Positions 1 through 64,000 of a DNA stretch of 64,000 nt are shown here, in pieces. The notes beneath the pieces are model-generated. The model was given only the letters and a program-made list of their open reading frames with translations. It did no database searches and was not told the DNA's origin. Origin of the DNA: Lepidostoma basale (Eukaryota > Arthropoda > Insecta > Trichoptera > Lepidostomatidae); the NCBI GenBank assembly GCA_022606425.2, contig JAHDVF020001469.1, forward strand, positions 620,001 to 684,000, written 5' to 3'. The position numbers were made by a program, and so were the translations under genes. How positions within the stretch are numbered: the stretch's first letter is position 1; every line of letters starts with the position of its first letter.

Positions 1-118
1 GCTTTTAAGACGCAGTGAAAACAAGAATGTGTTTTAGATATTACATAGAAAGTCGTTTATCCCTACTAATTGGAACCAGAGGTGTTCCGGATACCGATTT
101 TCCGACTAAATAATGACA
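1..118. other. Unassigned sequence at window start
   Basis: No gene is visible. The first 45 bases resemble positions 2385-2440 (both contain agacgc then caagaatgtgtt then agatatta), so this is probably the edge of a dispersed repeat that I cannot classify. Confidence 0.3.
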
Positions 119-650
119 ATAATTAATACGAATGAAAACGTCAGTTTTCTAGAAGTTTTTAAAGGAAATTATTATTTTATATTATATTTTATGGGAAATT
201 ATTATTCCCATAAAATATAATAGTCGATCATGCTCCGATATCAACATTCGGAATTGACATCATCCCTAATAATTCCATAAAACTTCTTGGAGTCAACTTC
301 AATCAAAAGAAATGTTCCCACTGATGCGTTAAAAACACTTGTTAATTCCTTCGTCGTGACCTTCACAAACCGACAGACTTTAAATCTCACCTAAAAACCC
401 ACCTTCTCAAAATATCCCATAAAATGTTAGCAACGGTTATCTGATTGCTGGTGTCACATGCAGCTCTCATGACTAAAAACATTGTCAAAGCGCCCTTAAG
501 GTGAGCTATTTACGAAAACGGCGCTATACAAATTAGCCTTATTATTATTATAATAAAACTTCTAGAAATCTGACGTTTTCATTCGTATTAATTATTTAAT
601 ATGGAATTTTACATCATTGTTCAAGAAACAATTAATAAAATAAACTAACG
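119..650. repeat. Foldback family P, split by a LINE insertion
   Basis: Two inverted arms share the family P blocks (aatacgaatgaaaacgtc, tttctagaag, ttttatggga). The right arm is at about 546-650 and ends in the quasi-palindrome attgttcaagaaacaat. A CR1-like LINE tail lies between the arms, inside the string ataaaatataat. In this copy the central motif has decayed and no hammerhead-like box remains. Family P is the commonest foldback in the window; a well-preserved copy is at 34070-34325. Confidence 0.7.
231..552 (+). mobile_element. CR1/L2-like LINE, 3' end only, inserted in a family P foldback
   Basis: Positions 345-425 translate to a decayed form of the CR1/L2 ORF2 terminus (phenylalanine, lysine, then H-L-K-T-H-L-L spacing), as in the better copies at 991-1377 and 15296-15625. 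The 3' UTR has the family signature gcgccctta then acggcgct, a potential stem, and ends in TTA repeats at about 535-550. The flanks on both sides belong to one foldback repeat. Confidence 0.65.
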
Positions 651-726
651 AGATGACACATTGAAACTTGAACACAGCGGGAGACTAACTGTCCATAGGG
701 CGCAGGGGAGAACGAGAGGAGAAGTG

Positions 727-815
727 AGGAGTAGGATGATTCAACCCACTTCTTCATCTCGGAAGTCCTCAAAACTTGATTGGTACTTACTGTGTCTGGC
801 CTTGCTTCGACGCCA
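727..815 (-). mobile_element. RTE-like LINE family B fragment
   Basis: The reverse strand reads like the better family B copy at 16760-16815, with the same blocks catctcggaagtcctc and cgacgccatat. It covers only a small part of the region after the reverse transcriptase and has no intact frame. Confidence 0.55.
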
Positions 816-826
816 TATGTAATAAA

Positions 827-1505
827 TAATAATAAATTGGATAATTTATAGAGTGCCATTTTTATGAATTACTCATCTCAAGGGCGCTGTAGAAGATGCT
901 CCGTTTTATCAACGAGATAATAATAATAATAATAATGATAACAAAAATAATTAACATATTTAGTATGAGGGCTGCACCTGACGAAGTCGATCAGCCCTTC
1001 CCGTCAGGAAATGATAATTTGAAAAGGTGCGTTTTGAGTCTCGATCTAAACTCTGGTTGATTCTCAATGCACTTAAGGTCTGCTGGAAGACTGTTCCAGG
1101 CTGAAGGGCCGGCCACCGCGAAGGCTCGGTCGCCAAAGTTTGTGCTTGGACAGCGTTTTGGCACAGTCAATCTACCGATCGCAGAAGACTTAGCTGATCG
1201 CAGTGTAGACTGTCTGGCATTCAGGTTTTCGTTGATGCAGAGTTCAGATATATAAGCTGGTGCCATTCCATGCAACGCCTTATAGACCGTCCAGCAGAGC
1301 TTGTATTGTATCCTTTCTGGACATTTCAGCCAGTGGAGCTCAATAAGATGCTGTGTTATGTGACAACTCTTTGGCACACCCCTTATCAGTCTTGCTGCTG
1401 CATTGAATGTAGACTAGAGTTTATTTGTTTGCTGTTTGGGGATGTTGGCGTAGACACCATTGCAGTAATCTAGTCGGGACACGATAAGGGAATTGATTAA
1501 TGTTT
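827..1505 (-). mobile_element. CR1/L2-like LINE, 5'-truncated copy
   Basis: On the reverse strand this runs from the end of ORF2 (1505 down to 991) into a 3' UTR ending near 827-925. The UTR contains the family signature agggcgct plus gagtgccat, and runs of AAT/TTA repeats. Similar UTR ends without coding sequence lie at 41585-41720 and 43245-43325. No target-site duplication was identified. Confidence 0.75.
991..1505 (-). pseudogene. CR1/L2-like ORF2 C-terminal fragment
   Basis: This is the C-terminal end of a non-LTR retrotransposon ORF2, downstream of the reverse-transcriptase core. It shows SRLDYCNGVY, ELHWL, ERIQYKLC, ALHGMAPAYISELC, NFGDRAFAVAGPSAWNSLP and RLKTHLF, the standard order in CR1/L2-type elements. 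An in-frame TAG after NKL interrupts it upstream; from about 1377 to 991 the frame is open. The endonuclease and catalytic reverse-transcriptase motifs are absent, so the copy is 5'-truncated and dead. The fragment at 15195-15625 is its closest relative here. Confidence 0.8.
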
Positions 1506-1559
1506 TTAAAATGTCCAATATGTTATTATTTCTGACATTTCGTGCTCAGATCGAGAAGG

Positions 1560-2302
1560 TATGTGACGTTTCGTTAAAGATGCTGGGTTTTGTTCTTCGA
1601 ACTGTTAGGGTTTTCAGAGATACCCGGGTCCTTAGAACACTGTATAACAACTTAGTCAGAAGCAGACTCTAGGGAGGTGCCGTGATATGGAGTCCTCATG
1701 AGGCTCAGTATTCTCTCATGTTGGAGAGGGTTCAAAAGAAATTCTTGAGAGCCCTCTACATGAGAAAGTACGGGGTATATCCTTGGCTCTATCCAACGGC
1801 ATTTCTCTTGGGTATGCTGGGGTATAACTCCCTTAAACTAAGGAGGGAAGGATTACTAACAACACATTTTTTCAAACTGATTCGGGGCTCTATTGAGAAC
1901 CCCTATGTTCTGGAGCAAATAGGTCTTTTTGTTCCTGATAACTACCTGCGACAGCGCCGACATCAATTGTTCTTTACTCCGTCACGCAGAACCAACCTGC
2001 CTTTGGTGATGCCAGTAGGAAGAGAAATTCGGACGCTGAATCTAATCATCTCGGATTTGGACATTTTCAGTGTCAGTGAGGCAGTATTCATAAAAAAAAT
2101 ATTGCAAACTCTGGAACGAGTACTTCCTCACTGACGTCGACATATCCGAATTCCTTCTGATATGTATGATTTTTTTGGTCACATGTTGTTTTGTTTTTTT
2201 ATCTTTATAATACCGTTTTGTGTCCAAATGAGTCGCCTAAATTGTTTATCGTTTGTAATGTCTCATTTGTAAGTGTATAAATAAATAAATAAATAAATTA
2301 TT
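1560..2302 (+). mobile_element. LINE family with TAAA tail (I/Jockey-like), 5'-truncated copy
   Basis: This is the longest of seven fragments of this family (others near 8055, 40748, 42860, 48003, 48680 and 62040). It covers the ORF2 C-terminus, a 3' UTR with the string cgttttgtgtccaaatgag, and a tail of four or more TAAA repeats at 2279-2298. All copies in the window are 5'-truncated and on the + strand. Confidence 0.75.
1632..2134 (+). pseudogene. ORF2 C-terminal fragment of the TAAA-tailed LINE
   Basis: The frame starts in VRSRL, is broken by TAG where related elements usually have a glutamate, then continues open to 2134. Recognisable pieces are AVIWSPHE, LERVQKKFLRAL and RTNLPLV, typical of the segment after the reverse-transcriptase thumb in I/Jockey/Daphne-type LINEs. 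Endonuclease and catalytic YxDD motifs are absent. The last 25 residues (SDLDIFSVSEAVF onward) recur at 42866-42930, so this region can be aligned between copies. The clade assignment is an inference from the general layout. Confidence 0.75.
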
Positions 2303-2559
2303 GGTATGACGCATGCTTTATAGATTCTCATATACTTACATGTGTTCGTCAAATTTTCATCGATTTCCAAGAGAACTCGAGGCGAGAGGGCTTTCAAGAC
2401 GCGGCTAAAGCAAGAATGTGTTAATAGATATTATCTCGTGAACCGCCGCCGTACGTCATTTCTACGCACACATAAACACGTGCCGATATACCGCAGAGAT
2501 AAACAGCCGCACATACCCATCGCCTGTATGCCGGCTTAGTGCCTTTTCATCAATCCTAG

Positions 2560-2760
2560 TTTATTGCGTCAGATTCCCTTTTGTCTCCCCGCGGCGAGAG
2601 TCGGTCATTTGGCCCGCGAGCCCCCCACGTGTGCGCCCCCCACGCCCGCCCCGCCCCCTTGGAGGAGGAATAACCCGCCAAACTGCCCCAAATCTACAGA
2701 TGAATCCGAGATCTTGAAGCACTCTTGGAGATAGCAGGGGTCTTGCACATTTTAACCCCA
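2560..2760. other. GC-rich island without a gene
   Basis: This block has runs such as gagccccccacgtg and cgcccgccccgccccc inside otherwise AT-rich DNA and keeps several CpGs. A reading frame on the reverse strand is glycine/arginine-rich low-complexity and does not look like a real protein. Function unknown. Confidence 0.4.
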
Positions 2761-2767
2761 CAAATAC

Positions 2768-2960
2768 AAAAACATTATTATTGATTGTTTCTTGAACAAT
2801 GATATAAAACTCTTATTAATTAATTGATACAAATAAAAACATATGTTCTATAGAATTCGTTATCATTTGATAATGTCTTAGCAAGGCGAAGTATGTTTTT
2901 CATATAAATAATAATAAAAATTCTAAAAATCAGATTTTTTTTTCTTATTAATCGTATAAA
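2768..2960. repeat. Foldback family P, decayed copy
   Basis: It starts with attgtttcttgaacaatgat and continues with diverged family P blocks (gaattcgttatcatttgataatg, then aaggcgaagtatgt). The inner hammerhead-like core is lost. Confidence 0.55.
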
Positions 2961-3039
2961 TTATAAAACTATATTTATCTAAAAGAACATTATATGTTAT
3001 ATTATTTTTATTTTTTTATTTTATATTATATTATTTGTT

Positions 3040-3215
3040 ATCGATTTATTTTGTGGACGTTGGATCATCGATATTGGTGGCGATGAGGTTCGCAACCTAT
3101 CACACCGCGTCTCCCGCGGGGGCGAAAAGAGAAGGATGGAGTGCCATTATTTCTCCCTACAGTTCATTCGTTCTGCCTACTCCTTCGGGGAGACGCCGTA
3201 ATGGTTAGTTAGTTA
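3040..3215 (+). mobile_element. Element S (SINE-like), GTTA tail
   Basis: This shares gtggcgatgaggttcgcaac, cgcgtctcccgcgg and agagaaggatggagtgcc with copies at 25975-26575, 38075-38615 and 38960-39160. Its last 60 bases (ttctgcctactccttcgggg, then tggttagttagtt) match the 3' end of LINE family A. No long reading frame is conserved, so it is probably non-autonomous and may use the family A machinery. Confidence 0.7.
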
Positions 3216-3239
3216 ATTTTACAATATTTATCTAAGATG

Positions 3240-3365
3240 GACTGATGACATCACGAGAATGGCAGGAGGTCAATGGCACAGACTGGCGAGAGATAGAGAG
3301 TTGTGGAAGTCGGGAAGGGAGGCCTATCTCCAACACTGAACGACTAAAGGCTGATGATGATGATG
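3240..3365 (+). mobile_element. RTE-like LINE, 126-bp 5'-truncated insertion with 14-bp target duplication
   Basis: The segment is flanked by the perfect direct repeat atttatctaagatg at 3226-3239 and 3366-3379. It translates to the very end of an RTE ORF2 (RWTDDITRMAGG, then RDRELW and GREAYLQH) and ends in ATG/GAT repeats. The clean duplication makes this a well-defined, fairly young insertion. Confidence 0.85.
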
Positions 3366-3518
3366 ATTTATCTAAGATGTGCCATTACTTTATCAAATTA
3401 AGGTTATTTGATTGTTTTGTGTCATACAAAGAGAGGCGTAACGAACGTTTAAAAAAAATATTAGAAGACCGTTATAAATAATGTAAATAAAAATAATTTT
3501 ATTCCACTAATTTTTCAG

Positions 3519-3640
3519 TGTCACCGGTTTCGGCAGTTCGCTCTCAGCTTATTGTAAAATTGCAGCGTTTTTAGCACCGGTAGATAGCAGCGAGCTGCTT
3601 TAAAAGACAGGTCGAAACTGAAAATACAGATGGAATTAAA
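3519..3640. repeat. Foldback with decayed hammerhead-like arms (ACCGGT type)
   Basis: The reverse strand reads CTGAGAG, GCGAACTGC, CGAAACCGGTGAC at 3548-3519. The + strand at 3585-3634 has gatagcagcgagctgc then aggtcgaaac. Both resemble the intact-looking 45476-45507 motif but have base changes in the catalytic box, so neither is expected to be active. Confidence 0.5.
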
Positions 3641-3779
3641 TCAAAAATATACCATATAATAGAGATTTTTTATTTTGCTATCTGGAAGTTTAACGATATA
3701 AGATTTTGTACGTTTTATCATGCAACAAAGTTTATTAACGTCGTGTAAGTTTTATGATACGAAATAATTTGAAATGTTC

Positions 3780-4400
3780 CGCCTTGCTAAGTCATTAGCA
3801 GATGTGTGGGGTTAACAATGCAGGACTTTGAGACCACACGAGTGGAGGCAATTGACTCAGACTGCTGTACCAGCATTTTACAATGGCGAAATACATTAGA
3901 TGGACAATCGAAACACCTGACACAATAGATTCTCAGCCTAACGAAGCCGATGACCGAGTGCGTAAAACGATGAATCAGGGCCCGGGTTCATACACAAAGG
4001 CTACTTGAGGTTGTCCGGCAGAGTATTGTGTGCAAAGGAAGCAAAACATATAAAAGCCGTATAGCCTACCACCCTACACGTCAGTCATTCTTGCGACTTC
4101 TAACCGACACGAGTCTACGTTATCAAGTCAACGTCACGAGGGATCTCGGACTCGCTCCTGCCGACCTACGAAGCCACTCGACTACGTCACGTAGCTTCTG
4201 GCGAGTCTTCGCTTCAGCTGACCGACACTACCACCCAGCGTAACATCGTCCTCAGCTGCTCGCCGTCCGAACTCCGCCCCGCTGCTATCGACACCATGTG
4301 AAGATACTCCGCCGTCTATCCACGTTCCATTACGAGTACATAATACAACATTTTGAATGTATACAAATTCTTGTAGACAAATACTGGATTTTACCCATTG
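3780..4400. other. No gene recognised
   Basis: The stretch has moderate GC and short open frames on both strands that overlap one another and resemble no protein I know. No tRNA, repeat tail or terminal repeat was identified. Confidence 0.35.
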
Positions 4401-4419
4401 CGGATATATTATTTTTTTA

Positions 4420-4610
4420 TAAGGATTCATTGTATCTCAATAGAAACGAAGATGTACATTGTTTTTCTGGGAACAGAATGTGGTGGCCGAGGCGCTTACA
4501 GGACTTATGACCTGTCATTGGTTGGGTTGAGCGATCGCTTTATGTTTAACAACATTCCCCATTCCGCCCTTCTGAGACCACCACATCTGACAAATTTTTG
4601 GAACTTGTAT
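4420..4610 (+). repeat. Repeat R, copy 1
   Basis: This is an unclassified dispersed repeat of about 190 bp. Shared blocks are tatctcaatagaaacgaaga, gtggtggccgaggcg, ttacaggacttatgacctgt, cattggttgggtt and cattccgcccttct. The internal strings gtggtgg and ccaccac are in inverse orientation about 115 bases apart. Five copies exist in this window. Confidence 0.65.
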
Positions 4611-4869
4611 ATATGCTAGCATCTGGAACTAGCATCATCTATTAAGATTACATAATACTATTAATGTATAATTACTTGTGAACGAGAATAATCGTTGAAA
4701 ACTCCTACGCCTTTCAACCATCACCACACCCCCAAAGTGGTGACCTCTCCTGACCCCCAAAGATGTAAAAAAATCTATTATTTTAATCAAAATATTATTG
4801 TTATTTGGGTGTTTCCAATTGATAAAAACCCTTGCAGGGCTTCCTTGATGACGTCATTACACCTTAAAC

Positions 4870-5220
4870 TGAGACGAATATCGAAAACAATTCGTTCCCT
4901 TCGAGGACCGACGTTTTCCCGCCTCCGTTTTTCCGCCGGCCGACGCGCGCCGACTGTCTTTTGCTTCCGTTATTTATGGTTGATAAATTCGCCGGCCCGC
5001 CGCGGCTGTGCGCCATTTTTAACGGCATTAATATTTGACAGCTGGCCTCTGGACCTTATTATATTTATTGCCGGCCCGTCGGGGGACGAGGAGTTTATAT
5101 CGAAGCGATTTTTTCATTTGAGGCAATCGGACCTTTTGCGGATTACGCGCCTTTATCATCCGCCGCCATTTTTTTTTCAACGTGGATTCACGTACATTTT
5201 CAATGTTCTTTTGCAACATT
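4870..5220. other. GC-rich island without a recognised gene
   Basis: The block is CpG-rich (gccggccgacgcgcgccgac, cggcccgccgcggctgtgcg). A 176-codon frame crosses it on the + strand, but it has biased composition, no domain I recognise and no promoter or splice context. I treat it as non-coding. The preserved CpGs and lack of repeat similarity make it a candidate for unique, possibly conserved DNA. Confidence 0.35.
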
Positions 5221-5317
5221 GGTAAATGGCTCTCGATTAACTCTTCATTTTGTGGTGCAGCAAATCTGCTTCAAACCAAAAAATCTACTAATATAGCCTC
5301 TTGGTGATTTACATTAC

Positions 5318-5640
5318 ACAGTCTTCTTCTTCCTTATTGTAGACCTATGTGGTCTGTTCTCCAGAGTGTTGCTCCTCCTGTGAGGTAGATTCCCAGCTGT
5401 CCTTTTATCTTTTAGTAGGTCTTCCACGAGGACGAATCTCATGAGGTTGATTATGTAATGCAATAAAGGGGAGTCTGGTGGTGTCCATTCTTTGAACATG
5501 GCCGTACCAGTCCCTTTTTCGCTGTCTGCTCCATCTTATAATATCCTCAACCTCACATATCTCACTTATTCTGGTGTTCCTCACGCGATCCCTCACTTTC
5601 TTGCCTGCTATCGTCCTCAGTATCTTCATTTCGGAAGTCC
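5318..5640 (-). mobile_element. RTE-like LINE family B, truncated copy
   Basis: The reverse strand encodes MKILRTIAGKK, DRVRNTRISEICEVEDII, WSRQRKRDWYGHVQRM and RPRGRPTKR, the post-reverse-transcriptase tail of RTE-like elements. The frame is open for 74 codons (5629-5405) and then lost. The 3' end is rich in AAG on the coding strand (cttcttcttcc at 5323-5333). The copies at 16450-16930 and 33165-33770 are longer. Confidence 0.75.
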
Positions 5641-5794
5641 GAACTTCCGAAATTACACGGTCACATAATAAAATTAGTTCAAACCAATATAGACTGTAAC
5701 GCCCCTAACGATTAAGATAGTTATTTGCCTGTTTAAGAATTAATTTATGTACATTTAAGTGTATTATAACTCGACGTGTATTAAGTGTATTATA

Positions 5795-5935
5795 GAACGC
5801 CTGGCTCCTGATCCAGGGGACGTGGGTTCAAGCCTGGACACGACCAGATTCCTTCTTCATAATAATGAGCTATTTTCTGCTCACATTGAAGATTGTAATA
5901 ATAAATTCTAATATCATTGATTTAAATCCTTGGTA
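5795..5935 (+). mobile_element. SINE2, tRNA-like, copy 1
   Basis: It matches 17655-17820 over its whole length: tagaacgc, tggctcctgatccagggga, gggttcaagcctgga, gattccttcttcataataat. The string gggttcaagcc fits a polymerase III B box, and the region before it looks like the anticodon arm of a tRNA-derived head. Confidence 0.65.
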
Positions 5936-5954
5936 TTAGTTTTTTTTAATAATA

Positions 5955-6070
5955 AAAAAAAAAAACTTACCCAAAATATTGAACAAACCGTGAAAATTTC
6001 ATCGCAATCGGTTCAGTATTTGTCGAGTCTATCGGTCTTTTAGCCACAAACATTTTTATTTATAGAGATA
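5955..6070 (+). repeat. Fragment of an unclassified dispersed repeat
   Basis: The string gaaaatttcatcgcaatcgg followed by ttcagtatttgtcgag and a run ending in tttttatttatagaga resembles a motif I associate with many arthropod interspersed repeats. I cannot name the parent element, and no terminal repeats are visible. Confidence 0.3.
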
Positions 6071-6199
6071 ATTAAAGTGGACTTCCAAAAACAGACATAC
6101 TCGTATGCATATTCTTCACTATGTAAACTGCTTTCAACATAAGATTTGCTTTGATTTGTCAAGACAAGTTTACATTTATTTATATTAAAATTGTTCATA

Positions 6200-6430
6200 A
6201 CTTAAGGATTAATTGTATCTCAATAGAAACGAAGACGCAAATTGGAAACAAAATGTGGTGGTCGAGGCATTTACAGGACTTATGACCTATCATTGGTTGG
6301 GTTAAGCGCACGCTTTATGTAATACAACATTCCCCATTACGCCCTTCTTACGACCACCAAGTCTGACATGCTACAATTTTGGGGAACACTTCACATTTTT
6401 TAGTTCAATCTACACTAGCGCCATCTATTA
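6200..6430 (+). repeat. Repeat R, copy 2
   Basis: It has the same block order as 4420-4610 (tatctcaatagaaacgaaga, ttacaggacttatgacct, cattggttgggtt, cattccccatt, gaccaccaa). It is followed by ctacactagcgccatctatt, a phrase also present in diverged form after copy 1, so the element may extend about 60 bases further. Confidence 0.65.
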
Positions 6431-7075
6431 AGCACTAAGCAGAAGATCTTTATTAAAGCAATGTGAAAGGCTACCGCCATTAATATACATTGCTAGATAA
6501 TGCTTGGAGATGAGAGATTTTATGCTTTTTAACTTGGACCAGTTTTTTTTACAACATTTTGAATGTATACATTCAGAATGTTGTTTATAACTTGCATATT
6601 CTGCATACGTGAAATATCTACACAGCTAGTCTGATCAGGTCGGGTTAGTTAACTATTCCGCCGCCTGTCCGCTGTGCAGGGCGCCAATCAGAGCGCTGCT
6701 CGACCCGCCAGCCCCGCAACACATAACCTCAATTTCATACAAGAATTCACACGTCTACACGGCGGCCATGTTTGTGTTCCTTTATACAGCACTTCAAAAC
6801 TCAAGCCAATTGAAAACTAATATTTGAATTTTATTGTTTATGATGCCCGTGAGTACGAGCATAAGGAAAGTATTCCAATATGTCTTCTGTGCCACCTGGT
6901 GTGGCCATATTGTCCTATTTTAGATTGATAGACTGTCTCTCCGGCCCCTGAAACGCAGTGACGTCTTTTTTCCACTTCGTCCTATCGGTTGCCAACTACT
7001 CCCAGTCCATTTGTCTGTCAACACTCTTCAATGCAGTATGCAGGTCATTATAATTTTTATTTTGGTTAAATCGCC
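6430..7075. other. No gene recognised
   Basis: This includes a GC-richer, CpG-containing stretch at about 6640-6770 and, at 6890-7070, weak reverse-strand similarity to the end of an RTE ORF2 (TDRTKWKKD). Neither is strong enough to call a gene. A short inverted repeat, acaacattttgaatgtatac, is at about 6551-6590. Confidence 0.3.
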
Positions 7076-7077
7076 AT

Positions 7078-7165
7078 ATACCTACATCATTACAGCGCGA
7101 GCCAAATCGATGTAAAGGGTATATCATATTGATTCTCGCGACGTGTGATAGGTAGTTAATCTATC
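7078..7165 (-). mobile_element. SINE1 3' fragment
   Basis: The blocks cattacagcgcgagccaaat, cgtgtgataggtag and ttaatctatc match the body of the complete SINE1 at 14690-14936. The tRNA-like head is absent here. Confidence 0.6.
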
Positions 7166-7715
7166 AACCAACCCCTTCGTCCACTTCTACACCTCCTCGT
7201 CGGTTGAAAACCTTTTTCCACCCACCCGACACTTCTCAACGTACCGAACCGGTCTCGTTGCGGAGGGAAAGGGTCAGGTTACACGGAAGTGTAGCCAACA
7301 TGTCGATAATAAAATCCATCCGGTCGTGAGAGCCTCAGTATACTTACTTTCTAGATATGCCTCGTACGTTCCCTATTCCAGTTCAATCTGTGATGCCAAG
7401 ACGTTTCCCTTCTGCCAGGACCACGTCGTCCCTCAGTTTTGCCCATTAACATAAGTTGGAGGATCGTGTACAGGTGTCTTCACGCAAGATACGAGTATGA
7501 CCCAGATAGGAATACATTTGACTATCATCGCAAACAATAGCCTATCCAAAAAAAAGCTAAAATCGTGTTTTTGTACCGACCCTTATGTATGGAAGCGAAG
7601 CATGGAACTAGCAAAAGAGCAGTTGGAACACCTCATTCACTTCTAATACTTTTCTTCATCATAATCAAAGTTGTAAATATTTAAACATTTTTTTCATGAA
7701 TGTGGTCAGTTTTGA

Positions 7716-8050
7716 CTAACTCACTAATCATCACGCCGTCTCCCCGAAGGGGTACGCAGAAATAATAGACTGACACACTTTTCTTTCCTGACTTCTTTGA
7801 CTCGTCACGTGGCCGATATTCAATATTTGATTTATTTGATTGTGTCACGTTTCCTCGGTCTTCCTCTATTTCAAATTCCATTTACATCGTTAACATATAA
7901 TTTTTTTACCATTCTTTCTTCATTCATTCTTTCCATATGTCCAGACCATCTTAATGATCCTTTCATTATTTTGTTCATAACACCATCATTCACACCGCAT
8001 TCACTTCTTATATTTTCATTCGACACTATCATACACAGAGTATCCACAAT
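7716..8050 (-). mobile_element. RTE-like LINE family A fragment (GTTA tail)
   Basis: On the reverse strand it reads from the post-reverse-transcriptase region to the family 3' end (taccccttcggggagacggcgtgatg). Frameshifts and stops break the frame. It ends at the GTTA-type tail, here tgattagtgagtt. A 90-base + strand piece of the same family (gacccttatgtatggaagcg) lies just upstream at 7535-7625. Confidence 0.7.
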
Positions 8051-8054
8051 TTTA

Positions 8055-8490
8055 AATTAAAAGTAGACATACACAGTGATTACAGAGTACCGCAGTCTCG
8101 AATCAAGAAGATAAGGTACATTGATGATCTTAGGATTTAAAATACTCCGTAACCTCATTGATAGCCCATACCTCTTAGAGTGTTATGGCCTCAATGCACC
8201 GGACAGGTATGCTCGCGCTAGAAGACACGATCTGTTGTGCATACTGCATAGCAGGACAAATGTCTTGGCGCAGCATACAATGACCCGGGGTATGGTGCTC
8301 TTGAATGAGGTGTCAGTCGATGTGGACATTCTCCAAACGACCTATGCGTCCTTTAAGAATCATATAGGTACATACCGCAATTGCTGATATATGTGTTTAA
8401 TTTTAACATGTATGTCTGTGTTATTTTTGTAAATATTAAATGTATACACTCATTGGGTTCTAATGACCTGTTGTATACAATAAATAAAAA
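8055..8490 (+). pseudogene. TAAA-tailed LINE, ORF2 C-terminal remnant and 3' UTR
   Basis: An 88-codon frame (8121-8387) aligns with 1850-2134: ILRNLIDSPYLLECYGLNAP, RYARARRHDLL, RTNVL and VDVDIL. It lacks all catalytic motifs. The UTR at 8400-8490 ends in aataaataaaaaatt. Confidence 0.65.
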
Positions 8491-8496
8491 ATTAAA

Positions 8497-8616
8497 AATT
8501 GTATCTGTCAAAACTGACCACATTCATGAAAAATATGTTTAAATATTTATAACACTAATAAAGGGCTTCTGTGTCCGAAACATGTTTGTTTTTTAATTTT
8601 TTTTTAAATGTAGTTT
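8497..8616 (+). repeat. Single arm of the GGGC-type hammerhead foldback family
   Basis: The sequence ctgtcaaaactgaccacatt then acactaataaagggcttct, tccgaaacatgttt corresponds to one arm of the complete foldback at 59242-59689. The box reads CTAATAA rather than CTGATGA, so this copy is probably inactive. A MITE (8619-8903) separates it from what looks like its continuation (attatatacaac). Confidence 0.6.
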
Positions 8617-8618
8617 TT

Positions 8619-8903
8619 AAAGGCCGTGCCACACTGTTTGAAACAAGCTCTCCACAGGGTTGACCTTGGTGGAGAGCTGTGGAGCCCGCGTTTGGTGTAG
8701 CGTCCACATACTGTTGTAAACAAGCTCTCCACATGTGGAATGCGTGTTTAAATGGTGGATCCACACGCATACTATGCGCGTCCGTCCACAAAGTTTGTTG
8801 AAGATTAAACGAATTTTTGTTTCAAACAAGTGTCTACACAGTTTTAAACCGCCAGTGAAGACCGATGTGGAGAGCTTGTTTAAAACAGTGTGGCGCGGCT
8901 TTA
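8619..8903. mobile_element. MITE with about 36-bp terminal inverted repeats
   Basis: The left end, aaggccgtgccacactgttt then gaaacaagctctccac, is inverted at the right end, gtggagagcttgtttaaaac then agtgtggcgcggcttt. The motif aacaagctctccaca occurs again internally near 8720, and a short hairpin (gctctccac/gtggagagc) sits just inside the left end. There is no coding sequence. The superfamily is unassigned because the target duplication is ambiguous. Confidence 0.75.
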
Positions 8904-9238
8904 TTATATACAACTTTAAAAAAACATTGTTCAAAATATGCATTATTTATTATTTTTGTTGTTTAAGTGGCGGTTCTTTCGCATGGCCTGTATGTGGTTG
9001 TCTCTTCGCGTTGCAACCAGGTATGAATGCAATGTATTATTGCGTTACATCGCCCTCGCCTTCGTCTTCACCTCACATCTCCCCCCATGCACCCTCTTGC
9101 ATCTCTTGGCGCGGATCAGCAATCTCTCAGCACCGTTTCGAGGGATCAAGCCATCGTCCCAGCGTCTCGGATATGAGAGGAAAAACGTAAACAAAAATAG
9201 TCAAATTATGATTGCGTCGGAGATTCAATCCAACACAT

Positions 9239-9938
9239 TTAAGGTAGTAAGTCTGGTAACTTAAGCCGATTTTCATGTCTTTTTTGGAGGGCGTTTTTTG
9301 TAGGAAAATAAAAATGAATCGTTTTGGAAATTGGAATGTTTTTATTTACTTATTAAAGATACAAAAAAATATTTCATTTGAAAAAATTTAATAGTTTATT
9401 ATTATTATTATTATTAATCGATGTTGGCACCTCGAAAAAAAAGCACGTGGGTGGCCCCGGTGATTTTGGCTCTTGATGTTATCTGAAATCAAAAATTCTT
9501 GAAAATTCTTAATCTAAAGACATGTCATTCTGGTCGGAACTACTGAGACATTTTTTCACCCCTAACTTTTTATTTTACAACCCCTTCTTTGCTGGCTATT
9601 TTTTCTAAGTCCGCCATTTGGTTATTTATCCATGAAATTTAAGTTCTGTAGTTGCGACCAGAATGACATTTCTTTAGATTAAGAATTTTCAAGAATTTTT
9701 GATTTCAGATAACATCAAGAGCCAAAATCACCCGGGTCACCCACGCGCTTTTTTTTCGAGGTGCCAACTTTGATTAATTATAATAATATACTATTTAATT
9801 TTTTCAAAAAAAAAATTGTAACTTCTATATGTAAATAAAAACATCCTAAATATCCAAAACGATTCATTTTTATTTTCCTACAAAAAACGCCCTCCAAAAA
9901 AGACATGAAAATCGGCTTAAGTTACCAGACTACCTTAA
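9239..9938. mobile_element. TTAA-bounded foldback transposon
   Basis: Two arms of roughly 300 bases are nearly perfect inverse copies (gtaacttaagccgattttca, tgtaggaaaataaaaatgaa, ggctcttgatgttatctgaa and their complements). The spacer is about 110 bases. The ends read TTAAGGTAGTAAGTCTGG and CCAGACTACCTTAA. The TTAA boundaries suggest a piggyBac-type MITE, but no transposase is present and the assignment is an inference. Confidence 0.8.
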
Positions 9939-9959
9939 GAAATGTTGGGATCCAGTTCT

Positions 9960-10060
9960 CAACAACTTCAGTGTGAAAAAATAAATTGGGAATTGAACCT
10001 GGGACCTTCGGTATAGAAGTTATAGCTGTTGCCACTCTACCACGAAGGTCGCCATGGTTA
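9960..10060 (-). mobile_element. SINE1, tRNA-like head only
   Basis: The reverse strand reads gaccttcgtggtagagtggc, then accgaaggtcccaggttcaa and ttcccaatt. It has recognisable A-box-like (tggtagagtgg) and B-box-like (ggttcaattcc) elements. The body is missing. Just outside its 5' end is ggttaggttaggtta. Confidence 0.65.
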
Positions 10061-10093
10061 GGTTAGGTTATTTTTTTAATATTAGTTGTGTAC

Positions 10094-10843
10094 CAGTGGC
10101 GTGCCTAGGGCCAACCAGTAGGGCAAGCCCGTCCGACTTTAGTAGAGGGTCACGATAATGCATTTTTCCAGATTAAAAGAGTTTTTTATTTCTAAATTAA
10201 TTTCGTGAATTAATTGATTTTAAATCGCATTTTAAATCTATGTAAAAAATAATATTCTGCGTCACCACACTCATGTTCGCGTATGATATAATAATGTATT
10301 TAAGTACATATACAAGAAGAAATATAATTAATAAGAAATGAGCTGTAAATAGACAATAATAATGATTTTTTAACACCGAAATACGAATTATAAATCAATT
10401 TTCGTAAAGAAATCACAAAATTTTTCTTTCCATAACATTTCTGACATAACGTAAATGACAGATAAAAGGTAGAATTCTGACAATAGAAATGAAGTTCGTG
10501 ACACATCGAATAGTAACATACTTCAGAGTGATAAAGCCCGGCTTCAAATCCATACAAAAAATTGTAGATATCTTCTGGTATATATGCACCTAGCTATATG
10601 ATTACAAGCCAAAAATACATAAGTGCGACAATGACCCTTTTACATTTGGCAAGCCCAACATGAAACCCATCGAAAACATGAAACAAAACATGTGGACGTG
10701 GCGATTTCGCGGGCATCTTACCTACGCTACGGTACGTATGAGTGAAACAAAATACGGTGCGTATTAGTGAAATATTAATAATTTTATCATAGATTTTTTA
10801 AGGCAAGTCCAGCTTTTCGGCTTGTATGGAAGTACCGCCACTG
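10094..10843. mobile_element. hAT element, non-autonomous, perfect 8-bp target duplication
   Basis: The 750-bp element starts CAGTGGCGTGCC and ends ACCGCCACTG. The direct repeat ttgtgtac flanks it at 10086-10093 and 10844-10851. An 8-bp duplication and CAG...CTG ends are typical of hAT transposons. No hAT transposase motif is found inside; the 85-codon reverse-strand frame at 10300-10557 is not recognisable. Confidence 0.85.
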
Positions 10844-10851
10844 TTGTGTAC

Positions 10852-11215
10852 CTATATATAGGTTACACCTATACATATAACATATATTTATTTCCGGATT
10901 GAATGCAGATAATTTCTTCTCAATAAATCATTTTTATTATGGTCAGGGCACATCACGTCGCCAGCTGTGTAGCCATTGATCAAATAACAATTGCGGAAAA
11001 CCGCTCGGAATTATTACGCCGCAAATGCTTTTAATGTGGCAATATTTTCCCGGAACGCTCCTTACATTTTCATATGGCAACACAAAAATATCATATTATT
11101 TGTCCGCACAAGAATCGCATAGTGCATTCCTTTAAAAATGTTTCCAGATAAATGACACTGCTTTTCGTTCCAAGGGAAAAAAATATATAAAAATTTAATT
11201 TTATGTATTTTTAAT
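10852..11215. other. No gene recognised
   Basis: AT-rich sequence with no open frame of note, no repeat tail and no terminal repeats. Confidence 0.4.
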
Positions 11216-11219
11216 CTAC

Positions 11220-11420
11220 TTTCAGAATTAAAAAAGCATTGTTTAGACCATTTTATTAAAAAAAAAATTTAAATACACGACATGTTTCAGAGGATACCTC
11301 CATCCTCAGGTGTAAAAAATACAACAAAAACTAAACAAAGAAAGACTAATAAAAAACGCATTTAAAATTCGATACAAAAATTCTAAATTTAAAATTAAGT
11401 TGGGCTATTTGTTATTAGAA
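11220..11420 (-). repeat. Hammerhead-bearing repeat, GGAGG family
   Basis: It is the inverse counterpart of 27640-27850: on the reverse strand it shares gaattttaaatgcg, gtctttctttgtttagtttt and the ribozyme-like core, followed by cgtgtatttaaa. The second arm is not found next to it. Confidence 0.65.
11275..11313 (-). ncRNA. Hammerhead-ribozyme-like motif (CTGAGGA box, ACATGT)
   Basis: On the reverse strand: ACAC, CTGAGGA, T, a GGAGG/CCTCT hairpin with a TAT loop, GAAA, CATGTC, GTGT. CTGANGA plus GAAA is the type-I hammerhead core, where position N is free. ACAC and GTGT can form stem I across the predicted cleavage site after GTC. Stem III would be only two or three base pairs. One extra T lies between the box and the hairpin, as in the other copies. 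Activity is predicted, not shown. Confidence 0.65.
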
Positions 11421-11641
11421 GGTACTAACAATTATTTTTTATCAGTAAAATAATAAATAACATTAAATAATAATAATACATGATGATAATATAATTTAGA
11501 AAAAACATACATTTGAAAAAATATAATTTATATAGAAATTAATAAATCAATGATTAATTTGCATTTGGTTGGGAATGGGAGCTTGGGAGATTAAATGTAG
11601 AATTATCTACATTTAATTATCTACATTTAATATTATGAGTA

Positions 11642-12927
11642 TTAGGTCCTTACATATGAAATTGGCGTTTTGTATGGGAGGAACATAAAATTGATTTTTT
11701 TTAAATATAATATATTTATTTAATCAAAGTATGTACCATTGCTATCTATGCACTTTTGCCATCTCATAGGTAGTTCATCGATCCGTTTTCTAAAAAAACC
11801 ATTCGGACGGGAACCAATAAAGTCTTTGAAGTCGGTTTGGACTGCCCCATCGAAGTTGAATTTTTTCCCTTGCAAGAAGTTATCCAAATTTCGAAAAAAA
11901 AGTAATCTGTTGGGGCAAGGTCCGGAGAGTACGGTGGATGTCTTAGACATTCCAATCGAAGCTCTTCTAATTTGGTAGCCGTCTGTTGTGCAGTGTGTGG
12001 TCTAGCGTTATCATGAAGCAGCAGTGGCCTAGAGGGATTAACCAGCCACGGTTGTTTAGCAGCTAGCTTTTCCATCATGGTTTGCAGTTGCTGACAATAG
12101 ACATCTGCCGTAATCGTCTGGCCAGATTTAAGAAAGCTGTAGTGAACGACACCAGCACTAGTCCACCAAACGCTCACAAGTAACTTTTTTGGAGTCAATT
12201 TTCGCTTGGGGCATGGTTTGGCTGGTTCGGCAGGGTTCAGCCATTACGATGAGCGCTTCCGATTATCATACAGGATCTACTTTTCATCACAGGTAATGAT
12301 TCGATTCAAAATCCCTTCATTATTGTGCCGGTTGAGTAATGCAACGCAGCAGTCAACGCGCGTTTGTTGATTTGCTTCACTCAATTCGTGAGGTACCCAC
12401 CTTTCAAGCTTTTTCACCTTCCCGATTTGCTTCAAGTGGATTAAAACAGTTTTATCACTTACACCGCAGCCTGCAGCTAACTCGGACGTAGTTTGCGATG
12501 GATCCGCTTCCACAATAGCCTTCAATTCTTCATTATCAACTTTGGTCTCCGGCCGTCCCCGGGGCTTGTTCTGCAGGTCGAAATTTCCAGAACGAAAACC
12601 TTGGAACCAAAAACGCACTGTGTTTTCTTTTGCGGCACCGTCGCCATACACATCATTAATCCTTCGAGCCGTTTCTGCAGCACTGGTGCCACGGTGGAAC
12701 TCGTACTCGTAAATAACGCGATATTTCAAGTTTTCCATTTTGTAAACTGAGTGACGCAAAGAAAAAAAATAATTGAGGAAAAAACAAATGAATTATAATT
12801 TTTGAAACACAAATACTTGAGTAAATAGCTGTATAAATTTAAATTTGGAATTCCTAACCAAAGAGAAGATATTTGAAATCAAAGTTGCCAGTACGGCAAA
12901 ACGCCAATTACATATGTAAGGACCTAA
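11642..12927 (-). mobile_element. mariner transposon, near full length (1286 bp)
   Basis: The terminal inverted repeats start TTAGGTCCTTACATATGAAA at 11642 and end TTACATATGTAAGGACCTAA at 12927. The element is flanked by TA on both sides (11640-11641 and 12928-12929). Its size and ends fit the cecropia-type mariner group. It interrupts the first unit of the tandem array at 12935-13320. A solo end of the same family is at 61029-61188. Confidence 0.92.
11720..12738 (-). pseudogene. mariner transposase, inactivated
   Basis: The start is MENLKYRV. The N-terminal DNA-binding half has VRFWFQGFRSGNFDLQNKPR and GRPETKVDNEELK, the helix-turn-helix part of mariner transposases. The catalytic domain keeps all three acidic positions: ITCDE, LLHDNARPH and YSPDLAPTDY (D,D34D layout). 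Two in-frame stops follow soon after ITCDEK (near 12275 and 12240), where related proteins continue with a tryptophan. A frameshift occurs in a T run after TDYFF, and the C-terminus resumes as RNLDNFLQGKKF to GTYFD in another frame. The protein would be about 340 residues if unbroken, the usual mariner length. Confidence 0.9.
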
Positions 12928-12934
12928 TATTATG

Positions 12935-13320
12935 CACCTGTTATCTACAGACTCCATGATGTTTATATTTTACTCAACATTTGTATGGTAAGATCTTCTA
13001 TTGTGCATCTGTATAACACGTGTGACCATATATATTTAACTTTACATTTGTATGGTGAGATAGTATATTATGCACCTGCATAACACGTATGACCATATAT
13101 ATTTTACTTTACATTTGTATGGTAAGATGTTCTGTAATGCACCTGCATTACACGAGTCACCATATATATAATTTACTCTAACGTTTGTATGGTAAGATAT
13201 TCTTTTATGCACTCGAAATACACTTGTGACCATATACGAGTATGGTGTATTTAACTTAACGTTTGTATGGTAAGATATTCTATTATGCACCTGTATTAAA
13301 CATGTGACCATATATATTTT
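12935..13320. repeat. Tandem array, about five units of 66-78 bp
   Basis: Each unit contains a(c/a)(a/g)tttgtatggtaagat, then a tatgcacctg-like segment, then tgtgaccatatata. Unit starts are near 12978, 13044, 13111, 13181 and 13259. The units differ by about 10-20%, so the array is old. Confidence 0.8.
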
Positions 13321-13324
13321 TGTA

Positions 13325-13780
13325 ATTGCTCACCCTTACTAGACGGTTGTGCCTACCCGCCCTCCCCACGAGAACCGGCAATAAATAATTCTTCTTTCAT
13401 TATTAAAGTCTCCGCTAGATCCGTATAAATGAACAGAGCAGATTATAGCGCGGAAACGGATGCCGGGAACGATGGGATGCTGCGGGGAAGGAGTGTTTGC
13501 GGGGGGATTGTCACAAGATGAACCGATAATCCTATTTTTTCTCTCGCATTTATCACTGAGTTCAATGCAATAGTTTATCTTTAATCGAATCAAAATTATA
13601 TGAAAAATATATATGAATAGAATTATACGGCTTTTGAATTGTGATAGGTAACCTACTGCAACTGATTATCTAAGTAAAATTAACAGAAAACGTAAAGAAG
13701 TATCGGGAGAAGAAGAAAATCCCGTCTAGAAAACTTTCGAGAAAGGTTCAGTTGCAGCAAACATCTGTGTTTAACATATC
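13325..13780. other. No gene recognised
   Basis: Moderately GC-rich, apparently single-copy DNA at 13340-13560, then AT-rich sequence. An 84-codon reverse-strand frame has no recognisable motif. Confidence 0.35.
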
Positions 13781-13784
13781 ATCA

Positions 13785-14130
13785 TCGTTCCCTCGTGTCC
13801 GAGGAAGACTGTCCTTCTCCGTTGTGGGTCTGCATGTGACTGAAGAGCCCAATCCTGGACCCACAAATCCTGGGGCATCTAGGCCAGGGGAAGTCGCTTG
13901 TAATGGAGCCGTCACCGTCTCCTAGTGGTCTCTCCTTTCTCCTCCTCTCTGCGACGTCATCTCTGCGCTGTGCTTCAAAGTCTTGCGTGCCTTTATGTAC
14001 TGTCTTGATTGCTCTGGTGTTTTCGGCTCGACATACGTGCCCAATCCATGCTAGGCGACCAGCTCTCACGGTGCTCGTTATAAGGGGCTGCTGGGTCATC
14101 GTACGGATCTCTGGTCTGGGTCCCAGGATC
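13785..14130 (-). pseudogene. RTE-like LINE C-terminal fragment with C2H2-type finger
   Basis: The reverse strand encodes TVRAGRLAWIGHVCRAEN early, then an arginine-rich stretch (RRRKERPLGD), and near the end CPRICGSRIGLFSHMQTH. The latter fits the solitary C2H2-type finger (C-x3-C...H-x3-H) found at the C-terminus of some RTE-like ORF2 proteins. The frame is open for 116 codons from 14132 to 13782, but the reverse transcriptase and endonuclease are absent. A second piece of this family is at 42520-42610 (reverse strand). Confidence 0.65.
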
Positions 14131-14194
14131 ATTTAAAGTATTCTATTCTCGGTCTGGGAATAGTTAAATTATTTCGCGCACTTTTTTATTACCT

Positions 14195-15100
14195 TTTAAC
14201 TAACTAACCATCACGCCGTTTCCCTGGAGGGCTAGGCAGAGAGGATGGACCGCCATACCGTTCTGTCCTGAAATACCTCTCTAGATTCCTCCACATTCAT
14301 ACATTGTAACATGCACGTTCGTCCATTTTTTCGACTTCGAATGTGGCCGCCTTTTAGCATTTTATTAATTTGGTCATGCCATGATTTCCTTGATCTTCCA
14401 CGACTTCTCTTTCCACTCACACTACTTGTATACAACATTTTAACTAATCTTCTTTCGTTCATTCGTTCCATATGTCCAAACCATCTCAGAGATCCTTTTT
14501 TAATTTTACTTATGATGCAATCATCTGCCTTACATTTCTAAGTTATTTCGTCGTTTGGTATTCTATCATATATCGTTTTCTCGCACACTCTTCTCAGTGA
14601 TCTCATTTCTATGTCATTTATCCTACTTTAATCCTTTTCTTACCAGCTCCAAGCATCACTTTCATATGTAAGGGTTTTTATTATTATTATTATTATTTGT
14701 TGAATCGTTATTTACATCATTACAGCGCGAGCCAAATCAATGTAATGGGTATAGCTATCATATCGATTCTCGTAACATGTGATAGGTAGCTAATCTATCG
14801 CCATTTTATAGTCACGTGAATTTTTCACCAGCCCAAAGACAGTGTGACAATCACACTGCCATCGCCGGGAATCGAACCCGGGACCTTCGGTGTGGCAGTC
14901 AAAGCACTTACCACTCGGCCACTAAGGTCGTTGGCACTAAAACTCAATTATGTGCTGCCATCTTTGCTTTAGTTGAAATATTTTTATTTGCAGTGATGAC
15001 TTTGAGAGCGCCATTAATTTTGTTCCCAGCACCGATCCTTCTTTCGATATCTTTCTCCATGTTTCCATCTCTTGTAAACATTCTCTCCAGATAAATAAAT
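14195..15100 (-). mobile_element. RTE-like LINE family A copy split by SINE1
   Basis: The part at 14195-14680 runs from the GTTA tail (actaactaaccatcacgccg) upstream on the reverse strand. It encodes KMLYTSSVSGKRSRGR and NVEESREVFQDRTVWRSILS in a 79-codon open stretch. The copy resumes at 14937-15100 on the far side of the SINE with the segment that normally precedes it (cagtgatgactttgagagcg). Confidence 0.8.
14690..14936 (-). mobile_element. SINE1, complete tRNA-derived copy
   Basis: On the reverse strand the head reads gaccttagtggccgagtggt then aagtgctttgactgccacac, followed by ccgggttcgattcccggcga. The A box (tggccgagtgg) and B box (ggttcgattcc) are both intact in appearance. The body has cactgtctttgggctggtg and ggtagctaatctatcgcc (complement orientation) and ends in AAT repeats at 14681-14700. 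It is inserted in LINE family A, so it is younger than that copy. Confidence 0.85.
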
Positions 15101-15194
15101 TCCGTAATTCATTACATGTTTTCTTTTTTACATGCTTATTACATTCTTGATATCATTTTACAAAAACAATGAAGTAATCTTTATTATCGTTGAT

Positions 15195-15710
15195 CTACGT
15201 CAAAAAAGTCCCATATAACACAACATCTCAAAGAACTTCACCGGCTTAAAAGTCCATAAAGAATCCAGTATAAACTCTGCTGGACAGTCTTCAAAGTGCT
15301 ACATGGAATGGCACCAAGTTATATATCTGAACTCTGTATAACGGACAGCCTAAATACAAGGAAATCCACACTTCGCTCGGCGAACTCCTCGGCAATAGGA
15401 AGATTAGTTGAGCCGAAGCGTTGCCCCAGTACAAATTTCGGGGATCGAGCGTTCGCGGTAGCCGGTCCATCAGCTTGGAACAATCTCCCTTCACACCTCA
15501 GATGCATAAATGATCCGACAGATTTCAGATCTGAACTGAAAACCCATCTTTTTCATATTTTTATACCCAATTTAAAATGTATACTTTGTTCCACTAAACT
15601 TTTTAACCAATCGCGAAAATTTTGATTTAAAACACGTCTTAATGCGCCTTTGAGGTGATTACATCACAAAAACGGCGCTTTAAAAGTTAGCATATTATTA
15701 TTATTATTAC
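15195..15710 (+). pseudogene. CR1/L2-like ORF2 C-terminus and 3' UTR
   Basis: An open stretch at 15296-15625 encodes MLHGMAPSYISELC, STLRSANSSAIGRL, KRCPSTNFGDRAFAVAG and FRSELKTHLFHIF. This is the same CR1/L2-type C-terminus as at 991-1377. The 3' UTR contains gcgcctttgaggtgattaca then aaaacggcgcttt, which can pair as a stem, and TTA repeats at 15692-15709. The endonuclease and reverse-transcriptase catalytic parts are missing. Confidence 0.75.
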
Positions 15711-16164
15711 GATCCAAATGGTGGTATCGCGTCAAGGCGGAACTGCGTAAATGTGCACGGCCCTTTTCACCAACATGTTTTTTCGCAAATCTGGTTATGT
15801 CCATTACCCATACAATATGTATGACCACGAACACGTGTCGTATGTCATACGTATTCCTAAAAGAAAAAGAAAAAGAAAAAAAAAATCCCACATCCTGGAC
15901 CCGAACCATTAATTATTTAGTTCCACTAGCAGTCACTAGGAGGCCTTGGATCTGAGCTTTCGTTTTTACCAAATATTATGGAACTTTGTGTGATTTTCAG
16001 GGTTGCCACTAACGAAATATGAAACTTTATTTTCTGACGTATATTTATTATATAAATTATTTTTTGATAGATAATCAAATGATTTTACTGAAATCTCTTG
16101 ATGGAAGTTCATTTCAAATAATAATTAAACAAAACGATGTTTTTTCAACTACTTCAACTTTTGT

Positions 16165-16322
16165 TGGTCATGTTAGAAGTCGGAGGAATCGACGTGCGTG
16201 TATGACTCGTTGTATGAATGTGGAGGAAGCTAGAGAGGTTTGCTAGGATAGAGTAGTGTGGCGGTCCATTCTCTCTGCCTACCCCTGCGGCGAAACGGCG
16301 TGATGGTTTGTTGTTGTTGTTG
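16165..16322 (+). mobile_element. LINE family A, 158-bp insertion with GTT tail
   Basis: The near-perfect duplication tcaacttttgt / tccacttttgt at 16154-16164 and 16323-16333 brackets it exactly. It starts at tggtcatgttagaagtcgga and ends ggcgtgatggtttgttgttg with a GTT repeat tail. It encodes MTRCMNVEEAREVC and then hits a stop (tgctag). The host is a hammerhead-type repeat. Confidence 0.85.
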
Positions 16323-16348
16323 TCCACTTTTGTTTATATTTCGACAGC

Positions 16349-16381
16349 GACCGGTTTCGCCAGGCTCGCTAGCATCGACAG
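16349..16381 (-). ncRNA. Hammerhead-like motif, GCCAG family (variant box)
   Basis: The reverse strand reads CTGTCGA, T, a GC(T)AGC/CTGGC-type hairpin, GAAA, ACCGGT, C. The box has T where the hammerhead consensus has A (CTGANGA). The same variant is found in all copies of this family (41851-41884, 42315-42347, 30965-30997), so either the family's ribozyme is altered or it is not a functional hammerhead. Confidence 0.4.
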
Positions 16382-16449
16382 ACTGGTCATTTTTTGATAA
16401 ACTGTGGAATTCCATAATGACAATTTTTAATTAATTAAAAAGCTTTCTA

Positions 16450-16930
16450 CTTTTCTTCTTCTTCTACTTCTTCCTTGTTGTAGACCTATGTGGTCTGTTC
16501 TCCAGAGTGTTGCTCCTCCTCTGACGTAGACTCCCAGCTGTCCTTCCTTATTTTAGGAGATCTTCCACGAGGACGAGTCCCATGAGGTTGATCATGTAGT
16601 GCAATATAGAGGAGTCTGGTGGTATCCATTCTTCGAACATGCCCGTACCAGTCCTTTTTTCGCTGTCTGCTCCATCTTATAATGTCCTCAACCTCACATA
16701 TCCCTCTTATTCTGGTGTTCTTGACCCGATCTCTCAGCGTCTTGCCTGCTTTCGTCCTCAGTGTCCTCATCTCGGAAGTCCTTGTTTGGTCCTTACTTTC
16801 TTCGACGCCATATCTTATTATTGGTCTTACGCATGCTTTATAGTTTCTCATCTTACTCTTAATGGCCTCGGCGTTGCAAACTTTGTGGAACCAGCGTATC
16901 CTTACAGCCTTATACACTGCGACATTGATA
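16450..16930 (-). pseudogene. RTE-like LINE family B ORF2 C-terminus
   Basis: A 143-codon open stretch (16917-16486, reverse strand) encodes IRWFHKVCNAEAIKSKMRNY early, YKACVRPIIRYGVEE, MRTLRTKAGKTLRDRVKNTR, EVEDIIRWSRQRKKDWYGHV and GRSPKIRKDSWES. This is the thumb and post-polymerase region of an RTE-like reverse transcriptase. The catalytic YADD core is upstream of the truncation point. The 3' end carries AAG repeats on the coding strand (cttcttcttctacttcttcc). Confidence 0.75.
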
Positions 16931-16934
16931 CCGA

Positions 16935-17460
16935 TTGTGAGGTCGTGATTGTCGAAGATTCTCTGAAGAAGAAAACAGACGATTTCACGCTTATTAATTA
17001 TTTGTTTTATTGCATAATTAAACTCAAAAGTTACATGTTACCCAATTCCGAATTGGATACATATCTGACATAATTATTTTTGAATTTTTTTCTTGCTGCA
17101 AGTTGTTATAGTTAAATGTATTGGAATTGTTTGGATTGTTCTGCAACAAAAAATACGTCGCGTTTTTATTTAGATAATTTTTTTGTGGAAGCCCTGCGTA
17201 TAGTGTACCAAGATCCCGACGATATTTCACTCAATGCCGAGTGTCCATCTTTTATGTTTTCTCAGCGGGAGGCAATTCTTCTTGCCGGCCTCTGCTGCGG
17301 CCCTGGAGCTCTCTGCCCACCCCCGTGCAGGGTCGCACTTGGATGAAACACCTTTTGATAAAAAAAATATTTATCTTAAGAAAATACTCGGATGGTGTCC
17401 GGAATCGACTCCAAGCTCCGTATATTTGTTGCCAAGAATTTTTTCTCAGACTTTTATCCG
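16935..17460. other. No gene recognised
   Basis: It includes a GC-richer block at 17260-17345 (gccggcctctgctgcggccc). Several short frames overlap on both strands, none with a known domain. It may be single-copy DNA. Confidence 0.35.
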
Positions 17461-17464
17461 CACT

Positions 17465-17890
17465 AACTAAATAACCATCACACCGTTTCTCCGGAGGGGT
17501 AGGCAGAGAGGATGGACCGCCAAACTGTTGTATCCTGAGATCTCGCGCTTTCTCCACATTCACGTACGCTCCTATTTTGAACATGGTCAATTGTTCCTAT
17601 TTTGAACATGGTCGCCTTATAGTAATTTATTAATTTGGTAATACCATGTGGTGGTGGTGGTCTATGGGATAGAACGCTTGGCTCCTGATCCAGGGGACAC
17701 GGGTTCAAGCCTGGACATGACCAGATTCCTTCTTCATAATAATGACCTATTTTCTGCTCATATTGAAGATTGTAAAATAAATTCTGATATAATTGATATA
17801 AATCCTTGATGTTGGTCTTTTTTTTTAAATGTCTTCCTTGGCCTTCCTCGACTTCTTTTTTCCATCACACTACCATTATATATATTTTTA
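17465..17890 (-). mobile_element. LINE family A copy split by SINE2
   Basis: Its tail (actaactaaataaccatcac) starts at 17465. The reverse strand encodes a degraded VWRSILSAYPSGETV segment. The copy is cut at about 17650 and resumes at 17833 with ttccttggccttcctcgact, the segment that follows ccatg in intact copies. Short duplicated gaacatggtc strings at 17577-17612 suggest a small internal slip. Confidence 0.7.
17655..17830 (+). mobile_element. SINE2, tRNA-like, copy 2
   Basis: It reads ggtctatgggatagaacgct, tggctcctgatccagggga, gggttcaagcctgga, then gattccttcttcataataat. The head resembles a tRNA with a B box (gggttcaagcc). It lies inside LINE family A, which shows it is mobile. A T/A-rich end follows at 17818-17830. 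Confidence 0.75.
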
Positions 17891-17924
17891 CTTGACAACT
17901 GAATTCATATATTTATGTTTGTAT

Positions 17925-18085
17925 TTCTTGAACAATGATACTCAATGATAACTCCATATAATATTATATACGATTGAAACGTCTGTTTTCTATAAGTTTT
18001 ATTGTAAAGACTTTCGTTTTTCTAAGACTTTTAATGATGAATAATTAAGATAAAACATGTCATTCCCATAAAATATAATAAAACT
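17925..18085. repeat. Foldback family P, decayed copy
   Basis: The left arm gtttcttgaacaatgat then acgattgaaacgtctgtttt, and the right-arm remnant aaacatgtcattcccataaa then atataataaaactttt. The central hammerhead-like box is missing. Confidence 0.6.
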
Positions 18086-18179
18086 TTTCACTTTAAAAAG
18101 ACAAAAATATATTTATTTGACTTAAGTAACAAAAATATAGTAACATCTATGATGCGCCATTTTCTAATTTTTTAATAAA

Positions 18180-18500
18180 TATTATATAATGAAATGGAAG
18201 TACGAGTGGAGAGAGATATTGAAAGAAGGGTTGGGCCAGGCAACAAAGTGAATGGTGTACTTAAAGTTGTCATCGCAAACAAAACCCTTTACAAATAAAC
18301 TAAACAGTGTACAATGGTGTTCTTGTACCGACCCTTATGTATGGAAGCGAAGCATAGAACCGGCAACATAAATATTAAAGTAGAATAAATGCAATAGGAA
18401 TGAGGTCTCTTAGACGAATGTTTGAAAAATTTGTTTACGATGGAGGGTCCAATGAAAGTATATGAAGTGAATGCAGTGCGAATAAAAGTGTTATAAAACA
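18180..18500 (+). mobile_element. LINE family A fragment
   Basis: It covers the segment before and after MYGSEAW (gttgggccaggcaacaaagt, then gacccttatgtatggaagcg and tcttagacgaatgtttg). Frameshifts prevent a continuous reading. It has no 3' tail, so it is an internal remnant. Confidence 0.65.
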
Positions 18501-18559
18501 CAATGCCTCCCTAGAACGAGTTACCCCAGTTGGGAGGTATTAAAACTATGTACTTGGTA

Positions 18560-18760
18560 TACATATATACAACTTCCAAAAAAAATTGTCAGACATGGTG
18601 GTCATAAGAAAAGTGGAATGGGGAATGCTGTAATTACATAAAGCGTGCGCTTAACCCAACCAATGACAGGTCATAAGTCCTGTAAACACCTCGATCACCA
18701 TATTCAGCTTCCAGTTTGCATATTCGTCTCTATTGAGATAAAATTAATCCTTTACTTGGT
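18560..18760 (-). repeat. Repeat R, copy 3 (reverse strand)
   Basis: The complement shares ttacaggacttatgacctgt, cattggttgggtt and cattccccattcc with copies at 4420 and 46350. A terminal ccaaaaaaaattgtcagaca corresponds to the end ctgacaaatttttgg of copy 1. Confidence 0.65.
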
Positions 18761-18913
18761 AAATGATCAATAAACAATAAACATTAAGATGGTTTGGCTA
18801 CATAGAATTAATGAAGATAGAATGGTATAAAAAGTATATGTTAACTATGTAAATGGAACTAGAAATGGAGGAAGTCCGAGGAAAACGTGGCACGATCAAA
18901 TAAATCAGATATT

Positions 18914-19038
18914 AAAACTGTTAAATTAAATCACTTTGTTTTTGTATCACAATTGTATTTTATTTTACACGACAGCTGTTTCATCAACCTATTTTGACAT
19001 CATCAGGTGTTACAATAATATTAACATATAGTATATAA
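18914..19038 (-). mobile_element. 125-bp hammerhead-ribozyme element with 8-bp target duplication
   Basis: The direct repeat cagatatt at 18906-18913 and 19039-19046 brackets the insertion exactly, and the joined flanks restore the usual family A sequence. It contains no reading frame. The only recognisable content is the hammerhead-like core at 18967-19010 and an AT-rich segment (gtgatacaaaaacaaagtga on the reverse strand) shared with 46700-46780. It is a candidate minimal retrozyme or solo unit of a Penelope-like element. Confidence 0.75.
18967..19010 (-). ncRNA. Hammerhead-ribozyme-like motif (CTGATGA box, ACAGCTGT)
   Basis: Reverse strand order: ACAC, CTGATGA, T, GTCA hairpin with TTGAT, GAAA, CAGCTGTC, GTGT. 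The box is the exact hammerhead consensus. Stem I can form as ACAC with GTGT. Stem II is weaker here (one G-U) than in the 46660-46703 copy, where it reads GTCA with TTGAC. Stem III is the palindrome ACAGCTGT. One additional T precedes stem II. Confidence 0.65.
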
Positions 19039-19544
19039 CAGATATTGAATGTAGACCCACGTGAGGAGTCGGGAAAATCGACGTGCGTACGTGGCAGGAT
19101 TTATGAATGTCAAGGAAGCGAGAGAAGTATGTATTGAAAGAACAGTGTGGTGGACCTTTTTGCGTACCCCTTCGTGGAGGCGGTGTGATGGTTAGTTAGT
19201 TAGTTAGTTATAATTGTTTTACAATGGACGTTGTTTCGTTATAATTAGATTGCATTATATTTATACGTTTTTCTATGATCCCCTTATTCGGCCCTGTACC
19301 AAATCTATCCTCAGCTCCCACCCCCTTTCACCCATTCTTCTTCTTCTTTCTCCTCCCAGATTTATTATCACCGCGCCAGATGAGTGCGGTCTTTTCGATT
19401 TGGGAATACACCCATTAAGTAATTTTGTTTTTTTTTTTTTTCAAAAAAAGAACGCGCTCCCCCCCTAGGGGTGAGTGACAGGTGGGATGTCCGAAATGTA
19501 ACGCAATGTTGTTTGTGTTTTTGAAACAAAAAACTATAATTTTC

Positions 19545-19640
19545 TCCTATATTGTAGGTAAAATATGTTTATTTGTATTATTCACAATATTATATTTGTG
19601 TATAATACAAATAAACATATTTATATTATACACAATAAAA
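19545..19640. repeat. AT-rich palindrome
   Basis: The string aaatatgtttatttgtatta at about 19561 is repeated in inverse as taatacaaataaacatattt at about 19597, giving a hairpin with a short loop. No terminal signals link it to a known element. Confidence 0.6.
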
Positions 19641-20030
19641 GATCTCTTAGACGAATGTGTGGATACTCTGTGTATGATAGAGTGTCGAATGAAAATATAA
19701 GAAGCGAATGATGGTGTTATGAAAAAAATAATGAATGAATCATTAAGATGGTTTGGACATATGGAATGAATGAATGAAGAAAGAATGGTAAAAAAATTCT
19801 ATGTTAACGATGTAAATGGAACCAGAAATAGAGGAAGACCGAGGAAAACGTGGCATGATCAAATAAATCAAATATTGAATGTCGGCCATGTGAGGACACA
19901 GATAAATCGACGCGCGTGCATGACACGATGTATGAATGTTGAGGAAGCGAGAGAAATATGTCAGGAATGAAATGTGTGGCAGTCTATTCTTTCTGCCTAC
20001 CCCTTCGGAGAGACGGAGTGATGGTTAGTT
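19640..20030 (+). mobile_element. LINE family A copy with GTTA tail
   Basis: It encodes degraded EERMVKKFYVNDVNGTRNRG, KTWHDQINQILNVGHV, ACMTRCMNVEEAREICQE, then a stop, and ends ggagtgatggttagttaatt. It matches 39373-39852 in content. A second, more decayed copy follows directly at 20060-20355. Confidence 0.75.
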
Positions 20031-20059
20031 AATTGTTTTTAATATTAATTTTGTGCACT

Positions 20060-20355
20060 TTACGGTGCGAATGAAAGTGTTATGAACAAAATAATCAAAG
20101 GATCATTAAGAAGGTTTGGACATATGGAAACAATGAATGAAGAAAGAATGGTAAAACTGGATATCTTAACAATGTAAACGTAGCTAGAAATAGTGGAAGA
20201 TTGAGGAAAACAAGCACGATAAAATTAATCAAATATTGAATGTCGGCCACGTAAAGTGTCGGCGAAAATTATGTCAGGAAAGATCAGTGTGGTGGTCCAT
20301 TCTTTCTGCCTACGCCTTCGGAGAGATGGCGTGATGGTTAGTTAGTTAGTTCGTT
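20060..20355 (+). mobile_element. LINE family A copy, decayed, GTTA tail
   Basis: The blocks gaatgaaagtgttatgaac, taagaaggtttggacatatg and gatggcgtgatggttagtta identify the family. Several deletions shorten the coding part. It has the same orientation as the preceding copy, which might reflect a local duplication, but the two have different deletions. Confidence 0.7.
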
Positions 20356-20607
20356 TAAATGTTTTCCTATGAGTGAATACAACGAAACTCATTGTAGGAA
20401 AAAATTGTTGAATTGCATGTATAGGTTGTTAATGTTAATGTCTATGATATTGGCTTTATTTAATAGATACTTTTATGTCGTTATTGTAAAAATGTGATTT
20501 TGGGCATTAGAGCGCCACGGCTAGCTCGAATATAATGTAATCGTGAAATCCAATTTTCGACAATTGTCGTCTTTGTGGATGCGTATTATCCACTAGAGTG
20601 TACGTGG

Positions 20608-20857
20608 CAGTGGCGGTACTGCCATAGAAGCCCAGAAGCCCGGCTTGCGTAACAACATTTTGAATTACAACCTTTTCTGGCTAACAGAGGTTCAGCTCTT
20701 GTGCCTATTCCTCTTACGTCTGATGGGAACATTGTTGGAAGGTGATTTGGTGGGTTGTTGGTTTATGTGGGGGTACGATTTCTTAAATTTGGGTGTTTTG
20801 ATTCAAAATTTCTTACGCAAGCCGGGCTTCTGGGCTTCTATGTTAGTACCGCTACTG
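20608..20857. mobile_element. hAT MITE, 250 bp, with perfect 8-bp target duplication
   Basis: The direct repeat gtacgtgg is at 20600-20607 and 20858-20865. Long terminal inverted repeats start CAGTGGCGGTACTGCCATAG and extend through cccggcttgcgtaa (about 45 bases, a few mismatches). A 97-codon frame crosses it but lies within the inverted repeats and is not protein-like. Confidence 0.88.
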
Positions 20858-21289
20858 GTACGTGGTGCGAAAATGATCCATGGTCTTCCGAATAACTTGC
20901 TCGGATGGACGATTATGTCGACTGTAAAATGGACTTAGTGCACGATAAGTTTGACGAACCGAAACCACGATTTTCAAAATAAATTTGCACAATTTGCAAG
21001 CCCTGTTCTGACGTTAGTCTATTCATGGTGAAATGGCAAAACGTACTGCCTACAAATCAACTGTCAAATTGACATTTTGAAGAAACAATGTTGCCAGTTT
21101 AAAAACCAAACCTCTAAAAGAAACATCGTATATCTTTCATGCGATCTACACGATCCCTCCAGATATTTTGCTGATATCTACTAATGATAACTACGCATGT
21201 TTTGCTGATATCTGCTAAGAATTTAATAATGATTAAGTTATAATATTATATAATTTTTTCAAATATTTTTTTTCAGGTAAGCGCGATAT

Positions 21290-21360
21290 CGCTAAAAACG
21301 GGGCAATGGCGTGCTTTGGGAGAGGTCTACGTTCAGCAATGGACGACAGACGGCTTATAA
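21290..21360 (+). mobile_element. RTE-like LINE, 3' coding remnant
   Basis: It matches the end of the copy at 23557-24047 (tttgggagaggtctacgttc, then gacagacggcttat). The GAT tail is missing. Confidence 0.55.
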
Positions 21361-21483
21361 CCGGAAAACCGGAAGCACGAAATAGGGTCTTAATTTTCAC
21401 GGGATATACTTTCGACTTTCATGACAAAGGTATGTGATTTACTATTTTCTTGATTTAAATATACTAACAGTTGTTTGTAAGGC

Positions 21484-21514
21484 CTGATGATGTCAACATG
21501 GCTATACAGCTGTC
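21484..21514 (+). ncRNA. Hammerhead-like motif, decayed (CTGATGA box, ACAGCTGT)
   Basis: It reads CTGATGA, TGTCAACATGGC, TATA, CAGCTGTC, GCGT. The essential GAAA is TATA, so it should be inactive. It belongs to the same family as 18967-19010 and 63385-63428. Confidence 0.5.
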
Positions 21515-21554
21515 GCGTCAATGTTACGTCTCGTCGTTTCCATAATATTTACAA

Positions 21555-22165
21555 TGTTGCTTAGATAGAAGGGTTGGTGCGGGTAACAATGTGAATGGAG
21601 CTTTAAAAATAGTTATTGGAAACAAGAATTTATCAATGAAAGCGAAAACGGCCGTTCACAATGGAGTTCTGGTCCCAACCCTAATGTATGGAAGCGAAGC
21701 GTGGAACTGGCAGAAGAAGGATGAGAGTAGAATAAATGCGGTAGAGATGAGGTCCCTAAGACGTATGTGTGGTAGAACGATATACGACAGAATCTCAAAT
21801 GCTGATATAAGAAAGGAATGTAGAGCGGAAGAAGGTATTATGAACAAAATTATGAAAGGATCGCTGCGTTGGTTCGGACAAATGGAACGCATGGATGGAG
21901 AAAGAATGGTTAAGAAAGTATACGTTAATGATGTAAATGGGATACGAAGTCGAGGCAGACTGAGGAAAACATGGCATGACCAAATTAATCAAATTTTAAA
22001 GGTTGGTCATGTTAGAAGTCGGAGGAATCGACGTGCGTGTATGACTCGTTGTATGAATGTGGAGGAAGCTAGAGAGGTTTGCCAGGATAGAGTAGTGTGG
22101 CGGTCCATTCTCTCTGCCTACCCCTGCGGGGAAACGGCGTGATGGTTTGTTTGTTTTTGTTTGTT
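21555..22165 (+). mobile_element. LINE family A, best-preserved copy, GTTT tail
   Basis: 5'-truncated near 21560. It ends ggcgtgatggtttgtttgtt with about six GTTT-like units, in contrast to the GTTA tail of most copies. The coding part is open throughout, so it is one of the younger copies. Confidence 0.85.
21564..22142 (+). CDS. RTE-like ORF2 C-terminal fragment (no catalytic core)
   Basis: A continuous frame of about 192 codons encodes the thumb and tail of a non-LTR reverse transcriptase. In order: LVPTLMYGSEAWNWQ, RINAVEMRSLRRMCGR, KGSLRWFGQMERM, RKTWHDQINQI, RRACMTRCMNVEEAREVC and VVWRSILSAYPCGETA at the end. Full-length proteins of this type have an N-terminal endonuclease and a YADD polymerase core. 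Both are missing here because the insertion is 5'-truncated, so this frame is an element remnant and not a working gene. It is the reference for family A in this window. Confidence 0.8.
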   Translation, partial: DRRVGAGNNVNGALKIVIGNKNLSMKAKTAVHNGVLVPTLMYGSEAWNWQKKDESRINAVEMRSLRRMCGRTIYDRISNADIRKECRAEEGIMNKIMKGSLRWFGQMERMDGERMVKKVYVNDVNGIRSRGRLRKTWHDQINQILKVGHVRSRRNRRACMTRCMNVEEAREVCQDRVVWRSILSAYPCGETA

Positions 22166-22513
22166 TGTTTGCTTAGGTTTTTTATTATTGGGTGTCATGT
22201 TCAAAAGTTCGAAATTTTTAGATGAAATTTAGGTTTTATTTTTCAAACAGCTGCCATTTCTACAAAAAAAATTAATCTATATCCCTACGTCACTCGATAG
22301 CTATTACAATTCTTAATAATAAACAATTGGTTTTTTTGAATTCGGATAATGCATTATAAAGAAATCATGTATACCATCAGCAAAGATTTTCAAAACAGGG
22401 CTCTACATATCGGCTTGTATCTCCGCCATTTTTTTCTTTTCAATATTAAATATTGTAAATCGTTTATAAAAATACTATGTTCATTTATAAAATAAAGATT
22501 ATTTTATTTTATA

Positions 22514-22552
22514 TCGTGGGTATTCGGCGAAAAAAGCACTAAGTCAAAATTA
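22514..22552 (+). repeat. Inverted repeat half (partner at 24236-24276)
   Basis: The string tcgtgggtattcggcgaaaa followed by agcactaagtcaaaatt is inverted at 24236-24276. A shorter piece, tgacttagtgcattttcgct, is at 22730-22749. These may be terminal or internal repeats of an element about 1.8 kb long, but the intervening DNA is a patchwork of other repeats. Confidence 0.45.
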
Positions 22553-22559
22553 CTACTTG

Positions 22560-23220
22560 TGAGATAATTGAAGTTCAAAGTTTGTAAGGAGACAACATTT
22601 TTTTTTATATACTAAACATTACTTAGCCAATTTGAAAAAATTGTATATTGATCTATTAACTACATTTTATTTAACGGGTTAATAAATAATAACTGAACTA
22701 TCGAACTAATTAATAATAACGATTGACATGACTTAGTGCATTTTCGCTGATACATAATACCACAGTGAGGTATTCAACTTGAAGTCACATTGTACCTACT
22801 ATAGTCACTTTGTGAGAAATGTTTTTTTTTTCTTTTATTAAAAAAGTTATGCAATAATTTTATCTTATGTACAGTACCTATTACGTTAGGTAAAATAATA
22901 ATTAATTAGTAATAATAGAAAAGAAAGAAAATAATAATTGGCACGTTTGCCCCTTAGTGAAGCATGTAGACATCTCCAGGATATCATGTCGCCGACCAAC
23001 AATCTCACCTTTTTTCAAGTCAGTACTGCTCCATAAGTTCCGCTGAATACATCCGAAATATTGTTACTTATAATTCATCATCAAACATTTATCCAGGGAA
23101 TTCAATTAAGTCCCTTGGTGCCTTATGGCTGGGAACTTTTGAAATAATCAACTCAATAATGAGACTAATAATTGTCGTTTTAATTTATTTATTTTATGCA
23201 CCTTATATACAATTAAAAAT
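22560..23220. other. No gene recognised
   Basis: AT-rich DNA without long frames. Apart from the short repeat at 22730 I see no structure. Confidence 0.35.
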
Positions 23221-23224
23221 GGGC

Positions 23225-23515
23225 TCCTTTGATGATTTGGACATGTGGATCGAACAGATGAAAGAAGAAAGGAAGAACAAAAAGAAGTCGGGGAAGGAGC
23301 CAAGGGAAATATGGAAAGACAAAATTTAAAATGACTAAAAGGTGACCATATTCTAAACCGAAACCGATGTCACGAATGTGCGTGTCACGTTGTATGAATA
23401 AAAAGTAATGTAATGATAAAACAGTGTATCGATTAATCTTCTCAGCCTAACCCCATGGAGAAACGGCGTAATGGTTAGGTAAGGCTAAAGTTAGGTTAGG
23501 TTAGTTACTTTAGTT
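23225..23515 (+). mobile_element. LINE family A copy, heavily decayed
   Basis: The blocks gatttggacatgtggatcga, gaaatatggaaagacaaaat and ggagaaacggcgtaatggtt are recognisable. Its tail reads taggtaaggctaaagttagg then ttaggttag, a TTAGG-like variant of the usual GTTA repeats. Confidence 0.6.
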
Positions 23516-23556
23516 AATAAGCATTTTGATATTTGCCTTTCAGTATTTGATTAATT

Positions 23557-24047
23557 ACGTCATGTTCTCACTTCCAAAATACCACAATGCCTCAAGACTA
23601 AAGTCTTCAACCAGTGCGTTTTGCCAGTCATGACTACGGAGCCGAGACGTGGACATTGACAAAAGGTCTAGTCTACAGATTCAAGGTTGCCCAGCGCGCC
23701 ATGGAAAGAGCCATGCTTGGAATAACTTTGAGGGACAGATTTAGAAACGAATTTATTCGACAACAAACCAAGGTGACTGAGGTGGCTCCACGGATAGGCG
23801 GGCTGAAGTGGCGGTGGGCTGGCCATATCTGTCGGAGAACCGACAGCCGATGGGGAAGACGGGTTCTGGAGTGGAGACCGCGTACAGGATTCTGTAGAGT
23901 TGGACGTCCCCCTGCCCGCTGGACCGACGATCTGAAGAGGATTGCTGGACATGGATGGATGGGAGCGGCAATGGATAGGGGGCGGTGGCGGGCTTTGGGA
24001 GAGGCCTACATTCAGCAGTGGATGACAGACGGCTGATGATGATGATG
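23557..24047 (+). mobile_element. RTE-like LINE, 491-bp insertion, GAT tail, 12-bp target duplication
   Basis: The direct repeat atttgattaatt occurs at 23545-23556 and 24048-24059. The flanks join to a reverse-strand family A sequence (gcctttcagt ... tggtcatgccatgctctcc). The insert ends in GAT repeats at 24033-24047. It is therefore younger than the family A copy it hit. Confidence 0.85.
23571..24036 (+). pseudogene. RTE/BovB-type ORF2 C-terminus
   Basis: The main open frame (23614-24036, 140 codons) encodes DYGAETWTLTKGLVYRFKVA, RAMERAMLGITLRDRFRNEF, WAGHICRRTDSRWGRRVLEW and a terminal GEAYIQQWMTDG. This order is the standard post-polymerase region of RTE/BovB elements. Just upstream the reading (KTKVFNQCVLPVMT) is in a different frame, so a frameshift separates it from the preceding codons. 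No endonuclease or catalytic polymerase motif is present. Confidence 0.8.
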
Positions 24048-24235
24048 ATTTGATTAATTTGGTCATGCCATGCTCTCCTTGATCTTCTGGGACATCTCTT
24101 TCCACTCACACTGCTTGTCAACGCAGTTCCCTGAACGGATTTATGTTATATTGACTTATTACAGAAAATATCTCGACTTGTAGTGTAGATAGGACTGTTG
24201 TAACAGTGCGTTTTTCGTCAAAGTCAAAATCGCAA

Positions 24236-24276
24236 AAATTTGACTTAGTGCTTTTTCGCAGAATACCCACGGTATA
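24236..24276 (-). repeat. Inverted repeat half (partner at 22514-22552)
   Basis: Aattt gacttagtgctttttcgcag and aatacccacg are the complement of the 22514 copy with few differences. Confidence 0.45.
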
Positions 24277-24289
24277 ATGACTGTGTTGA

Positions 24290-24790
24290 AAAAAATTATA
24301 CCTATTTTTCCGAGCGCCAAGGTGGTGTAACCCCTTAAGAAAAAATAAAAAATATATGTATATTTTTGCAACCAATGGATGCATGGAGTTAGTTAGTTCA
24401 ATCTTTCATCATAAATTTAGCAGATTTTTTCAAAACTCAATAAAAAATCAACCGTATATCATCAAACGTCAGCCGGGCAACAAAAAACTTCGCAAAAATG
24501 AATAATTCGATTCGTTATTGTGGATCCATGTGTCAAAGTTGAACTGAAAAAATTCCTCCACTAACTCGCTATGGATAATCCCCTACTCCGGGGGAGGGCC
24601 AGTTTATTCAATATGAAGTTACAAAGAGGGTAAATAATGTATAATGGAACTTCAACCTAAAAAACTGAAGCTGGTGAATAGACACAAAAGTAATTCAACA
24701 AATTTTAACTAACTAAATTATATTTTATTTCTTCTATATTCGCCATACTTTGTGTTGTACTCGTAGATGCTTTTTTTTACATACTTTGCA
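24290..24790. other. No gene recognised
   Basis: The stretch has no reading frame of note and no tail or terminal repeat. The only regularity is short A/T runs. Confidence 0.35.
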
Positions 24791-24799
24791 TATACTACA

Positions 24800-25020
24800 C
24801 TTACATTAAAAAAAATTAAATTACATAGACATGTTTCGGCCAACCAGTCCTTCTTCAGTGATACATATTATAAAGATACATATTTAAAATATTATAAAAG
24901 TGTTTACATGATCTGACAGATGTTATAAAGATTTATTTTGGAAGGACTGGTTGTCCGAAACATGTCTATGTAATTTTTTTATAATGTAAGTGTTGTGTAT
25001 ACAAAGTTAATAAAAAGGAA
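24800..25020. repeat. Hammerhead foldback, GGAC family, internally deleted
   Basis: The left arm (aaattacatagacatgtttc) and right arm (gaaacatgtctatgtaattt) are inverse copies; the outer ends acttacatt and aatgtaagtg also match. The right arm has lost the CTGANGA box to a deletion. Confidence 0.7.
24828..24858 (-). ncRNA. Hammerhead-ribozyme-like motif (CTGAAGA box, ACATGT)
   Basis: Reverse strand order: CTGAAGA, A, GGAC/GGCC-like hairpin with a TGGTT loop, GAAA, CATGTC. The core boxes fit the consensus. Stem I pairing is weak (needs a bulge). The mirror copy at 24941-24966 keeps hairpin, GAAA and CATGTC only. Confidence 0.5.
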
Positions 25021-25029
25021 TAAGAGAAA

Positions 25030-25140
25030 TATATATTATTTCTTGAAAAATAATGTAAAACATTATATTAAATAATTTATACGAATAAAAACGTCTGTTT
25101 TCTAGAAGTTTTATTGTAATTTATGGTTTTGTCTATCTAA
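25030..25140. repeat. Foldback family P, one arm
   Basis: The arm runs tttcttgaaaaataatgtaa, then acgaataaaaacgtctgttt and tctagaagttttattgtaat. The second arm is absent. Confidence 0.6.
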
Positions 25141-25159
25141 GGTAATATTAAATGTTATT

Positions 25160-25618
25160 GTATGTTCTTCTTTCCTGACATTCCTCTCACGATTCTTCAT
25201 CATTATTACATCACGTCATACGCGCACGTCGATTTCTCCGACTCCTTACGTGGCCAACATTTTATTATTATTATTTTGTTGAATCGCTCTATCATGAGCC
25301 GAGTCGATGGAAAGGATATTATATCTATCGTAGTGATTCTCGTGACATGTGATAGGAAGTTAATCTATCGCCATTTTATTGTCACATGAATTCTACACCA
25401 GACCAAAGACAGTGTGACAATCACACTGCCTTTGCCGGGAATCGAACCCAGAACCTTCGGGGTGGCAGTCAAGCCACTTACCACTCAGCTACGAAGGTCG
25501 TCAATTTATATTTGATTGATTAGTTGTGGCACATTTTCCTTGTTCCGTTTTCATCATAACGTATTCTTTATTTACCATTCTTTCCACGTGTCCAAACCAT
25601 CTCAATAACCCTTTTATT
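25160..25618 (-). mobile_element. LINE family A copy split by SINE1
   Basis: The pieces at 25160-25257 (cgcacgtcgatttctccgac) and 25501-25618 (tttaccattctttccacgtg then tccaaaccatctcaataac) belong together. The SINE between them is on the same strand. The coding potential is destroyed. Confidence 0.7.
25258..25500 (-). mobile_element. SINE1, complete copy
   Basis: The reverse strand starts gaccttcgtagctgagtggt and contains aaggttctgggttcgattcc and cactgtctttggtctggtgt, then ends in AAT repeats (ttattattattatt at 25258-25272). A and B boxes are recognisable. Confidence 0.8.
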
Positions 25619-25619
25619 A

Positions 25620-25760
25620 TTAGTGGCTGAGTGGCAACAGGTATGACTGCTACGCCGAAGGTCCTAGGTACGATTTCTGGCAATGATAATATGATTCTCA
25701 CACTGTCTTTGGTCTGATGTAGAATTTACATGACAATAGATTAGATACCTAGATAGAAGG
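25620..25760 (+). mobile_element. SINE1, diverged copy
   Basis: It reads tagtggctgagtggcaacag, ccgaaggtcctaggtacgat, cacactgtctttggtctgat. The B box is mutated (ggtacgatttc). It is opposite in strand to the previous SINE1. Confidence 0.65.
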
Positions 25761-25764
25761 GATA

Positions 25765-25970
25765 AGCAGAAAGTATATAATACCATTCTGTTATTTCCTG
25801 AAATACTTCTCTTACATACTAGTCATTCATACATCGAGTCATAGTCACGCAGGTTGATTTCTACGAGTACTTGCGTGGTAGACAATTAATATTTGATTGA
25901 TTTGATCTTGTCACGTTTTCCTCTATTTCTTGTTTCATTTACATCGTTAACATGTACTTTATTTATCAAT
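25765..25970 (-). mobile_element. LINE family A fragment
   Basis: Reverse-strand family blocks: gaagggataagcagaa (decayed 3' end), catacatcgagtcatagtca, gatttgatcttgtcacgttt and catcgttaacatgtac. No tail is preserved. Confidence 0.65.
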
Positions 25971-25974
25971 CTTT

Positions 25975-26575
25975 ATTTATTTATTTGTTCCAATGACAAT
26001 TTGAATAATTTCTTCAATATTCTTTTAAAATTCTTGCTGGTGTTGGTTGGTTTTAAGTGCCTAATTACTGCCAAATAAAAAAAGTGGATACGTGGAACAT
26101 TAATTAAATCATATAACAGCTAATTTAAGAAACGATGGATACGTGTAACATAAATTAAATAAACACAAAAGTCCGGATCGTCCATGTCAACATGTGCAAC
26201 ATCGGAAAAACATTATGTGTTATTACATTATGTGCTAAATTTAAAAAACGGTGGATTCATGGAACATAAATTAAATAGACAAATGTGCACCATCTAAAAA
26301 TAACATTTTGTATTAAATTATTTTTATTTTGTTATTTTATATCATTGTATTTTATATTATTTGTTTTAGATTTATTTTGTGGATGTTGGAAGATCGAAGT
26401 GTGCGCGGGAGATGCCTATTGGTGGCGATGAGGTTCGCAACCCATCACACCGCGTCTCCCGCGGGGCGAAAAGAGAAGGATGGAGTGCCGCATCGGTTAA
26501 AGTGTGACAGTCCATTCTTTCTGCCTACCCTTTCGGGGAGACGGCGTGATGGTTAGTTAGTTAGTTAGTTTTTTA
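25975..26575 (+). mobile_element. Element S, long copy
   Basis: It is collinear with 38075-38615 from attcatttgttccaatgaca to the end. The 5' half holds three imperfect repeats of a unit like acggtggatacgtgtaacat followed by aaattaaataaac. The 3' part has gatgaggttcgcaacccatc and a GTTA tail identical in style to LINE family A. A 75-codon frame over the 3' part is not conserved between copies. Confidence 0.75.
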
Positions 26576-26579
26576 TTTA

Positions 26580-27045
26580 TTCATTCATTACATCTGCCCA
26601 AACCATATTTACGTCCCTTTTATATTTTTATTCAATGCCCCTACCCAAAAAATATTTTTTAAATTTACCGACTTCACGTTATTGCATATGTGAAATTCCA
26701 AATACTCCCTTAATAGAATATCCGCCATCGGAGTGTTGAAATCCCCCTTTTCGTCTATAAATCATCGCATTAACGAAGTTTCAGTTTACGTACCCCCACA
26801 CATACGTTTAATATATTGACAGCAAACTGTTGATTCTCTCGTATAAAGTAATAGAAATTGCATTAACGTATCTGACGAAGGGCGCCGGTGCGACCTTTAA
26901 CAGCTACGAGTAAGCGATGTGAGTATCTATGCTCTCCATTTATTGAAACACTCAATCCAACCCACGCAATTTCATCATTTAACTATTTTACTATTATCAG
27001 AAATATATGACATTTTCCAAAACACCCGAAACATGTAACCTGGTT
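26580..27045. other. No gene recognised
   Basis: Mixed composition, possibly single-copy. No frame, tail or terminal repeat was found. Confidence 0.35.
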
Positions 27046-27049
27046 ATAG

Positions 27050-27265
27050 AAAATCAACCCATAGAACACCATCAGAACCTTCAAGTATCTAGACATAGAC
27101 CTGGTGGAAGGAGCTGATCTGCGGGGAGAAATACAAGCCCATGTAAACAAGGCAGCTGCAATCTCTGGAGCTCTAAAATTCACAATATGGAACAACAAAA
27201 ACATGGCCATTAAGAGTAAGATGATAATCTATAAAGCAAGCGTAAGACCAATAATATGGCATTTC
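27050..27265 (+). pseudogene. RTE-like LINE family B fragment (upstream part)
   Basis: The + strand encodes FKYLDI-like sequence, then EGADLRGEIQAHVNKAAAIS, GALKFTIWNNKNMAIKSKM and IYKASVRPII. This is the segment just before the thumb in RTE-like ORF2, upstream of what is kept in the other family B copies. The frame continues for about 60 codons (from 27104) before it leaves the homology. Confidence 0.65.
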
Positions 27266-27390
27266 ATTTCATATCAAACATTATGTTTTTAGTTTGAATA
27301 AAACAGTATTTTACTTAGGAAATAGAAATTAACTTTGTTTAATCCATTTGTCCAAAAATTAAAATTGGTTAGTACCTACTTATATCAAAT

Positions 27391-27620
27391 CTTCTTATTT
27401 TTCCTCTTCTTCCTCAGCCTATTCCCGTCCACCCTGGACAAAGGCCTCCTCCATTTGCTTCCATGTCATTCTGTCCTGTGCAGACTGCATCCAGGTTATT
27501 CCGACGTGTCTGTTCAGATCATCCTTCCACCGTAGTTGCGGTCGCCCTGCACTTCTCTTCGCCGTCCACGGTCTCCAAGTCAGCAGTCTTCTTGTCATAT
27601 AAGTCATATAAGACAAGAAG
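27391..27620 (-). mobile_element. RTE-like LINE, 230-bp insertion with 13-bp target duplication
   Basis: The duplication acttatatcaaat / acttgtatcaaat is at 27378-27390 and 27621-27633. The reverse strand encodes GRPQLRWKDDLNRHVGITWM, QSAQDRMTWKQMEEAFVQGG, the end of an RTE ORF2, with an A/G-rich 3' tail. At the 5' junction agtcttcttgt is mirrored by acaagaagact around two copies of catataag, a small inverted duplication. Confidence 0.82.
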
Positions 27621-27719
27621 ACTTGTATCAAATAGCCCAGATTAATTTTTAAATTATTGTGTCGAATTTTAAATGCATTTTTTATAAGTCTTTCTTTGTT
27701 TAGTTTTTATTATATTTTT

Positions 27720-27758
27720 ACACCTGAAGATGGAGGTATCCTCCGAAACATGTCGTGT
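27720..27758 (+). ncRNA. Hammerhead-ribozyme-like motif (CTGAAGA box, ACATGT)
   Basis: Order: ACAC, CTGAAGA, T, GGAGG-TAT-CCTCC, GAAA, CATGTC, GTGT. Stem II is five perfect pairs, stem I four (ACAC with GTGT), and stem III the palindrome ACATGT. The box fits CTGANGA with N = A; the 11275-11313 relative has N = G and keeps the same stems. Predicted cleavage is after GTC at 27754. One unpaired T precedes stem II. This is the best hammerhead candidate in the window. Confidence 0.7.
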
Positions 27759-27864
27759 TTTTTAATATTTTGTGGATTAAACAAAGTTATTTTCAATTTC
27801 CTAAGTATAGTACTATGGAATTCTACAGGGTTGATGCCTTAGCGTTCAATAAAACAGTATTTAT

Positions 27865-28435
27865 TCATCAAAACAGTTTTCAGTATTTTGGTTTCAATTG
27901 AACAGTGTTTTAGTCCAGGGGCGCAGCAATACGGCGTTGAAACAAGAGAGGGGGCTAGAATGTTTCCCACGCAATCTCTACCGAGCACTTAATCTCCTGC
28001 CATACAGGAAATGAAAGTGTTGGTCCAGCGGCGCAGCGTGCTCAATTTTCTGGATTTGCGGAAAAATAATAATGGCCGATTGTCAGGAAAAATATAAAGC
28101 ACAATACTTGGGGAATTTCTCTGAGAGAATCGTATTGTTTATTTTCGCTTTATTTTCATAGATGGGTAATGTTTTAATTTATTATTTTAAAGTAAATTTT
28201 ATATCAGAAATTATTTGATCTAGTATATTGCAAATAATAAATTTCTTATCTCGTATTTTCAAGGCTTTAAGTTAATCTTCTTTGTCGTTTTCTAGATTGT
28301 TTCCCAAGTGGTCCGTACGGACCCCCAGGGGTCCCTGGGATCTTTCAGGGGGTCTGCGGACAATCAAAATTTGATTTGGGGGGCCGGGGATATTTTTCGA
28401 TGTCAACATTTTTTTATTATTTAGCTCATTTGCGA
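27865..28435. other. No gene recognised
   Basis: The stretch includes a locally GC-rich palindromic segment around 28310-28395 (tacggacccccaggggtccc). No coding or element signals were seen. Confidence 0.35.
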
Positions 28436-28436
28436 C

Positions 28437-28950
28437 AATCAGCCGACAATGGAGTTCTAGTGCCAACCCTCGTGTATCGAAGTGAAGCTTGGAGCTGGAA
28501 AAAGAAGGAATAAAGCAAGATAAACGCCGTAGAAATGAGATCACTAAGAAGAATGTGCGGGAAAACGTAGCATGATAGAATACAGAACGATGAAATAAGA
28601 TAGAAATGTAAGGCAGATGACTGCATCATGGATAAAATTAAAAAAGGATCCCTGAGATGGTTTGGACATACGGAACGAATGGATGAGAGTAGAATGGTTA
28701 AAAAGTTGTACACAAGCAGCATGAATGGAAAAAGAAGCCGAGGACGACCGACGAAAACATGGCTTGACCAAATGAATCAATTACTAAAAGGCGGTCATAT
28801 TCGAAGTCGGAATAATCAATGTGTGTGCATGGTACGATGTATGAATGTAGAGGAATCCCGAGCGGTATGCCAGGACAGAGCATTGTGGCGATCCATCCTC
28901 TCTGCCTACCCCTGCGGGGAAATGGCGTGATGGTTAGTTAGTTAGTAATT
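28437..28950 (+). mobile_element. LINE family A copy, GTTA tail
   Basis: An open stretch of 100 codons (28628-28930) encodes KGSLRWFGHTERMDESRM, YTSSMNGKRSRGRPTKTW, NVEESRAVCQDRALWRSILS and AYPCGEMA. Upstream (28440-28620) the reading is broken by a stop and a frameshift. Its 3' end is gcgtgatggttagttagtta. The variant YTSSMNGKRSRGR is shared with 14232-14471, which suggests a subfamily. Confidence 0.8.
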
Positions 28951-29162
28951 AGTTAAGAGTTGAAACCTCCTGACTATGAAAACCGTATGAATCGCTCCCA
29001 AGAAATGTTGAAACGAATGCATGCGAGGTAAACTTTTTTCAGTAGTGACGAAGACCACTACAGTAGAGGCTCTCTTAACCGGCGCCGCTTTAACCGTCCT
29101 ACCGCTTTAACCGGCCTCTTCTAGGAACACTTCCTTGGAAAATGATTAACAAACAAACACAG

Positions 29163-29551
29163 AACCTGAACCAGATGACAATGCAACTTTTCTAAAAGAC
29201 TTACAACAACTTCCCGAAATGAGTGATTTTCAACATCAAGATGTTCAGGAATGGGTTCTTGAAGGTGATGACCCTCTTGATAATGAAATGTTGAATGATG
29301 ACGAGATAGTTAAGACTGTTATCAACGAAGCACTAGAGGAAGAGGAAGTCGACTGTGAGGAGTACTAAGAAGACAACACGGTTTGCCACGACGAAGGAAA
29401 AGAGGCTCTACAGGTGGCGGCGATGTACATTCAGCAGCAGAAGGATTCTACTGCAGTAGACGTAATTTTCATAAAGAAATGGCGTGACTACGCTTTTAAA
29501 AAGTCGATTCAACGCAAGAAGCAGCAAAAAATAACAGAGTTTTTAATAAAG
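29163..29551 (+). pseudogene. Tigger/pogo transposase, acidic C-terminal tail
   Basis: The frame reads DNATFLKDLQQLPEM, DDEIVKTVINEALEEEEVD, an in-frame TAA, then KEALQVAAMYIQQQ, VIFIKKWRDYAFKK and KKQQKITEFLIK. The acidic stretch followed by a two-helix tail is what jerky/Tigger/pogo transposases carry after the DDE domain. The helix-turn-helix and catalytic domains have been deleted. The final codons are cut by the RTE insertion. Confidence 0.7.
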
Positions 29552-29733
29552 AGGGTAAGATTGAGGGTCGACGAGGTGTTGGGAGAAGGCGGTTTTCCTG
29601 GCTGAGGAAAATTCGAGGGTGGACGGGGCTGAGGACCGTGGGGGAGCTGTTCCGAGCTGCCCAGGACGGAGAGACTTACTCAAGGGTGATAGTCAACGTT
29701 GGAGAGACCTGACAGGACACGGAAAGAAGAAGA
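29552..29733 (+). mobile_element. RTE-like LINE, 182-bp insertion, AAG tail, 16-bp target duplication
   Basis: The duplication agagtttttaataaag / agagtttctaatacag (two mismatches) is at 29536-29551 and 29734-29749. The insert encodes RRFSWLRKIREWTGLR-like residues and VGELFRAAQDG, the C-terminal end of some RTE-like elements, and ends in gaaagaagaagaag. Confidence 0.82.
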
Positions 29734-29914
29734 AGAGTTTCTAATACAGAATAAAAGTTCTGTTTTCTTAGTGTTTTGAAAAAAATGTGTTTTTTTTTCT
29801 TCTTTGCTAAAGTGTTTTTTTAAATGTGTTTTTCACTACCTTCCCTTTAACCGGCTTTTTCGTTATCCGATCCTGGGTCGGTCCCATCAAGGCCGGTGAG
29901 AGCGTCTACTGTAT

Positions 29915-30205
29915 TTGTATATATATCAACTATTGATTCTCCTCTTTCCACCTCGCGTCATAGGGATGTTTTAATATTATTAATATTTTTCACCCCGATA
30001 TTCGTGACATGTTCTCTGGGATGATCGCTTATAAATGATAGGTTTTCTAGGAATATGACATACGTGGCTAATAGCCCGGCCGCACCCTCTCTAATACTCG
30101 GGGAGCTTTTTCGTTGGCTAATTGATTAAAAATGTCATTAATGAAATAAGGCATTAGTTATTACCCACTAGATATGTACTGGGCTTCGATCACCAACACG
30201 TTTAT
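29915..30205. other. No gene recognised
   Basis: AT-rich spacer with no frame or repeat end. Confidence 0.35.
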
Positions 30206-30209
30206 ACAA

Positions 30210-30905
30210 CAAAAACCATCACACCGTTTCTCTGAAAGGGTGGGCACAGCTAATGGACCGCCATACTACTTTATCCTGACACATCTCTCTAGCTTTCTTC
30301 ACATTCATACAACGACCCGGACCGCTGTTCGTCATGGACGTCTGCGCCCTTCTTTGAATTCTTTGCACCATTTGAACATTCATGCACGTTTCTCCATACA
30401 CTTCTGTCAGTTGAGAATGAATTTCCGTCGCCAAATGGCCTTTGGCACACAAAAAACCAATCACAGAGCGTACTTCACACCACGCGGGCGATGTGATCGG
30501 CAGCTCCATTCTTTACGGCTGCCAAACCGACACTGAGCGTCGCAGCGTGTTCGGCTGGGTGGGGATGTGTAGGGGGGAGACCATGCTACGATCCAGTGTT
30601 GCTGGATCGCACCTAACAGCGATCCGCGCGCCCGTTGCAAACAGGGAAACTTATTTTACGGAAAACACTCGTACGCACGTCGATACTTCCGACTTCTAAC
30701 ATGGCCGACTTCCTCGACTCCGTATTCCATTCACGTCATTAACGTATACTTTCTTAACCAATCTTTCTTCATCCACGCGTTTCATGTAACCAAACCAACG
30801 CAGTGATCCTTTGATAATTTTGTTCATAATACTTTTTTTCCGCTTTACATTCCTTCATAATTTCAGCATTTGAAACTCGGTCGTTTATTCAAACAAAAAT
30901 ATCTC
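30210..30905 (-). mobile_element. LINE family A copy split by a mariner relic
   Basis: The tail-side part (30210-30309) reads aaaccatcacaccgtttctc through cattcatacaacg. The copy resumes at 30666 with cgcacgtcgatacttccgac. The junction tcgtacgcacgtcg keeps the TA expected at a mariner insertion. Confidence 0.75.
30310..30665 (-). mobile_element. mariner relic (second family), 5' part
   Basis: Its right end is the terminal repeat gggaaacttattttacggaa then aacactcgta. Preceding it is the palindrome gatccagtgttgctggatc, which the element at 36645-37305 also has. On the reverse strand the transposase start region is readable as EVRSVIGFLCAKGHLATEIH, QLTEVYGETCMNVQMVQRIQ, the first helix-turn-helix of mariner transposases. 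The catalytic part and left end are deleted. Confidence 0.8.
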
Positions 30906-30934
30906 TTAATTGAATAAAACTGTTTTTTTGTAAC

Positions 30935-31060
30935 TACGTCTACTTTTTTCTTTATTTAGACGGCGACCGGTTTTGCCAGGCCGGCTGGCATTGACAGAAT
31001 AAGATAATTATTATTTCAAATTAACTTTTTCAAGTGATTTCAGTAAAATCAGTAGATTAT
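30935..31060 (-). repeat. Hammerhead-like repeat, GCCAG family, one arm
   Basis: It contains cttctttatttagacggcga, ccggttttgccaggccggct (read on + strand) and ggcattgacag. The core at 30965-30997 has CTGTCAA and AAAA in place of the consensus boxes, so it is decayed. Confidence 0.55.
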
Positions 31061-31069
31061 TCATTGTTT

Positions 31070-31283
31070 CTGGAACAAGAATTTAAAACTCCATTTCAAA
31101 TCATTAATTAGAATGAAAACGTACATTTTCTAGATGTTTTATATTTTATGGAAATGACGATTTACGCTTGTATATGGCATTATCGAATGTTGTTTGATAA
31201 TACCTTTGAATGGCGAAGTATGTCATCCCCATAAAATATAATTAAACTTCTAGAAAACAGACGATTTCATTCATATTAATTAA
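31070..31283. repeat. Foldback family P copy
   Basis: The left arm starts cattgtttctggaacaagaa, and the right arm holds aatataattaaacttctaga then cattcatattaatt. The core reads ttgataatacc then gcgaagtatgtcat, a mutated version of the family core. Confidence 0.65.
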
Positions 31284-31291
31284 CCTAATTA

Positions 31292-32064
<773 letters not shown>

Positions 32065-32253
32065 AACCTAATTATTATTAATATCGGATTGAACCCATGT
32101 CCTCTGGATAAGAATCTAAGTATTCTCTCTAATAAACTACCATTCGGATAAATATAATATAATTTAACGAATAAAATTTTAAATAAATATATATTTATTC
32201 TTTCTTCTATATTCATCATTACTTTGTGTTAAGGAGTGAAATTATGAATCAAT

Positions 32254-32340
32254 TATATCTCAATAGAGACGAAGATGCAAATTGGAAACAGAATATGGTT
32301 GATCAAGGTGTTTACAGGACTTATGACCTGTCATTGGTTA
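32254..32340 (+). repeat. Repeat R, copy 4 (5' part)
   Basis: It has tatctcaatagagacgaaga, ttacaggacttatgacctgt and cattggtta, then breaks off into an AT-rich segment that contains its own short inverted repeat (aacactttattaaataaata). Confidence 0.55.
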
Positions 32341-32419
32341 TTATGTTTTTTTCTTTGTTAAAAACACTTTATTAAATAAATATTTTAAATAAACTATTTT
32401 TAACAAAGAAATTAACATT

Positions 32420-33050
32420 ATTCAATATATATTCTTCTTATTAAATGAACATTTCAAATTGTTTGATTTCATCATGCCACGTTTTCTTCCAATTTATTTG
32501 ATTTCCCGTTCTGTACACACATTTACGTATACTTTATTTATCTTTATTTTATATTTTTTTAGTACTAAAACGCTATGTGCGCGATGCTTTTATTAGAACG
32601 TCTTAACCCTTTAAAAATTCTAAACATTTACTGCGTTCTATCCTCCCCCCAACCCCTATCTCAGTAACACTACAGCATCAAACGCGACACGGCATTTGTC
32701 CAAACCAACCCCTAATAAGCATGACTCAAGTTGTATTATGTATTGGGGTGACGGAACTACCCCCTACCCCTATCGGTGGCGTCAGAAGACGTTAAAAAGC
32801 CTAATTAAAATATTAATTACCCTCGCAGGGGTGTGCAACGGAATTATTAACACAAAGGGGTGGTTACAGAATATTAAGTGTAAGAGAAGCTGATCTGCTG
32901 TTGTGGAAATATACATATTTTTCCAATTAGCTAATTTTATGTTTGGTCTAAGTTCATTCAACTTGAAGTAATTTCACAAAGCATTGGGTTTTTTTTAAAG
33001 TACAAGGTTTTTTTCATTGGCTTTATTATATATTATAGAGTATTATTATA
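32420..33050. other. No gene recognised
   Basis: The stretch includes a GC-richer part at 32640-32870. Diverged family A phrases occur at 32455-32540 (tttgatttcatcatgccacg). Nothing is codable. Confidence 0.35.
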
Positions 33051-33057
33051 TATTGAC

Positions 33058-33135
33058 AACCTTCGTGGCAGAGTGGCGACAGGTATGTCCCGGGATCGAT
33101 TCCCAGCAATAGCAGTGTGAAAAACAAATATATAT
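33058..33135 (+). mobile_element. SINE1 head fragment
   Basis: It reads accttcgtggcagagtggcg then cgggatcgattcccagcaat, with a recognisable A box and B box. The body is missing. Confidence 0.6.
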
Positions 33136-33164
33136 TACACCTTGTATTTTGTTTGGTAGAATTC

Positions 33165-33774
33165 TTCTTCTTCTTTCTTTTTTAATAGATCTGTTGATCT
33201 GTTTTTATGGCGTCGAGGTCTCCTGGGACACAGAACTGTCTAGCCATCTCTTCGCAGGTCTTCCGGGTTGGCGAGTTCCCATTGGCACGTTGTTTGCGGC
33301 TGCTTGGAGGAGTCTATCGTCGCTCATTCGTTCTACGTGGTCGCGCCAGAAGCGTCTTCTTTTCCTGCCCCATCTGACAATATCTTCGGTATCGCAGGTC
33401 TCACGTATTACTGTGTTTCTGATTCTGTCCCTCAGTGTTTTGCCCAGAATAGCGCGGAGTGTCTTCATTTCGGCGGTTCGTAATTGTGCTTTGGTTCTAT
33501 TTGTGTCAGCCCTCCATTCTATACCATAAGTCATTATGGGTCTGACACTCGCATATGCTTGTTTTTCCACACAAAATTTTTCAAGCATCCAGATATAGCA
33601 GCCGCTTTTGGTGATTCGCTCGCGAACTTCATTATAGAGATCCGTTTGGCATGAGAGATCTATGCCCAAGTATTTGAATTTTTGGACCTGTTCTATGAGT
33701 TCTTTAGAATCATTATCAAGTATGGTAGAATTAGGCAATAAAAATGGCAGTAAAATATAAATTAAAATAGGCAA
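33165..33774 (-). pseudogene. RTE-like LINE family B, longest coding remnant
   Basis: A 189-codon open frame on the reverse strand encodes KFKYLGIDLSCQTDLYNEVR, RITKSGCYIWMLEKFC, ASVRPIMTYGIEWRADTNRT, MKTLRAILGKTLRDRIRN, TEDIVRWGRKRRRFWRDHVE and GRPAKRWLDS. It spans the thumb and tail of an RTE-like reverse transcriptase. It is 5'-truncated, so the endonuclease and YADD motif are absent. Stops appear on either side of the frame. Confidence 0.8.
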
Positions 33775-34069
33775 TAAAAATGGCTGTAGAATTGCTACCT
33801 TTCATTTGTCATGAGAATCAATAGCTGAAATATTGTATACGGTCACCGTCAGCCTGTCTCCATCCACTTCTGGACGTAAACCTCTCCTTCCGTCCGCACA
33901 ATATCATCCCTCCAACTGTTGGGCTGTCAGTAACCTTCTGGATCCATCTTCCATCCTCCCGTCAGCACACATGTCCAGCCCGTTGTCACTTCATCGCAAT
34001 GCGTATCCCTATTGGATCGTGCTGGAATAACGTGAAGAGCGATTCTACAAAATAATAATAATAAATAAT

Positions 34070-34325
34070 TATAATGATTAATACGAATGAAAACGTCAGT
34101 TTTCTAGAGGTTTTATTATATTTTATGGGAATGACATGTTTCGCCCTTGTAAGGCATTATCAAATGTTTGATTTGATAATGCAATGAAGACATTTGATAA
34201 TGCCTTAGAAGGGCGAAACATGTCATTCCCATAAAATATAATAAAACCTCTAGAAAACTGACGTTTTCATTCGTATTAATTATTTAATATGGAGTTTTAC
34301 ATCATTGTTCAAGAAACAATAAATA
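34070..34325. repeat. Foldback family P, best copy
   Basis: Perfect or nearly perfect arms: aatacgaatgaaaacgtcag, ttttctagaggttttattat, attttatgggaatgacatgt, ttcgcccttgtaaggcatta and their complements. The right arm continues into tatttaatatggagttttac and attgttcaagaaacaataaa. Each inner end carries a motif TTGATAA, T, GCCTT/AAGGGC hairpin, GAAA, CATGTC (34133-34164 reverse and 34194-34223 forward). The box TTGATAA deviates from CTGANGA in two positions in all family P copies. Confidence 0.8.
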
Positions 34326-34334
34326 ACTAACTAA

Positions 34335-34745
34335 CTAACTAACTAACTAACCATCGCGTCGTCTCTCCGGAGGGGTAGGCAGAAATAATGGAACGCCACA
34401 CTGTTCTGTCCTGGCATACTTCTCTCGATTCCTCTACATTCATACATATTGTCATGCACGCACGTAGATTTCTCCGACTCCTCACGTGACCGATATTTAA
34501 TATTTGATTGATTTGATCGTGCCGCGTTTTCCTCGGTCTTCATCTATTTCTAGCTCCGTTCACGGCGTTTACATATACCTTTCCATGTATCCAAACCATC
34601 TTAAGGACCCTTTCATTATTTTGTTCATGACAATTTCATTCGTACCGCATTCACTTCTTATACTTGCATTTGACACTCTATCATATACAGATTTACCACA
34701 CATTTGTTTTAGAGATCTCATTTCTAAATCAACAATAAATAATAA
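34335..34745 (-). mobile_element. LINE family A copy, GTTA tail
   Basis: The tail ctaactaactaactaaccat abuts the family P foldback. The reverse strand encodes EMRSLKQMCGKSVYDRVSNA, IRSECG and KGSLRWFG upstream, and decayed NVEE and SILSAY segments downstream, in changing frames. Confidence 0.75.
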
Positions 34746-34749
34746 TAAT

Positions 34750-35120
34750 AATATTTCAAATGTATGCATGCGAATCTGTTTCCTTTGTTTAATCTTTAAC
34801 CCCTTTGCGTTTGTTTCTACCCCTGTTTTTAGAAATACTTACTTTATTTCCTCATCCCTCTGGTGCAATTTCTTCCCTTGTATCCATCCCCTTCGATCCA
34901 CATTTGCAGTGCTGTCAATTAGAATAACCGTAAACTTGTACGGTAGTAAACCGATGAATACCTCTTTATGAGACTCTAAAGGGTTAATAGTTTGAAGAAT
35001 TCCTATATTAATAACAATTCAATTTTAGGGGTTATTTCAATGACAGACTCAAGAATTCTGATCTGCATTACGTGCATACTATAATTCTTATCCCCTTTCA
35101 TAAATTATAATATTATATAT
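34750..35120. other. No gene recognised
   Basis: Open stretches on the + strand read as cysteine/phenylalanine-rich low-complexity and match nothing I know. Confidence 0.35.
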
Positions 35121-35129
35121 TATAAATAA

Positions 35130-35570
35130 ATATGGAATCCCTTATGTATGGAAATGATGTATGGAACTGGGAAAAGATGAATGAAGGTAGAGTAAATTAA
35201 TCAAATCAAATTAAATCAGTTTATTAATAACAGAGATCATAATATTAATATGCAAAGTATTTAATACCCAGATGTTATCAAAAAAAATATACGAGAATAT
35301 TTCTAATACAAGCGAGCGAGATAGGAATACTTCTTTGAATTTTGTTCTGATTATTGTTGTATGACAGAAGTGTAGAAAATAAACGATAAACAATTTGGTA
35401 CTGTTAATTGTGAAATTTTAATGTTTGGGGAAAATAAAATTTACTCTAAAAGTTACAAGTTATTACTGATTACGATTGTACAGCGAACCAAGTTTTTAAA
35501 GGGTAAAAAATCTTTACTTCCTTGCACGATCAAATCAGTCAAATATTAAATGTTGAGGAGTTGGAGAGTT
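35130..35570 (+). mobile_element. Small LINE family A remnants
   Basis: The strings tatggaaatgatgtatggaa (35148-35168) and cacgatcaaatcagtcaaat then attaaatgttgaggag (35523-35560) are recognisable pieces of family A separated by unrelated AT-rich DNA. Confidence 0.45.
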
Positions 35571-35732
35571 GTTATAGACCCTAGGACTCGGAGAAATACA
35601 AAACAAAAAAATTCTGCAAAATGGCGGCTATCTGAAAAAATAATTCCTTTTTCCGATTTTTTTTTTATAATTTTAATTTTTTTTTCATAAATAACCATAA
35701 AACGTTTTAATACGAAAGTCACGATAGACTGT

Positions 35733-35966
35733 TTAATATTGAAGGTTGGTACAAAATTTTAAGTAAATTGGTGAAATAGATCTTGAGACATGTTGAAAAA
35801 GTAGCTTTGAGTAAAACACGTTTAAAGATTTGACCAAAAACGTTACATTTACATTTTGATTATCGGCAATTCCTAATTCATAGAGTGTGCCTTTTTCTAC
35901 TTCAAAATATGTGTTTTCGGAAGCTCGTTCTAACTTTACGACCAGTTCTAGCTTCCTTGGAGGCAT
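35733..35966 (-). CDS. Unrecognised 77-codon reading frame
   Basis: The reverse strand encodes MPPRKLELVVKLERASENTY, followed by FEVEKGTLYELGIADNQNV and a hydrophobic tail. The base composition of this stretch is more even than its surroundings, and the start codon has a purine-rich context. I do not recognise the product, and no neighbouring frame extends it, so it could be chance or the 5' end of a transposon gene. Confidence 0.2.
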   Translation of the reverse strand: MPPRKLELVVKLERASENTYFEVEKGTLYELGIADNQNVNVTFLVKSLNVFYSKLLFQHVSRSISPIYLKFCTNLQY

Positions 35967-36492
35967 TGAAGCTCTGGCGTGGCGGGCTTATTCTTGAGAA
36001 TAAATTCTTAAAGGTCTAACCTGTAACATTTGATTTTTTCACAATTCTAGACCACAATACCCCCTTAATACTTCTCTCTCGTTACATACATTAGAAATAT
36101 AACAATCTTTCGCAACATATTATACGTCTCCCATTATTATTTAATAAGATGATTGTACTCAAATGTTTCATTATATTCTATGTTCCGTAATAACATTCTT
36201 ATTATTTTAAAACATGATCCAATTAATGTCATATGTTCTTTCGTTTTACTAATACAATTTTCATAACGTATATTTTCATATAATTTGTAATATGTATGTT
36301 TTTTTTTTGTTTTGTTTAACGATACATATAATTATTTCGAACAAATGTTAAGACTTACAGGTACATGCTCCATAATGATTATCTTGATTTCAGAATTCTA
36401 GAAGCTTACTAGCGTTAAAAATAAAGGCTCGGTTGTACCGTACAATAAAACTCTGTCATTTGTATGATAAAACAAAGTAACTCTCTAATTTG

Positions 36493-37305
<813 letters not shown>

Positions 37306-37319
37306 TTTAACGAATTCAT

Positions 37320-37450
37320 AAACGTTCGAAAAATTCGTTTTAATATCTGTCAAAACCACATTCAGGAATTTTTTTTTAATATTTATATTGTTTATACAAA
37401 AACTAATAAAACACCGATGAAGGGCTTCTGTATCCGAAACATGTTTTTTT
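37320..37450 (+). repeat. Single arm of the GGGC-type hammerhead family
   Basis: It starts tctgtcaaaaccacattcag and ends with the ribozyme-like core, as at 8497-8616 and the right half of 59242-59689. Its other arm is missing. Confidence 0.6.
37414..37445 (+). ncRNA. Hammerhead-like motif (CCGATGA box, ACATGT)
   Basis: Order: CCGATGA, A, GGGC/(G)TATCC-like hairpin, GAAA, CATGTT. The box has C where the consensus has T, stem II is imperfect, and the cleavage triplet would be GTT, which hammerheads tolerate. Probably weakened or inactive. Confidence 0.4.
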
Positions 37451-37639
37451 TTTTTTTAATAATGTTATTGTTTTTTTAAAAGTAATCTTCATATACGAGT
37501 AGGATTTATCTCATTTCAAACAAGAACACGAATAGGTGTTTTTTGAATATGGAAGATAATGTTTTGTTAGTTACGTAATGTTTTGATGGCCAAAGACCCT
37601 AATTGTAACCCCTTTAAAGCAATATTTCCTTATCAATAT

Positions 37640-37800
37640 CCAGCTCCATTGACCCATTCGGGCCCGCGCGCCGTTCGCAGCGGCCGTAACGCTAACCCCC
37701 GCGGACCCACGTCCCGCCAATAAGACCTGAACGAGCCATCATTACTCCAGGGCCGGCCCGACCCTCCGGGCCTGTTCGCCACTCGCCCATTATCGGTCCA
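37640..37800. other. GC-rich island without a gene
   Basis: It has cgggcccgcgcgccgttcgc, gcggacccacgtcccgccaa and gggccggcccgaccctccgg. CpGs are common. There is no open frame, no repeat partner elsewhere in the window and no promoter signature I can defend. Confidence 0.4.
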
Positions 37801-37804
37801 TTAA

Positions 37805-38070
37805 GGTGTGGCAGTTATATAACCCATTTGACCCGTTCAATTCTTAACCCAAAAGTCGTTTACGACCCGAACTTCGCATAACTGGCTGAAATTATATAAC
37901 CTCTTGCTTAGTACGCTGCTGGAGTATCACTGCGTCTCTTTATTCAATAATATTTTAACCCTTTGCATGCGGATATTATAAACACCCTCGCTTGAACACG
38001 TTTCATTTTTTTTATTAGTTTAATTATATTAGTTTTAACGTTTTTATAAAGAATTTTGACAGGTGTAAAA
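37805..38070. other. No gene recognised
   Basis: AT-rich sequence between the GC-rich island and element S. No frame or repeat end. Confidence 0.35.
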
Positions 38071-38074
38071 ATAA

Positions 38075-38615
38075 TTTATTCATTTGTTCCAATGACAATT
38101 TGAATAATTCCTTCAATATTATTTCAAAGTTCTTGCTGGTTAAGTGCCTAATTACAGCTAATTTAAAAAAACGGTGGATACGTGTAACATAAATTAAATA
38201 AACACAAAAGTCCGGATCGTCCATGTCAACATGTGCAACATCGAAAAAAACATTATGTGTTATTACATTATGTGCTAAATTAAAAAAACGACGGATTCGT
38301 GGAACATAAATTAAATAGACAATATGTGCACCATCTAAAAAGAACATTTTGTGTTAAATTATTTGTATTTTGTTATTTTATTTTATATCATTGTATTTTA
38401 TATTATTTGTTTTAGATTTATTTTGTGGCTGTTGGATTATCAAAGTGTGCGCGGGAGATGCCTATTGGTGGCGATGAGGTTCGCAACCCATCACACCGCG
38501 TCTCCCGCGGAGCGAAAAGAGAAGGATGGAGTGGCGCATCAGTAAAAGTGTGACAGTCCATTCTTTCTGCCTACCCTTTCGGCTTACCCGGCGTGACGGT
38601 TAGTTAGTTAGTTAG
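38075..38615 (+). mobile_element. Element S, long copy
   Basis: It is collinear with 25975-26575 at high identity (aagtccggatcgtccatgtc, gatgaggttcgcaacccatc). It ends in three to four GTTA units. A substitution block (ggcttacccggcg in place of ggggagacggcg) distinguishes it. Confidence 0.75.
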
Positions 38616-38619
38616 TTTA

Positions 38620-38955
38620 AATATTTTTTATAAGTATTTGATTTACATTTTTTTAAGGAACAGAAGTTCCCGCCACATACCCGAGGCTGTTATAGGGCGT
38701 AGCGGCGCCCTTTTGTCAGCCTCGCTCGTACACTTCCTGGGCCTGTCCCGGTCCATCCGTGACTTACATTTAAAGACGGCAACAACAAGGGGGTGCTAGA
38801 CCACATTTTATAAAAGACATGAACATTTTATACATGCTATACATGAACATTTTATAAAAGATAAAAATAATGGTACACCCCAGGTATATACAACGGGAAG
38901 AACAGGAGAGGCAGAGGAGACAAATGCGGGATGGGAAAAAAAAATTGGAGTGCAG
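38620..38955. other. No gene recognised
   Basis: The stretch contains a short direct repeat (catgaacattttata, twice) at 38816-38859 and a GC-richer portion at 38670-38760. No coding signal. Confidence 0.35.
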
Positions 38956-38959
38956 TTTT

Positions 38960-39160
38960 GGCATGTTTGTATTACATTTATTTTGTGGACGTTGGACGGT
39001 CGTAGCGCGGGAGATGACCTATTGATGGGGATGAGGCTCGCAACCCAACGCACCGCGTCTCTCGCGGGGGCGAAAAGAGAAGGATGGAGTGCCGCATCGG
39101 TTAAAGTGTGGCAGTCCATCCTTTCTGCCTACCCCTTCGGGGAGACGGCGTGATGGTTAA
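38960..39160 (+). mobile_element. Element S, short copy
   Basis: It starts ttgtattacatttattttgt and follows the family to ggggagacggcgtgatggtt. It lacks the repeat-containing 5' half of the long copies. The tail is short (aattaac). Confidence 0.7.
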
Positions 39161-39348
39161 TTAACATATTCATTTACTCTATTGTAATGAACAAAGTGGA
39201 CTTAAAGTTGTCATCGCAAACAAAAGCTAAAATGGCAGTGCACAATGGAATCCTTTGTACCGACCCTTATGTATGGAAGTGAACCATGAAACTGTCAAAA
39301 AAAGGATGAAAGTAGAATAAAAGCCGTAGAAATGAGATATCTTAGACT

Positions 39349-39937
39349 TAAAACTGACTAACTAACTAACCATCACGCCGTCTCCCCGGAGAAGTAGTCA
39401 GAAAGAATGGAACGCCACACTGTTCTTTCCTGACATACTTCTCTCACTTCCTCTACATTCATACATCTTGTCATGCACGCACGTCGATTTCTCCGACTCC
39501 TCACGTGACCGACATTCAATATTTGATTGATTTGATCGTGCCACGCGTTCTTCGGCCTTCCTCTATTTCTAACTCCGTTCACGCCGTTTACATATACCTT
39601 CTTTACCATTCTGTCTTCACTCATTCTTTCCATGTCTCCAAACCATCTTAATGACCCTTTCCTTATTTGGTTCAAAACACTTTCATTTGCACCACATTCA
39701 CTTCTTATACTTGCATTTGTCACTCTGCCACACATTCGTCTTAAAGATCTCATTTCTACTGCATTTATTCTACTTTCATCCTTCTTTTGCCTGTTCCATG
39801 CTTCACTTCCATACATATGTGTCGGCACAAGAACACCATTATGCACTGCCATCTTAGCTTTTTTGGATAGGATTTTGTTTGCGATGACAACTTTAAGTGC
39901 ACCATTTACTCTGTTGCCTGCCCCAACCCTTCTTTCA
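39349..39937 (-). mobile_element. LINE family A, 589-bp insertion with perfect 12-bp target duplication
   Basis: The duplication atatcttagact is at 39337-39348 and 39938-39949. The insert starts with the 3' tail (taaaactgactaactaacta on the + strand) and is 5'-truncated at 39937. It sits in inverse orientation within an older copy of its own family. Confidence 0.9.
39373..39852 (-). CDS. RTE-like ORF2 C-terminal fragment, open
   Basis: A continuous frame of about 159 codons: MAVHNGVLVPTHMYGSEAWN, RINAVEMRSLRRMCGR, VTNASIRSECGANESVLNQI, KGSLRWFGDMERMSEDRM, AWHDQINQILNVGHVRSRRN, RRACMTRCMNVEEVREVCQE and a terminal SILSDYFSGETA. Relative to 21564-22142 a six-codon gap follows RRMCGR. It covers only the region after the polymerase core, so it cannot encode an active enzyme. 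The GTTA tail marks it as a different subfamily from 21564-22142 (GTTT tail). Confidence 0.8.
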   Translation of the reverse strand: MAVHNGVLVPTHMYGSEAWNRQKKDESRINAVEMRSLRRMCGRVTNASIRSECGANESVLNQIRKGSLRWFGDMERMSEDRMVKKVYVNGVNGVRNRGRPKNAWHDQINQILNVGHVRSRRNRRACMTRCMNVEEVREVCQERTVWRSILSDYFSGETA

Positions 39938-40295
39938 ATATCTTAGACTAATGTGCGGTAAATCTGTATATGAAAGTGCCAAATGCAAATATAAGAAGTG
40001 AATGAAAACGTTATGAACAAAATTATAAAAAGGATTATTAAGATGGTTTGGACACATTGAAGAATAAACGAATTTAAACGACGTAAACGGATCTAGAAAT
40101 AGAGGAAGACGTGGCACAATCAAATATGAAATGTTGCCACATGAGTCGTAGAAATCGACGTGCGTGCACGATGTATTGTATGAATGTTGAGAAAGCAAGA
40201 TAAGTACGTCAGGAAAGAACTGTGTGGCTGTCCATTCTGTCTGCCTGCTCCTTCAGGGAGATGGCGTAATGGTTAGTTAGATAGTACAACAACAA

Positions 40296-41291
40296 CAAAC
40301 CATCACGCCGTATCGCCGCGGGGGTAGGCAAAGAGAATGGACTGCCACACTACTTTATCCTGACACACCACTTCCTCCACATTCATACAACGAGTCGTAC
40401 ATGCACGTCGATTCCTCCGACTTCTAACATGACCAACCATTAAAATTTTATTAATTTGATCATGCCGTGTTTTCCTCGTTCTTCCTCGGCACCGTATTTC
40501 ATTTAAATCGTTAAAGTATATTTCTAGACAATTCTTTTTCTCCATCTATGCGCTCCATATGTCCGAACGAACGCAGCGATCCTTTCATAATTTTGTTCAT
40601 AATACCTTCTTTCGCTCTACAGTCATTTCTGATATCAGTATTTGAAATTCTGTCGTACATCGTTTTACACACATACGTCTTAGGGATCGCATTTTTTCTG
40701 CTCTCATCCATCTTCTGCCAGTTCCATGCTTCGATTCCATACATAAGAAAAAAAATCTGAGGTATCTCTACATGAGGGAGTATAGTAGTTATCCGTGGCT
40801 CTATCCCACGGCATTTCTTTTAGGAATGCTCGGAACCAATTCTTAACAGCTTCCAAGAGATGGGTATCTCATTACCATTAAATTAATCAGGGGATAATTC
40901 GAGAACTCAGCCATGCTAGAGGGTGTCTTTTTGTCCTTGATAGATTTCTCCGACAGCGACAGCACATTTTTTTTACCTACCGGCCACCAGAACCAATCTG
41001 CCTCTGGTGACACCGGTAGAAAGAGCAATTAGTCTGCTGAATCCCGGTCTCCTCGGAGATCGACGTCTTTCATATTAGTGAAGGTACGTTCAGGAGACAA
41101 ATACTCTTGACATTAGAAAGTATCTTGTCTTCCTAATGTCGAACCATCTCTAATGCGTTCCTGGTATTATTTTGTATTTTTATAATATTTACCTGTACTC
41201 AATAGATGCCTTAAACATTTTGCTATTTGTAATGTCTTTTGAGTTAATAAACTGATTTCATTTGATAAGGGTTGGGACCAGAACTCTAACT
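40296..41291 (-). mobile_element. LINE family A copy with GTT tail, split by a TAAA-tailed LINE
   Basis: The tail is acaacaacaacaaaccatca at 40288-40307. The reverse strand encodes GIEAWNWQKMDESRKNA, RISNTDIRNDCRAKEGIMNK, IMKGSLRSFGHMERIDGE, then after a frameshift RCRGRTRKTRHDQINKILM and VVWQSILFAYPRGDTA. The copy continues after the insertion at 41270-41291 (gttgggaccagaactctaac). Confidence 0.78.
40748..41264 (+). mobile_element. TAAA-family LINE fragment, 517 bp, inside LINE family A
   Basis: The short direct repeat ataag at 40743-40747 and 41265-41269 marks the junctions. The blocks gaggtatctctacatgaggg, atctgcctctggtgac and gagatcgacgtctttcata match 1760-2130 and 48690-48780. The frame is broken many times. 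Confidence 0.7.
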
Positions 41292-41299
41292 AGTTAGTT

Positions 41300-41575
41300 A
41301 GTAAAACTGTAATAAGATCGTATAGCGTTATTCCACAAGTATTTGAGTACTTATACCGTAAAATGTCACTGTTTATTTCCATTGGATTCAATATTCCCCT
41401 TCTAGCTAATTGCAAACCCCCGATATTGTTGATCACAGCCGATAGAGCAATATTGAATTTGGGGGGCCGAGGGCTTGCGGTACGCCCCTGTACCGTGCGC
41501 CTCCGATCGGAAGCCCCGGGACAGTCATCTGTGGATTAATTTACTTCTTCCCGGCGCAGTGGCGTAGTCGATAAA
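41300..41575. other. No gene recognised
   Basis: Partly GC-richer (gggccgagggcttgcggtac at about 41464). No frame or repeat. Confidence 0.35.
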
Positions 41576-41584
41576 ATTTAAAAC

Positions 41585-41720
41585 TAATAATAAGAAATTG
41601 GATGATTTATAGAGCGCCATTTTTATGAATTAATTATCTCAAGGGCGCTGTAGCTCCATTTTATGAACTACTTAAAGATATCGTTGATCGACTGCGTCAG
41701 GTGCAGTCCCCATACTTAAA
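41585..41720 (-). mobile_element. CR1/L2-like LINE, 3' UTR end only
   Basis: It has ggatgatttatagagcgcca then ctcaagggcgctgta, the inverse of the CR1-like 3' end at 15640-15710, followed by gcgtcaggtgcagtcc as at 970-1000. Confidence 0.65.
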
Positions 41721-41754
41721 TGTTTTATTTTTAACAAAAAAAATTGTCAAATGA

Positions 41755-42425
41755 TTTTACTGAAATCTCTTGATGGAAGTTCATTTTAAATAATAATTAA
41801 ATAAAACGATGTTTTTTAACTACTTCCACTTTTGTCTTTATTTAGACAGCGACCGGTTTCGCCAGGCTCGCTGGCATCGACAGACTGGTAACACTATTGT
41901 AAACTTAGTCCTTTATATACATACAGATCAGGGGTGGTAAACATGATTCTATACAAAAATAATCTTCAAATATTTATGTAAAATTTTTCTGAATTTAACT
42001 ATTGGTATTACAGGTATTCTTGGAGGTTCGTGTTTAATACAATGGGTTTTAATTTTTATTATCTCTTACATATTCATATATAATGTTTGAAAAAATGGTA
42101 ATATAATATTTAAATTCAGTAATAATTTAAACAAAATTACCATTTTTTCAAACATTATATATGAATATGTAAGAGATAATAAAAATTAAAACCCATTGTA
42201 TTAAACACGAACCTCCAAGAATACCTGTAATACCAATAGTTAAATTCAGAATCATGTTTACCACCCCTGATCTGTATGTATATAAAGGACTAAGTTTACA
42301 ATAGTGTTACCAGTCTGTCGATGCCAGCGAGCCTGGCGAAACCGGTCGCTGTCTAAATAAAGACAAAAGTGGAAGTAGTTAAAAAACATCGTTTTATTTA
42401 ATTATTAATTTAAAAAAAATGTTTT
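41755..42425. repeat. Large hammerhead foldback, GCCAG family
   Basis: Arms of about 300 bases are near-identical inverse copies across ataaaacgatgttttttaac, gtctttatttagacagcgac, acttagtcctttatatacat, gaggttcgtgtttaatacaa. The centre is at about 42090-42130. The left arm has an extra 60 bases (ctatacaaaaataatcttca) that are missing on the right. Each arm holds a hammerhead-like core pointing outward (41851-41884 reverse, 42315-42347 forward). Confidence 0.9.
42315..42347 (+). ncRNA. Hammerhead-like motif, GCCAG family (variant box)
   Basis: Order: CTGTCGA, T, GCCAG-CGAGC-CTGGC, GAAA, ACCGGT, C. Stem II is five perfect pairs and the GAAA and palindromic stem III are present. The box departs from CTGANGA at one base (T for A), and clear stem I pairing is not seen. 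The identical mirror copy is 41851-41884. Confidence 0.45.
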
Positions 42426-42519
42426 TAACAAAATGTTCATTTTTAACAAAAAAAATATGTTAACAAAATGTTTATTTTAACTAAAATGTCGATCAACACT
42501 TTAGTCAAAATAAACATTT

Positions 42520-42850
42520 CTCCGGCTCGGCATCCATGCCCAATCCATACTAGGCGACCGGCTCTCACGGTGCTCCTTATAAGAGGATGCTGGGTAATCG
42601 CACATATAAACTTCTTCTTTAGCCTTCCCGTCCACTCCTGGACTCCTCCATTCGCTTCCACGCCACTCTGTATTATGCAGACTGCATCCAGGTTATCCCG
42701 ACATGTCTATTCAGGCCATCCTTCCACCGTAGTTGGGGTTGCCCTGCACTTATCTTTGCTGTCCACGGTCTCCAAGTCGACAGTCTTTTTGTCCATTTTT
42801 CGTCCGAGCTTCTGGCTTCGTGACCTGCCCATTGCCACTAGAGTCGCTAT
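42520..42850 (-). mobile_element. Two abutting RTE-like LINE 3' fragments
   Basis: 42520-42610 matches the finger-containing family of 13785-14130 (gtgctccttataagaggatg). 42610-42850 matches the family of 27391-27620 (gcattcgcttccacgcca-like, catccaggttatcccgacat, ccttccaccgtagttggg). Neither has an intact frame. Confidence 0.65.
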
Positions 42851-42859
42851 CCGGTGGAT

Positions 42860-43135
42860 GATGTCTATCTCGGATTTGGACATTTTCAGTGTCAGTGAGG
42901 CAGTATTCATAAAAAAAATATTTTAAATTCTGGAAAGAGTACTGCCTCACTGACGTCGACATATTTGGATTCCTTCTGATATATATGATTTTTTGGTCTC
43001 GTGTTGTTTTGTTTTATTTTATCTTTGTAATACCGTTTTGTGTCCAAATGAGTCGCCTAAATTTTTTATCATTTGTATTGTCTCATTTGTGTATAATGTA
43101 TATAAATAAATTAATAAATAAAATAAATTAATTAA
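42860..43135 (+). mobile_element. TAAA-tailed LINE, 3' end
   Basis: It is collinear with 2040-2300: ctcggatttggacattttca, gaatagtactgcctc-like, gttttgtgtccaaatgagtc, and ends in AAATAAATTAATAAAT-like repeats. Confidence 0.72.
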
Positions 43136-43244
43136 TTATGGCTCTTTCTATGGCTCACTCACTTTGGATCACTCATAGTTTCTCTAGATTTTGTTTGGGC
43201 AATGTAACAGTTTCGAGGCCATAAGAAGCAACTGGCAGCAACAT

Positions 43245-43325
43245 AATATAATAATAATAATAATAATTAATTGGATGATTTATAGAGCGCCATTTTTTAT
43301 GAATTGATCATCTCAAGGGCAATAT
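43245..43325 (-). mobile_element. CR1/L2-like LINE, 3' tail only
   Basis: Runs of ATA (ataataataataataat) are followed by ttggatgatttatagagcgc and ctcaagggca. This is the reverse-strand 3' terminus of the CR1-like family. Confidence 0.6.
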
Positions 43326-43329
43326 TAAA

Positions 43330-43680
43330 TGTTGTGTGTCGTACATATAATAAACGTTGTAAATTATTTAAATAAAAAAATTGTAGGATAGAATGTTTTT
43401 AAGTTTTTTTCACGCGTCGACCCTGCGCTGAGACACAGGAACATCTCCCATAAGTAATGGATTGATGATTTATCCAGCATCTCGTTATGTCCCGCCTCGG
43501 GCGTACAGTCCCATCGGTTTCCAATTTTCCAGCTCAATTTGCATCCTTCGGCAGTTTCCGGATGCGGTCGGGTGCCCCGGGAAACTTGACAAAATGATTA
43601 CCGATTATAGAATTCATAGAGGTCGCCCGAACCACGCGATAATGAAGGAGCCAAGTAAGATCATTTGTAACAATCGTTTC
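43330..43680. other. No gene recognised
   Basis: The part at 43410-43680 is of balanced composition, apparently single-copy, with 73-76-codon frames on both strands that do not resemble known proteins. Confidence 0.35.
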
Positions 43681-43689
43681 GGAACACAG

Positions 43690-43800
43690 TAATGACCAAA
43701 CAAGTTTTGAGGACTTTCGAAATGAAGACACTGAGGACGATAGTAGGCAAGACACTGAGAGACTGCGTGAGGAACACCAGTATAAGAGAGATTTGTGTTC
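43690..43800 (+). mobile_element. RTE-like LINE family B fragment
   Basis: It encodes TKQVLRTFEMKTLRTIVGKT and LRDCVRNTSIREIC before diverging. It is a 37-codon piece of the post-polymerase region. Confidence 0.65.
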
Positions 43801-43804
43801 TGTT

Positions 43805-44555
43805 ACTTTCGACCCATTTCGATCTTAATGTGCCACAAAAACGCATTTTTTGTTTCTATATAGGCATAATAATCTCTTTATTAAACATTTCTAGTTGAAA
43901 TTTCTGAGAAATATATATTTTACTTTAGTTTTATTATTTCCCCTTCGCCAAATGTCAAACAAGATTCTTCGAGAAATTGAGCCATCTGAAATAAAAAGTA
44001 ACATACATTTTAAATAGGCAATTTCCGGCAGCTAATTTCTTATGGATTTTATAACATATATATCACTACACAAAATAAAATAATAAAATTGATCGGGTGT
44101 CTCGGGGATTTTTTTGTAGGCCTTCACAAACTTAAATGATAAACTTTTATAATCCGATAATTCATTGTTTAGTTACTTCCCCTCAAACACATTAAGTAAA
44201 AAAGCAAAATAATATAATAAAGTGAATTATTAAGAACATACCTTCAATCAAAATATTCATAATGTAAAACCAAGCAATAATGCTAACACTTTGCTAAAAA
44301 TGTGTCATCAACTTGGGAATGCAAACGCTACTAAAACAATGAGAAATGTTTGGTGCGTTACTTATCAACTTTGGGAACCTCGCATCGCGTTAACACCATT
44401 GCCATGTGGTTAATTGAATTGGTTTATGATGCTCCATTTATGTTTTAAGATATTATGTAAGAAATAATTGGAATTAAAAATACTGAATAAATACCCAATT
44501 TCCCGCTAGAATTGACTTTGGTACCTCAGTGCGCTGGTTTGTGATATGGGCAATG
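43805..44555. other. No gene recognised
   Basis: AT-rich DNA without frames, tails or inverted repeats of note. Confidence 0.4.
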
Positions 44556-44559
44556 GTTT

Positions 44560-44820
44560 AGAAAATAAACGTTGACAATGTAAATGGACTACGGAGTCGA
44601 GGAAGACCAAGGAATACATTCTCCTTCTAATATTTCTTTCTCACCACAGCGATTTTCTGGGAAGTGTTACTGGAGTGGTTTCCCGTTGCCTTCTCCGTGA
44701 TATTGCATACAACTGATCACCAAGAATTCTGAAGAATTAACGTACGTGTAAGACTCGCTGTATGATTTGAAATTCATCCTTTTACCAAACTGTTATTAGT
44801 TAGTTATTTTTCTATTAAAT
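44560..44820 (+). mobile_element. LINE family A remnants, interrupted
   Basis: The string gacaatgtaaatggactacg, gagtcgaggaagaccaag at 44574-44611 and the end agaattaacgtacgtgtaag, gactcgctgtatgatttga and attagttagttatt at 44735-44810 are family A. The 120 bases between are foreign. Confidence 0.5.
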
Positions 44821-44917
44821 GTTTTAAAAAATATATTTTGTTATTTCAAATTTCATGGTAAGTTAATAGTAAATATGATTTTCTTTTTAATGTTTTTAAA
44901 ATGTATAATTTTACTTA

Positions 44918-45365
44918 CTTAGACAGCCGTTGTCGTCCACTGCTGGACATAGGCCTCCCCCATACTTCTCCACGTATTCCTGTCTTGTGCCTTTCGCATC
45001 CAATCGCCAGCAGTTCTTCGAATGTCGTCGAACAATCGTGTGGATGGTCTCCCTCTGTTTCTTTTATCTTCGCGGGGTCTCCACTCTACCACCCTTCTGG
45101 TTCATCTATCGTCTACTAATCTGGCAACATGTCCCGCAATTAACCATTTAAGCTTCGCTACCCTTTCGACGACATCTGTTACTCTCGACCTTCTGCGTAT
45201 TTCAGTATTTCTTATCCGGTCTGAGAGTCTTACTTGTAGCATGGCTCTTTCGTGTTTCCTCTGTGCTACACGGAGTCTCCTTATGGTCGACTTGGTGAGG
45301 GTTAGCGTTTCTGCTCCATATGTCAGTACTGGAAGTACGCATTGATCATACATTTTGTGTTTCAG
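44918..45365 (-). pseudogene. RTE-like LINE C-terminal fragment
   Basis: The reverse strand encodes MYDQCVLPVLTYGAETLTLT, KSTIRRLRVAQRKHERAMLQ, VRLSDRIRNTEIRRRSRVTD and AKLKWLIAGHVARLVDDR over 83 codons (45353-45102), then continues in another frame (GRPSTRLFDDIR-like) to the end. It is related to the 23557-24047 element but from a different subfamily. Confidence 0.72.
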
Positions 45366-45399
45366 ACATTGGGGAATGTTACTAAATATTAAAATGCAT

Positions 45400-45545
45400 A
45401 TTTAGTTAAAATCCACTTATATACATATGTGTCTCCAACCGATTTCTAAAGCTCGCTGCCATTTTCTGGCGTTACCAGAAGATGGCAGAGAGCTGCCGAA
45501 ACCGGTCGAAGACACAAACATGAGTTCATTTGAACTAAATATATT
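45400..45545. repeat. Hammerhead foldback, GGCAG family
   Basis: Outer parts ttagttaaaatccacttata / ...ttcatttgaactaaatata and atgtgtctccaaccg / cggtcgaagacacaaac are inverse. The arms are short and meet near 45472. Confidence 0.7.
45476..45507 (+). ncRNA. Hammerhead-ribozyme-like motif (CAGAAGA box, ACCGGT)
   Basis: Order: CAGAAGA, T, GGCAG-AGAG-CTGCC, GAAA, ACCGGTC. Stem II is five perfect pairs with a four-base loop; stem III is the palindrome ACCGGT. The box has A in place of T at its second position. The mirror arm at 45433-45470 has kept the hairpin position but lost GAAA. Confidence 0.5.
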
Positions 45546-45584
45546 ATACATTTTAAAAGATTTTTTACAATTCCTTTAATTTTT

Positions 45585-45960
45585 TTTCTTCTTCTTCTTA
45601 TTCTTCTGCTTTATTTAGGACTGTGTCCTGTTATTTCTCGGAGCCTGTTCCTGGGATGCAGATGTCCAACTGTCTCGCCATCTTTTAGGTGGTCTTTCTG
45701 CAGGTCGATTTCCTGTTGGTACTTTATTTGCGGCTATATTTATCACTCTTTCAGAACATGCTCTTTCCACATGATCTCTCCAGCAGCGTCTTCTTCTACC
45801 TTGCAGATCTTTCTCTTTTCAGAATTTCTTATTCTGTCTCGGAGTGTCGTTCCCACAACGGATCGCAGAGTCTTCATTTCTTTGGTTCTTAGGAGACTTT
45901 TTGTTCTGATGGAGTCAGCTCTCGTTTCTATTCCACATGTCATTATAGGACTATTTTATT
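45585..45960 (-). pseudogene. RTE-like LINE family B fragment
   Basis: The reverse strand encodes MTCGIETRADSIRTKSLLRT, KEMKTLRSVVGTTLRDRIRN and KRKICKVEEDAAGEIMW over 66 codons. The 3' end is AAG-rich on the coding strand (ttcttcttcttattcttctg at 45588-45608). It is 5'-truncated at the point where the 33205-33774 copy reads MTYGIE. Confidence 0.7.
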
Positions 45961-45964
45961 AAAT

Positions 45965-46340
45965 GTTTATTATTTAAAAAAGAATCTAAACCTCTCTCGA
46001 ACGTTTTGGGATCAATTTCAACGCTTGGCGTCACTAAATTTCTACACAAACACCGTATTTTCTCTGTATTTTGTATTTGCTAATTGTTTACCGCCAATTG
46101 TAGCAACTTACCCCATTTTCCAATAGGCGTTATTTAGCCCCTTCCCCGTCCCAGTCTGTATTTATTGATACGCCTCGCTGGAGTAGCCCGGGGTAATGTC
46201 GGCCCAACATACTCCAATCTTCCCAAACTTTCATACGTTGTTCGCCAGCTAATTTGCATTGTTAAAGTAGATGTGATCGATAGGTACCCTGCAACGGTAG
46301 GGTGACTTCATTTTTAATAAAATTTTATTTTATATATATT
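45965..46340. other. No gene recognised
   Basis: Mixed composition; possibly single-copy. No coding signal. Confidence 0.35.
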
Positions 46341-46349
46341 TTTTGAAGG

Positions 46350-46540
46350 ATTATTTGTATCTCATAAGAAACGAAGATGTTAATTGTTTTCTGGGAACAG
46401 AATATGGTGGTCGAGGCGCTTACAGGACTTATGACCTGTCATTGGCTGGGTTAAGCGATCGCTTTATGTTCAACATTCCCCATTCCGCACTTCTTACGAC
46501 CACCACGTCTGACCAATTTTTGGAAGATGGAATTTATAAT
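46350..46540 (+). repeat. Repeat R, copy 5
   Basis: It contains ctgggaacagaatatggtgg, tcgaggcgcttacaggactt, atgacctgtcattggctggg, cattccgcacttct and gaccaccacgtctgacc. An 84-codon open frame crosses it; copy 1 has an overlapping frame with a similar reading (GGRGAYRTYDLSL) but they diverge, so coding is unlikely. Confidence 0.65.
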
Positions 46541-46619
46541 AGTAAACACGATTGTTTAATGGTTAGACTTGGATTTAATTTATACAATAAATTATAAAAT
46601 TAGTAGTCACAAATTTGTT

Positions 46620-46785
46620 TTGCCTTGCGAGGGCATTCTGAAAAACACAGGAGTTTGTCACACTTAATGATGTCAGCATAGGTTGACGAAACAGCTGTCG
46701 CGTAAAATAAAAAATAAAATTGTGATACATAAACAAAGTTTTATAATTTAACAGTTAATAAATTAAATGGATTAAATATTTTATA
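46620..46785 (+). repeat. Hammerhead-bearing repeat, ACAGCTGT family
   Basis: After the core the sequence aaaataaaattgtgataca and caaagttttataatttaaca matches the 125-bp element at 18914-19038. Confidence 0.6.
46660..46703 (+). ncRNA. Hammerhead-like motif, decayed box (TTAATGA, ACAGCTGT)
   Basis: Order: ACAC, TTAATGA, T, GTCA-GCATAGG-TTGAC, GAAA, CAGCTGTC, GCGT. Stem II is intact and GAAA is kept, but the box has two changes from CTGATGA. Confidence 0.45.
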
Positions 46786-46829
46786 AATTATACTTGCATA
46801 GTTTTTTTTTTACTAATTTGAGTACAAAT

Positions 46830-47155
46830 AATACAGTGCGAATGAAAGTGTTACAAAATAACGAAAGGAACATTAAGATGGTTTGGACACGTGGAAAGAA
46901 TGAATGTTAAAATATGCATATGTTAACGGTGTATGGTAAATGGAACTATAAATAAAAAAAGACCGATGAAAGCGTGGCACGATCAAATAAATCAAATATA
47001 AAATGACGGCAACGTGAGGAATCGTAGAAATCGACGTGTGTGCATGATGAATGTCGAGGAAGCGAAAAAGTATGTCAGAAAAAAAAAGTGTGGGGATCCA
47101 TTATTTCTGCCTACCCCTTCGGAGAGACTGCGTGGTGGTTAATTAGTTACCTATA
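46830..47155 (+). mobile_element. LINE family A copy, GTTA-type tail
   Basis: The blocks taagatggtttggacacgtg, agcgtggcacgatcaaataa and accccttcggagagactgcg then ggttaattagttac are present. No frame survives. Confidence 0.7.
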
Positions 47156-47159
47156 TTAT

Positions 47160-47895
47160 GATGATAAATTATAAGTGATTTTTTTAGATTTTATTTCCTG
47201 TAAATATGTACATCAAACACTTTCTTATATTATTAAAAACAAATTAATATGCGTAGGGGTCTCATAGGGGTAAAGATTGCAAAACCACTTTTTACCTCAC
47301 AAGACCCCAGGGGGGTTATGATCCCTAGATTGAGAAAAGATATACTTTTTTTTATTTTTGATTTTTCTAATTTGAAGTTATTATCTGTATATGACACAAA
47401 ACTCCATCTATGTATTTTTTCTAACATTTATTTTTAATCATCCGTTTGAATTCTTTACGGATTTTTATAAACACGTAACCTTTCAAAAATTAACTATCGA
47501 AAATATGAGAAGCAATTTTCTGAATTCTTCGCAAAACAAATTAAAAAGTGTTGTCGGAAAATTCTGAGAAAAATTGTCGTACGGAAATAATTTAAATTTG
47601 AAGTTTCCATCAACGAGTACTAACGTACTAACGAACAAGTTATTTGTAACGTGAAAAATGTTCGAAAATGTTTGAATTAATGAAATGATACCAATTTTAC
47701 ATAGGAAAATGCGAATTTTTCTGAAATATTTTCGTTTTAAATTGACATACCTCCATTCCAATTTTTTTTTCGTTTCTAAATAAATATATAGTACCTTGGA
47801 AATTCCTTTGTCTAATACTAAGAGGAAAATGACTTTGCGTACATTGCTCGTTGCGATTAAAGATTTCACGGTTAATCATAAGTGTTATTATTTTT
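47160..47895. other. No gene recognised
   Basis: AT-rich. The reverse strand has a 128-codon frame (47869-47483) of low-complexity isoleucine/phenylalanine/lysine composition without a recognisable domain. I regard it as chance. Confidence 0.35.
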
Positions 47896-47899
47896 TTTT

Positions 47900-48430
47900 A
47901 CGACCTTTATGGCAGTGTGGCATGCGCTATGACAGCCATACCGAAGGTCCCAGTTTCGATTCCCGGCCATGGCAGTGTTATTGTCACTGTCTTTGGTTCT
48001 GCCAATGGCTATGCCTGTGGGTAGGGCAATCTTATTGCTTAATCGGGTCGCCTCGGAGGTCGACATATTTCGTGATAGTGTGAATTGCCTCAGGGATGCA
48101 ATATCAATGTTGTGATTGTTATCTCTGATACCGTAGTATTTATGTATTTTGTTATTTTTTTAAATGTTATTTTGAAAATATGTACGAGTATATCTAATTA
48201 TGTAATTTTGAGGTTGCAGACGACTTGGATCCATCTGTAATGTTTCTAATCTTTGTAAATAAATAAATGAAATGAAATGGTCTGGTGTAGAATTCACGTG
48301 ACAATAAAATGGCGATGAATTAGCTACCTGTCACATGTCATGAGAATCAATTGGTAAAAAGTTGTATAAATTAATTGGGTGCAAATAACCTGCTGCATAC
48401 AAAAATATGGAAAGCAACGGAAATCTACTA
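47900..48430 (+). mobile_element. SINE1 copy split by a TAAA-tailed LINE
   Basis: The head and start of the body (acctttatggcagtgtggca, ttcgattcccggccatggca, gtcactgtctttggt) lie at 47904-48002. The body resumes at 48281 with ggtctggtgtagaattcacg, and ends at tggaaagcaacggaaatcta then ctacattaaa. The long 3' part (gggtgcaaataacctgctgc) is also found at 50230-50410. Confidence 0.75.
48003..48275 (+). mobile_element. TAAA-tailed LINE, 3' end inserted in SINE1
   Basis: It has aatcgggtcgcctcggaggt then cgacatatttcgtgatagtg, as at 2040-2140, and ends aaataaataaatgaaatgaa. It is 5'-truncated. The exact duplication is short or blurred. Confidence 0.65.
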
Positions 48431-48544
48431 CATTAAAGGCCCACTTGTCATTCCAAGAACCAGCAAATATGTTTCACTTCGCTGTTCTTGTGATGGAATA
48501 TAGGTTAGGTTAGTGGAATGATGAAACACCTTTTTATTTATAAA

Positions 48545-48640
48545 CTTAATCCTGACATACTTCTCTCGTTTCCTCAACATTCATTTATCGTGTTATGCAC
48601 GCTCGTCGATTTCGCTAATTTATTTCTTTATCAACTTTAC
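48545..48640 (-). mobile_element. LINE family A fragment
   Basis: It reads cctgacatacttctctcgtt then cctcaacattcatttatcgt and cgctcgtcgatttcgct, as at 39430-39500. Confidence 0.6.
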
Positions 48641-48679
48641 AAAGTTTTATTGTATTCCCATTAGTAGATAAGTCATTAC

Positions 48680-49545
48680 GGGACAAAAAGGATACGAGCC
48701 AACCTGCCTCTGGTGATACTGAGGGTAGAGCGATCAAACCACTGAACATGATCGCTTCGGAGATCGACGTCTTTCATATTAGTGAAATTACCTTTAGAAG
48801 ACAAATACTCTTGACTTTAGAGAGTATCTTGTATTCCTAAAATCGAACCATCTCTCATGTATTTCTGATATTATTAAATTATCTTTTACCTGTTATTGTA
48901 CCATTACTATATTTTACCTCTTCTCAATAGATGCTTTAAACCAAGGGTGGCCAAACCGCGGCCCGCTGGGTATCTACTTGTGGCTCACAGAGCATATGCA
49001 CACATTTTTTCTTTTAGTGTACATAAAACCACCAAAAGAACATACTATCGTGCGTAGTTCGTTTCATATCCCATATATAGAAGTATCTCAGTACATTGAT
49101 TCAACTATCGTGACAATTTTTTCGTGGATTATAAATGGTATATTCATGTTTAAAAAGCGCGCACACCGATCTTACGTGGATAGCCGTGAGCGTGAATGCG
49201 GGACGGTGCATTTGGAAAACTGTTTGCGTGTAGCAACAACATCAATCTTTATCAACATTGATGCACTTAGTTTTGACAAACAAAATCAGACGTCTCACTA
49301 AAAATTATTATATTTTTTTTATTTTTTATTTTTTTTTTATTGCCTAACTCTAATCTCATAAATATGTTTGATTCTCATGTTTGTTTGTTTATTGTTTGCT
49401 TTGAATAATAAAATAAATTTTGTTGTACGGCCCGGTAGGAAATCTCATTTCTAAAATCTGGCCCGGCTGCTGAAAAGGTTTGCCACCCATGCTTTCAACT
49501 TTAATATTTGTTTGTATCTATGAGAAATAAACTGATTTAATTTGA
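48680..49545 (+). mobile_element. TAAA-family LINE fragment split by a hAT element
   Basis: The first part (48680-48941) holds gccaacctgcctctggtgat, ggagatcgacgtctttcata and gaaccatctctcatg. The part after 49500 (tttaatatttgtttgtatct, gaaataaactgatttaattt) completes the 3' end as seen at 41215-41260. Confidence 0.7.
48942..49491. mobile_element. hAT element, 550 bp, 8-bp target duplication
   Basis: It starts CAAGGGTGGCCAAACCGCGG and ends AGGTTTGCCACCCATG. The duplication ctttaaac / ctttcaac (one mismatch) is at 48934-48941 and 49492-49499. The subterminal cggcccgctggg and tggcccggctgct are typical of hAT ends. A 107-codon frame (48978-49301) spans the left half and could be a remnant, but I see no hAT dimerisation motif. 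Confidence 0.85.
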
Positions 49546-49714
49546 TTTAGTTGCATACACAATAATTATATTGACAAAAGTAAAACATATAAGTTAACAT
49601 TAAGTAATTTGATAGTCTTATTATCTGCATATCATAAGAATTGAAACATTTGAAAGAAACAAAAAATATGTCATAATAGTAAATTCGCTGAAATTAATCT
49701 TAATCACCATCTCA

Positions 49715-49840
49715 TAAACATTCTGATGTATGAATGTTGAGGAATCAAGATAAGTATGTCAGTAAAGAATAGCGTGGCGATCCATTAATTCTACCTTCCT
49801 GTTCTATGAGACTGTGTGTTAATAAGTTAGTTGCTTAGTT
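49715..49840 (+). mobile_element. LINE family A, 3' end
   Basis: It reads gatgtatgaatgttgaggaa, tgtcagtaaagaatagcgtg then gtgttaataagttagttgct. Only the last 40 codons and tail remain. Confidence 0.6.
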
Positions 49841-49844
49841 AAAA

Positions 49845-50140
49845 CCTGATAATTATATATTTTGTACCGTTTAAATCCGAAGCGTGGTCACCGCAAGCTA
49901 CAGGAGAACATGTCGTACTCCATAAGTTCTTCCAGTAAACATCCCGGGGCACAGTTCCGAAGATGTTCATTGCCTATTGTACCGGAGAATATAGGGTACC
50001 CATTATCCGTAACCTCCTCGCGGCTTATACCGTCCTGGTACTTATGTACCTATTTGTTTTTTTTTATAATTTATTTGTTAATGGTGTACATGCTTACTTT
50101 GTTGAATTGCTTATATTTCTTCTTCTACTCTGTCTTCTAA
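49845..50140. other. No gene recognised
   Basis: Two overlapping frames on the + strand end in hydrophobic low-complexity. A phrase near 49990 (atagggtacccattatccgt) may be a LINE remnant, but this is unsupported. Confidence 0.3.
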
Positions 50141-50144
50141 TTCT

Positions 50145-50410
50145 CCAATGTCTTTGGTAGAATTCACGAGGATATATAAATGTTGATAGACTAGCTTCCT
50201 ATCACATCATTATAGCTTATATAATGTGTGAAAGTAATGAGGTTCAAATAACCTGATATTATTATAAAAATGTGAAAAGCTACCGGAAACTACCACATTA
50301 GCTTCCTATCACATCATTATAGCTTATATTATAATGTGTACAAGTAATGAGGTTCAAATAACCTGATACATTTAAAAAATGTGAAAACTACCGGAAACTA
50401 CCACATTTAA
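50145..50410 (+). mobile_element. SINE1 3' part with internal tandem duplication
   Basis: After tgtctttggtagaattcacg the unit tagcttcctatcacatcatt ... ctaccggaaactaccacatt is present twice (50192-50298 and 50299-50406), a period of 107. It is homologous to 48320-48430. The duplication is recent enough that the units differ mainly by small indels. Confidence 0.75.
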
Positions 50411-50854
50411 AAAGCCCAATTTCAATTTGCAATTTGGATAAGTCTAAGTTCTCGTGGCGATCGGACGTGTTTTGAAGTATCTCCTAATTTTTCTATAAAT
50501 CTCGCTTATTTTAATACCTAGAGTTCTGTAAATCGGCCCATAGCTTACTTATAATAACGTGTTACTGATTTCATATATGAAATCTTTTTAAAGTGCAAAT
50601 AAACAGTGTTTTTACGTGAATTACAATATCACCATTATTATCTTAAAATCAGTTATTTTGTTTAATACAGGCGTCACAAGCGTGCAAAGTGCCCAACCCA
50701 AACACGTGTGAACTTTTGTGTAGCCAGGGACAAGTGTTGTAAAATTTGTCAACTGATTTATTGGGGTCCCAGATTAGTGTCTACTCAACCTAAATTCTTT
50801 ATTTCAAACGATCCCTTTTTTTCGGTATTCCAAGGAATTACTTCGCCTAGTAAG

Positions 50855-51895
50855 ATGACCTTCAACGAATGCAATTCTTTTGCCGATGCTGCTCGTCTAG
50901 CTAATACGATTAAAAAAGTCCTTGGAACTAATATTCTTAGCAAGGAAAAAAAAATAACAATATCCAAAGCAGTAGACAATCTTATACACTATATAACAGT
51001 GCTCGAAGGAAAAGATACTCCAGTAGATAATGTGCAAAATAGAAATTGCCAAATAAATAATTCCACCTATGCCGAAATAGCAGCTAAACCTTCGATTACG
51101 GAGCTTGGTATAACTCCTAAGCCCCTAAGGCCATCTCTTGTTATCCACCCCAAGCTTGATTCGGGAATAATCTCATCTGTTGAGACCGAACAGTTGGTCA
51201 AGGCAAAAATCAAACCATCACAACTTGGGATCAGAATAACTGGAGTGAGACGGATTTCAAACAATGGAATTTTGATCCATACAGACTCAACCGAGGAGTG
51301 TGAAAAACTTCGCGCCGCAACCAACCTCATTACCTCACTCGAATCAAGATCACCAAAAAAACGAGCTCCAAGGATAATATTCCTCAATGTTCCTAGGGAA
51401 ACCAGTAACGAGGACTTCATACGACAAGTCCACAAAACAGTACCGGCTCTTCAACTATCAACAATGACCGAGGATCAACTTGTAAACCTGGCGAAGTTTA
51501 GCCATTTAACTGGTCCGCGGGAGGGTCGAACCTGTCATCGGGTGTTCAGCGTGCCTTCGGCTGTGCGGCATACCCTAATAAAGGCGGAGCGCTGCTTTTC
51601 AGACTGGACTGTCTGCCGCATCAGAGACTTCCTGGGAATCACACGCTGCAACAGATGCTGCAGCTTCGGCCATCCGGAGCGTTTCTGCAAGGAACGAGAG
51701 TCCACTTGCGCCCACTGCGCTCAGATTGGACACTCGATCGATACTTGCCCCAATAAAATGGGTCCAGCAAAATGTGCGTCTTGCCTAAAAAACAATCTCG
51801 ACTTTGCCCACCAAACCAAGAATAAGACGGACTGTCCCTCGTATACTAGATACCAGATCATGGCCCTAAACTCAATTGACTATGGCTGCGAATAA
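50855..51895 (+). CDS. LINE ORF1, gag-like nucleic-acid-binding protein with CCHC zinc knuckles
   Basis: 346 codons from the first in-frame ATG (aagATGacc). The frame is open a further 49 codons upstream without an ATG. The N-terminal part contains a helical LANTIKKVLGTNIL-type segment. The middle (GIRITGVRRISNNGILIHTD, then RIIFLNVPRETSNEDFIRQV) looks like two RRM-like/pre-zinc-knuckle folds, as in Jockey/I-type ORF1 proteins. The C-terminus has CNRCCSFGHPERFC and CAHCAQIGHSIDTC, both CX2CX4HX4C, plus a third looser finger (CASC...H...C). It should bind the element's RNA and package it with ORF2. No frameshift or stop is present. It overlaps ORF2 by 14 bases. Confidence 0.88.
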   Translation: MTFNECNSFADAARLANTIKKVLGTNILSKEKKITISKAVDNLIHYITVLEGKDTPVDNVQNRNCQINNSTYAEIAAKPSITELGITPKPLRPSLVIHPKLDSGIISSVETEQLVKAKIKPSQLGIRITGVRRISNNGILIHTDSTEECEKLRAATNLITSLESRSPKKRAPRIIFLNVPRETSNEDFIRQVHKTVPALQLSTMTEDQLVNLAKFSHLTGPREGRTCHRVFSVPSAVRHTLIKAERCFSDWTVCRIRDFLGITRCNRCCSFGHPERFCKERESTCAHCAQIGHSIDTCPNKMGPAKCASCLKNNLDFAHQTKNKTDCPSYTRYQIMALNSIDYGCE

Positions 51896-54815
51896 CTCCT
51901 CAACTAATATCACTAACCAGCAATCATCACACCTAACAGAAGAGAAACTAACTTCCCTCGACAGCTATACACCAATAGAGCCAAGCCTTCGCCTTATCTA
52001 CCTTAACGCCAGAAGTATAAAAAACAAATTAGATGAACTTCAACACTTACTTAAAAGATGCAGCTTCCCAATTCACATCATTGCTATAGCCGAAACTTGG
52101 TTAAATGAGGGCGATGATCTGTTCTATAATTTACCTGGGTACAAATGTGCTTTTACATCTCGTAAATCTAAAAAAGGTGGTGGTGTGGGCATTTATGTAA
52201 AAAACTCTTTACAATTTTCAAAAATTGAGAATATGTGTGTTGATGATAAGGATTGTTTTTTAGGAATTAAATTAGAGTGTAAGGGAATCGCTCCACTCAA
52301 GATATATACAATTTATAGGAAACCCGAAAATAATATTAACCCATTTATTAACTCTCTAGAATCTATACTTAAGAAATCTCGGTGTGAAACATTAATTCTG
52401 GGAGATTTTAATATTGACTTCTCAGTGCCTAGTGACGCTTTATTCAATTACCTAAACACGTTGAAATCTTACCATTTTAACGTTCTTAACCAAACACATA
52501 CGACTCGCGATACCCTAAACCGTAATTCCCTTATTGATCATATAATATCCAACAATACGAAGATAGCTGGCCGGATATCGAATATCGACAGCGATATTAG
52601 CGATCATAATATTTTAATACTGGATTATCTGAAGGATCTCAGGAGACTTCCTAATAATAGAGCCCCCCTTACCACTTCATGTAAAAAAATTAACATTACA
52701 GGTATGAAAAATGACCTGAAATCAAAACAAATTGTCTATAAAAATGATGATTTAAATAACAACTATGATGAATTCTGTCAACACATAAAAAATATAATTG
52801 AGAAGAACACCTATGAATTTAACCCAAAGGGAAAAAACAAAAACAACATTGGAAATACTCCATGGTACGATAGTAGATTGAATGAACTAATTAAAGTACG
52901 ACAATTTTATTTCAAAACATGGAAAAATGCACCGAATAACACAAATCTTACACTAAAAAATAAATCACGAAATGCGGTCACAAGCTATCGACGCACTCTG
53001 AAACAGAATTACTTATCTAATATATTTGATAAAAACTTACACGATTCGCGGCAAACCTGGATAACTATAAACTCCATTCTCAAAAATGACATATCCCATA
53101 AACGGGAACACGTGGACACAATATTAATAAATGATATGGAAGTGAAAGATAAATTATTAATTGCAAACGCTTTTAATACGTACTTCACCTCAGTTGGTCA
53201 TGATCTCGCATCGAAAATTCCAATAATGACCACTGACTCTAATTCAATATCAAACTCTAAATCTGTTCTGCAATCTTTTTACATGACATATACTAATGAA
53301 ACAGAAGTAAAACGCATAATATCGAACTTAAAGAATCGTGCTGCCTCAGGAGTGGACAAAATATCACCCAAAATGTTAAAGGCCTGCAGCGATGAACTGG
53401 CGAATGATTTAGTCAAACTAATAAATAAAACCATCTCCTCTGGTATTTTTCCAAATAAACTGAAAATAGCTAAAGTAGTCCCAATTCATAAAGGCGATTC
53501 CACAAAACATGTTAATAATTATCGCCCGATTTCTATTCTTCCAATCATATCAAAAATATTTGAAACTCTCATGAAGAACAGACTAACAAATTATCTTGAT
53601 AAAATTAAATTTCTTTCACCCAACCAATACGGTTTTACAAAAAAGTCAACCACAAAAAGTGCAACATTTGACATAATAGCCTCACTTCAAAATCACATTG
53701 ACAGCAAAAAGTACACATCTGCTATTTTTATCGATTTAAAGAAAGCGTTTGACACTGTGGACCATAAGATATTGCTCGAAAAGCTTCAATATATTGGAGT
53801 TACGCACAAATACTTAGATCTCTTCAGAAGCTACCTAACAAACAGGTTACAAATAGTTGAAATAGACAGTTATCAGAGCACCATTGAAAGGGTTACATGT
53901 GGAGTACCCCAAGGATCTATCCTGGGCCCACTGCTCTTTCTAATATACATCAATGACATAACAGATCTACAACTACACGGTACACTGCAACTCTATGCAG
54001 ACGACACAGTGATCTTCTATCAACATGAAAATTTAAAGCAATTAGAAACGAATATTCAATCGGATCTTGTGGAACTCGCGGAGTGGCTGAGACTGAACAA
54101 ACTAACAGTTAATGAAAAAAAAACGCACTACCTACTTTTTAATAACAGACCTCACTATGATATAAGCATACAATTAAATGGTCACCTATTACATAAACAA
54201 AACTCTACGAAATATCTGGGATTAATAATCGATGACAAACTAAATTGGAATATGCACATAGAAAAAATTATTAACAAAATAACTCCAGTAATAGGTATTC
54301 TCTATAGATTCCAAAAATTGATAAAAACCAATACTCTGCTTTCTATCTACTATGCATTCGTGCACTCGCACCTATCATACCTGTCCTGTATCTGGGGTTT
54401 TACAACAAAAAAATATATCAACCAACTACAGGTACTACAGAACAGGGCAATAAAAAACATACTTAAACTCCCAGTTGACACCCCCACTAAAGATATCTAC
54501 AAAAATACAAAAATCCTTCCAATAAAAATACTGCCGCTATACGAAATAACTTGTACAATCAAGCAATTGATTCAAAAATCATTACATTTTAATACAACCT
54601 TTAATCTCAACAATGGCATACATGACCATAACACTAGACAAGCAAACAACCTGTATATCCCCAAAGTATCCACTACTAAATACGGAATAAAATCACTTAA
54701 ATTCATAGCTTTTTCTGCACTTAATAGACTTCCGGAACACCTTAAAGATGAAACAAAAAATAATCCACTTAAATTATATTTCCTTAACCAGATTTTAGAA
54801 AATAATGATTTTTAA
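51882..54815 (+). CDS. LINE ORF2: APE endonuclease and reverse transcriptase
   Basis: 977 codons from ATG at 51882; a TTG lies six bases upstream in frame, but the ATG is the natural choice. The endonuclease (residues about 38-250) shows LNARSIKNK (N at 42), AETW (E at 71), LGDFNIDF (D175, N177) and SDH (241-242), all catalytic positions of the AP-type enzyme. The reverse transcriptase (about 470-760) has SGVDKISPKML, YRPISILP, FIDLKKAFDTVDH (616-628), GVPQGSILGP (674-683) and YADD (705-708). The C-terminus (TKKYINQLQVLQNRAIKNIL, HNTRQANNLYIPKV) is the CR1/Jockey type. There is no RNase H domain. Function: nick target DNA and prime reverse transcription of the element RNA. Confidence 0.92.
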   Translation: MAANNSSTNITNQQSSHLTEEKLTSLDSYTPIEPSLRLIYLNARSIKNKLDELQHLLKRCSFPIHIIAIAETWLNEGDDLFYNLPGYKCAFTSRKSKKGGGVGIYVKNSLQFSKIENMCVDDKDCFLGIKLECKGIAPLKIYTIYRKPENNINPFINSLESILKKSRCETLILGDFNIDFSVPSDALFNYLNTLKSYHFNVLNQTHTTRDTLNRNSLIDHIISNNTKIAGRISNIDSDISDHNILILDYLKDLRRLPNNRAPLTTSCKKINITGMKNDLKSKQIVYKNDDLNNNYDEFCQHIKNIIEKNTYEFNPKGKNKNNIGNTPWYDSRLNELIKVRQFYFKTWKNAPNNTNLTLKNKSRNAVTSYRRTLKQNYLSNIFDKNLHDSRQTWITINSILKNDISHKREHVDTILINDMEVKDKLLIANAFNTYFTSVGHDLASKIPIMTTDSNSISNSKSVLQSFYMTYTNETEVKRIISNLKNRAASGVDKISPKMLKACSDELANDLVKLINKTISSGIFPNKLKIAKVVPIHKGDSTKHVNNYRPISILPIISKIFETLMKNRLTNYLDKIKFLSPNQYGFTKKSTTKSATFDIIASLQNHIDSKKYTSAIFIDLKKAFDTVDHKILLEKLQYIGVTHKYLDLFRSYLTNRLQIVEIDSYQSTIERVTCGVPQGSILGPLLFLIYINDITDLQLHGTLQLYADDTVIFYQHENLKQLETNIQSDLVELAEWLRLNKLTVNEKKTHYLLFNNRPHYDISIQLNGHLLHKQNSTKYLGLIIDDKLNWNMHIEKIINKITPVIGILYRFQKLIKTNTLLSIYYAFVHSHLSYLSCIWGFTTKKYINQLQVLQNRAIKNILKLPVDTPTKDIYKNTKILPIKILPLYEITCTIKQLIQKSLHFNTTFNLNNGIHDHNTRQANNLYIPKVSTTKYGIKSLKFIAFSALNRLPEHLKDETKNNPLKLYFLNQILENNDF

Positions 54816-55359
54816 CTTAATATAGTGATTAAACTGTTTACTTTGGAATACTCTTATGTTACCGCAATTTATTTAAAATTATATTAATTTTCTAACTCAT
54901 ATTCTATCTTTTCTTTGTATAAATTATTTCGTGATATTTTCAAAACTCTCCCTGATTTTCTGTTTCAAGCCGAGAATTTATATATTTCTTCATTTCACTC
55001 TCCATTTATTATCTGTGTAGTAAATATTATAGATGTATTATCATAGTAATTTATATTTAACTTTTAAAAAACTTAAATTTAATTGTAATTTTGACTTGCC
55101 GTAATTTGTATTTGCTCGATTATTTAGTTTAGTTAGTTTTAAGTAATTCTATGTATAATTTTTTACAATAAGTATATTTCCTGTTTATAATAATGTATTA
55201 AAAAGTCATGTCATAAATAGTGGGGTATCAGTAATGAGAGTCCTCTCACGATACTCCCAAAATAAAATCGTATAATAAAAAAAAAATAAAAAAAAAAATT
55301 AGTATTTTTCCAGAATAATTGTTTTTAATTGTACACAGTCATTCGTAGAAGAAAAAAAC

Positions 55360-55416
55360 GTGTTTGAGTAGTCAGAGTGCCACATTAGGCTCGCGAACCG
55401 CCGTTTGCGACCACTG
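55360..55416. mobile_element. hAT terminal fragment
   Basis: The sequence ends ggctcgcgaaccgccgtttg then cgaccactg, a classic hAT end (complement CAGTGGTCGCAAACGG). The partner end was not found in the window; the neighbouring LINE may have separated or replaced it. Confidence 0.6.
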
Positions 55417-55529
55417 GTCTAATAGATCCTATTTCTTGCGTATTTGTTCTTATCTGTAAGATTAATATATGTTATAACTCCATATGTTACAACACTGTCT
55501 TTATCCCCACCCATCGGATTTGTTCGGCA

Positions 55530-55650
55530 ATTTAAATTTGAAGGAGCGATACCCCCCCACCGCCGCCCTCCACACACGGGGGGTGGTAGGACACCCCCTT
55601 CCCCCACCACGGCACAAAGGTACCGCGCCGCACCCGAAGAGTGCGTAATT
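55530..55650. other. GC-rich island
   Basis: It has acccccccaccgccgccctc, cacacacggggggtggtagg and acaccccctt. No supported coding frame. It may be low-complexity. Confidence 0.35.
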
Positions 55651-55739
55651 TCCCCGCATATTAAAACATTCTGATGATGTTCGCGCATCAAATATCTTCG
55701 GTATCACCGTGCGAGCGTCAGGGTTGCCACACCACAATT

Positions 55740-56265
55740 ATAAAGTAACGTCTGCCACTCAAAATATTGACTACAATATACCGAAATCTCTTCATTTGGA
55801 AGTTTACTTGAAATAATAATGAAATAAAACCATTTGAATAAAAAAATAGAGTGGTCCCTTATATACTATTAGGCGGTGGAGTTATGTATGTATAAAGGTG
55901 GAGAGGGTATAATTAGGATTGAGGAGAAGGGAGATGTAACGGGAACCTTTTGAACATGGGAATTGATATAAATTTAATTGGTTGTTAATTAAATTTTCAA
56001 TATTTTTGATGGCTTTTTTAATTTCATCAGTTAAATCCCATGTTTGAAATGTTTTCATTCCCCCCCCCCCCCTCCCCGTTTAGTCTTATTGGATTAAAAT
56101 TCACGCCCGCCCTTAGACCCCCTTTAATTAGTATCTATGCAATAGACATTTTATTTATTGATTTTAATGGTTAATTTCTGGATTGGAAATTATTGTGTCA
56201 CAACTGAAACATGTCTGGAATAAATAAAATAATGGGTTTTGAAAATACTAAGTTTAATTATATTT
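55740..56265. other. No gene recognised
   Basis: A 12-C run is at 56059-56070. The string gaaacatgtctggaataaat at 56207 is a short relic of a hammerhead-type end. Confidence 0.35.
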
Positions 56266-56269
56266 ATTC

Positions 56270-56640
56270 ATTGTTGTTTCTTGAACAATGATGTAAAACT
56301 CTATATTAAATACTTAATACGTATGAAAACGTCTGTTTTCTAGAAGTTTTATTAAAATTTATCTGAAACATGTCGTTCGCATTAATTATAATAAAAATTC
56401 TTGAAAACCCACGTTTTCATTGATATAATATAATAATTTAATATGGAGTTTTACATCATTAAAAAAAAAAACAATAAATGAATAAATTGATTAATCTATT
56501 TATTCAAATAACAAGATTTAATGGATTTTTTTAAAATTCATGAAAACGACTGTTTTTTTAATGTTCATATTTTATAGGAATAAAATGTTTTGCCTTGCTT
56601 AGGCATTATCAAATGTTGCGAGAATCATTTCAAATATTTT
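56270..56640. repeat. Two foldback family P copies side by side
   Basis: Copy one (56270-56480) has acgtatgaaaacgtctgttt, tctagaagttttattaaaat and the complementary arm with attcttgaaaacccacg. Copy two (56510-56640) has gaaaacgactgttttttt, cttgcttaggcattatcaaa. Both cores are decayed. Confidence 0.6.
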
Positions 56641-56644
56641 TGAC

Positions 56645-57000
56645 ATAAACACTTTTTTTTTAAATGCTACACCCCTGTTTTTAACCCCTTCCACGCGATC
56701 CACAACCCTTTCTGTATATTTTCCTACGCGCCTACGTAGCCGATTACTACTTTTAGGGAAATTACACCTTAAGTATTTACCCAGATGGCGTTAGTAGGAC
56801 CCCCCGCTCCCACCCCCTTTACCCCTCTTCGATTCCCCTTTCCCCCCTCCACACACACACACACTCGCACGCGAATTACGTTTCATCTTTCACGCTTGAC
56901 GATTTTCATTATTCTCACATATTACAATATCTCTTCCTTCACGATTGTCCCCGGTATGTGTACGCCATTTTACAAATTAATTAAACATTGCATATTGAAT
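56645..57000. other. No gene recognised
   Basis: C-rich pyrimidine tracts at 56780-56870 (ccccccgctcccaccccctt), then AT-rich. No coding evidence. Confidence 0.35.
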
Positions 57001-57289
57001 TATTCTTAACTAACTAACTAACCATCACGCCGTCTACCCAAAGACGTTGGGGAAAAAAATGGTCCGTCGCACTGTTGTTTCCACACATACTTTTCTCGCT
57101 TTCTCAACATTCTTACATCGTTGATGCACGCACGTGGATTTTTCAGAAACTTCACGTGGCCGACATTCAACATTTGATTTATTTTAACGTGCCACGTTTT
57201 CCTCTGTCTTCCTCTATTTTCATCGTTAACACAAACCTCTTTTATCATTATTTATTTACTTATTCTTTCCATGGGTCCAAACCATCTTT

Positions 57290-57942
57290 TTTTTTTATTT
57301 TTTTTATTTAATTTATTTTTTTAAAAACCCAATTGGGTTATATGGTTACATTTCTAGATCCTACCACTAATTATGTACTGCTTCAGACACTTCTTATGTT
57401 GAGTTGTAGTGAGATTCCTTATGTCTTTAGGTAGTTCATTGTAAAGTTTCAGTCCATTGTTCAATATCCTTGATTGTCCTGTCTTAGTTCGTGCAATCGG
57501 TAAGTGATATCTGTCACAATTCCTGGTCCAGTGTCCGTGTATGTCTGAATTTTTAGTTAATTTGTAGGTGCTGTCTGTTGGCTTTTCCATGGTCACTCTG
57601 TGTACAATTTTTAAGGTCTCATATTTGGTCAGGTCTGATATGTCCATTTGTTTAGTTTGTCTGTAAACTTGTATGGTTGGGGTATGGTAGTCAATGTTAT
57701 ATGCTAGTTTTATTATTTTATTTTGTTGTCTTTGGAGTCTGGAGATGTCCTTTTGGTTTCCTGTCCCCCAGAAGGGAATCATATATGTCAGTCGGCTTTT
57801 TACATACGCTTCGTACATCATAACTTTTTCCCTTCTTGGTATGTAATTCTGTATTTTGTAGAAGAGGGAGTATAGCGATGCTAACTTGTCTGTTAGGTTG
57901 TCTATGTGTTTTGTCCATTTTAGTTGTCTGTCCATGACCCTT
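57290..57942 (-). mobile_element. Jockey/CR1-like LINE, 5'-truncated insertion
   Basis: Its 3' A-rich tail is the T run at 57287-57320 and its truncated 5' end is near 57942. It belongs to a family related to, but not identical with, the intact LINE at 50420-55299. Confidence 0.75.
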
Positions 57943-57944
57943 AA
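57354..57944 (-). CDS. Jockey/CR1-like ORF2 C-terminal fragment, open
   Basis: About 197 codons are open on the reverse strand: QLKWTKHIDNLTDKLASLYS, LFYKIQNYIPRREKVMMYEA, VKSRLTYMIPFWGTGNQKDI, SRLQRQQNKIIKLAYNIDYH, HGHWTRNCDRYHLPIARTKT and KLYNELPKDIRN. It corresponds to the last fifth of ORF2 after the polymerase core. The catalytic parts are missing, so it is not a functional gene, but the absence of stops shows a recent insertion. Confidence 0.8.
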   Translation of the reverse strand, partial: LRVMDRQLKWTKHIDNLTDKLASLYSLFYKIQNYIPRREKVMMYEAYVKSRLTYMIPFWGTGNQKDISRLQRQQNKIIKLAYNIDYHTPTIQVYRQTKQMDISDLTKYETLKIVHRVTMEKPTDSTYKLTKNSDIHGHWTRNCDRYHLPIARTKTGQSRILNNGLKLYNELPKDIRNLTTTQHKKCLKQYIISGRI

Positions 57945-58087
57945 TGACCCTTCCATTATTCCTATTCAGGGGACAAATACTCTTGACTATAAAAAGTACC
58001 TTGTCTTCCTAATGTCGAACCATCTCTAATGCGCTCCTGTCTCCTGCGTCAAGAGACTGTCGCACCTCAATATAATTAATAACATTT

Positions 58088-58360
58088 TTGTATCCCTCAC
58101 TATTTCTCATAGGAATGCTGGACTTCAACTCCAGAACTATAGTAAAGCCGAAGCGTTGCCCTAGCACAAATTTCGGGTATCGAGCCTTTGCAGTAGCTGG
58201 CCCATCAGCTTGGAATAGTCTACCTTCTTACCTTAAGTGCATAAATGATCTGAAAGATTTTAAATCAAACCTTAAAACCCATATTTTGCTTCTTAGTAAA
58301 AATAATGTAAATTTTCCCTATTATATAATAAATACGAATGAAAACGCATATTTTCTATAA
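58088..58360 (+). pseudogene. CR1/L2-like ORF2 C-terminus, copy 1
   Basis: It encodes LIGMLDFNSRTIVKPKRCPS, TNFGYRAFAVAGPSAWNSLP, YLKCINDLKDFKSNLKTHIL. The first 19 residues are from upstream sequence of another LINE (a chimeric start). Catalytic parts are missing. The identical second copy is at 58554-58826. Confidence 0.7.
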
Positions 58361-58553
58361 TTTTAATTATATTTTATGGGAATGACATGTTTCGTCTTTC
58401 TAGGCCATTATCACACATTTGATTACACTTTAGAAAGGCAAAACATAAAATACTATAAAAAGTACCTTGTCTTCCTAATGTCGAACCATCTCTAATGCGC
58501 TCCTGTCTCCTGCGTCAAGAGACTGTCGCACCTCAATATAATTAATAACATTT

Positions 58554-58826
58554 TTGTATCCCTCACTATTTCTCATAGGAATGCTGGACTTCAACTCCAG
58601 AACTATAGTAAAGCCGAAGCGTTGCCCTAGCACAAATTTCGGGTATCGAGCCTTTGCAGTAGCTGGCCCATCAGCTTGGAATAGTCTACCTTCTTACCTT
58701 AAGTGCATAAATGATCTGAAAGATTTTAAATCAAACCTTAAAACCCATATTTTGCTTCTTAGTAAAAATAATGTAAATTTTCCCTATTATATAATAAATA
58801 CGAATGAAAACGCATATTTTCTATAA
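58554..58826 (+). pseudogene. CR1/L2-like ORF2 C-terminus, copy 2
   Basis: The translation is identical to 58088-58360. It lies in the second unit of the 466-bp tandem duplication. Confidence 0.7.
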
Positions 58827-59010
58827 TTTTAATTATATTTTATGGGAATGACATGTTTCGTCTTTCTAGGCCATTATCACACATTTGATTACACTTTAGA
58901 AAGGCAAAACATGTCATTCCCATAAAATACAATTAAACTTCCAGAAAGCAGACGTTTTTATTCGTATACATTATTTAATATGGATTTTCATCAATGTTCA
59001 AGAAACAATC
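58797..59010. repeat. Foldback family P, full copy after the duplication
   Basis: Arms: aatacgaatgaaaacgcata ... gggaatgacatgtttcgtct and aaggcaaaacatgtcattcc ... agcagacgtttttattcgta, then attatttaatatggattttc and gttcaagaaacaat. The core lacks GAAA in the right arm (CAAAAC). Confidence 0.7.
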
Positions 59011-59014
59011 ATAT

Positions 59015-59240
59015 ATAACTGATGAATAGGTATATTTATTTCGTAATGTTTTGAAGGTATGCCTTTATCATTGTCATTTTTCTTTTATTAGTTTTTTCAT
59101 AAACTTACATGCATCTGGGATACCAGTTTATTAACTATACATTTTCTTACATGTCACCCAAACCATAAAACATAATAAAACTTCTATAAAACAGCCATTT
59201 TCATTCGTATTGTTTATTTAATATTTTTTTCATGATTAAT
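59015..59240. other. No gene; family P remnant
   Basis: The string ataataaaacttctataaaa then cagccattttcattcgtatt at 59168-59210 is a single family P arm end. The rest is AT-rich. Confidence 0.5.
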
Positions 59241-59241
59241 G

Positions 59242-59689
59242 TTTATTTTTATATACTTAGTATATAACACTCACTTTATTAAAAAATAAATACCAAACAT
59301 GTTTCGGACTAACCGGCCCTTCATCAGTTATATTATATAAATATGAATATTTAAAATATTATAATAATAAAAATTACAAATGTGGTCAGTTTTGACAGAT
59401 ATTAAAATGATTTATTTTGGAACGTTTATGCTTTTGTTAAAACAAAAATTTGGAATAATTTTATATTTATTCATAATATCTGTTATAACAAAAGCATAAA
59501 CGTTCTAAAATAAATAATTTTAACATCTGTCAAAACTGACCACATTTGTTAAAAAAAATTATAATGTTTTAAATATTTATTTTTATATAATATCACCGAT
59601 GAAGGGCTGGTTAGTCCAAAACGTGTGAGTATTTTTTTTATTAAGTAAGTGTGTTGTATACTAAGTATACAAAAAATAAACATTTAACA
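59242..59689. repeat. Complete hammerhead foldback, GGGC family
   Basis: Two arms of about 210 bases are near-perfect inverse copies: tatacttagtatataacact, tgtggtcagttttgacagat, ttattttggaacgtttatgc, ttttgttaaaac with complements on the right. The centre is near 59462. Each arm has a core: 59295-59327 on the reverse strand and 59596-59627 on the + strand, both transcribed outward. Confidence 0.88.
59295..59327 (-). ncRNA. Hammerhead-ribozyme-like motif (CTGATGA box, ACATGT)
   Basis: Reverse strand order: CTGATGA, A, GGGC-CGGTTA-GTCC, GAAA, CATGTT. Both catalytic boxes match the consensus exactly. Stem II has four pairs with one G-U. Stem I pairing is poor. The partner on the other arm has CCGATGA and AAAA and is decayed. 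Confidence 0.6.
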
Positions 59690-59694
59690 TTGTC

Positions 59695-60135
59695 GTTGTA
59701 TTTCTTTAACTCTTCGGAACCAGAAGCGTACGAATACCAACGGTAATCTCTCCCACTGCACCACCGTCACGTTTGACATATCGCGTCATATGAACGCTTA
59801 AAAACACCCTATCGCGCCCCCTTTCGCAACCCCCCTAGGAATCTCTTATCGCCTTGTACAAAGACTCTCCACTTAATATATCGGCATTCTGCCAACCGTG
59901 TTTTTGACTGCGATGTCATTTGACATTGGTTGATAAATTAAATTTGATACGCGAGATTTCCCCCTACAGGTGCCCGCCCTCCACCCCCGCACCTATGGGG
60001 GGTTGGCATCATCCCCGTGATTAATATAGGGTGGTTGTTCCACCCCCTCGAGTATCTTTTGAATTTGTGATTAAAGACTGGTAGAGATGAATACACCATC
60101 GTTTTACGACCAATTTAAGATTTTCTTATATTCAA
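59695..60135. other. No gene recognised
   Basis: GC-richer, CpG-containing DNA at 59720-60050 (ccctccacccccgcacctat). No frame or repeat partner. Confidence 0.35.
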
Positions 60136-60139
60136 TATA

Positions 60140-60375
60140 TCGAATTACTTAACAAATACGAATGAAAACGTCTGTTTTCTTGAAGTTTTGTTATAATTTA
60201 TATGAATGACATGTTTCGCCTTTCTAAGGCATTATTAAATGTGCCTTGAAAATGCCTTAGAATGGGGAAACATATCATCGATATATAAATTATAATAAAA
60301 CTTTTGGAAAAGTACCTTTTCATTTGTATTAATTACTTAATATGTAGCTTTACATCATTGTTCAAGAAACACTAA
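60140..60375. repeat. Foldback family P copy
   Basis: Left arm acaaatacgaatgaaaacgt ... atgaatgacatgtttcgcct. Right arm ataattataataaaactttt ... agctttacatcattgttcaa. The core reads TTTTAATAATGCC-like on the reverse strand and ...GGGGAAACATATC on the + strand, so both cores are altered. Confidence 0.65.
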
Positions 60376-60404
60376 ATATATCCGATTATTTTTAAACGAC
60401 AACA

Positions 60405-60775
60405 ATTACAAACCATCACGCCGTTTCTCCGCAGGGGTAGGCAGAGAGAATATACCGTCACAGTACTCTATATCCTCTCACACCTCTCTAGATTCCTACA
60501 CATTCATACAGCTAGTCATACACGCACGTCGATTCTTCCGACTTCTAACATGACCAACCTTGAAAATGTGATTAATTTGGTCATTCCATGTTTTCCTCGG
60601 TCTGCCTCGACTCCGTACATCATTGACGAATACTTTCTGAACCATTATTTCTCCATCCATGCGCTCCATATGTCGGAACCAACGCAGCGATCCTTTCATA
60701 ATTTTGTTCATAATACCTTTTTCCGCTTTACTCGTACATTCCTTTCTTATATCAGCATTTCAGACTTCGTATAAA
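60405..60775 (-). mobile_element. LINE family A copy
   Basis: The 3' end accatcacgccgtttctccg lies at 60412 with no clear repeat tail (attacaa). The reverse strand encodes MNKIMKGSLRWFRHMERMDG, RGRPRKTWNDQINHIFKVGH and VRSRKNRRACMTSCMNV over 71 codons before a stop. Confidence 0.75.
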
Positions 60776-60777
60776 AT

Positions 60778-60905
60778 ATTTAATACGAATGAAAACGTCT
60801 GTTTTCTAGACGTTTTATTATATTTTATGGGAATAACATGTTTCGCCTTTTGAATACGTCATGTCCTTAAAATAAAATATAACTTCTAGAAAACAGCCAA
60901 AAGAT
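60778..60905. repeat. Foldback family P, shortened copy
   Basis: Arms aatacgaatgaaaacgtctg / ...tataacttctagaaaacagc with a short centre; the core is deleted to cgccttttgaatacg. Confidence 0.6.
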
Positions 60906-61007
60906 TATTGTTGTTAACTGAAATTTCTTGGTAGAAAAAAAAGTAATAAAGAATTCCTTTATAATAGGTATATTATGAATTTAATTTATTTCCATTTGAT
61001 TTTATTG

Positions 61008-61188
61008 CTTCGACCGGTTTCGGCAGCGCGTTTTTTTAGTAAAGGGATCGATGAACTACGATGATCGATGGCAAAAGTGCATAGATAGCAATGGTACATA
61101 CTTTGATTAAATAAATATATTATATTTAAAAAAAATCAACTTTATGTTCCTCCCATACAAAACGCCAATTTCATATGTAAGGACCTAA
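61008..61188 (+). mobile_element. mariner 3' end relic fused to a hammerhead-type end
   Basis: 61029-61188 corresponds to the transposase C-terminus and terminal repeat of the 11642-12927 mariner (gatcgatgaactac, agcaatggtacatactttga, ttcatatgtaaggacctaa) with TA after it. Upstream, 61010-61028 reads gcttcgaccggtttcggcag, a piece of an ACCGGT-type hammerhead repeat. The rest of the mariner is deleted. Confidence 0.8.
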
Positions 61189-61459
61189 TATTTCTAACGG
61201 TTGATAACCGATTGTAACCCCCGAGTAAATAGGTCATATTTGCCTCCAAGCTTCTTGTCACATAATACTCCTCCCTCAATGTGCCCCCACCCCGTTAGAG
61301 ACACCCCGCGTGTGATCTGATGGTGGTTTTGTATTACACCCACTCAAGATTAAATCTTTGACTGTTTTGTGATTATTTTACGTGGGTTAAGTACCCGGAT
61401 GCCTAAGCTCAAGATCGGCAGTGTGCAGTTGAGTTATTCCGTCCCAAAAAAGAACGTGA

Positions 61460-61735
61460 ATAGAGACTCTATTCTTCTTCTTATTTTTGTCCTGTCACAC
61501 CTCCTGTCACACCTGTCACACCTATTTTTGTCCTGTCACCCTCAAGGAACCTTCTTCACCCGACTGTATCGCATGCCTGATGCCTAACATCATCCCAATG
61601 GAGGCCTGCTGCTTTAACCTCGTCCTTCAGGGCTCTTCTCCAGGTGGCTCTAGGTCTGCCTCGCTTCCTCTTTCAGACCAGTCTAGTGCGCCCTGAGCGA
61701 TGCTGGCTGGTTTCCGTCTCAGAGTGTGAATAGAG
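61460..61735 (-). mobile_element. RTE-like LINE 3' end
   Basis: The reverse strand encodes ERGRPRATWRRALKDEV-like residues and RRFLEGDRTK, the end of an RTE-type ORF2. It is preceded (on the + strand side) by short repeats of tcctgtcacacc. The same phrase gtgaatagagact occurs on both sides (61458-61470 and 61727-61739), a probable 13-base target duplication. Confidence 0.7.
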
Positions 61736-61849
61736 ACTATCAAGGTTAATTTAGTTTTTATTTAAAATCATGGTTTATGAGTTTATGAGTTCCATTAATA
61801 TTCAATTCGATTCAATTTATTTAATTTATTAAAAATTGAGGCGTTAACA

Positions 61850-62040
61850 CTGTGGAATTCCATAATGACGATTTTTTTATGAATTAAAACACTGTTTTTT
61901 CCACTTACACCTCCATCATCTGGAGATCGATATAAACTGAGATTTTATCGATCTCCCGATGATGAAGGTGTAAAATTTCGAAACATGTCGAGAAAAATAA
62001 ACTTAAAAGTGGAAAAAACAGTGTTTGAATTCATAAAAAT
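61850..62040. repeat. Hammerhead foldback, TGAAGG family
   Basis: Outer arms acactgttttttccactt and aagtggaaaaaacagtgttt are inverse, as are atctggagatcgat and atcgatctcccgat. The centre is near 61942. Confidence 0.75.
61956..61989 (+). ncRNA. Hammerhead-like motif (CCGATGA box, ACATGT)
   Basis: Order: TCTC, CCGATGA, T, GAA-GGTGTAAAA-TTTC, GAAA, CATGTC, GAGA. Stem I can form as TCTC with GAGA. Stem II is short, and the box has C in place of T at position two. Confidence 0.5.
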
Positions 62041-62165
62041 TCGTATATTGTATTACTAAAGTCGAACAATCTATCATGCGTTCCTGGTATTGTACCTGTT
62101 CTCAAATAGATGCCTTAAACTGTCAACATGTTTGTTATGTCTTTTAAGTGAACAGCTTCTCTTCG
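62041..62165 (+). mobile_element. TAAA-family LINE 3' UTR fragment
   Basis: It has aaagtcgaacaatctatcat, gcgttcctggtattgtacct and tagatgccttaaactg, as at 41140-41225. Confidence 0.6.
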
Positions 62166-62169
62166 AGCG

Positions 62170-62860
62170 TGTTGCTGACGACGTATAAAGTTTGATAAAT
62201 AAGCAACTAACAGTAATCGAAACAGGTCAACCGTCAACGAATTTTCAAAGTAAAAATTATATTTATTTGTAAACTAATGCCACCAGTGATAACTTGAATG
62301 CTTTAACCCTTACAGCTCCTATGTCCACACGTTGGGGCCATTGGGTTTTTCCCACCAACTCCTATGTCCACTACGTTTAGCCATTTTTTTCTCAAACATT
62401 TTTTATGAACTTCAAATAGGGTTTTGCTATTTTTTTAAATGTAAGAATCAAATGAATATTCTAGAAATACTGTCTTATTATCTGACCATTCCTTTGTCAT
62501 CAGGAATGTGGGAAAAAAATGGAAAAAAAACTCGGAGCCCAAAGGGTAAATAGGTAGATGGGAATGTAGAGTGTAGCATAAAACAATAATATGTAAGAAA
62601 CTTTAATACCATACACATATATTAGTAGATTTTTCAATTTGTGAGAAATTAGCTCCACCTTGAAATGAAGGGTTAATATTTAGCCAGTTAGATGTCTTGA
62701 TGTTAGAGACTGTAACAATCTCCGAAACGTCGGTCAATAAGTTCATACTGAAGACCCCAAGAATTATATTTTCACGTGTTTTAAAATAATGTCATATAAA
62801 TGGTGTTGACATTTATCATCCGAATTCGTTCTCCCGTCACGAAACTATCAAATTTATATC
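62170..62860. other. No gene; decayed hammerhead-like string
   Basis: At 62692-62735 the + strand reads TTGATGT, TAGAGACTGTAACAATCTC, CGAAACGTCGGTC, a possible but degenerate member of the hammerhead grammar (GAGA/TCTC hairpin). The rest is AT-rich without frames that convince. Confidence 0.3.
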
Positions 62861-62869
62861 TCCATTTCC

Positions 62870-63030
62870 CTCTCTCTATCTGTTTCGACCCCGCGGATCC
62901 TCCGAATTATCAATTATTAAACATCAACATGGAAATGGGCCCCGAGGGGGCGCCCTCCGCCCTCTAACCCGGGGGTCACGGTTCCCGGAAATGCCACCCT
63001 AGCGCCCCCGATCTTTCACCACCCTCCCTC
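62870..63030. other. GC-rich island without a gene
   Basis: It has gggccccgagggggcgccct, ccgccctctaacccgggggt and gccaccctagcgcccccg. CpGs are frequent. No frame or repeat partner. Confidence 0.4.
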
Positions 63031-63129
63031 TGAATCGCCAGTTTGATGTTGTGTACAGATTATGGAGAAATAAAATGATGTACCTAATGCTTTTCTTCTG
63101 ATTATGAAACACGTGTATTTATTTCTTAT

Positions 63130-63740
63130 CTTACTCAAGATAAATTATGTATTGTATCTAGAACAATGATGTAAAACTCCATATTAAATAATTAAAACGT
63201 CTGTTTTCTAGAAATTTTGTTTGAAGAAGTTGAATGACACGTTTCTCCTATCTAAAGCATTATCAAATGTATTTTTAAATAGTCCATTGCTTTGGCCGAA
63301 ACACTGATGATACTTCTACATTATTACTGTTAAAATTTAAAACACTGTTATAATATCACAATTTCTTTTTATTCACTGAGAGTTTCGCGACAGCTGTTTC
63401 GCCATTTGATGTTGGCATCATCAGGTGTTACAATAAACTGATGATCCCGACAAGTGTTTTAAATTTTAACAGTAAAAATGTATTTTTTTATATTTTGTAT
63501 ACGAGTACATGACATGTTTGCCTTTCTAAGGCATTATTAAAAGGCCTTTTTTCTAGAGGTTCTATTTGAAGACTGTGAATGACATGATTCTCCTTTCTAA
63601 GGCATTATCAAATGTGTTTTTATTATATTTTATATAAATGAGATGTTTACCTGTTTAAGGCTTTATTAAAATGTCTTTTTCTAGAAGTTTTATTTGAAGA
63701 ATGTCTAAGGATTCGCCTGTCTAAGGCATTATCAAATAAT
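63130..63740. repeat. Cluster of foldback family P pieces
   Basis: Arms at 63150-63290, 63500-63560, 63570-63640 and 63640-63740 share gtctgttttctagaaattt, aatgaca(c/t)g(t/a)ttctcc and taaggcattatcaaatg. They look like serial partial copies of one arm in the same orientation. Confidence 0.6.
63385..63428 (-). ncRNA. Hammerhead-ribozyme-like motif (CTGATGA box, ACAGCTGT)
   Basis: Reverse strand order: ACAC, CTGATGA, T, GCCA-ACATCAAA-TGGC, GAAA, CAGCTGTC, GCGA. Both boxes match the consensus and stem II is four perfect pairs. Stem I is weaker (ACAC opposite GCGA) than in the 18967-19010 copy. Stem III is an eight-base palindrome. Confidence 0.6.
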
Positions 63741-63945
63741 CCCGGAGCGGTAGGCAGAAATAATCTACCGCCATACTGTTCTATCCTGACATCGTCTTGA
63801 GCATCCTCTACATTCATTCATCGTCACAAGCATGCTCGTCGATTTTTTTTGCGACTTCTCTCGTCCATTCGTTCCATATGTTCAAACCATCCCAGGGATT
63901 ATTATTATTTTTTTTTACTTATTATGCAATCCGCTGACGACTTTC
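63741..63945 (-). mobile_element. LINE family A fragment
   Basis: It reads cccggagcggtaggcagaaa, cgccatactgttctatcctg, catcctctacattcattcat then ctcgtcgattt. The segment cgttccatatgttcaaacca at 63871 is also family A after a deletion. Confidence 0.65.
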
Positions 63946-64000
63946 GTGGACGAGTGGTAAGTGCTTTGACTGCCACACCGAAGGTCCCGACGGCAGTGTG
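63946..64000 (+). mobile_element. SINE1 head, cut by the window end
   Basis: It starts gacgactttcgtggacgagt, then ggtaagtgctttgactgcca, caccgaaggtcccg and ggcagtgtg. Compared with 14690-14936 the B-box region (ggttcgattcccgg) is deleted. Confidence 0.7.

Follow-up and report, generated by a model that had tools for sequence, protein, structure and literature searches.

Hammerhead-like motifs with an extra core nucleotide, probably belonging to Penelope-like elements, in the trichopteran Lepidostoma basale

Minimal type-I hammerheads of Penelope-like elements (PLEs) were reportedly described by Cervera and de la Pena in 2014 and by Lunse, Weinberg and Breaker in 2017, and de la Pena and Flores are said to have found in 2001 an extra core nucleotide in the hammerhead of a viroid, chrysanthemum chlorotic mottle viroid. 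Passages of three papers relate that PLE hammerheads acting as dimers are already published, and the ribozymes that they describe share with the motifs reported here the type-I order, a tiny self-complementary stem III, a position in the pseudo-LTR (pLTR) and a proposed action as double hammerheads, whereas an unpaired base between A9 and stem II, present in 75/75 strict matches here, sets ours apart from those descriptions (PMC7761336, PMC7229834, PMC6466107). A passage of one of them reports that loop-loop contact between stems I and II is lacking in the minimal PLE forms (PMC7761336). Another parallel is PAc, a Poseidon-clade PLE of Anolis carolinensis, which has a hammerhead at the pLTR-ORF junction, begins reverse transcription internally in a stem-loop tail, and cleaves and extends both DNA strands; the start codon of PAc follows G8, at the start of stem II, and the cut lies 26 bp further on (PMC11167929). 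The viroid case, an extra nucleotide in a natural hammerhead core, is noted in a short mention and in a reference title (PMC11014351; PMC6155905) and concerns one viroid as against many retroelement families here. Metazoan retrozymes, as characterized in part of one paper, likewise carry type-I hammerheads in small non-coding elements but form tandem repeats of ~150-450 bp with canonical cores, an arrangement not seen here (PMC7229834).

We analysed 64,000 nucleotides of the L. basale genome (contig JAHDVF020001469.1, positions 620,001 to 684,000; the window), for which an earlier note had proposed at least a dozen hammerhead-like loci in several unrelated repeat families, with PLEs or retrozymes as possible homes. 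The bare CTGANGA box turns up 22 + 13 times across the window, so that by itself it has little meaning. A strict descriptor, asking in this order for a box with at most one mismatch, 0-3 extra bases, a stem II of 4 bp or more, GAAA, a palindrome of 4 or 6 nt, T and H, matched the window 10 times; in 200 dinucleotide shuffles it averaged 0.135 matches and never gave more than 1. A 200 kb flank, which played no part in setting the descriptor, behaved in the same way (16 matches, 0.73 expected by shuffling). A covariance model (R1), trained on 26 copies from window and flank, recovered 18 window copies at E <= 0.0017 (10 from the training set, 8 from outside it), one at 0.013 and one at 0.049. 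Two exact hammerhead patterns (patterns 1 and 2) found 13,942 and 14,411 matches in the 769-Mb genome, and their reversed versions 1 and 0, respectively. The descriptor itself accounts for part of the core and palindrome conservation among the aligned rows, and because rows and patterns were partly chosen by their core, the test of the core is the excess over controls. Loose descriptors do yield scattered matches, yet chance or a scanning artefact is contradicted by the shuffles and reversed patterns, with which the flank agrees, and its probability is negligible. The hammerhead motif is confirmed as real and exceeds chance. The motifs and insertions of the window are as follows, with "descriptor" marking the strict matches.

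27718..27760, plus, family A motif, CTGAAGA t GGAGG/CCTCC, ACATGT, stem I ACAC/GTGT; descriptor; R1 52.3 bits, E 3.2e-14
11273..11315, minus, family A motif; descriptor; R1 47.3 bits
18965..19012, minus, family B motif, palindrome ACAGCTGT; descriptor; R1 48.7 bits
63383..63430, minus, family B motif; descriptor; R1 47.9 bits
46658..46705, plus, family B motif with altered box; R1 39.9 bits, outside training set
41845..41889, minus, family D motif, CTGTCGA (A6 to U), ACCGGT; descriptor; R1 46.9 bits
42309..42353, plus, family D motif; descriptor; R1 46.9 bits
16343..16387, minus, family D motif; descriptor; R1 43.7 bits
30959..31003, minus, decayed family D motif; R1 16.5 bits, E 0.013
61950..61995, plus, family F motif, CCGATGA, stem I TCTC/GAGA; descriptor; R1 43.7 bits
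45470..45513, plus, family E motif, CAGAAGA, ACCGGT; descriptor; R1 38.9 bits
59290..59333, minus, family C motif, predicted cut site GUU; descriptor; R1 37.8 bits
24822..24864, minus, family C motif, left arm of head-to-head pair; R1 33.9 bits, outside training set
24930..24972, plus, family C motif, right arm, paired with 24822..24864; R1 26.6 bits; inverted arms
8549..8592, plus, decayed family C motif; R1 25.8 bits
37408..37451, plus, decayed family C motif; R1 23.3 bits
60202..60244, minus, decayed family H motif; R1 21.3 bits
34127..34169, minus, decayed family H motif, left arm of head-to-head pair; R1 19.1 bits, E 0.0017
34188..34230, plus, decayed family H motif, right arm of the 34127 pair; R1 20.4 bits; arms 97% identical
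41747..42131, minus, family D PLE 3´ end (pLTR, hammerhead, tail); matches L157, sequence that follows a PLE reading frame, at 95.9% over 386 nt
42101..42415, plus, opposite arm of the 41747 head-to-head insertion; 84.0% over 368 nt to L158
34068..34288, no strand, family H, small 221-bp head-to-head element with inverted arms
24770..25017, no strand, family C, small 248-bp head-to-head element with inverted arms

Read directly, the box is exact at all six loci for which the earlier note had claimed this, on the minus strand at 11275, 18967, 24828, 59295 and 63385 and on the plus strand at 27720. The variation noted at N7 holds as well (G, T, A, A, T and T at 11275, 18967, 24828, 27720, 59295 and 63385), and so does the single extra base between box and stem II at each of them. 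At 24828, however, stem II is interrupted (GGAC/GGCC), and at 59295 the predicted cut falls after GUU rather than GUC. Position 3519, given as the start of the series, is a degenerate look-alike that R1 does not recover at E <= 1. Copies beyond those named at the time lie at 8549, 16343, 24930, 30959, 34127, 34188, 37408, 41845, 42309, 45470, 46658, 60202 and 61950.

Exactly one extra base is present in all 75 strict matches in the sequence of this genome that was examined, where 0-3 were permitted; the canonical spacing of type I hammerheads, with no nucleotide between A9 and stem II, occurs in 0 of the 75. Pattern 1 has no stem II requirement, and 31 of its 41 matches in the loci examined from this genome form a stem II of 4 bp or more, each with a single extra base before it; its 101 matches in IMG/VR include 7 with such a stem, at scattered offsets. 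Among the 100 genome matches listed for pattern 1, one extra base is found in 84 of the 85 that have a stem of at least 3 bp (15 are stemless), and among the first 50 of 100 listed for pattern 2 in 42/42 (8 stemless). The identity of the base is free, mostly U or A. In computed folds, U-type copies show the extra base paired with G12 (U-G); as a general rule such pairing is rejected, since 45 of the 84 pattern 1 matches listed with one extra base have A there. A second candidate role was creation of the PLE start codon (A9-U-G10.1). The geometry of PAc would fit an extra base; unlike in PAc, the first ATG of the main frame in L142 and L143 lies downstream of the ribozyme motif, and the A-type families have no AUG at the position, and this role was also rejected.

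The Rfam hammerhead models, which had been proposed as a check, gave no match reaching cut-off in the window or the loci searched, and none at E <= 10 in the window or in seven loci with PLE sequence. RF00008 had no match over the genome, and control genomes were equally silent. When two 81-nt slices were searched, one gave RF00163 (Hammerhead_1) at 11.5 bits (cut-off 34); L001:4146-4193 aligns to this model in register over the core, a single base being inserted after CUGAUGA. The low scores are probably due to the extra base in combination with the tiny stem III.

The fold is that of a three-helix junction with covariation in stems I and II, as in type I hammerheads. Stem I, which was not selected for, is paired at 48/60 positions over 15 family representatives (shuffled mean 26.3) and to 77.1% in 24 distinct rows. 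Stem II was required by the descriptor in those rows; in the absence of selection, in 33 distinct standard-length strings from the first 50 of 100 listed pattern 2 matches, 148/165 pairs are formed against 136.2 in shuffles, with 0/2000 as good. The two inner pairs of stem III are invariant and contribute no covariation. The palindrome after GAAA, perfect in 23 of 30 R1 matches outside the training set, makes a stem III that would permit dimers, as in the minimal PLE hammerheads. Read as DNA, the stem III segment of most copies is perfectly palindromic, and for PLEs of Adineta part of one paper reports palindromes at the ends of pLTRs (PMC3846280). It is nevertheless very improbable that the motif acts at the DNA level, as a palindromic promoter or endonuclease site of the pLTR that resembles a hammerhead incidentally: two further helices change in a compensatory manner around the constant CUGANGA/GAAA junction, which a DNA palindrome leaves unexplained. 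When a double hammerhead is imposed on dimers, its energy is below that of two monomers in families A, C and D, level with it in B and worse in F. The computed minimum-energy dimer has another pairing, of lower energy than the double hammerhead, in all five families, and the monomer folds of A and C are no more stable than shuffles.

The core is that of type I (CUGANGA ... GAAA, A15.1-U16.1, NUH cut site) with some departures. U4 is changed to C in family F and to A in family E, and A6 to U in family D; changes of A6 and U4 are expected to weaken or abolish hammerhead cleavage. One family-G copy (L152) has G at position 17, after which hammerheads are not known to cut. Positions 3 and 8 depart in families G, B3 and C2, and family G combines U at position 3 with A at position 8, an exchange that preserves activity according to part of one study (PMC3088659).

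The supposed home in PLEs gained support. A sense-oriented motif lies downstream of the GIY-YIG end in 19 of 20 sampled PLE reading frames, spanning five motif families, with no motif at L151; family D matches the PLE 3´ region. Pfam places GIY-YIG above cut-off in both arms of L134, RVT_1 and GIY-YIG above cut-off in L143, and RVT_1 above cut-off in L142 with GIY-YIG just below (20.9 vs 22.6). The motif thus occupies the pLTR of elements encoding RT and GIY-YIG, as in PLEs. L142 is a tandem PLE array with three motifs at 2,954-bp spacing, one per unit (16.9 bits, E 0.0019), where the motif recurs upstream of the next unit's start codon, an arrangement that would place two motifs in one transcript. 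Many other copies are solo or head-to-head. Two parents of family D matches at PLE ends lie within open frames of 494 and 758 aa, and a family C motif follows PLE fragments in L030 and L141. For families A, B, E, F and H no sense-oriented copy was seen directly before or after a PLE frame, and regular expressions for RT and GIY-YIG gave nothing PLE-like that holds in 264 kb and 12 small loci. A decayed PLE fragment (tblastn) in L016 adjoins a family-B motif fragment of opposite direction, a suggestive link that we do not count. A tail sequence is common to A, B, D, F and H and unclear in C, C2 and I; with the ties of several families to PLE reading frames, this speaks against the view that the families are unrelated. 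Judged by sequence, the evidence supports the motif families being largely 3´ ends of PLEs, and we have little doubt that the motif is a PLE hammerhead motif.

The copies also have the PLE traits of tandem or inverted arrangement, 3´ tail and 5´ truncation. Neighbours are head-to-head in 11/14 cases in one set and 9/10 in another, as are 13/18 PLE frames. No convincing target-site duplications were found in 11 head-to-head pairs. Runs of (AACT)n border L134. Among the 11 head-to-head elements, eight measure just 176-272 bp, and in each of the 11 the arms can be aligned over 75-111 bp, which could suggest an independent non-autonomous retrozyme or SINE-like family, retrozymes being small elements with type I hammerheads in the paper cited above (PMC7229834). 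We consider this unlikely, as the family D copies of the window match PLE 3´ ends, 5´ truncation is variable, the pairs are head-to-head rather than tandem, and no strict match has canonical spacing. The suggested retrozyme home is not supported by the sequence examined: tandem repeats of ~150-450 bp with a canonical hammerhead were not found, the sole near candidate being a 466-bp perfect duplication at 57986-58912, whose units have a marginal partial R1 match (10.8 bits, E 0.88).

That inserted copies begin at the predicted cleavage site was not supported by the alignment of 106 copies from families A, B, C, C21, D and F (a C5 row, swamped by a repeat flanking L134, was excluded): 1 has its 5´ end no more than 3 nt from the predicted cut and 7 no more than 8 nt. 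Among 15 ends inspected by eye, L026 actually runs on into the ribozyme. The inserted RNAs were thus mostly not cut there. This mismatch raises the possibility, which we hold to be a minority one, that the fold is only a structured landmark for the PLE protein (in RNA binding, the start of reverse transcription or endonuclease targeting), with cleavage lost or irrelevant and with the extra base and the A6 change as marks of relaxed catalysis. Family D, with A6 changed to U, is found at 6/19 positive PLE ends, two with open frames, and ribozyme mutants of PAc insert normally in vitro (PMC11167929). A landmark alone, however, need not preserve the fold of a catalytic junction, stem II varies yet keeps its pairs in the free pattern search, and the U3-A8 double swap of family G is of the kind known, from the part of the study cited, to retain activity (PMC3088659).

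On balance we favour, with reserve, minimal type-I PLE hammerheads carried by thousands of 5´-truncated insertions, dimer cleavage included. Scattered insertions would consist of pLTR, hammerhead and tail. In transcripts of tandem PLEs, two hammerheads may pair through the palindrome into a double hammerhead that would cut after H17 and give unit-length RNA. Stem III is too short for a monomer, so that cutting would be slow or conditional on a dimer or on bound PLE protein. The tail, 3´ of the ribozyme, may be where reverse transcription begins; a start on each side of a double-strand cut would then leave the head-to-head insertions observed.

More tentatively, the PLE hammerheads may form a core class of their own, whose members require one unpaired nucleotide separating A9 from stem II, which would act as a built-in brake. 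The nucleotide is retained across more than 10 motif families, and extrapolation from the copies examined suggests tens of thousands of copies in the genome. The genome offers many natural motif families, several adjoining open PLE frames, and informative core variants in the extra base of all strict matches, U3-A8 of family G and the A6 change of family D; this natural variation makes brake, landmark and working ribozyme directly testable. The two exact patterns alone give 28,353 matches of an abundant class missed by current Rfam models. If the brake exists, cleavage would be confined to dimers or to RNA bound by the protein that the element encodes, sparing full-length template for reverse transcription; if the core class is real, searches with canonical hammerhead cores would have missed it at the scale of a genome.

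The six exact hammerhead boxes claimed by the earlier note are all present on direct reading of the sequence, one on the plus strand and the other five on the minus strand. A strict descriptor (a box with at most one mismatch, 0–3 extra bases after A9, then a stem II with 4 bp or more, GAAA, a palindrome of 4 or 6 nt, T, H) matches the window 10 times; 200 dinucleotide shuffles averaged 0.135 matches and never gave more than 1. Applied unchanged to the 200 kb flank, it matches 16 times (60 shuffles: mean 0.73, maximum 6). One extra base is present in 10/10 and 16/16 of these matches. A covariance model trained on these 26 motifs (10 window and 16 flank rows) finds 18 copies in the window at E <= 0.0017 and, in the flank, 38 copies at E <= 0.01; training rows account for 10 and 16 of these, respectively. 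Extrapolation, which is not a count, from these 56 copies in 264 kb puts the genome total of the order of 10^5 copies. Elsewhere in the genome, L139:1-1700 holds six strict matches of several families inside 1.7 kb. The same note had proposed Rfam as a check, which came out negative: no hammerhead model reaches its cut-off, or E <= 10, in the window, nor is there a match at E <= 10 in seven loci of Penelope-like elements (PLEs) or any match in the window slice 27700-27780. An 81-nt slice of locus L001 scores 11.5 bits with Hammerhead_1 (cut-off 34), its core residues aligned and one inserted base following CUGAUGA.

The extra base recurs in matches sampled from the wider genome (768.8 Mb, 1,572 contigs), of which the window takes up bases 620001-684000 of contig C579. 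The exact pattern CTGANGA-N(11-24)-GAAACATGTC occurs 13,942 times in the genome and its reversed form once; for the variant with GAAACAGCTGTC the counts are 14,411 and 0. Neither pattern demands a stem II. Among 100 matches listed for the GAAACATGTC pattern, a stem II with 3 or more contiguous bp is present in 85 and absent from 15; of the 85, 84 carry a single extra base (A 45, T 38, C 1) and one fits with no extra base. For the GAAACAGCTGTC pattern, such a stem is seen in 42 of the first 50 of 100 matches listed, in every case with one extra base, and the other 8 lack it. Across the sampled loci of the genome, some of which were themselves chosen by the same pattern, the GAAACATGTC pattern matches 41 times, and the 31 of these whose stem II reaches 4 bp or more all have one extra base. 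As a control, IMG/VR viral contigs gave 101 matches to this pattern, of which 7 have a stem of at least 4 bp, with scattered offsets (numbers of extra bases) and one at offset 1. The strict descriptor finds 14 matches in viral loci, at offset 3 (6), offset 1 (4) and offset 2 (4), and one extra base in 75/75 matches in all sampled sequence of the genome. Ties in offset were resolved to the smaller value, so the scoring has no bias to 1 over 0.

Strict matches in the sampled genome, by source
Window: 10
Flank: 16
Loci L021-L032: 14
Loci L134-L141: 19
Loci L142-L143: 1
PLE frame ends L144-L163: 15

In an alignment of the 26 motifs (24 distinct), hammerhead pairs occupy 89.1% of cells against a shuffled mean of 63.4%, and the covariation score is 0.642 against 0.193, a value reached by 0/500 shuffles; shifting the partner 1–3 columns along gives at most 0.162. 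Pairing is seen in 77.1% of stem I and 94.7% of stem II cells, the two inner pairs of stem III are invariant, and neither the pairs changed on both sides nor the number of pair types rises above the shuffles (258 and 112 of 500). Because the descriptor that chose the rows demands stem II and the palindrome, it is stem I that provides independent evidence in this set. In 15 family representatives, 48/60 stem I and 70/75 stem II positions are paired (shuffles 26.3 and 41.5; 0/2000 as good), stem II being again subject to selection by the descriptor. Free of that selection, stem II forms 148 of 165 pairs in 33 distinct strings from the first 50 listed GAAACAGCTGTC-pattern matches, against 136.2 after shuffling, which 0/2000 shuffles match. 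The stem III palindromes among the representatives are ACATGT, ACAGCTGT, ACCGGT, ACAAATTTGT and ACTAGT, and a perfect palindrome is kept in 23/30 model matches outside the training set. Family G has U at position 3 and A at position 8, a swap described as active in an excerpt of a previous study (PMC3088659).

The location of the motif ties it to PLEs. At locus L134, two identical motifs stand head-to-head; the 662-nt arms that carry them show 100% identity, and in each arm a GIY-YIG frame ends ~115 nt upstream of the motif. A protein search from L134 found 11 proteins, four of which were examined for domains.

P0007: RVT_1 over cut-off, GIY-YIG below
P0004: GIY-YIG over cut-off
P0002: RVT_1 and GIY-YIG both below cut-off
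P0011 (Lygus hesperus): named GIY-YIG in its source; neither RVT_1 nor GIY-YIG found

Searched against the genome, P0007 gave 111 scored matches among 3,654 candidates, with several open frames of 830-873 aa. Twenty of the 111 were picked by hand to span families, and in their 701-bp end stretches a sense-orientation motif stands at 19/20 frame ends. These 19 (model E <= 0.0032) fall into five motif families, with 4, 3, 6, 5 and 1 members; the stretch of L151 has no motif. Under a relaxed descriptor (0-3 allowed), one extra base is found at 19/19 positive ends; a weak offset-0 match in L150 was judged spurious. In L142 units repeat in tandem every 2,954 bp, and each of the three carries a motif (16.9 bits, E 0.0019) that the strict descriptor did not pick up; the frames between motifs run 831 codons stop to stop and 821 from the first ATG. 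The frame of L143 has 862 codons stop to stop and 845 from the first ATG, with a motif ~115 nt beyond its end. In Pfam, RVT_1 is over cut-off in both, and for GIY-YIG (cut-off 22.6) L143 scores 22.9, just above it, and L142 20.9, below it. At L143:221-432, a long open PLE frame has as its 5´ end a head-to-head junction which, read by eye, falls inside the hammerhead.

Judged by sequence identity, family D of the window is the 3´ end of PLEs of this type: 41747-42131 is 95.9% identical to PLE end L157, and 42101-42415 is 84.0% identical to L158. Family C lies downstream of PLE fragments at L030 and L141. In an alignment of 15 representatives, inspected by eye, a tail AAAAC-NNN-GTTTT past the ribozyme was common to families A, B, D, F and H and not clear in C, C2 and I; 5´ ends vary between copies. 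For families A, B, E, F and H, the putative tie to PLEs is made here only by the ribozyme and partly by the tail. Other features were noted in the window.

57986-58912: 466-bp unit in perfect tandem duplication, a recent duplication or assembly artefact; each unit has a marginal partial hammerhead match (10.8 bits, E 0.88)
50666-54812: probable LINE whose two open frames, of 409 and 981 aa, overlap, the second with endonuclease and reverse transcriptase domains
12280-12759, minus strand: Mariner-type transposase fragment (HTH_48)
19687-20043, 39357-39717, 34337-34670 and others (~25 places): abundant repeat that carries a TAAC-type run at one end and is probably a SINE; 69-91% match to L134 ~2512-2871; a PLE twin insertion lies at the end of one copy
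25427-25498, minus strand: tRNA-like match (29.1, Rfam cut-off 29) that ARAGORN does not call; perhaps the head of a SINE
12964-13320: 67-bp tandem repeat, ~five imperfect copies

PLE hammerheads are an already known kind, and that the motif described here is the PLE hammerhead motif we regard as very likely. A search of the open-licence literature, which did not cover the two primary PLE hammerhead papers, gave no match for the extra base, and we do not claim a first report. An extra core nucleotide is known in one viroid hammerhead, according to a reference title (in PMC6155905), and a passing remark elsewhere has its deletion raising cleavage with loss of infectivity (PMC11014351).

Excerpts from the literature state that PLE hammerheads lack helix III and may cleave as dimers, in an unknown role (PMC7761336), and that hammerhead dimers require palindromes and tandem arrangement (PMC6466107). 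Transcripts of tandem PLE arrays would carry several motifs, two of which could pair via stem III and then cut after H17, the predicted cut position. We infer this dimer cutting and hold it apart from the fold, the location, the tandem units and the palindromes, which were observed directly. In computed energies, an imposed double hammerhead is favoured over two monomers in families A (-22.4 vs -17.4 kcal/mol), C (-17.8 vs -13.8 kcal/mol) and D (-34.1 vs -31.6 kcal/mol), level in B (-21.9 vs -22.2 kcal/mol) and worse in F (-14.6 vs -30.8 kcal/mol). The computed minimum-energy dimer has a different pairing in 5/5 (A -28.5, C -21.1, D -42.3, B -28.9, F -34.1). Because of these competing dimer folds and the selection on stem II, the identity of the motif is graded apart from the full mechanism, predicted cleavage included, towards which we lean with moderate confidence. 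Three observations argue against a needed role for cleavage. Copy 5´ ends are not clustered at the predicted cut (1/106 within 3 nt, 7/106 within 8 nt). In family D, A6 is changed to U at 6/19 positive PLE ends, the core reading CTGTCGA at 6/6 family-D ends (L149, L150, L157-L160). Finally, in PAc, a Poseidon-clade PLE of Anolis carolinensis, insertion in vitro does not need the ribozyme, which cuts only when protein is present (PMC11167929).

Neighbouring motifs are mostly head-to-head. Among neighbouring motifs less than 700 bp apart in the 264 kb, 11/14 are head-to-head (binomial p 4e-5 against one quarter), and in these 11 pairs homology stops 75-111 nt from the motif start. The head-to-head orientation is also that of 9/10 neighbours among the 100 listed GAAACATGTC-pattern matches and of 13/18 PLE frames within 6 kb, the remaining five being on the same strand. 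Head-to-head PLE copies are known, and an excerpt of one report describes this arrangement as the one observed most often, with self-priming as a suggested origin (PMC3846280). In another study, a PLE protein is shown to cut both DNA strands and to extend each, with a start internal to the RNA (PMC11167929). From that work we infer that such cutting and extension of both strands would yield the head-to-head copies seen in L. basale.
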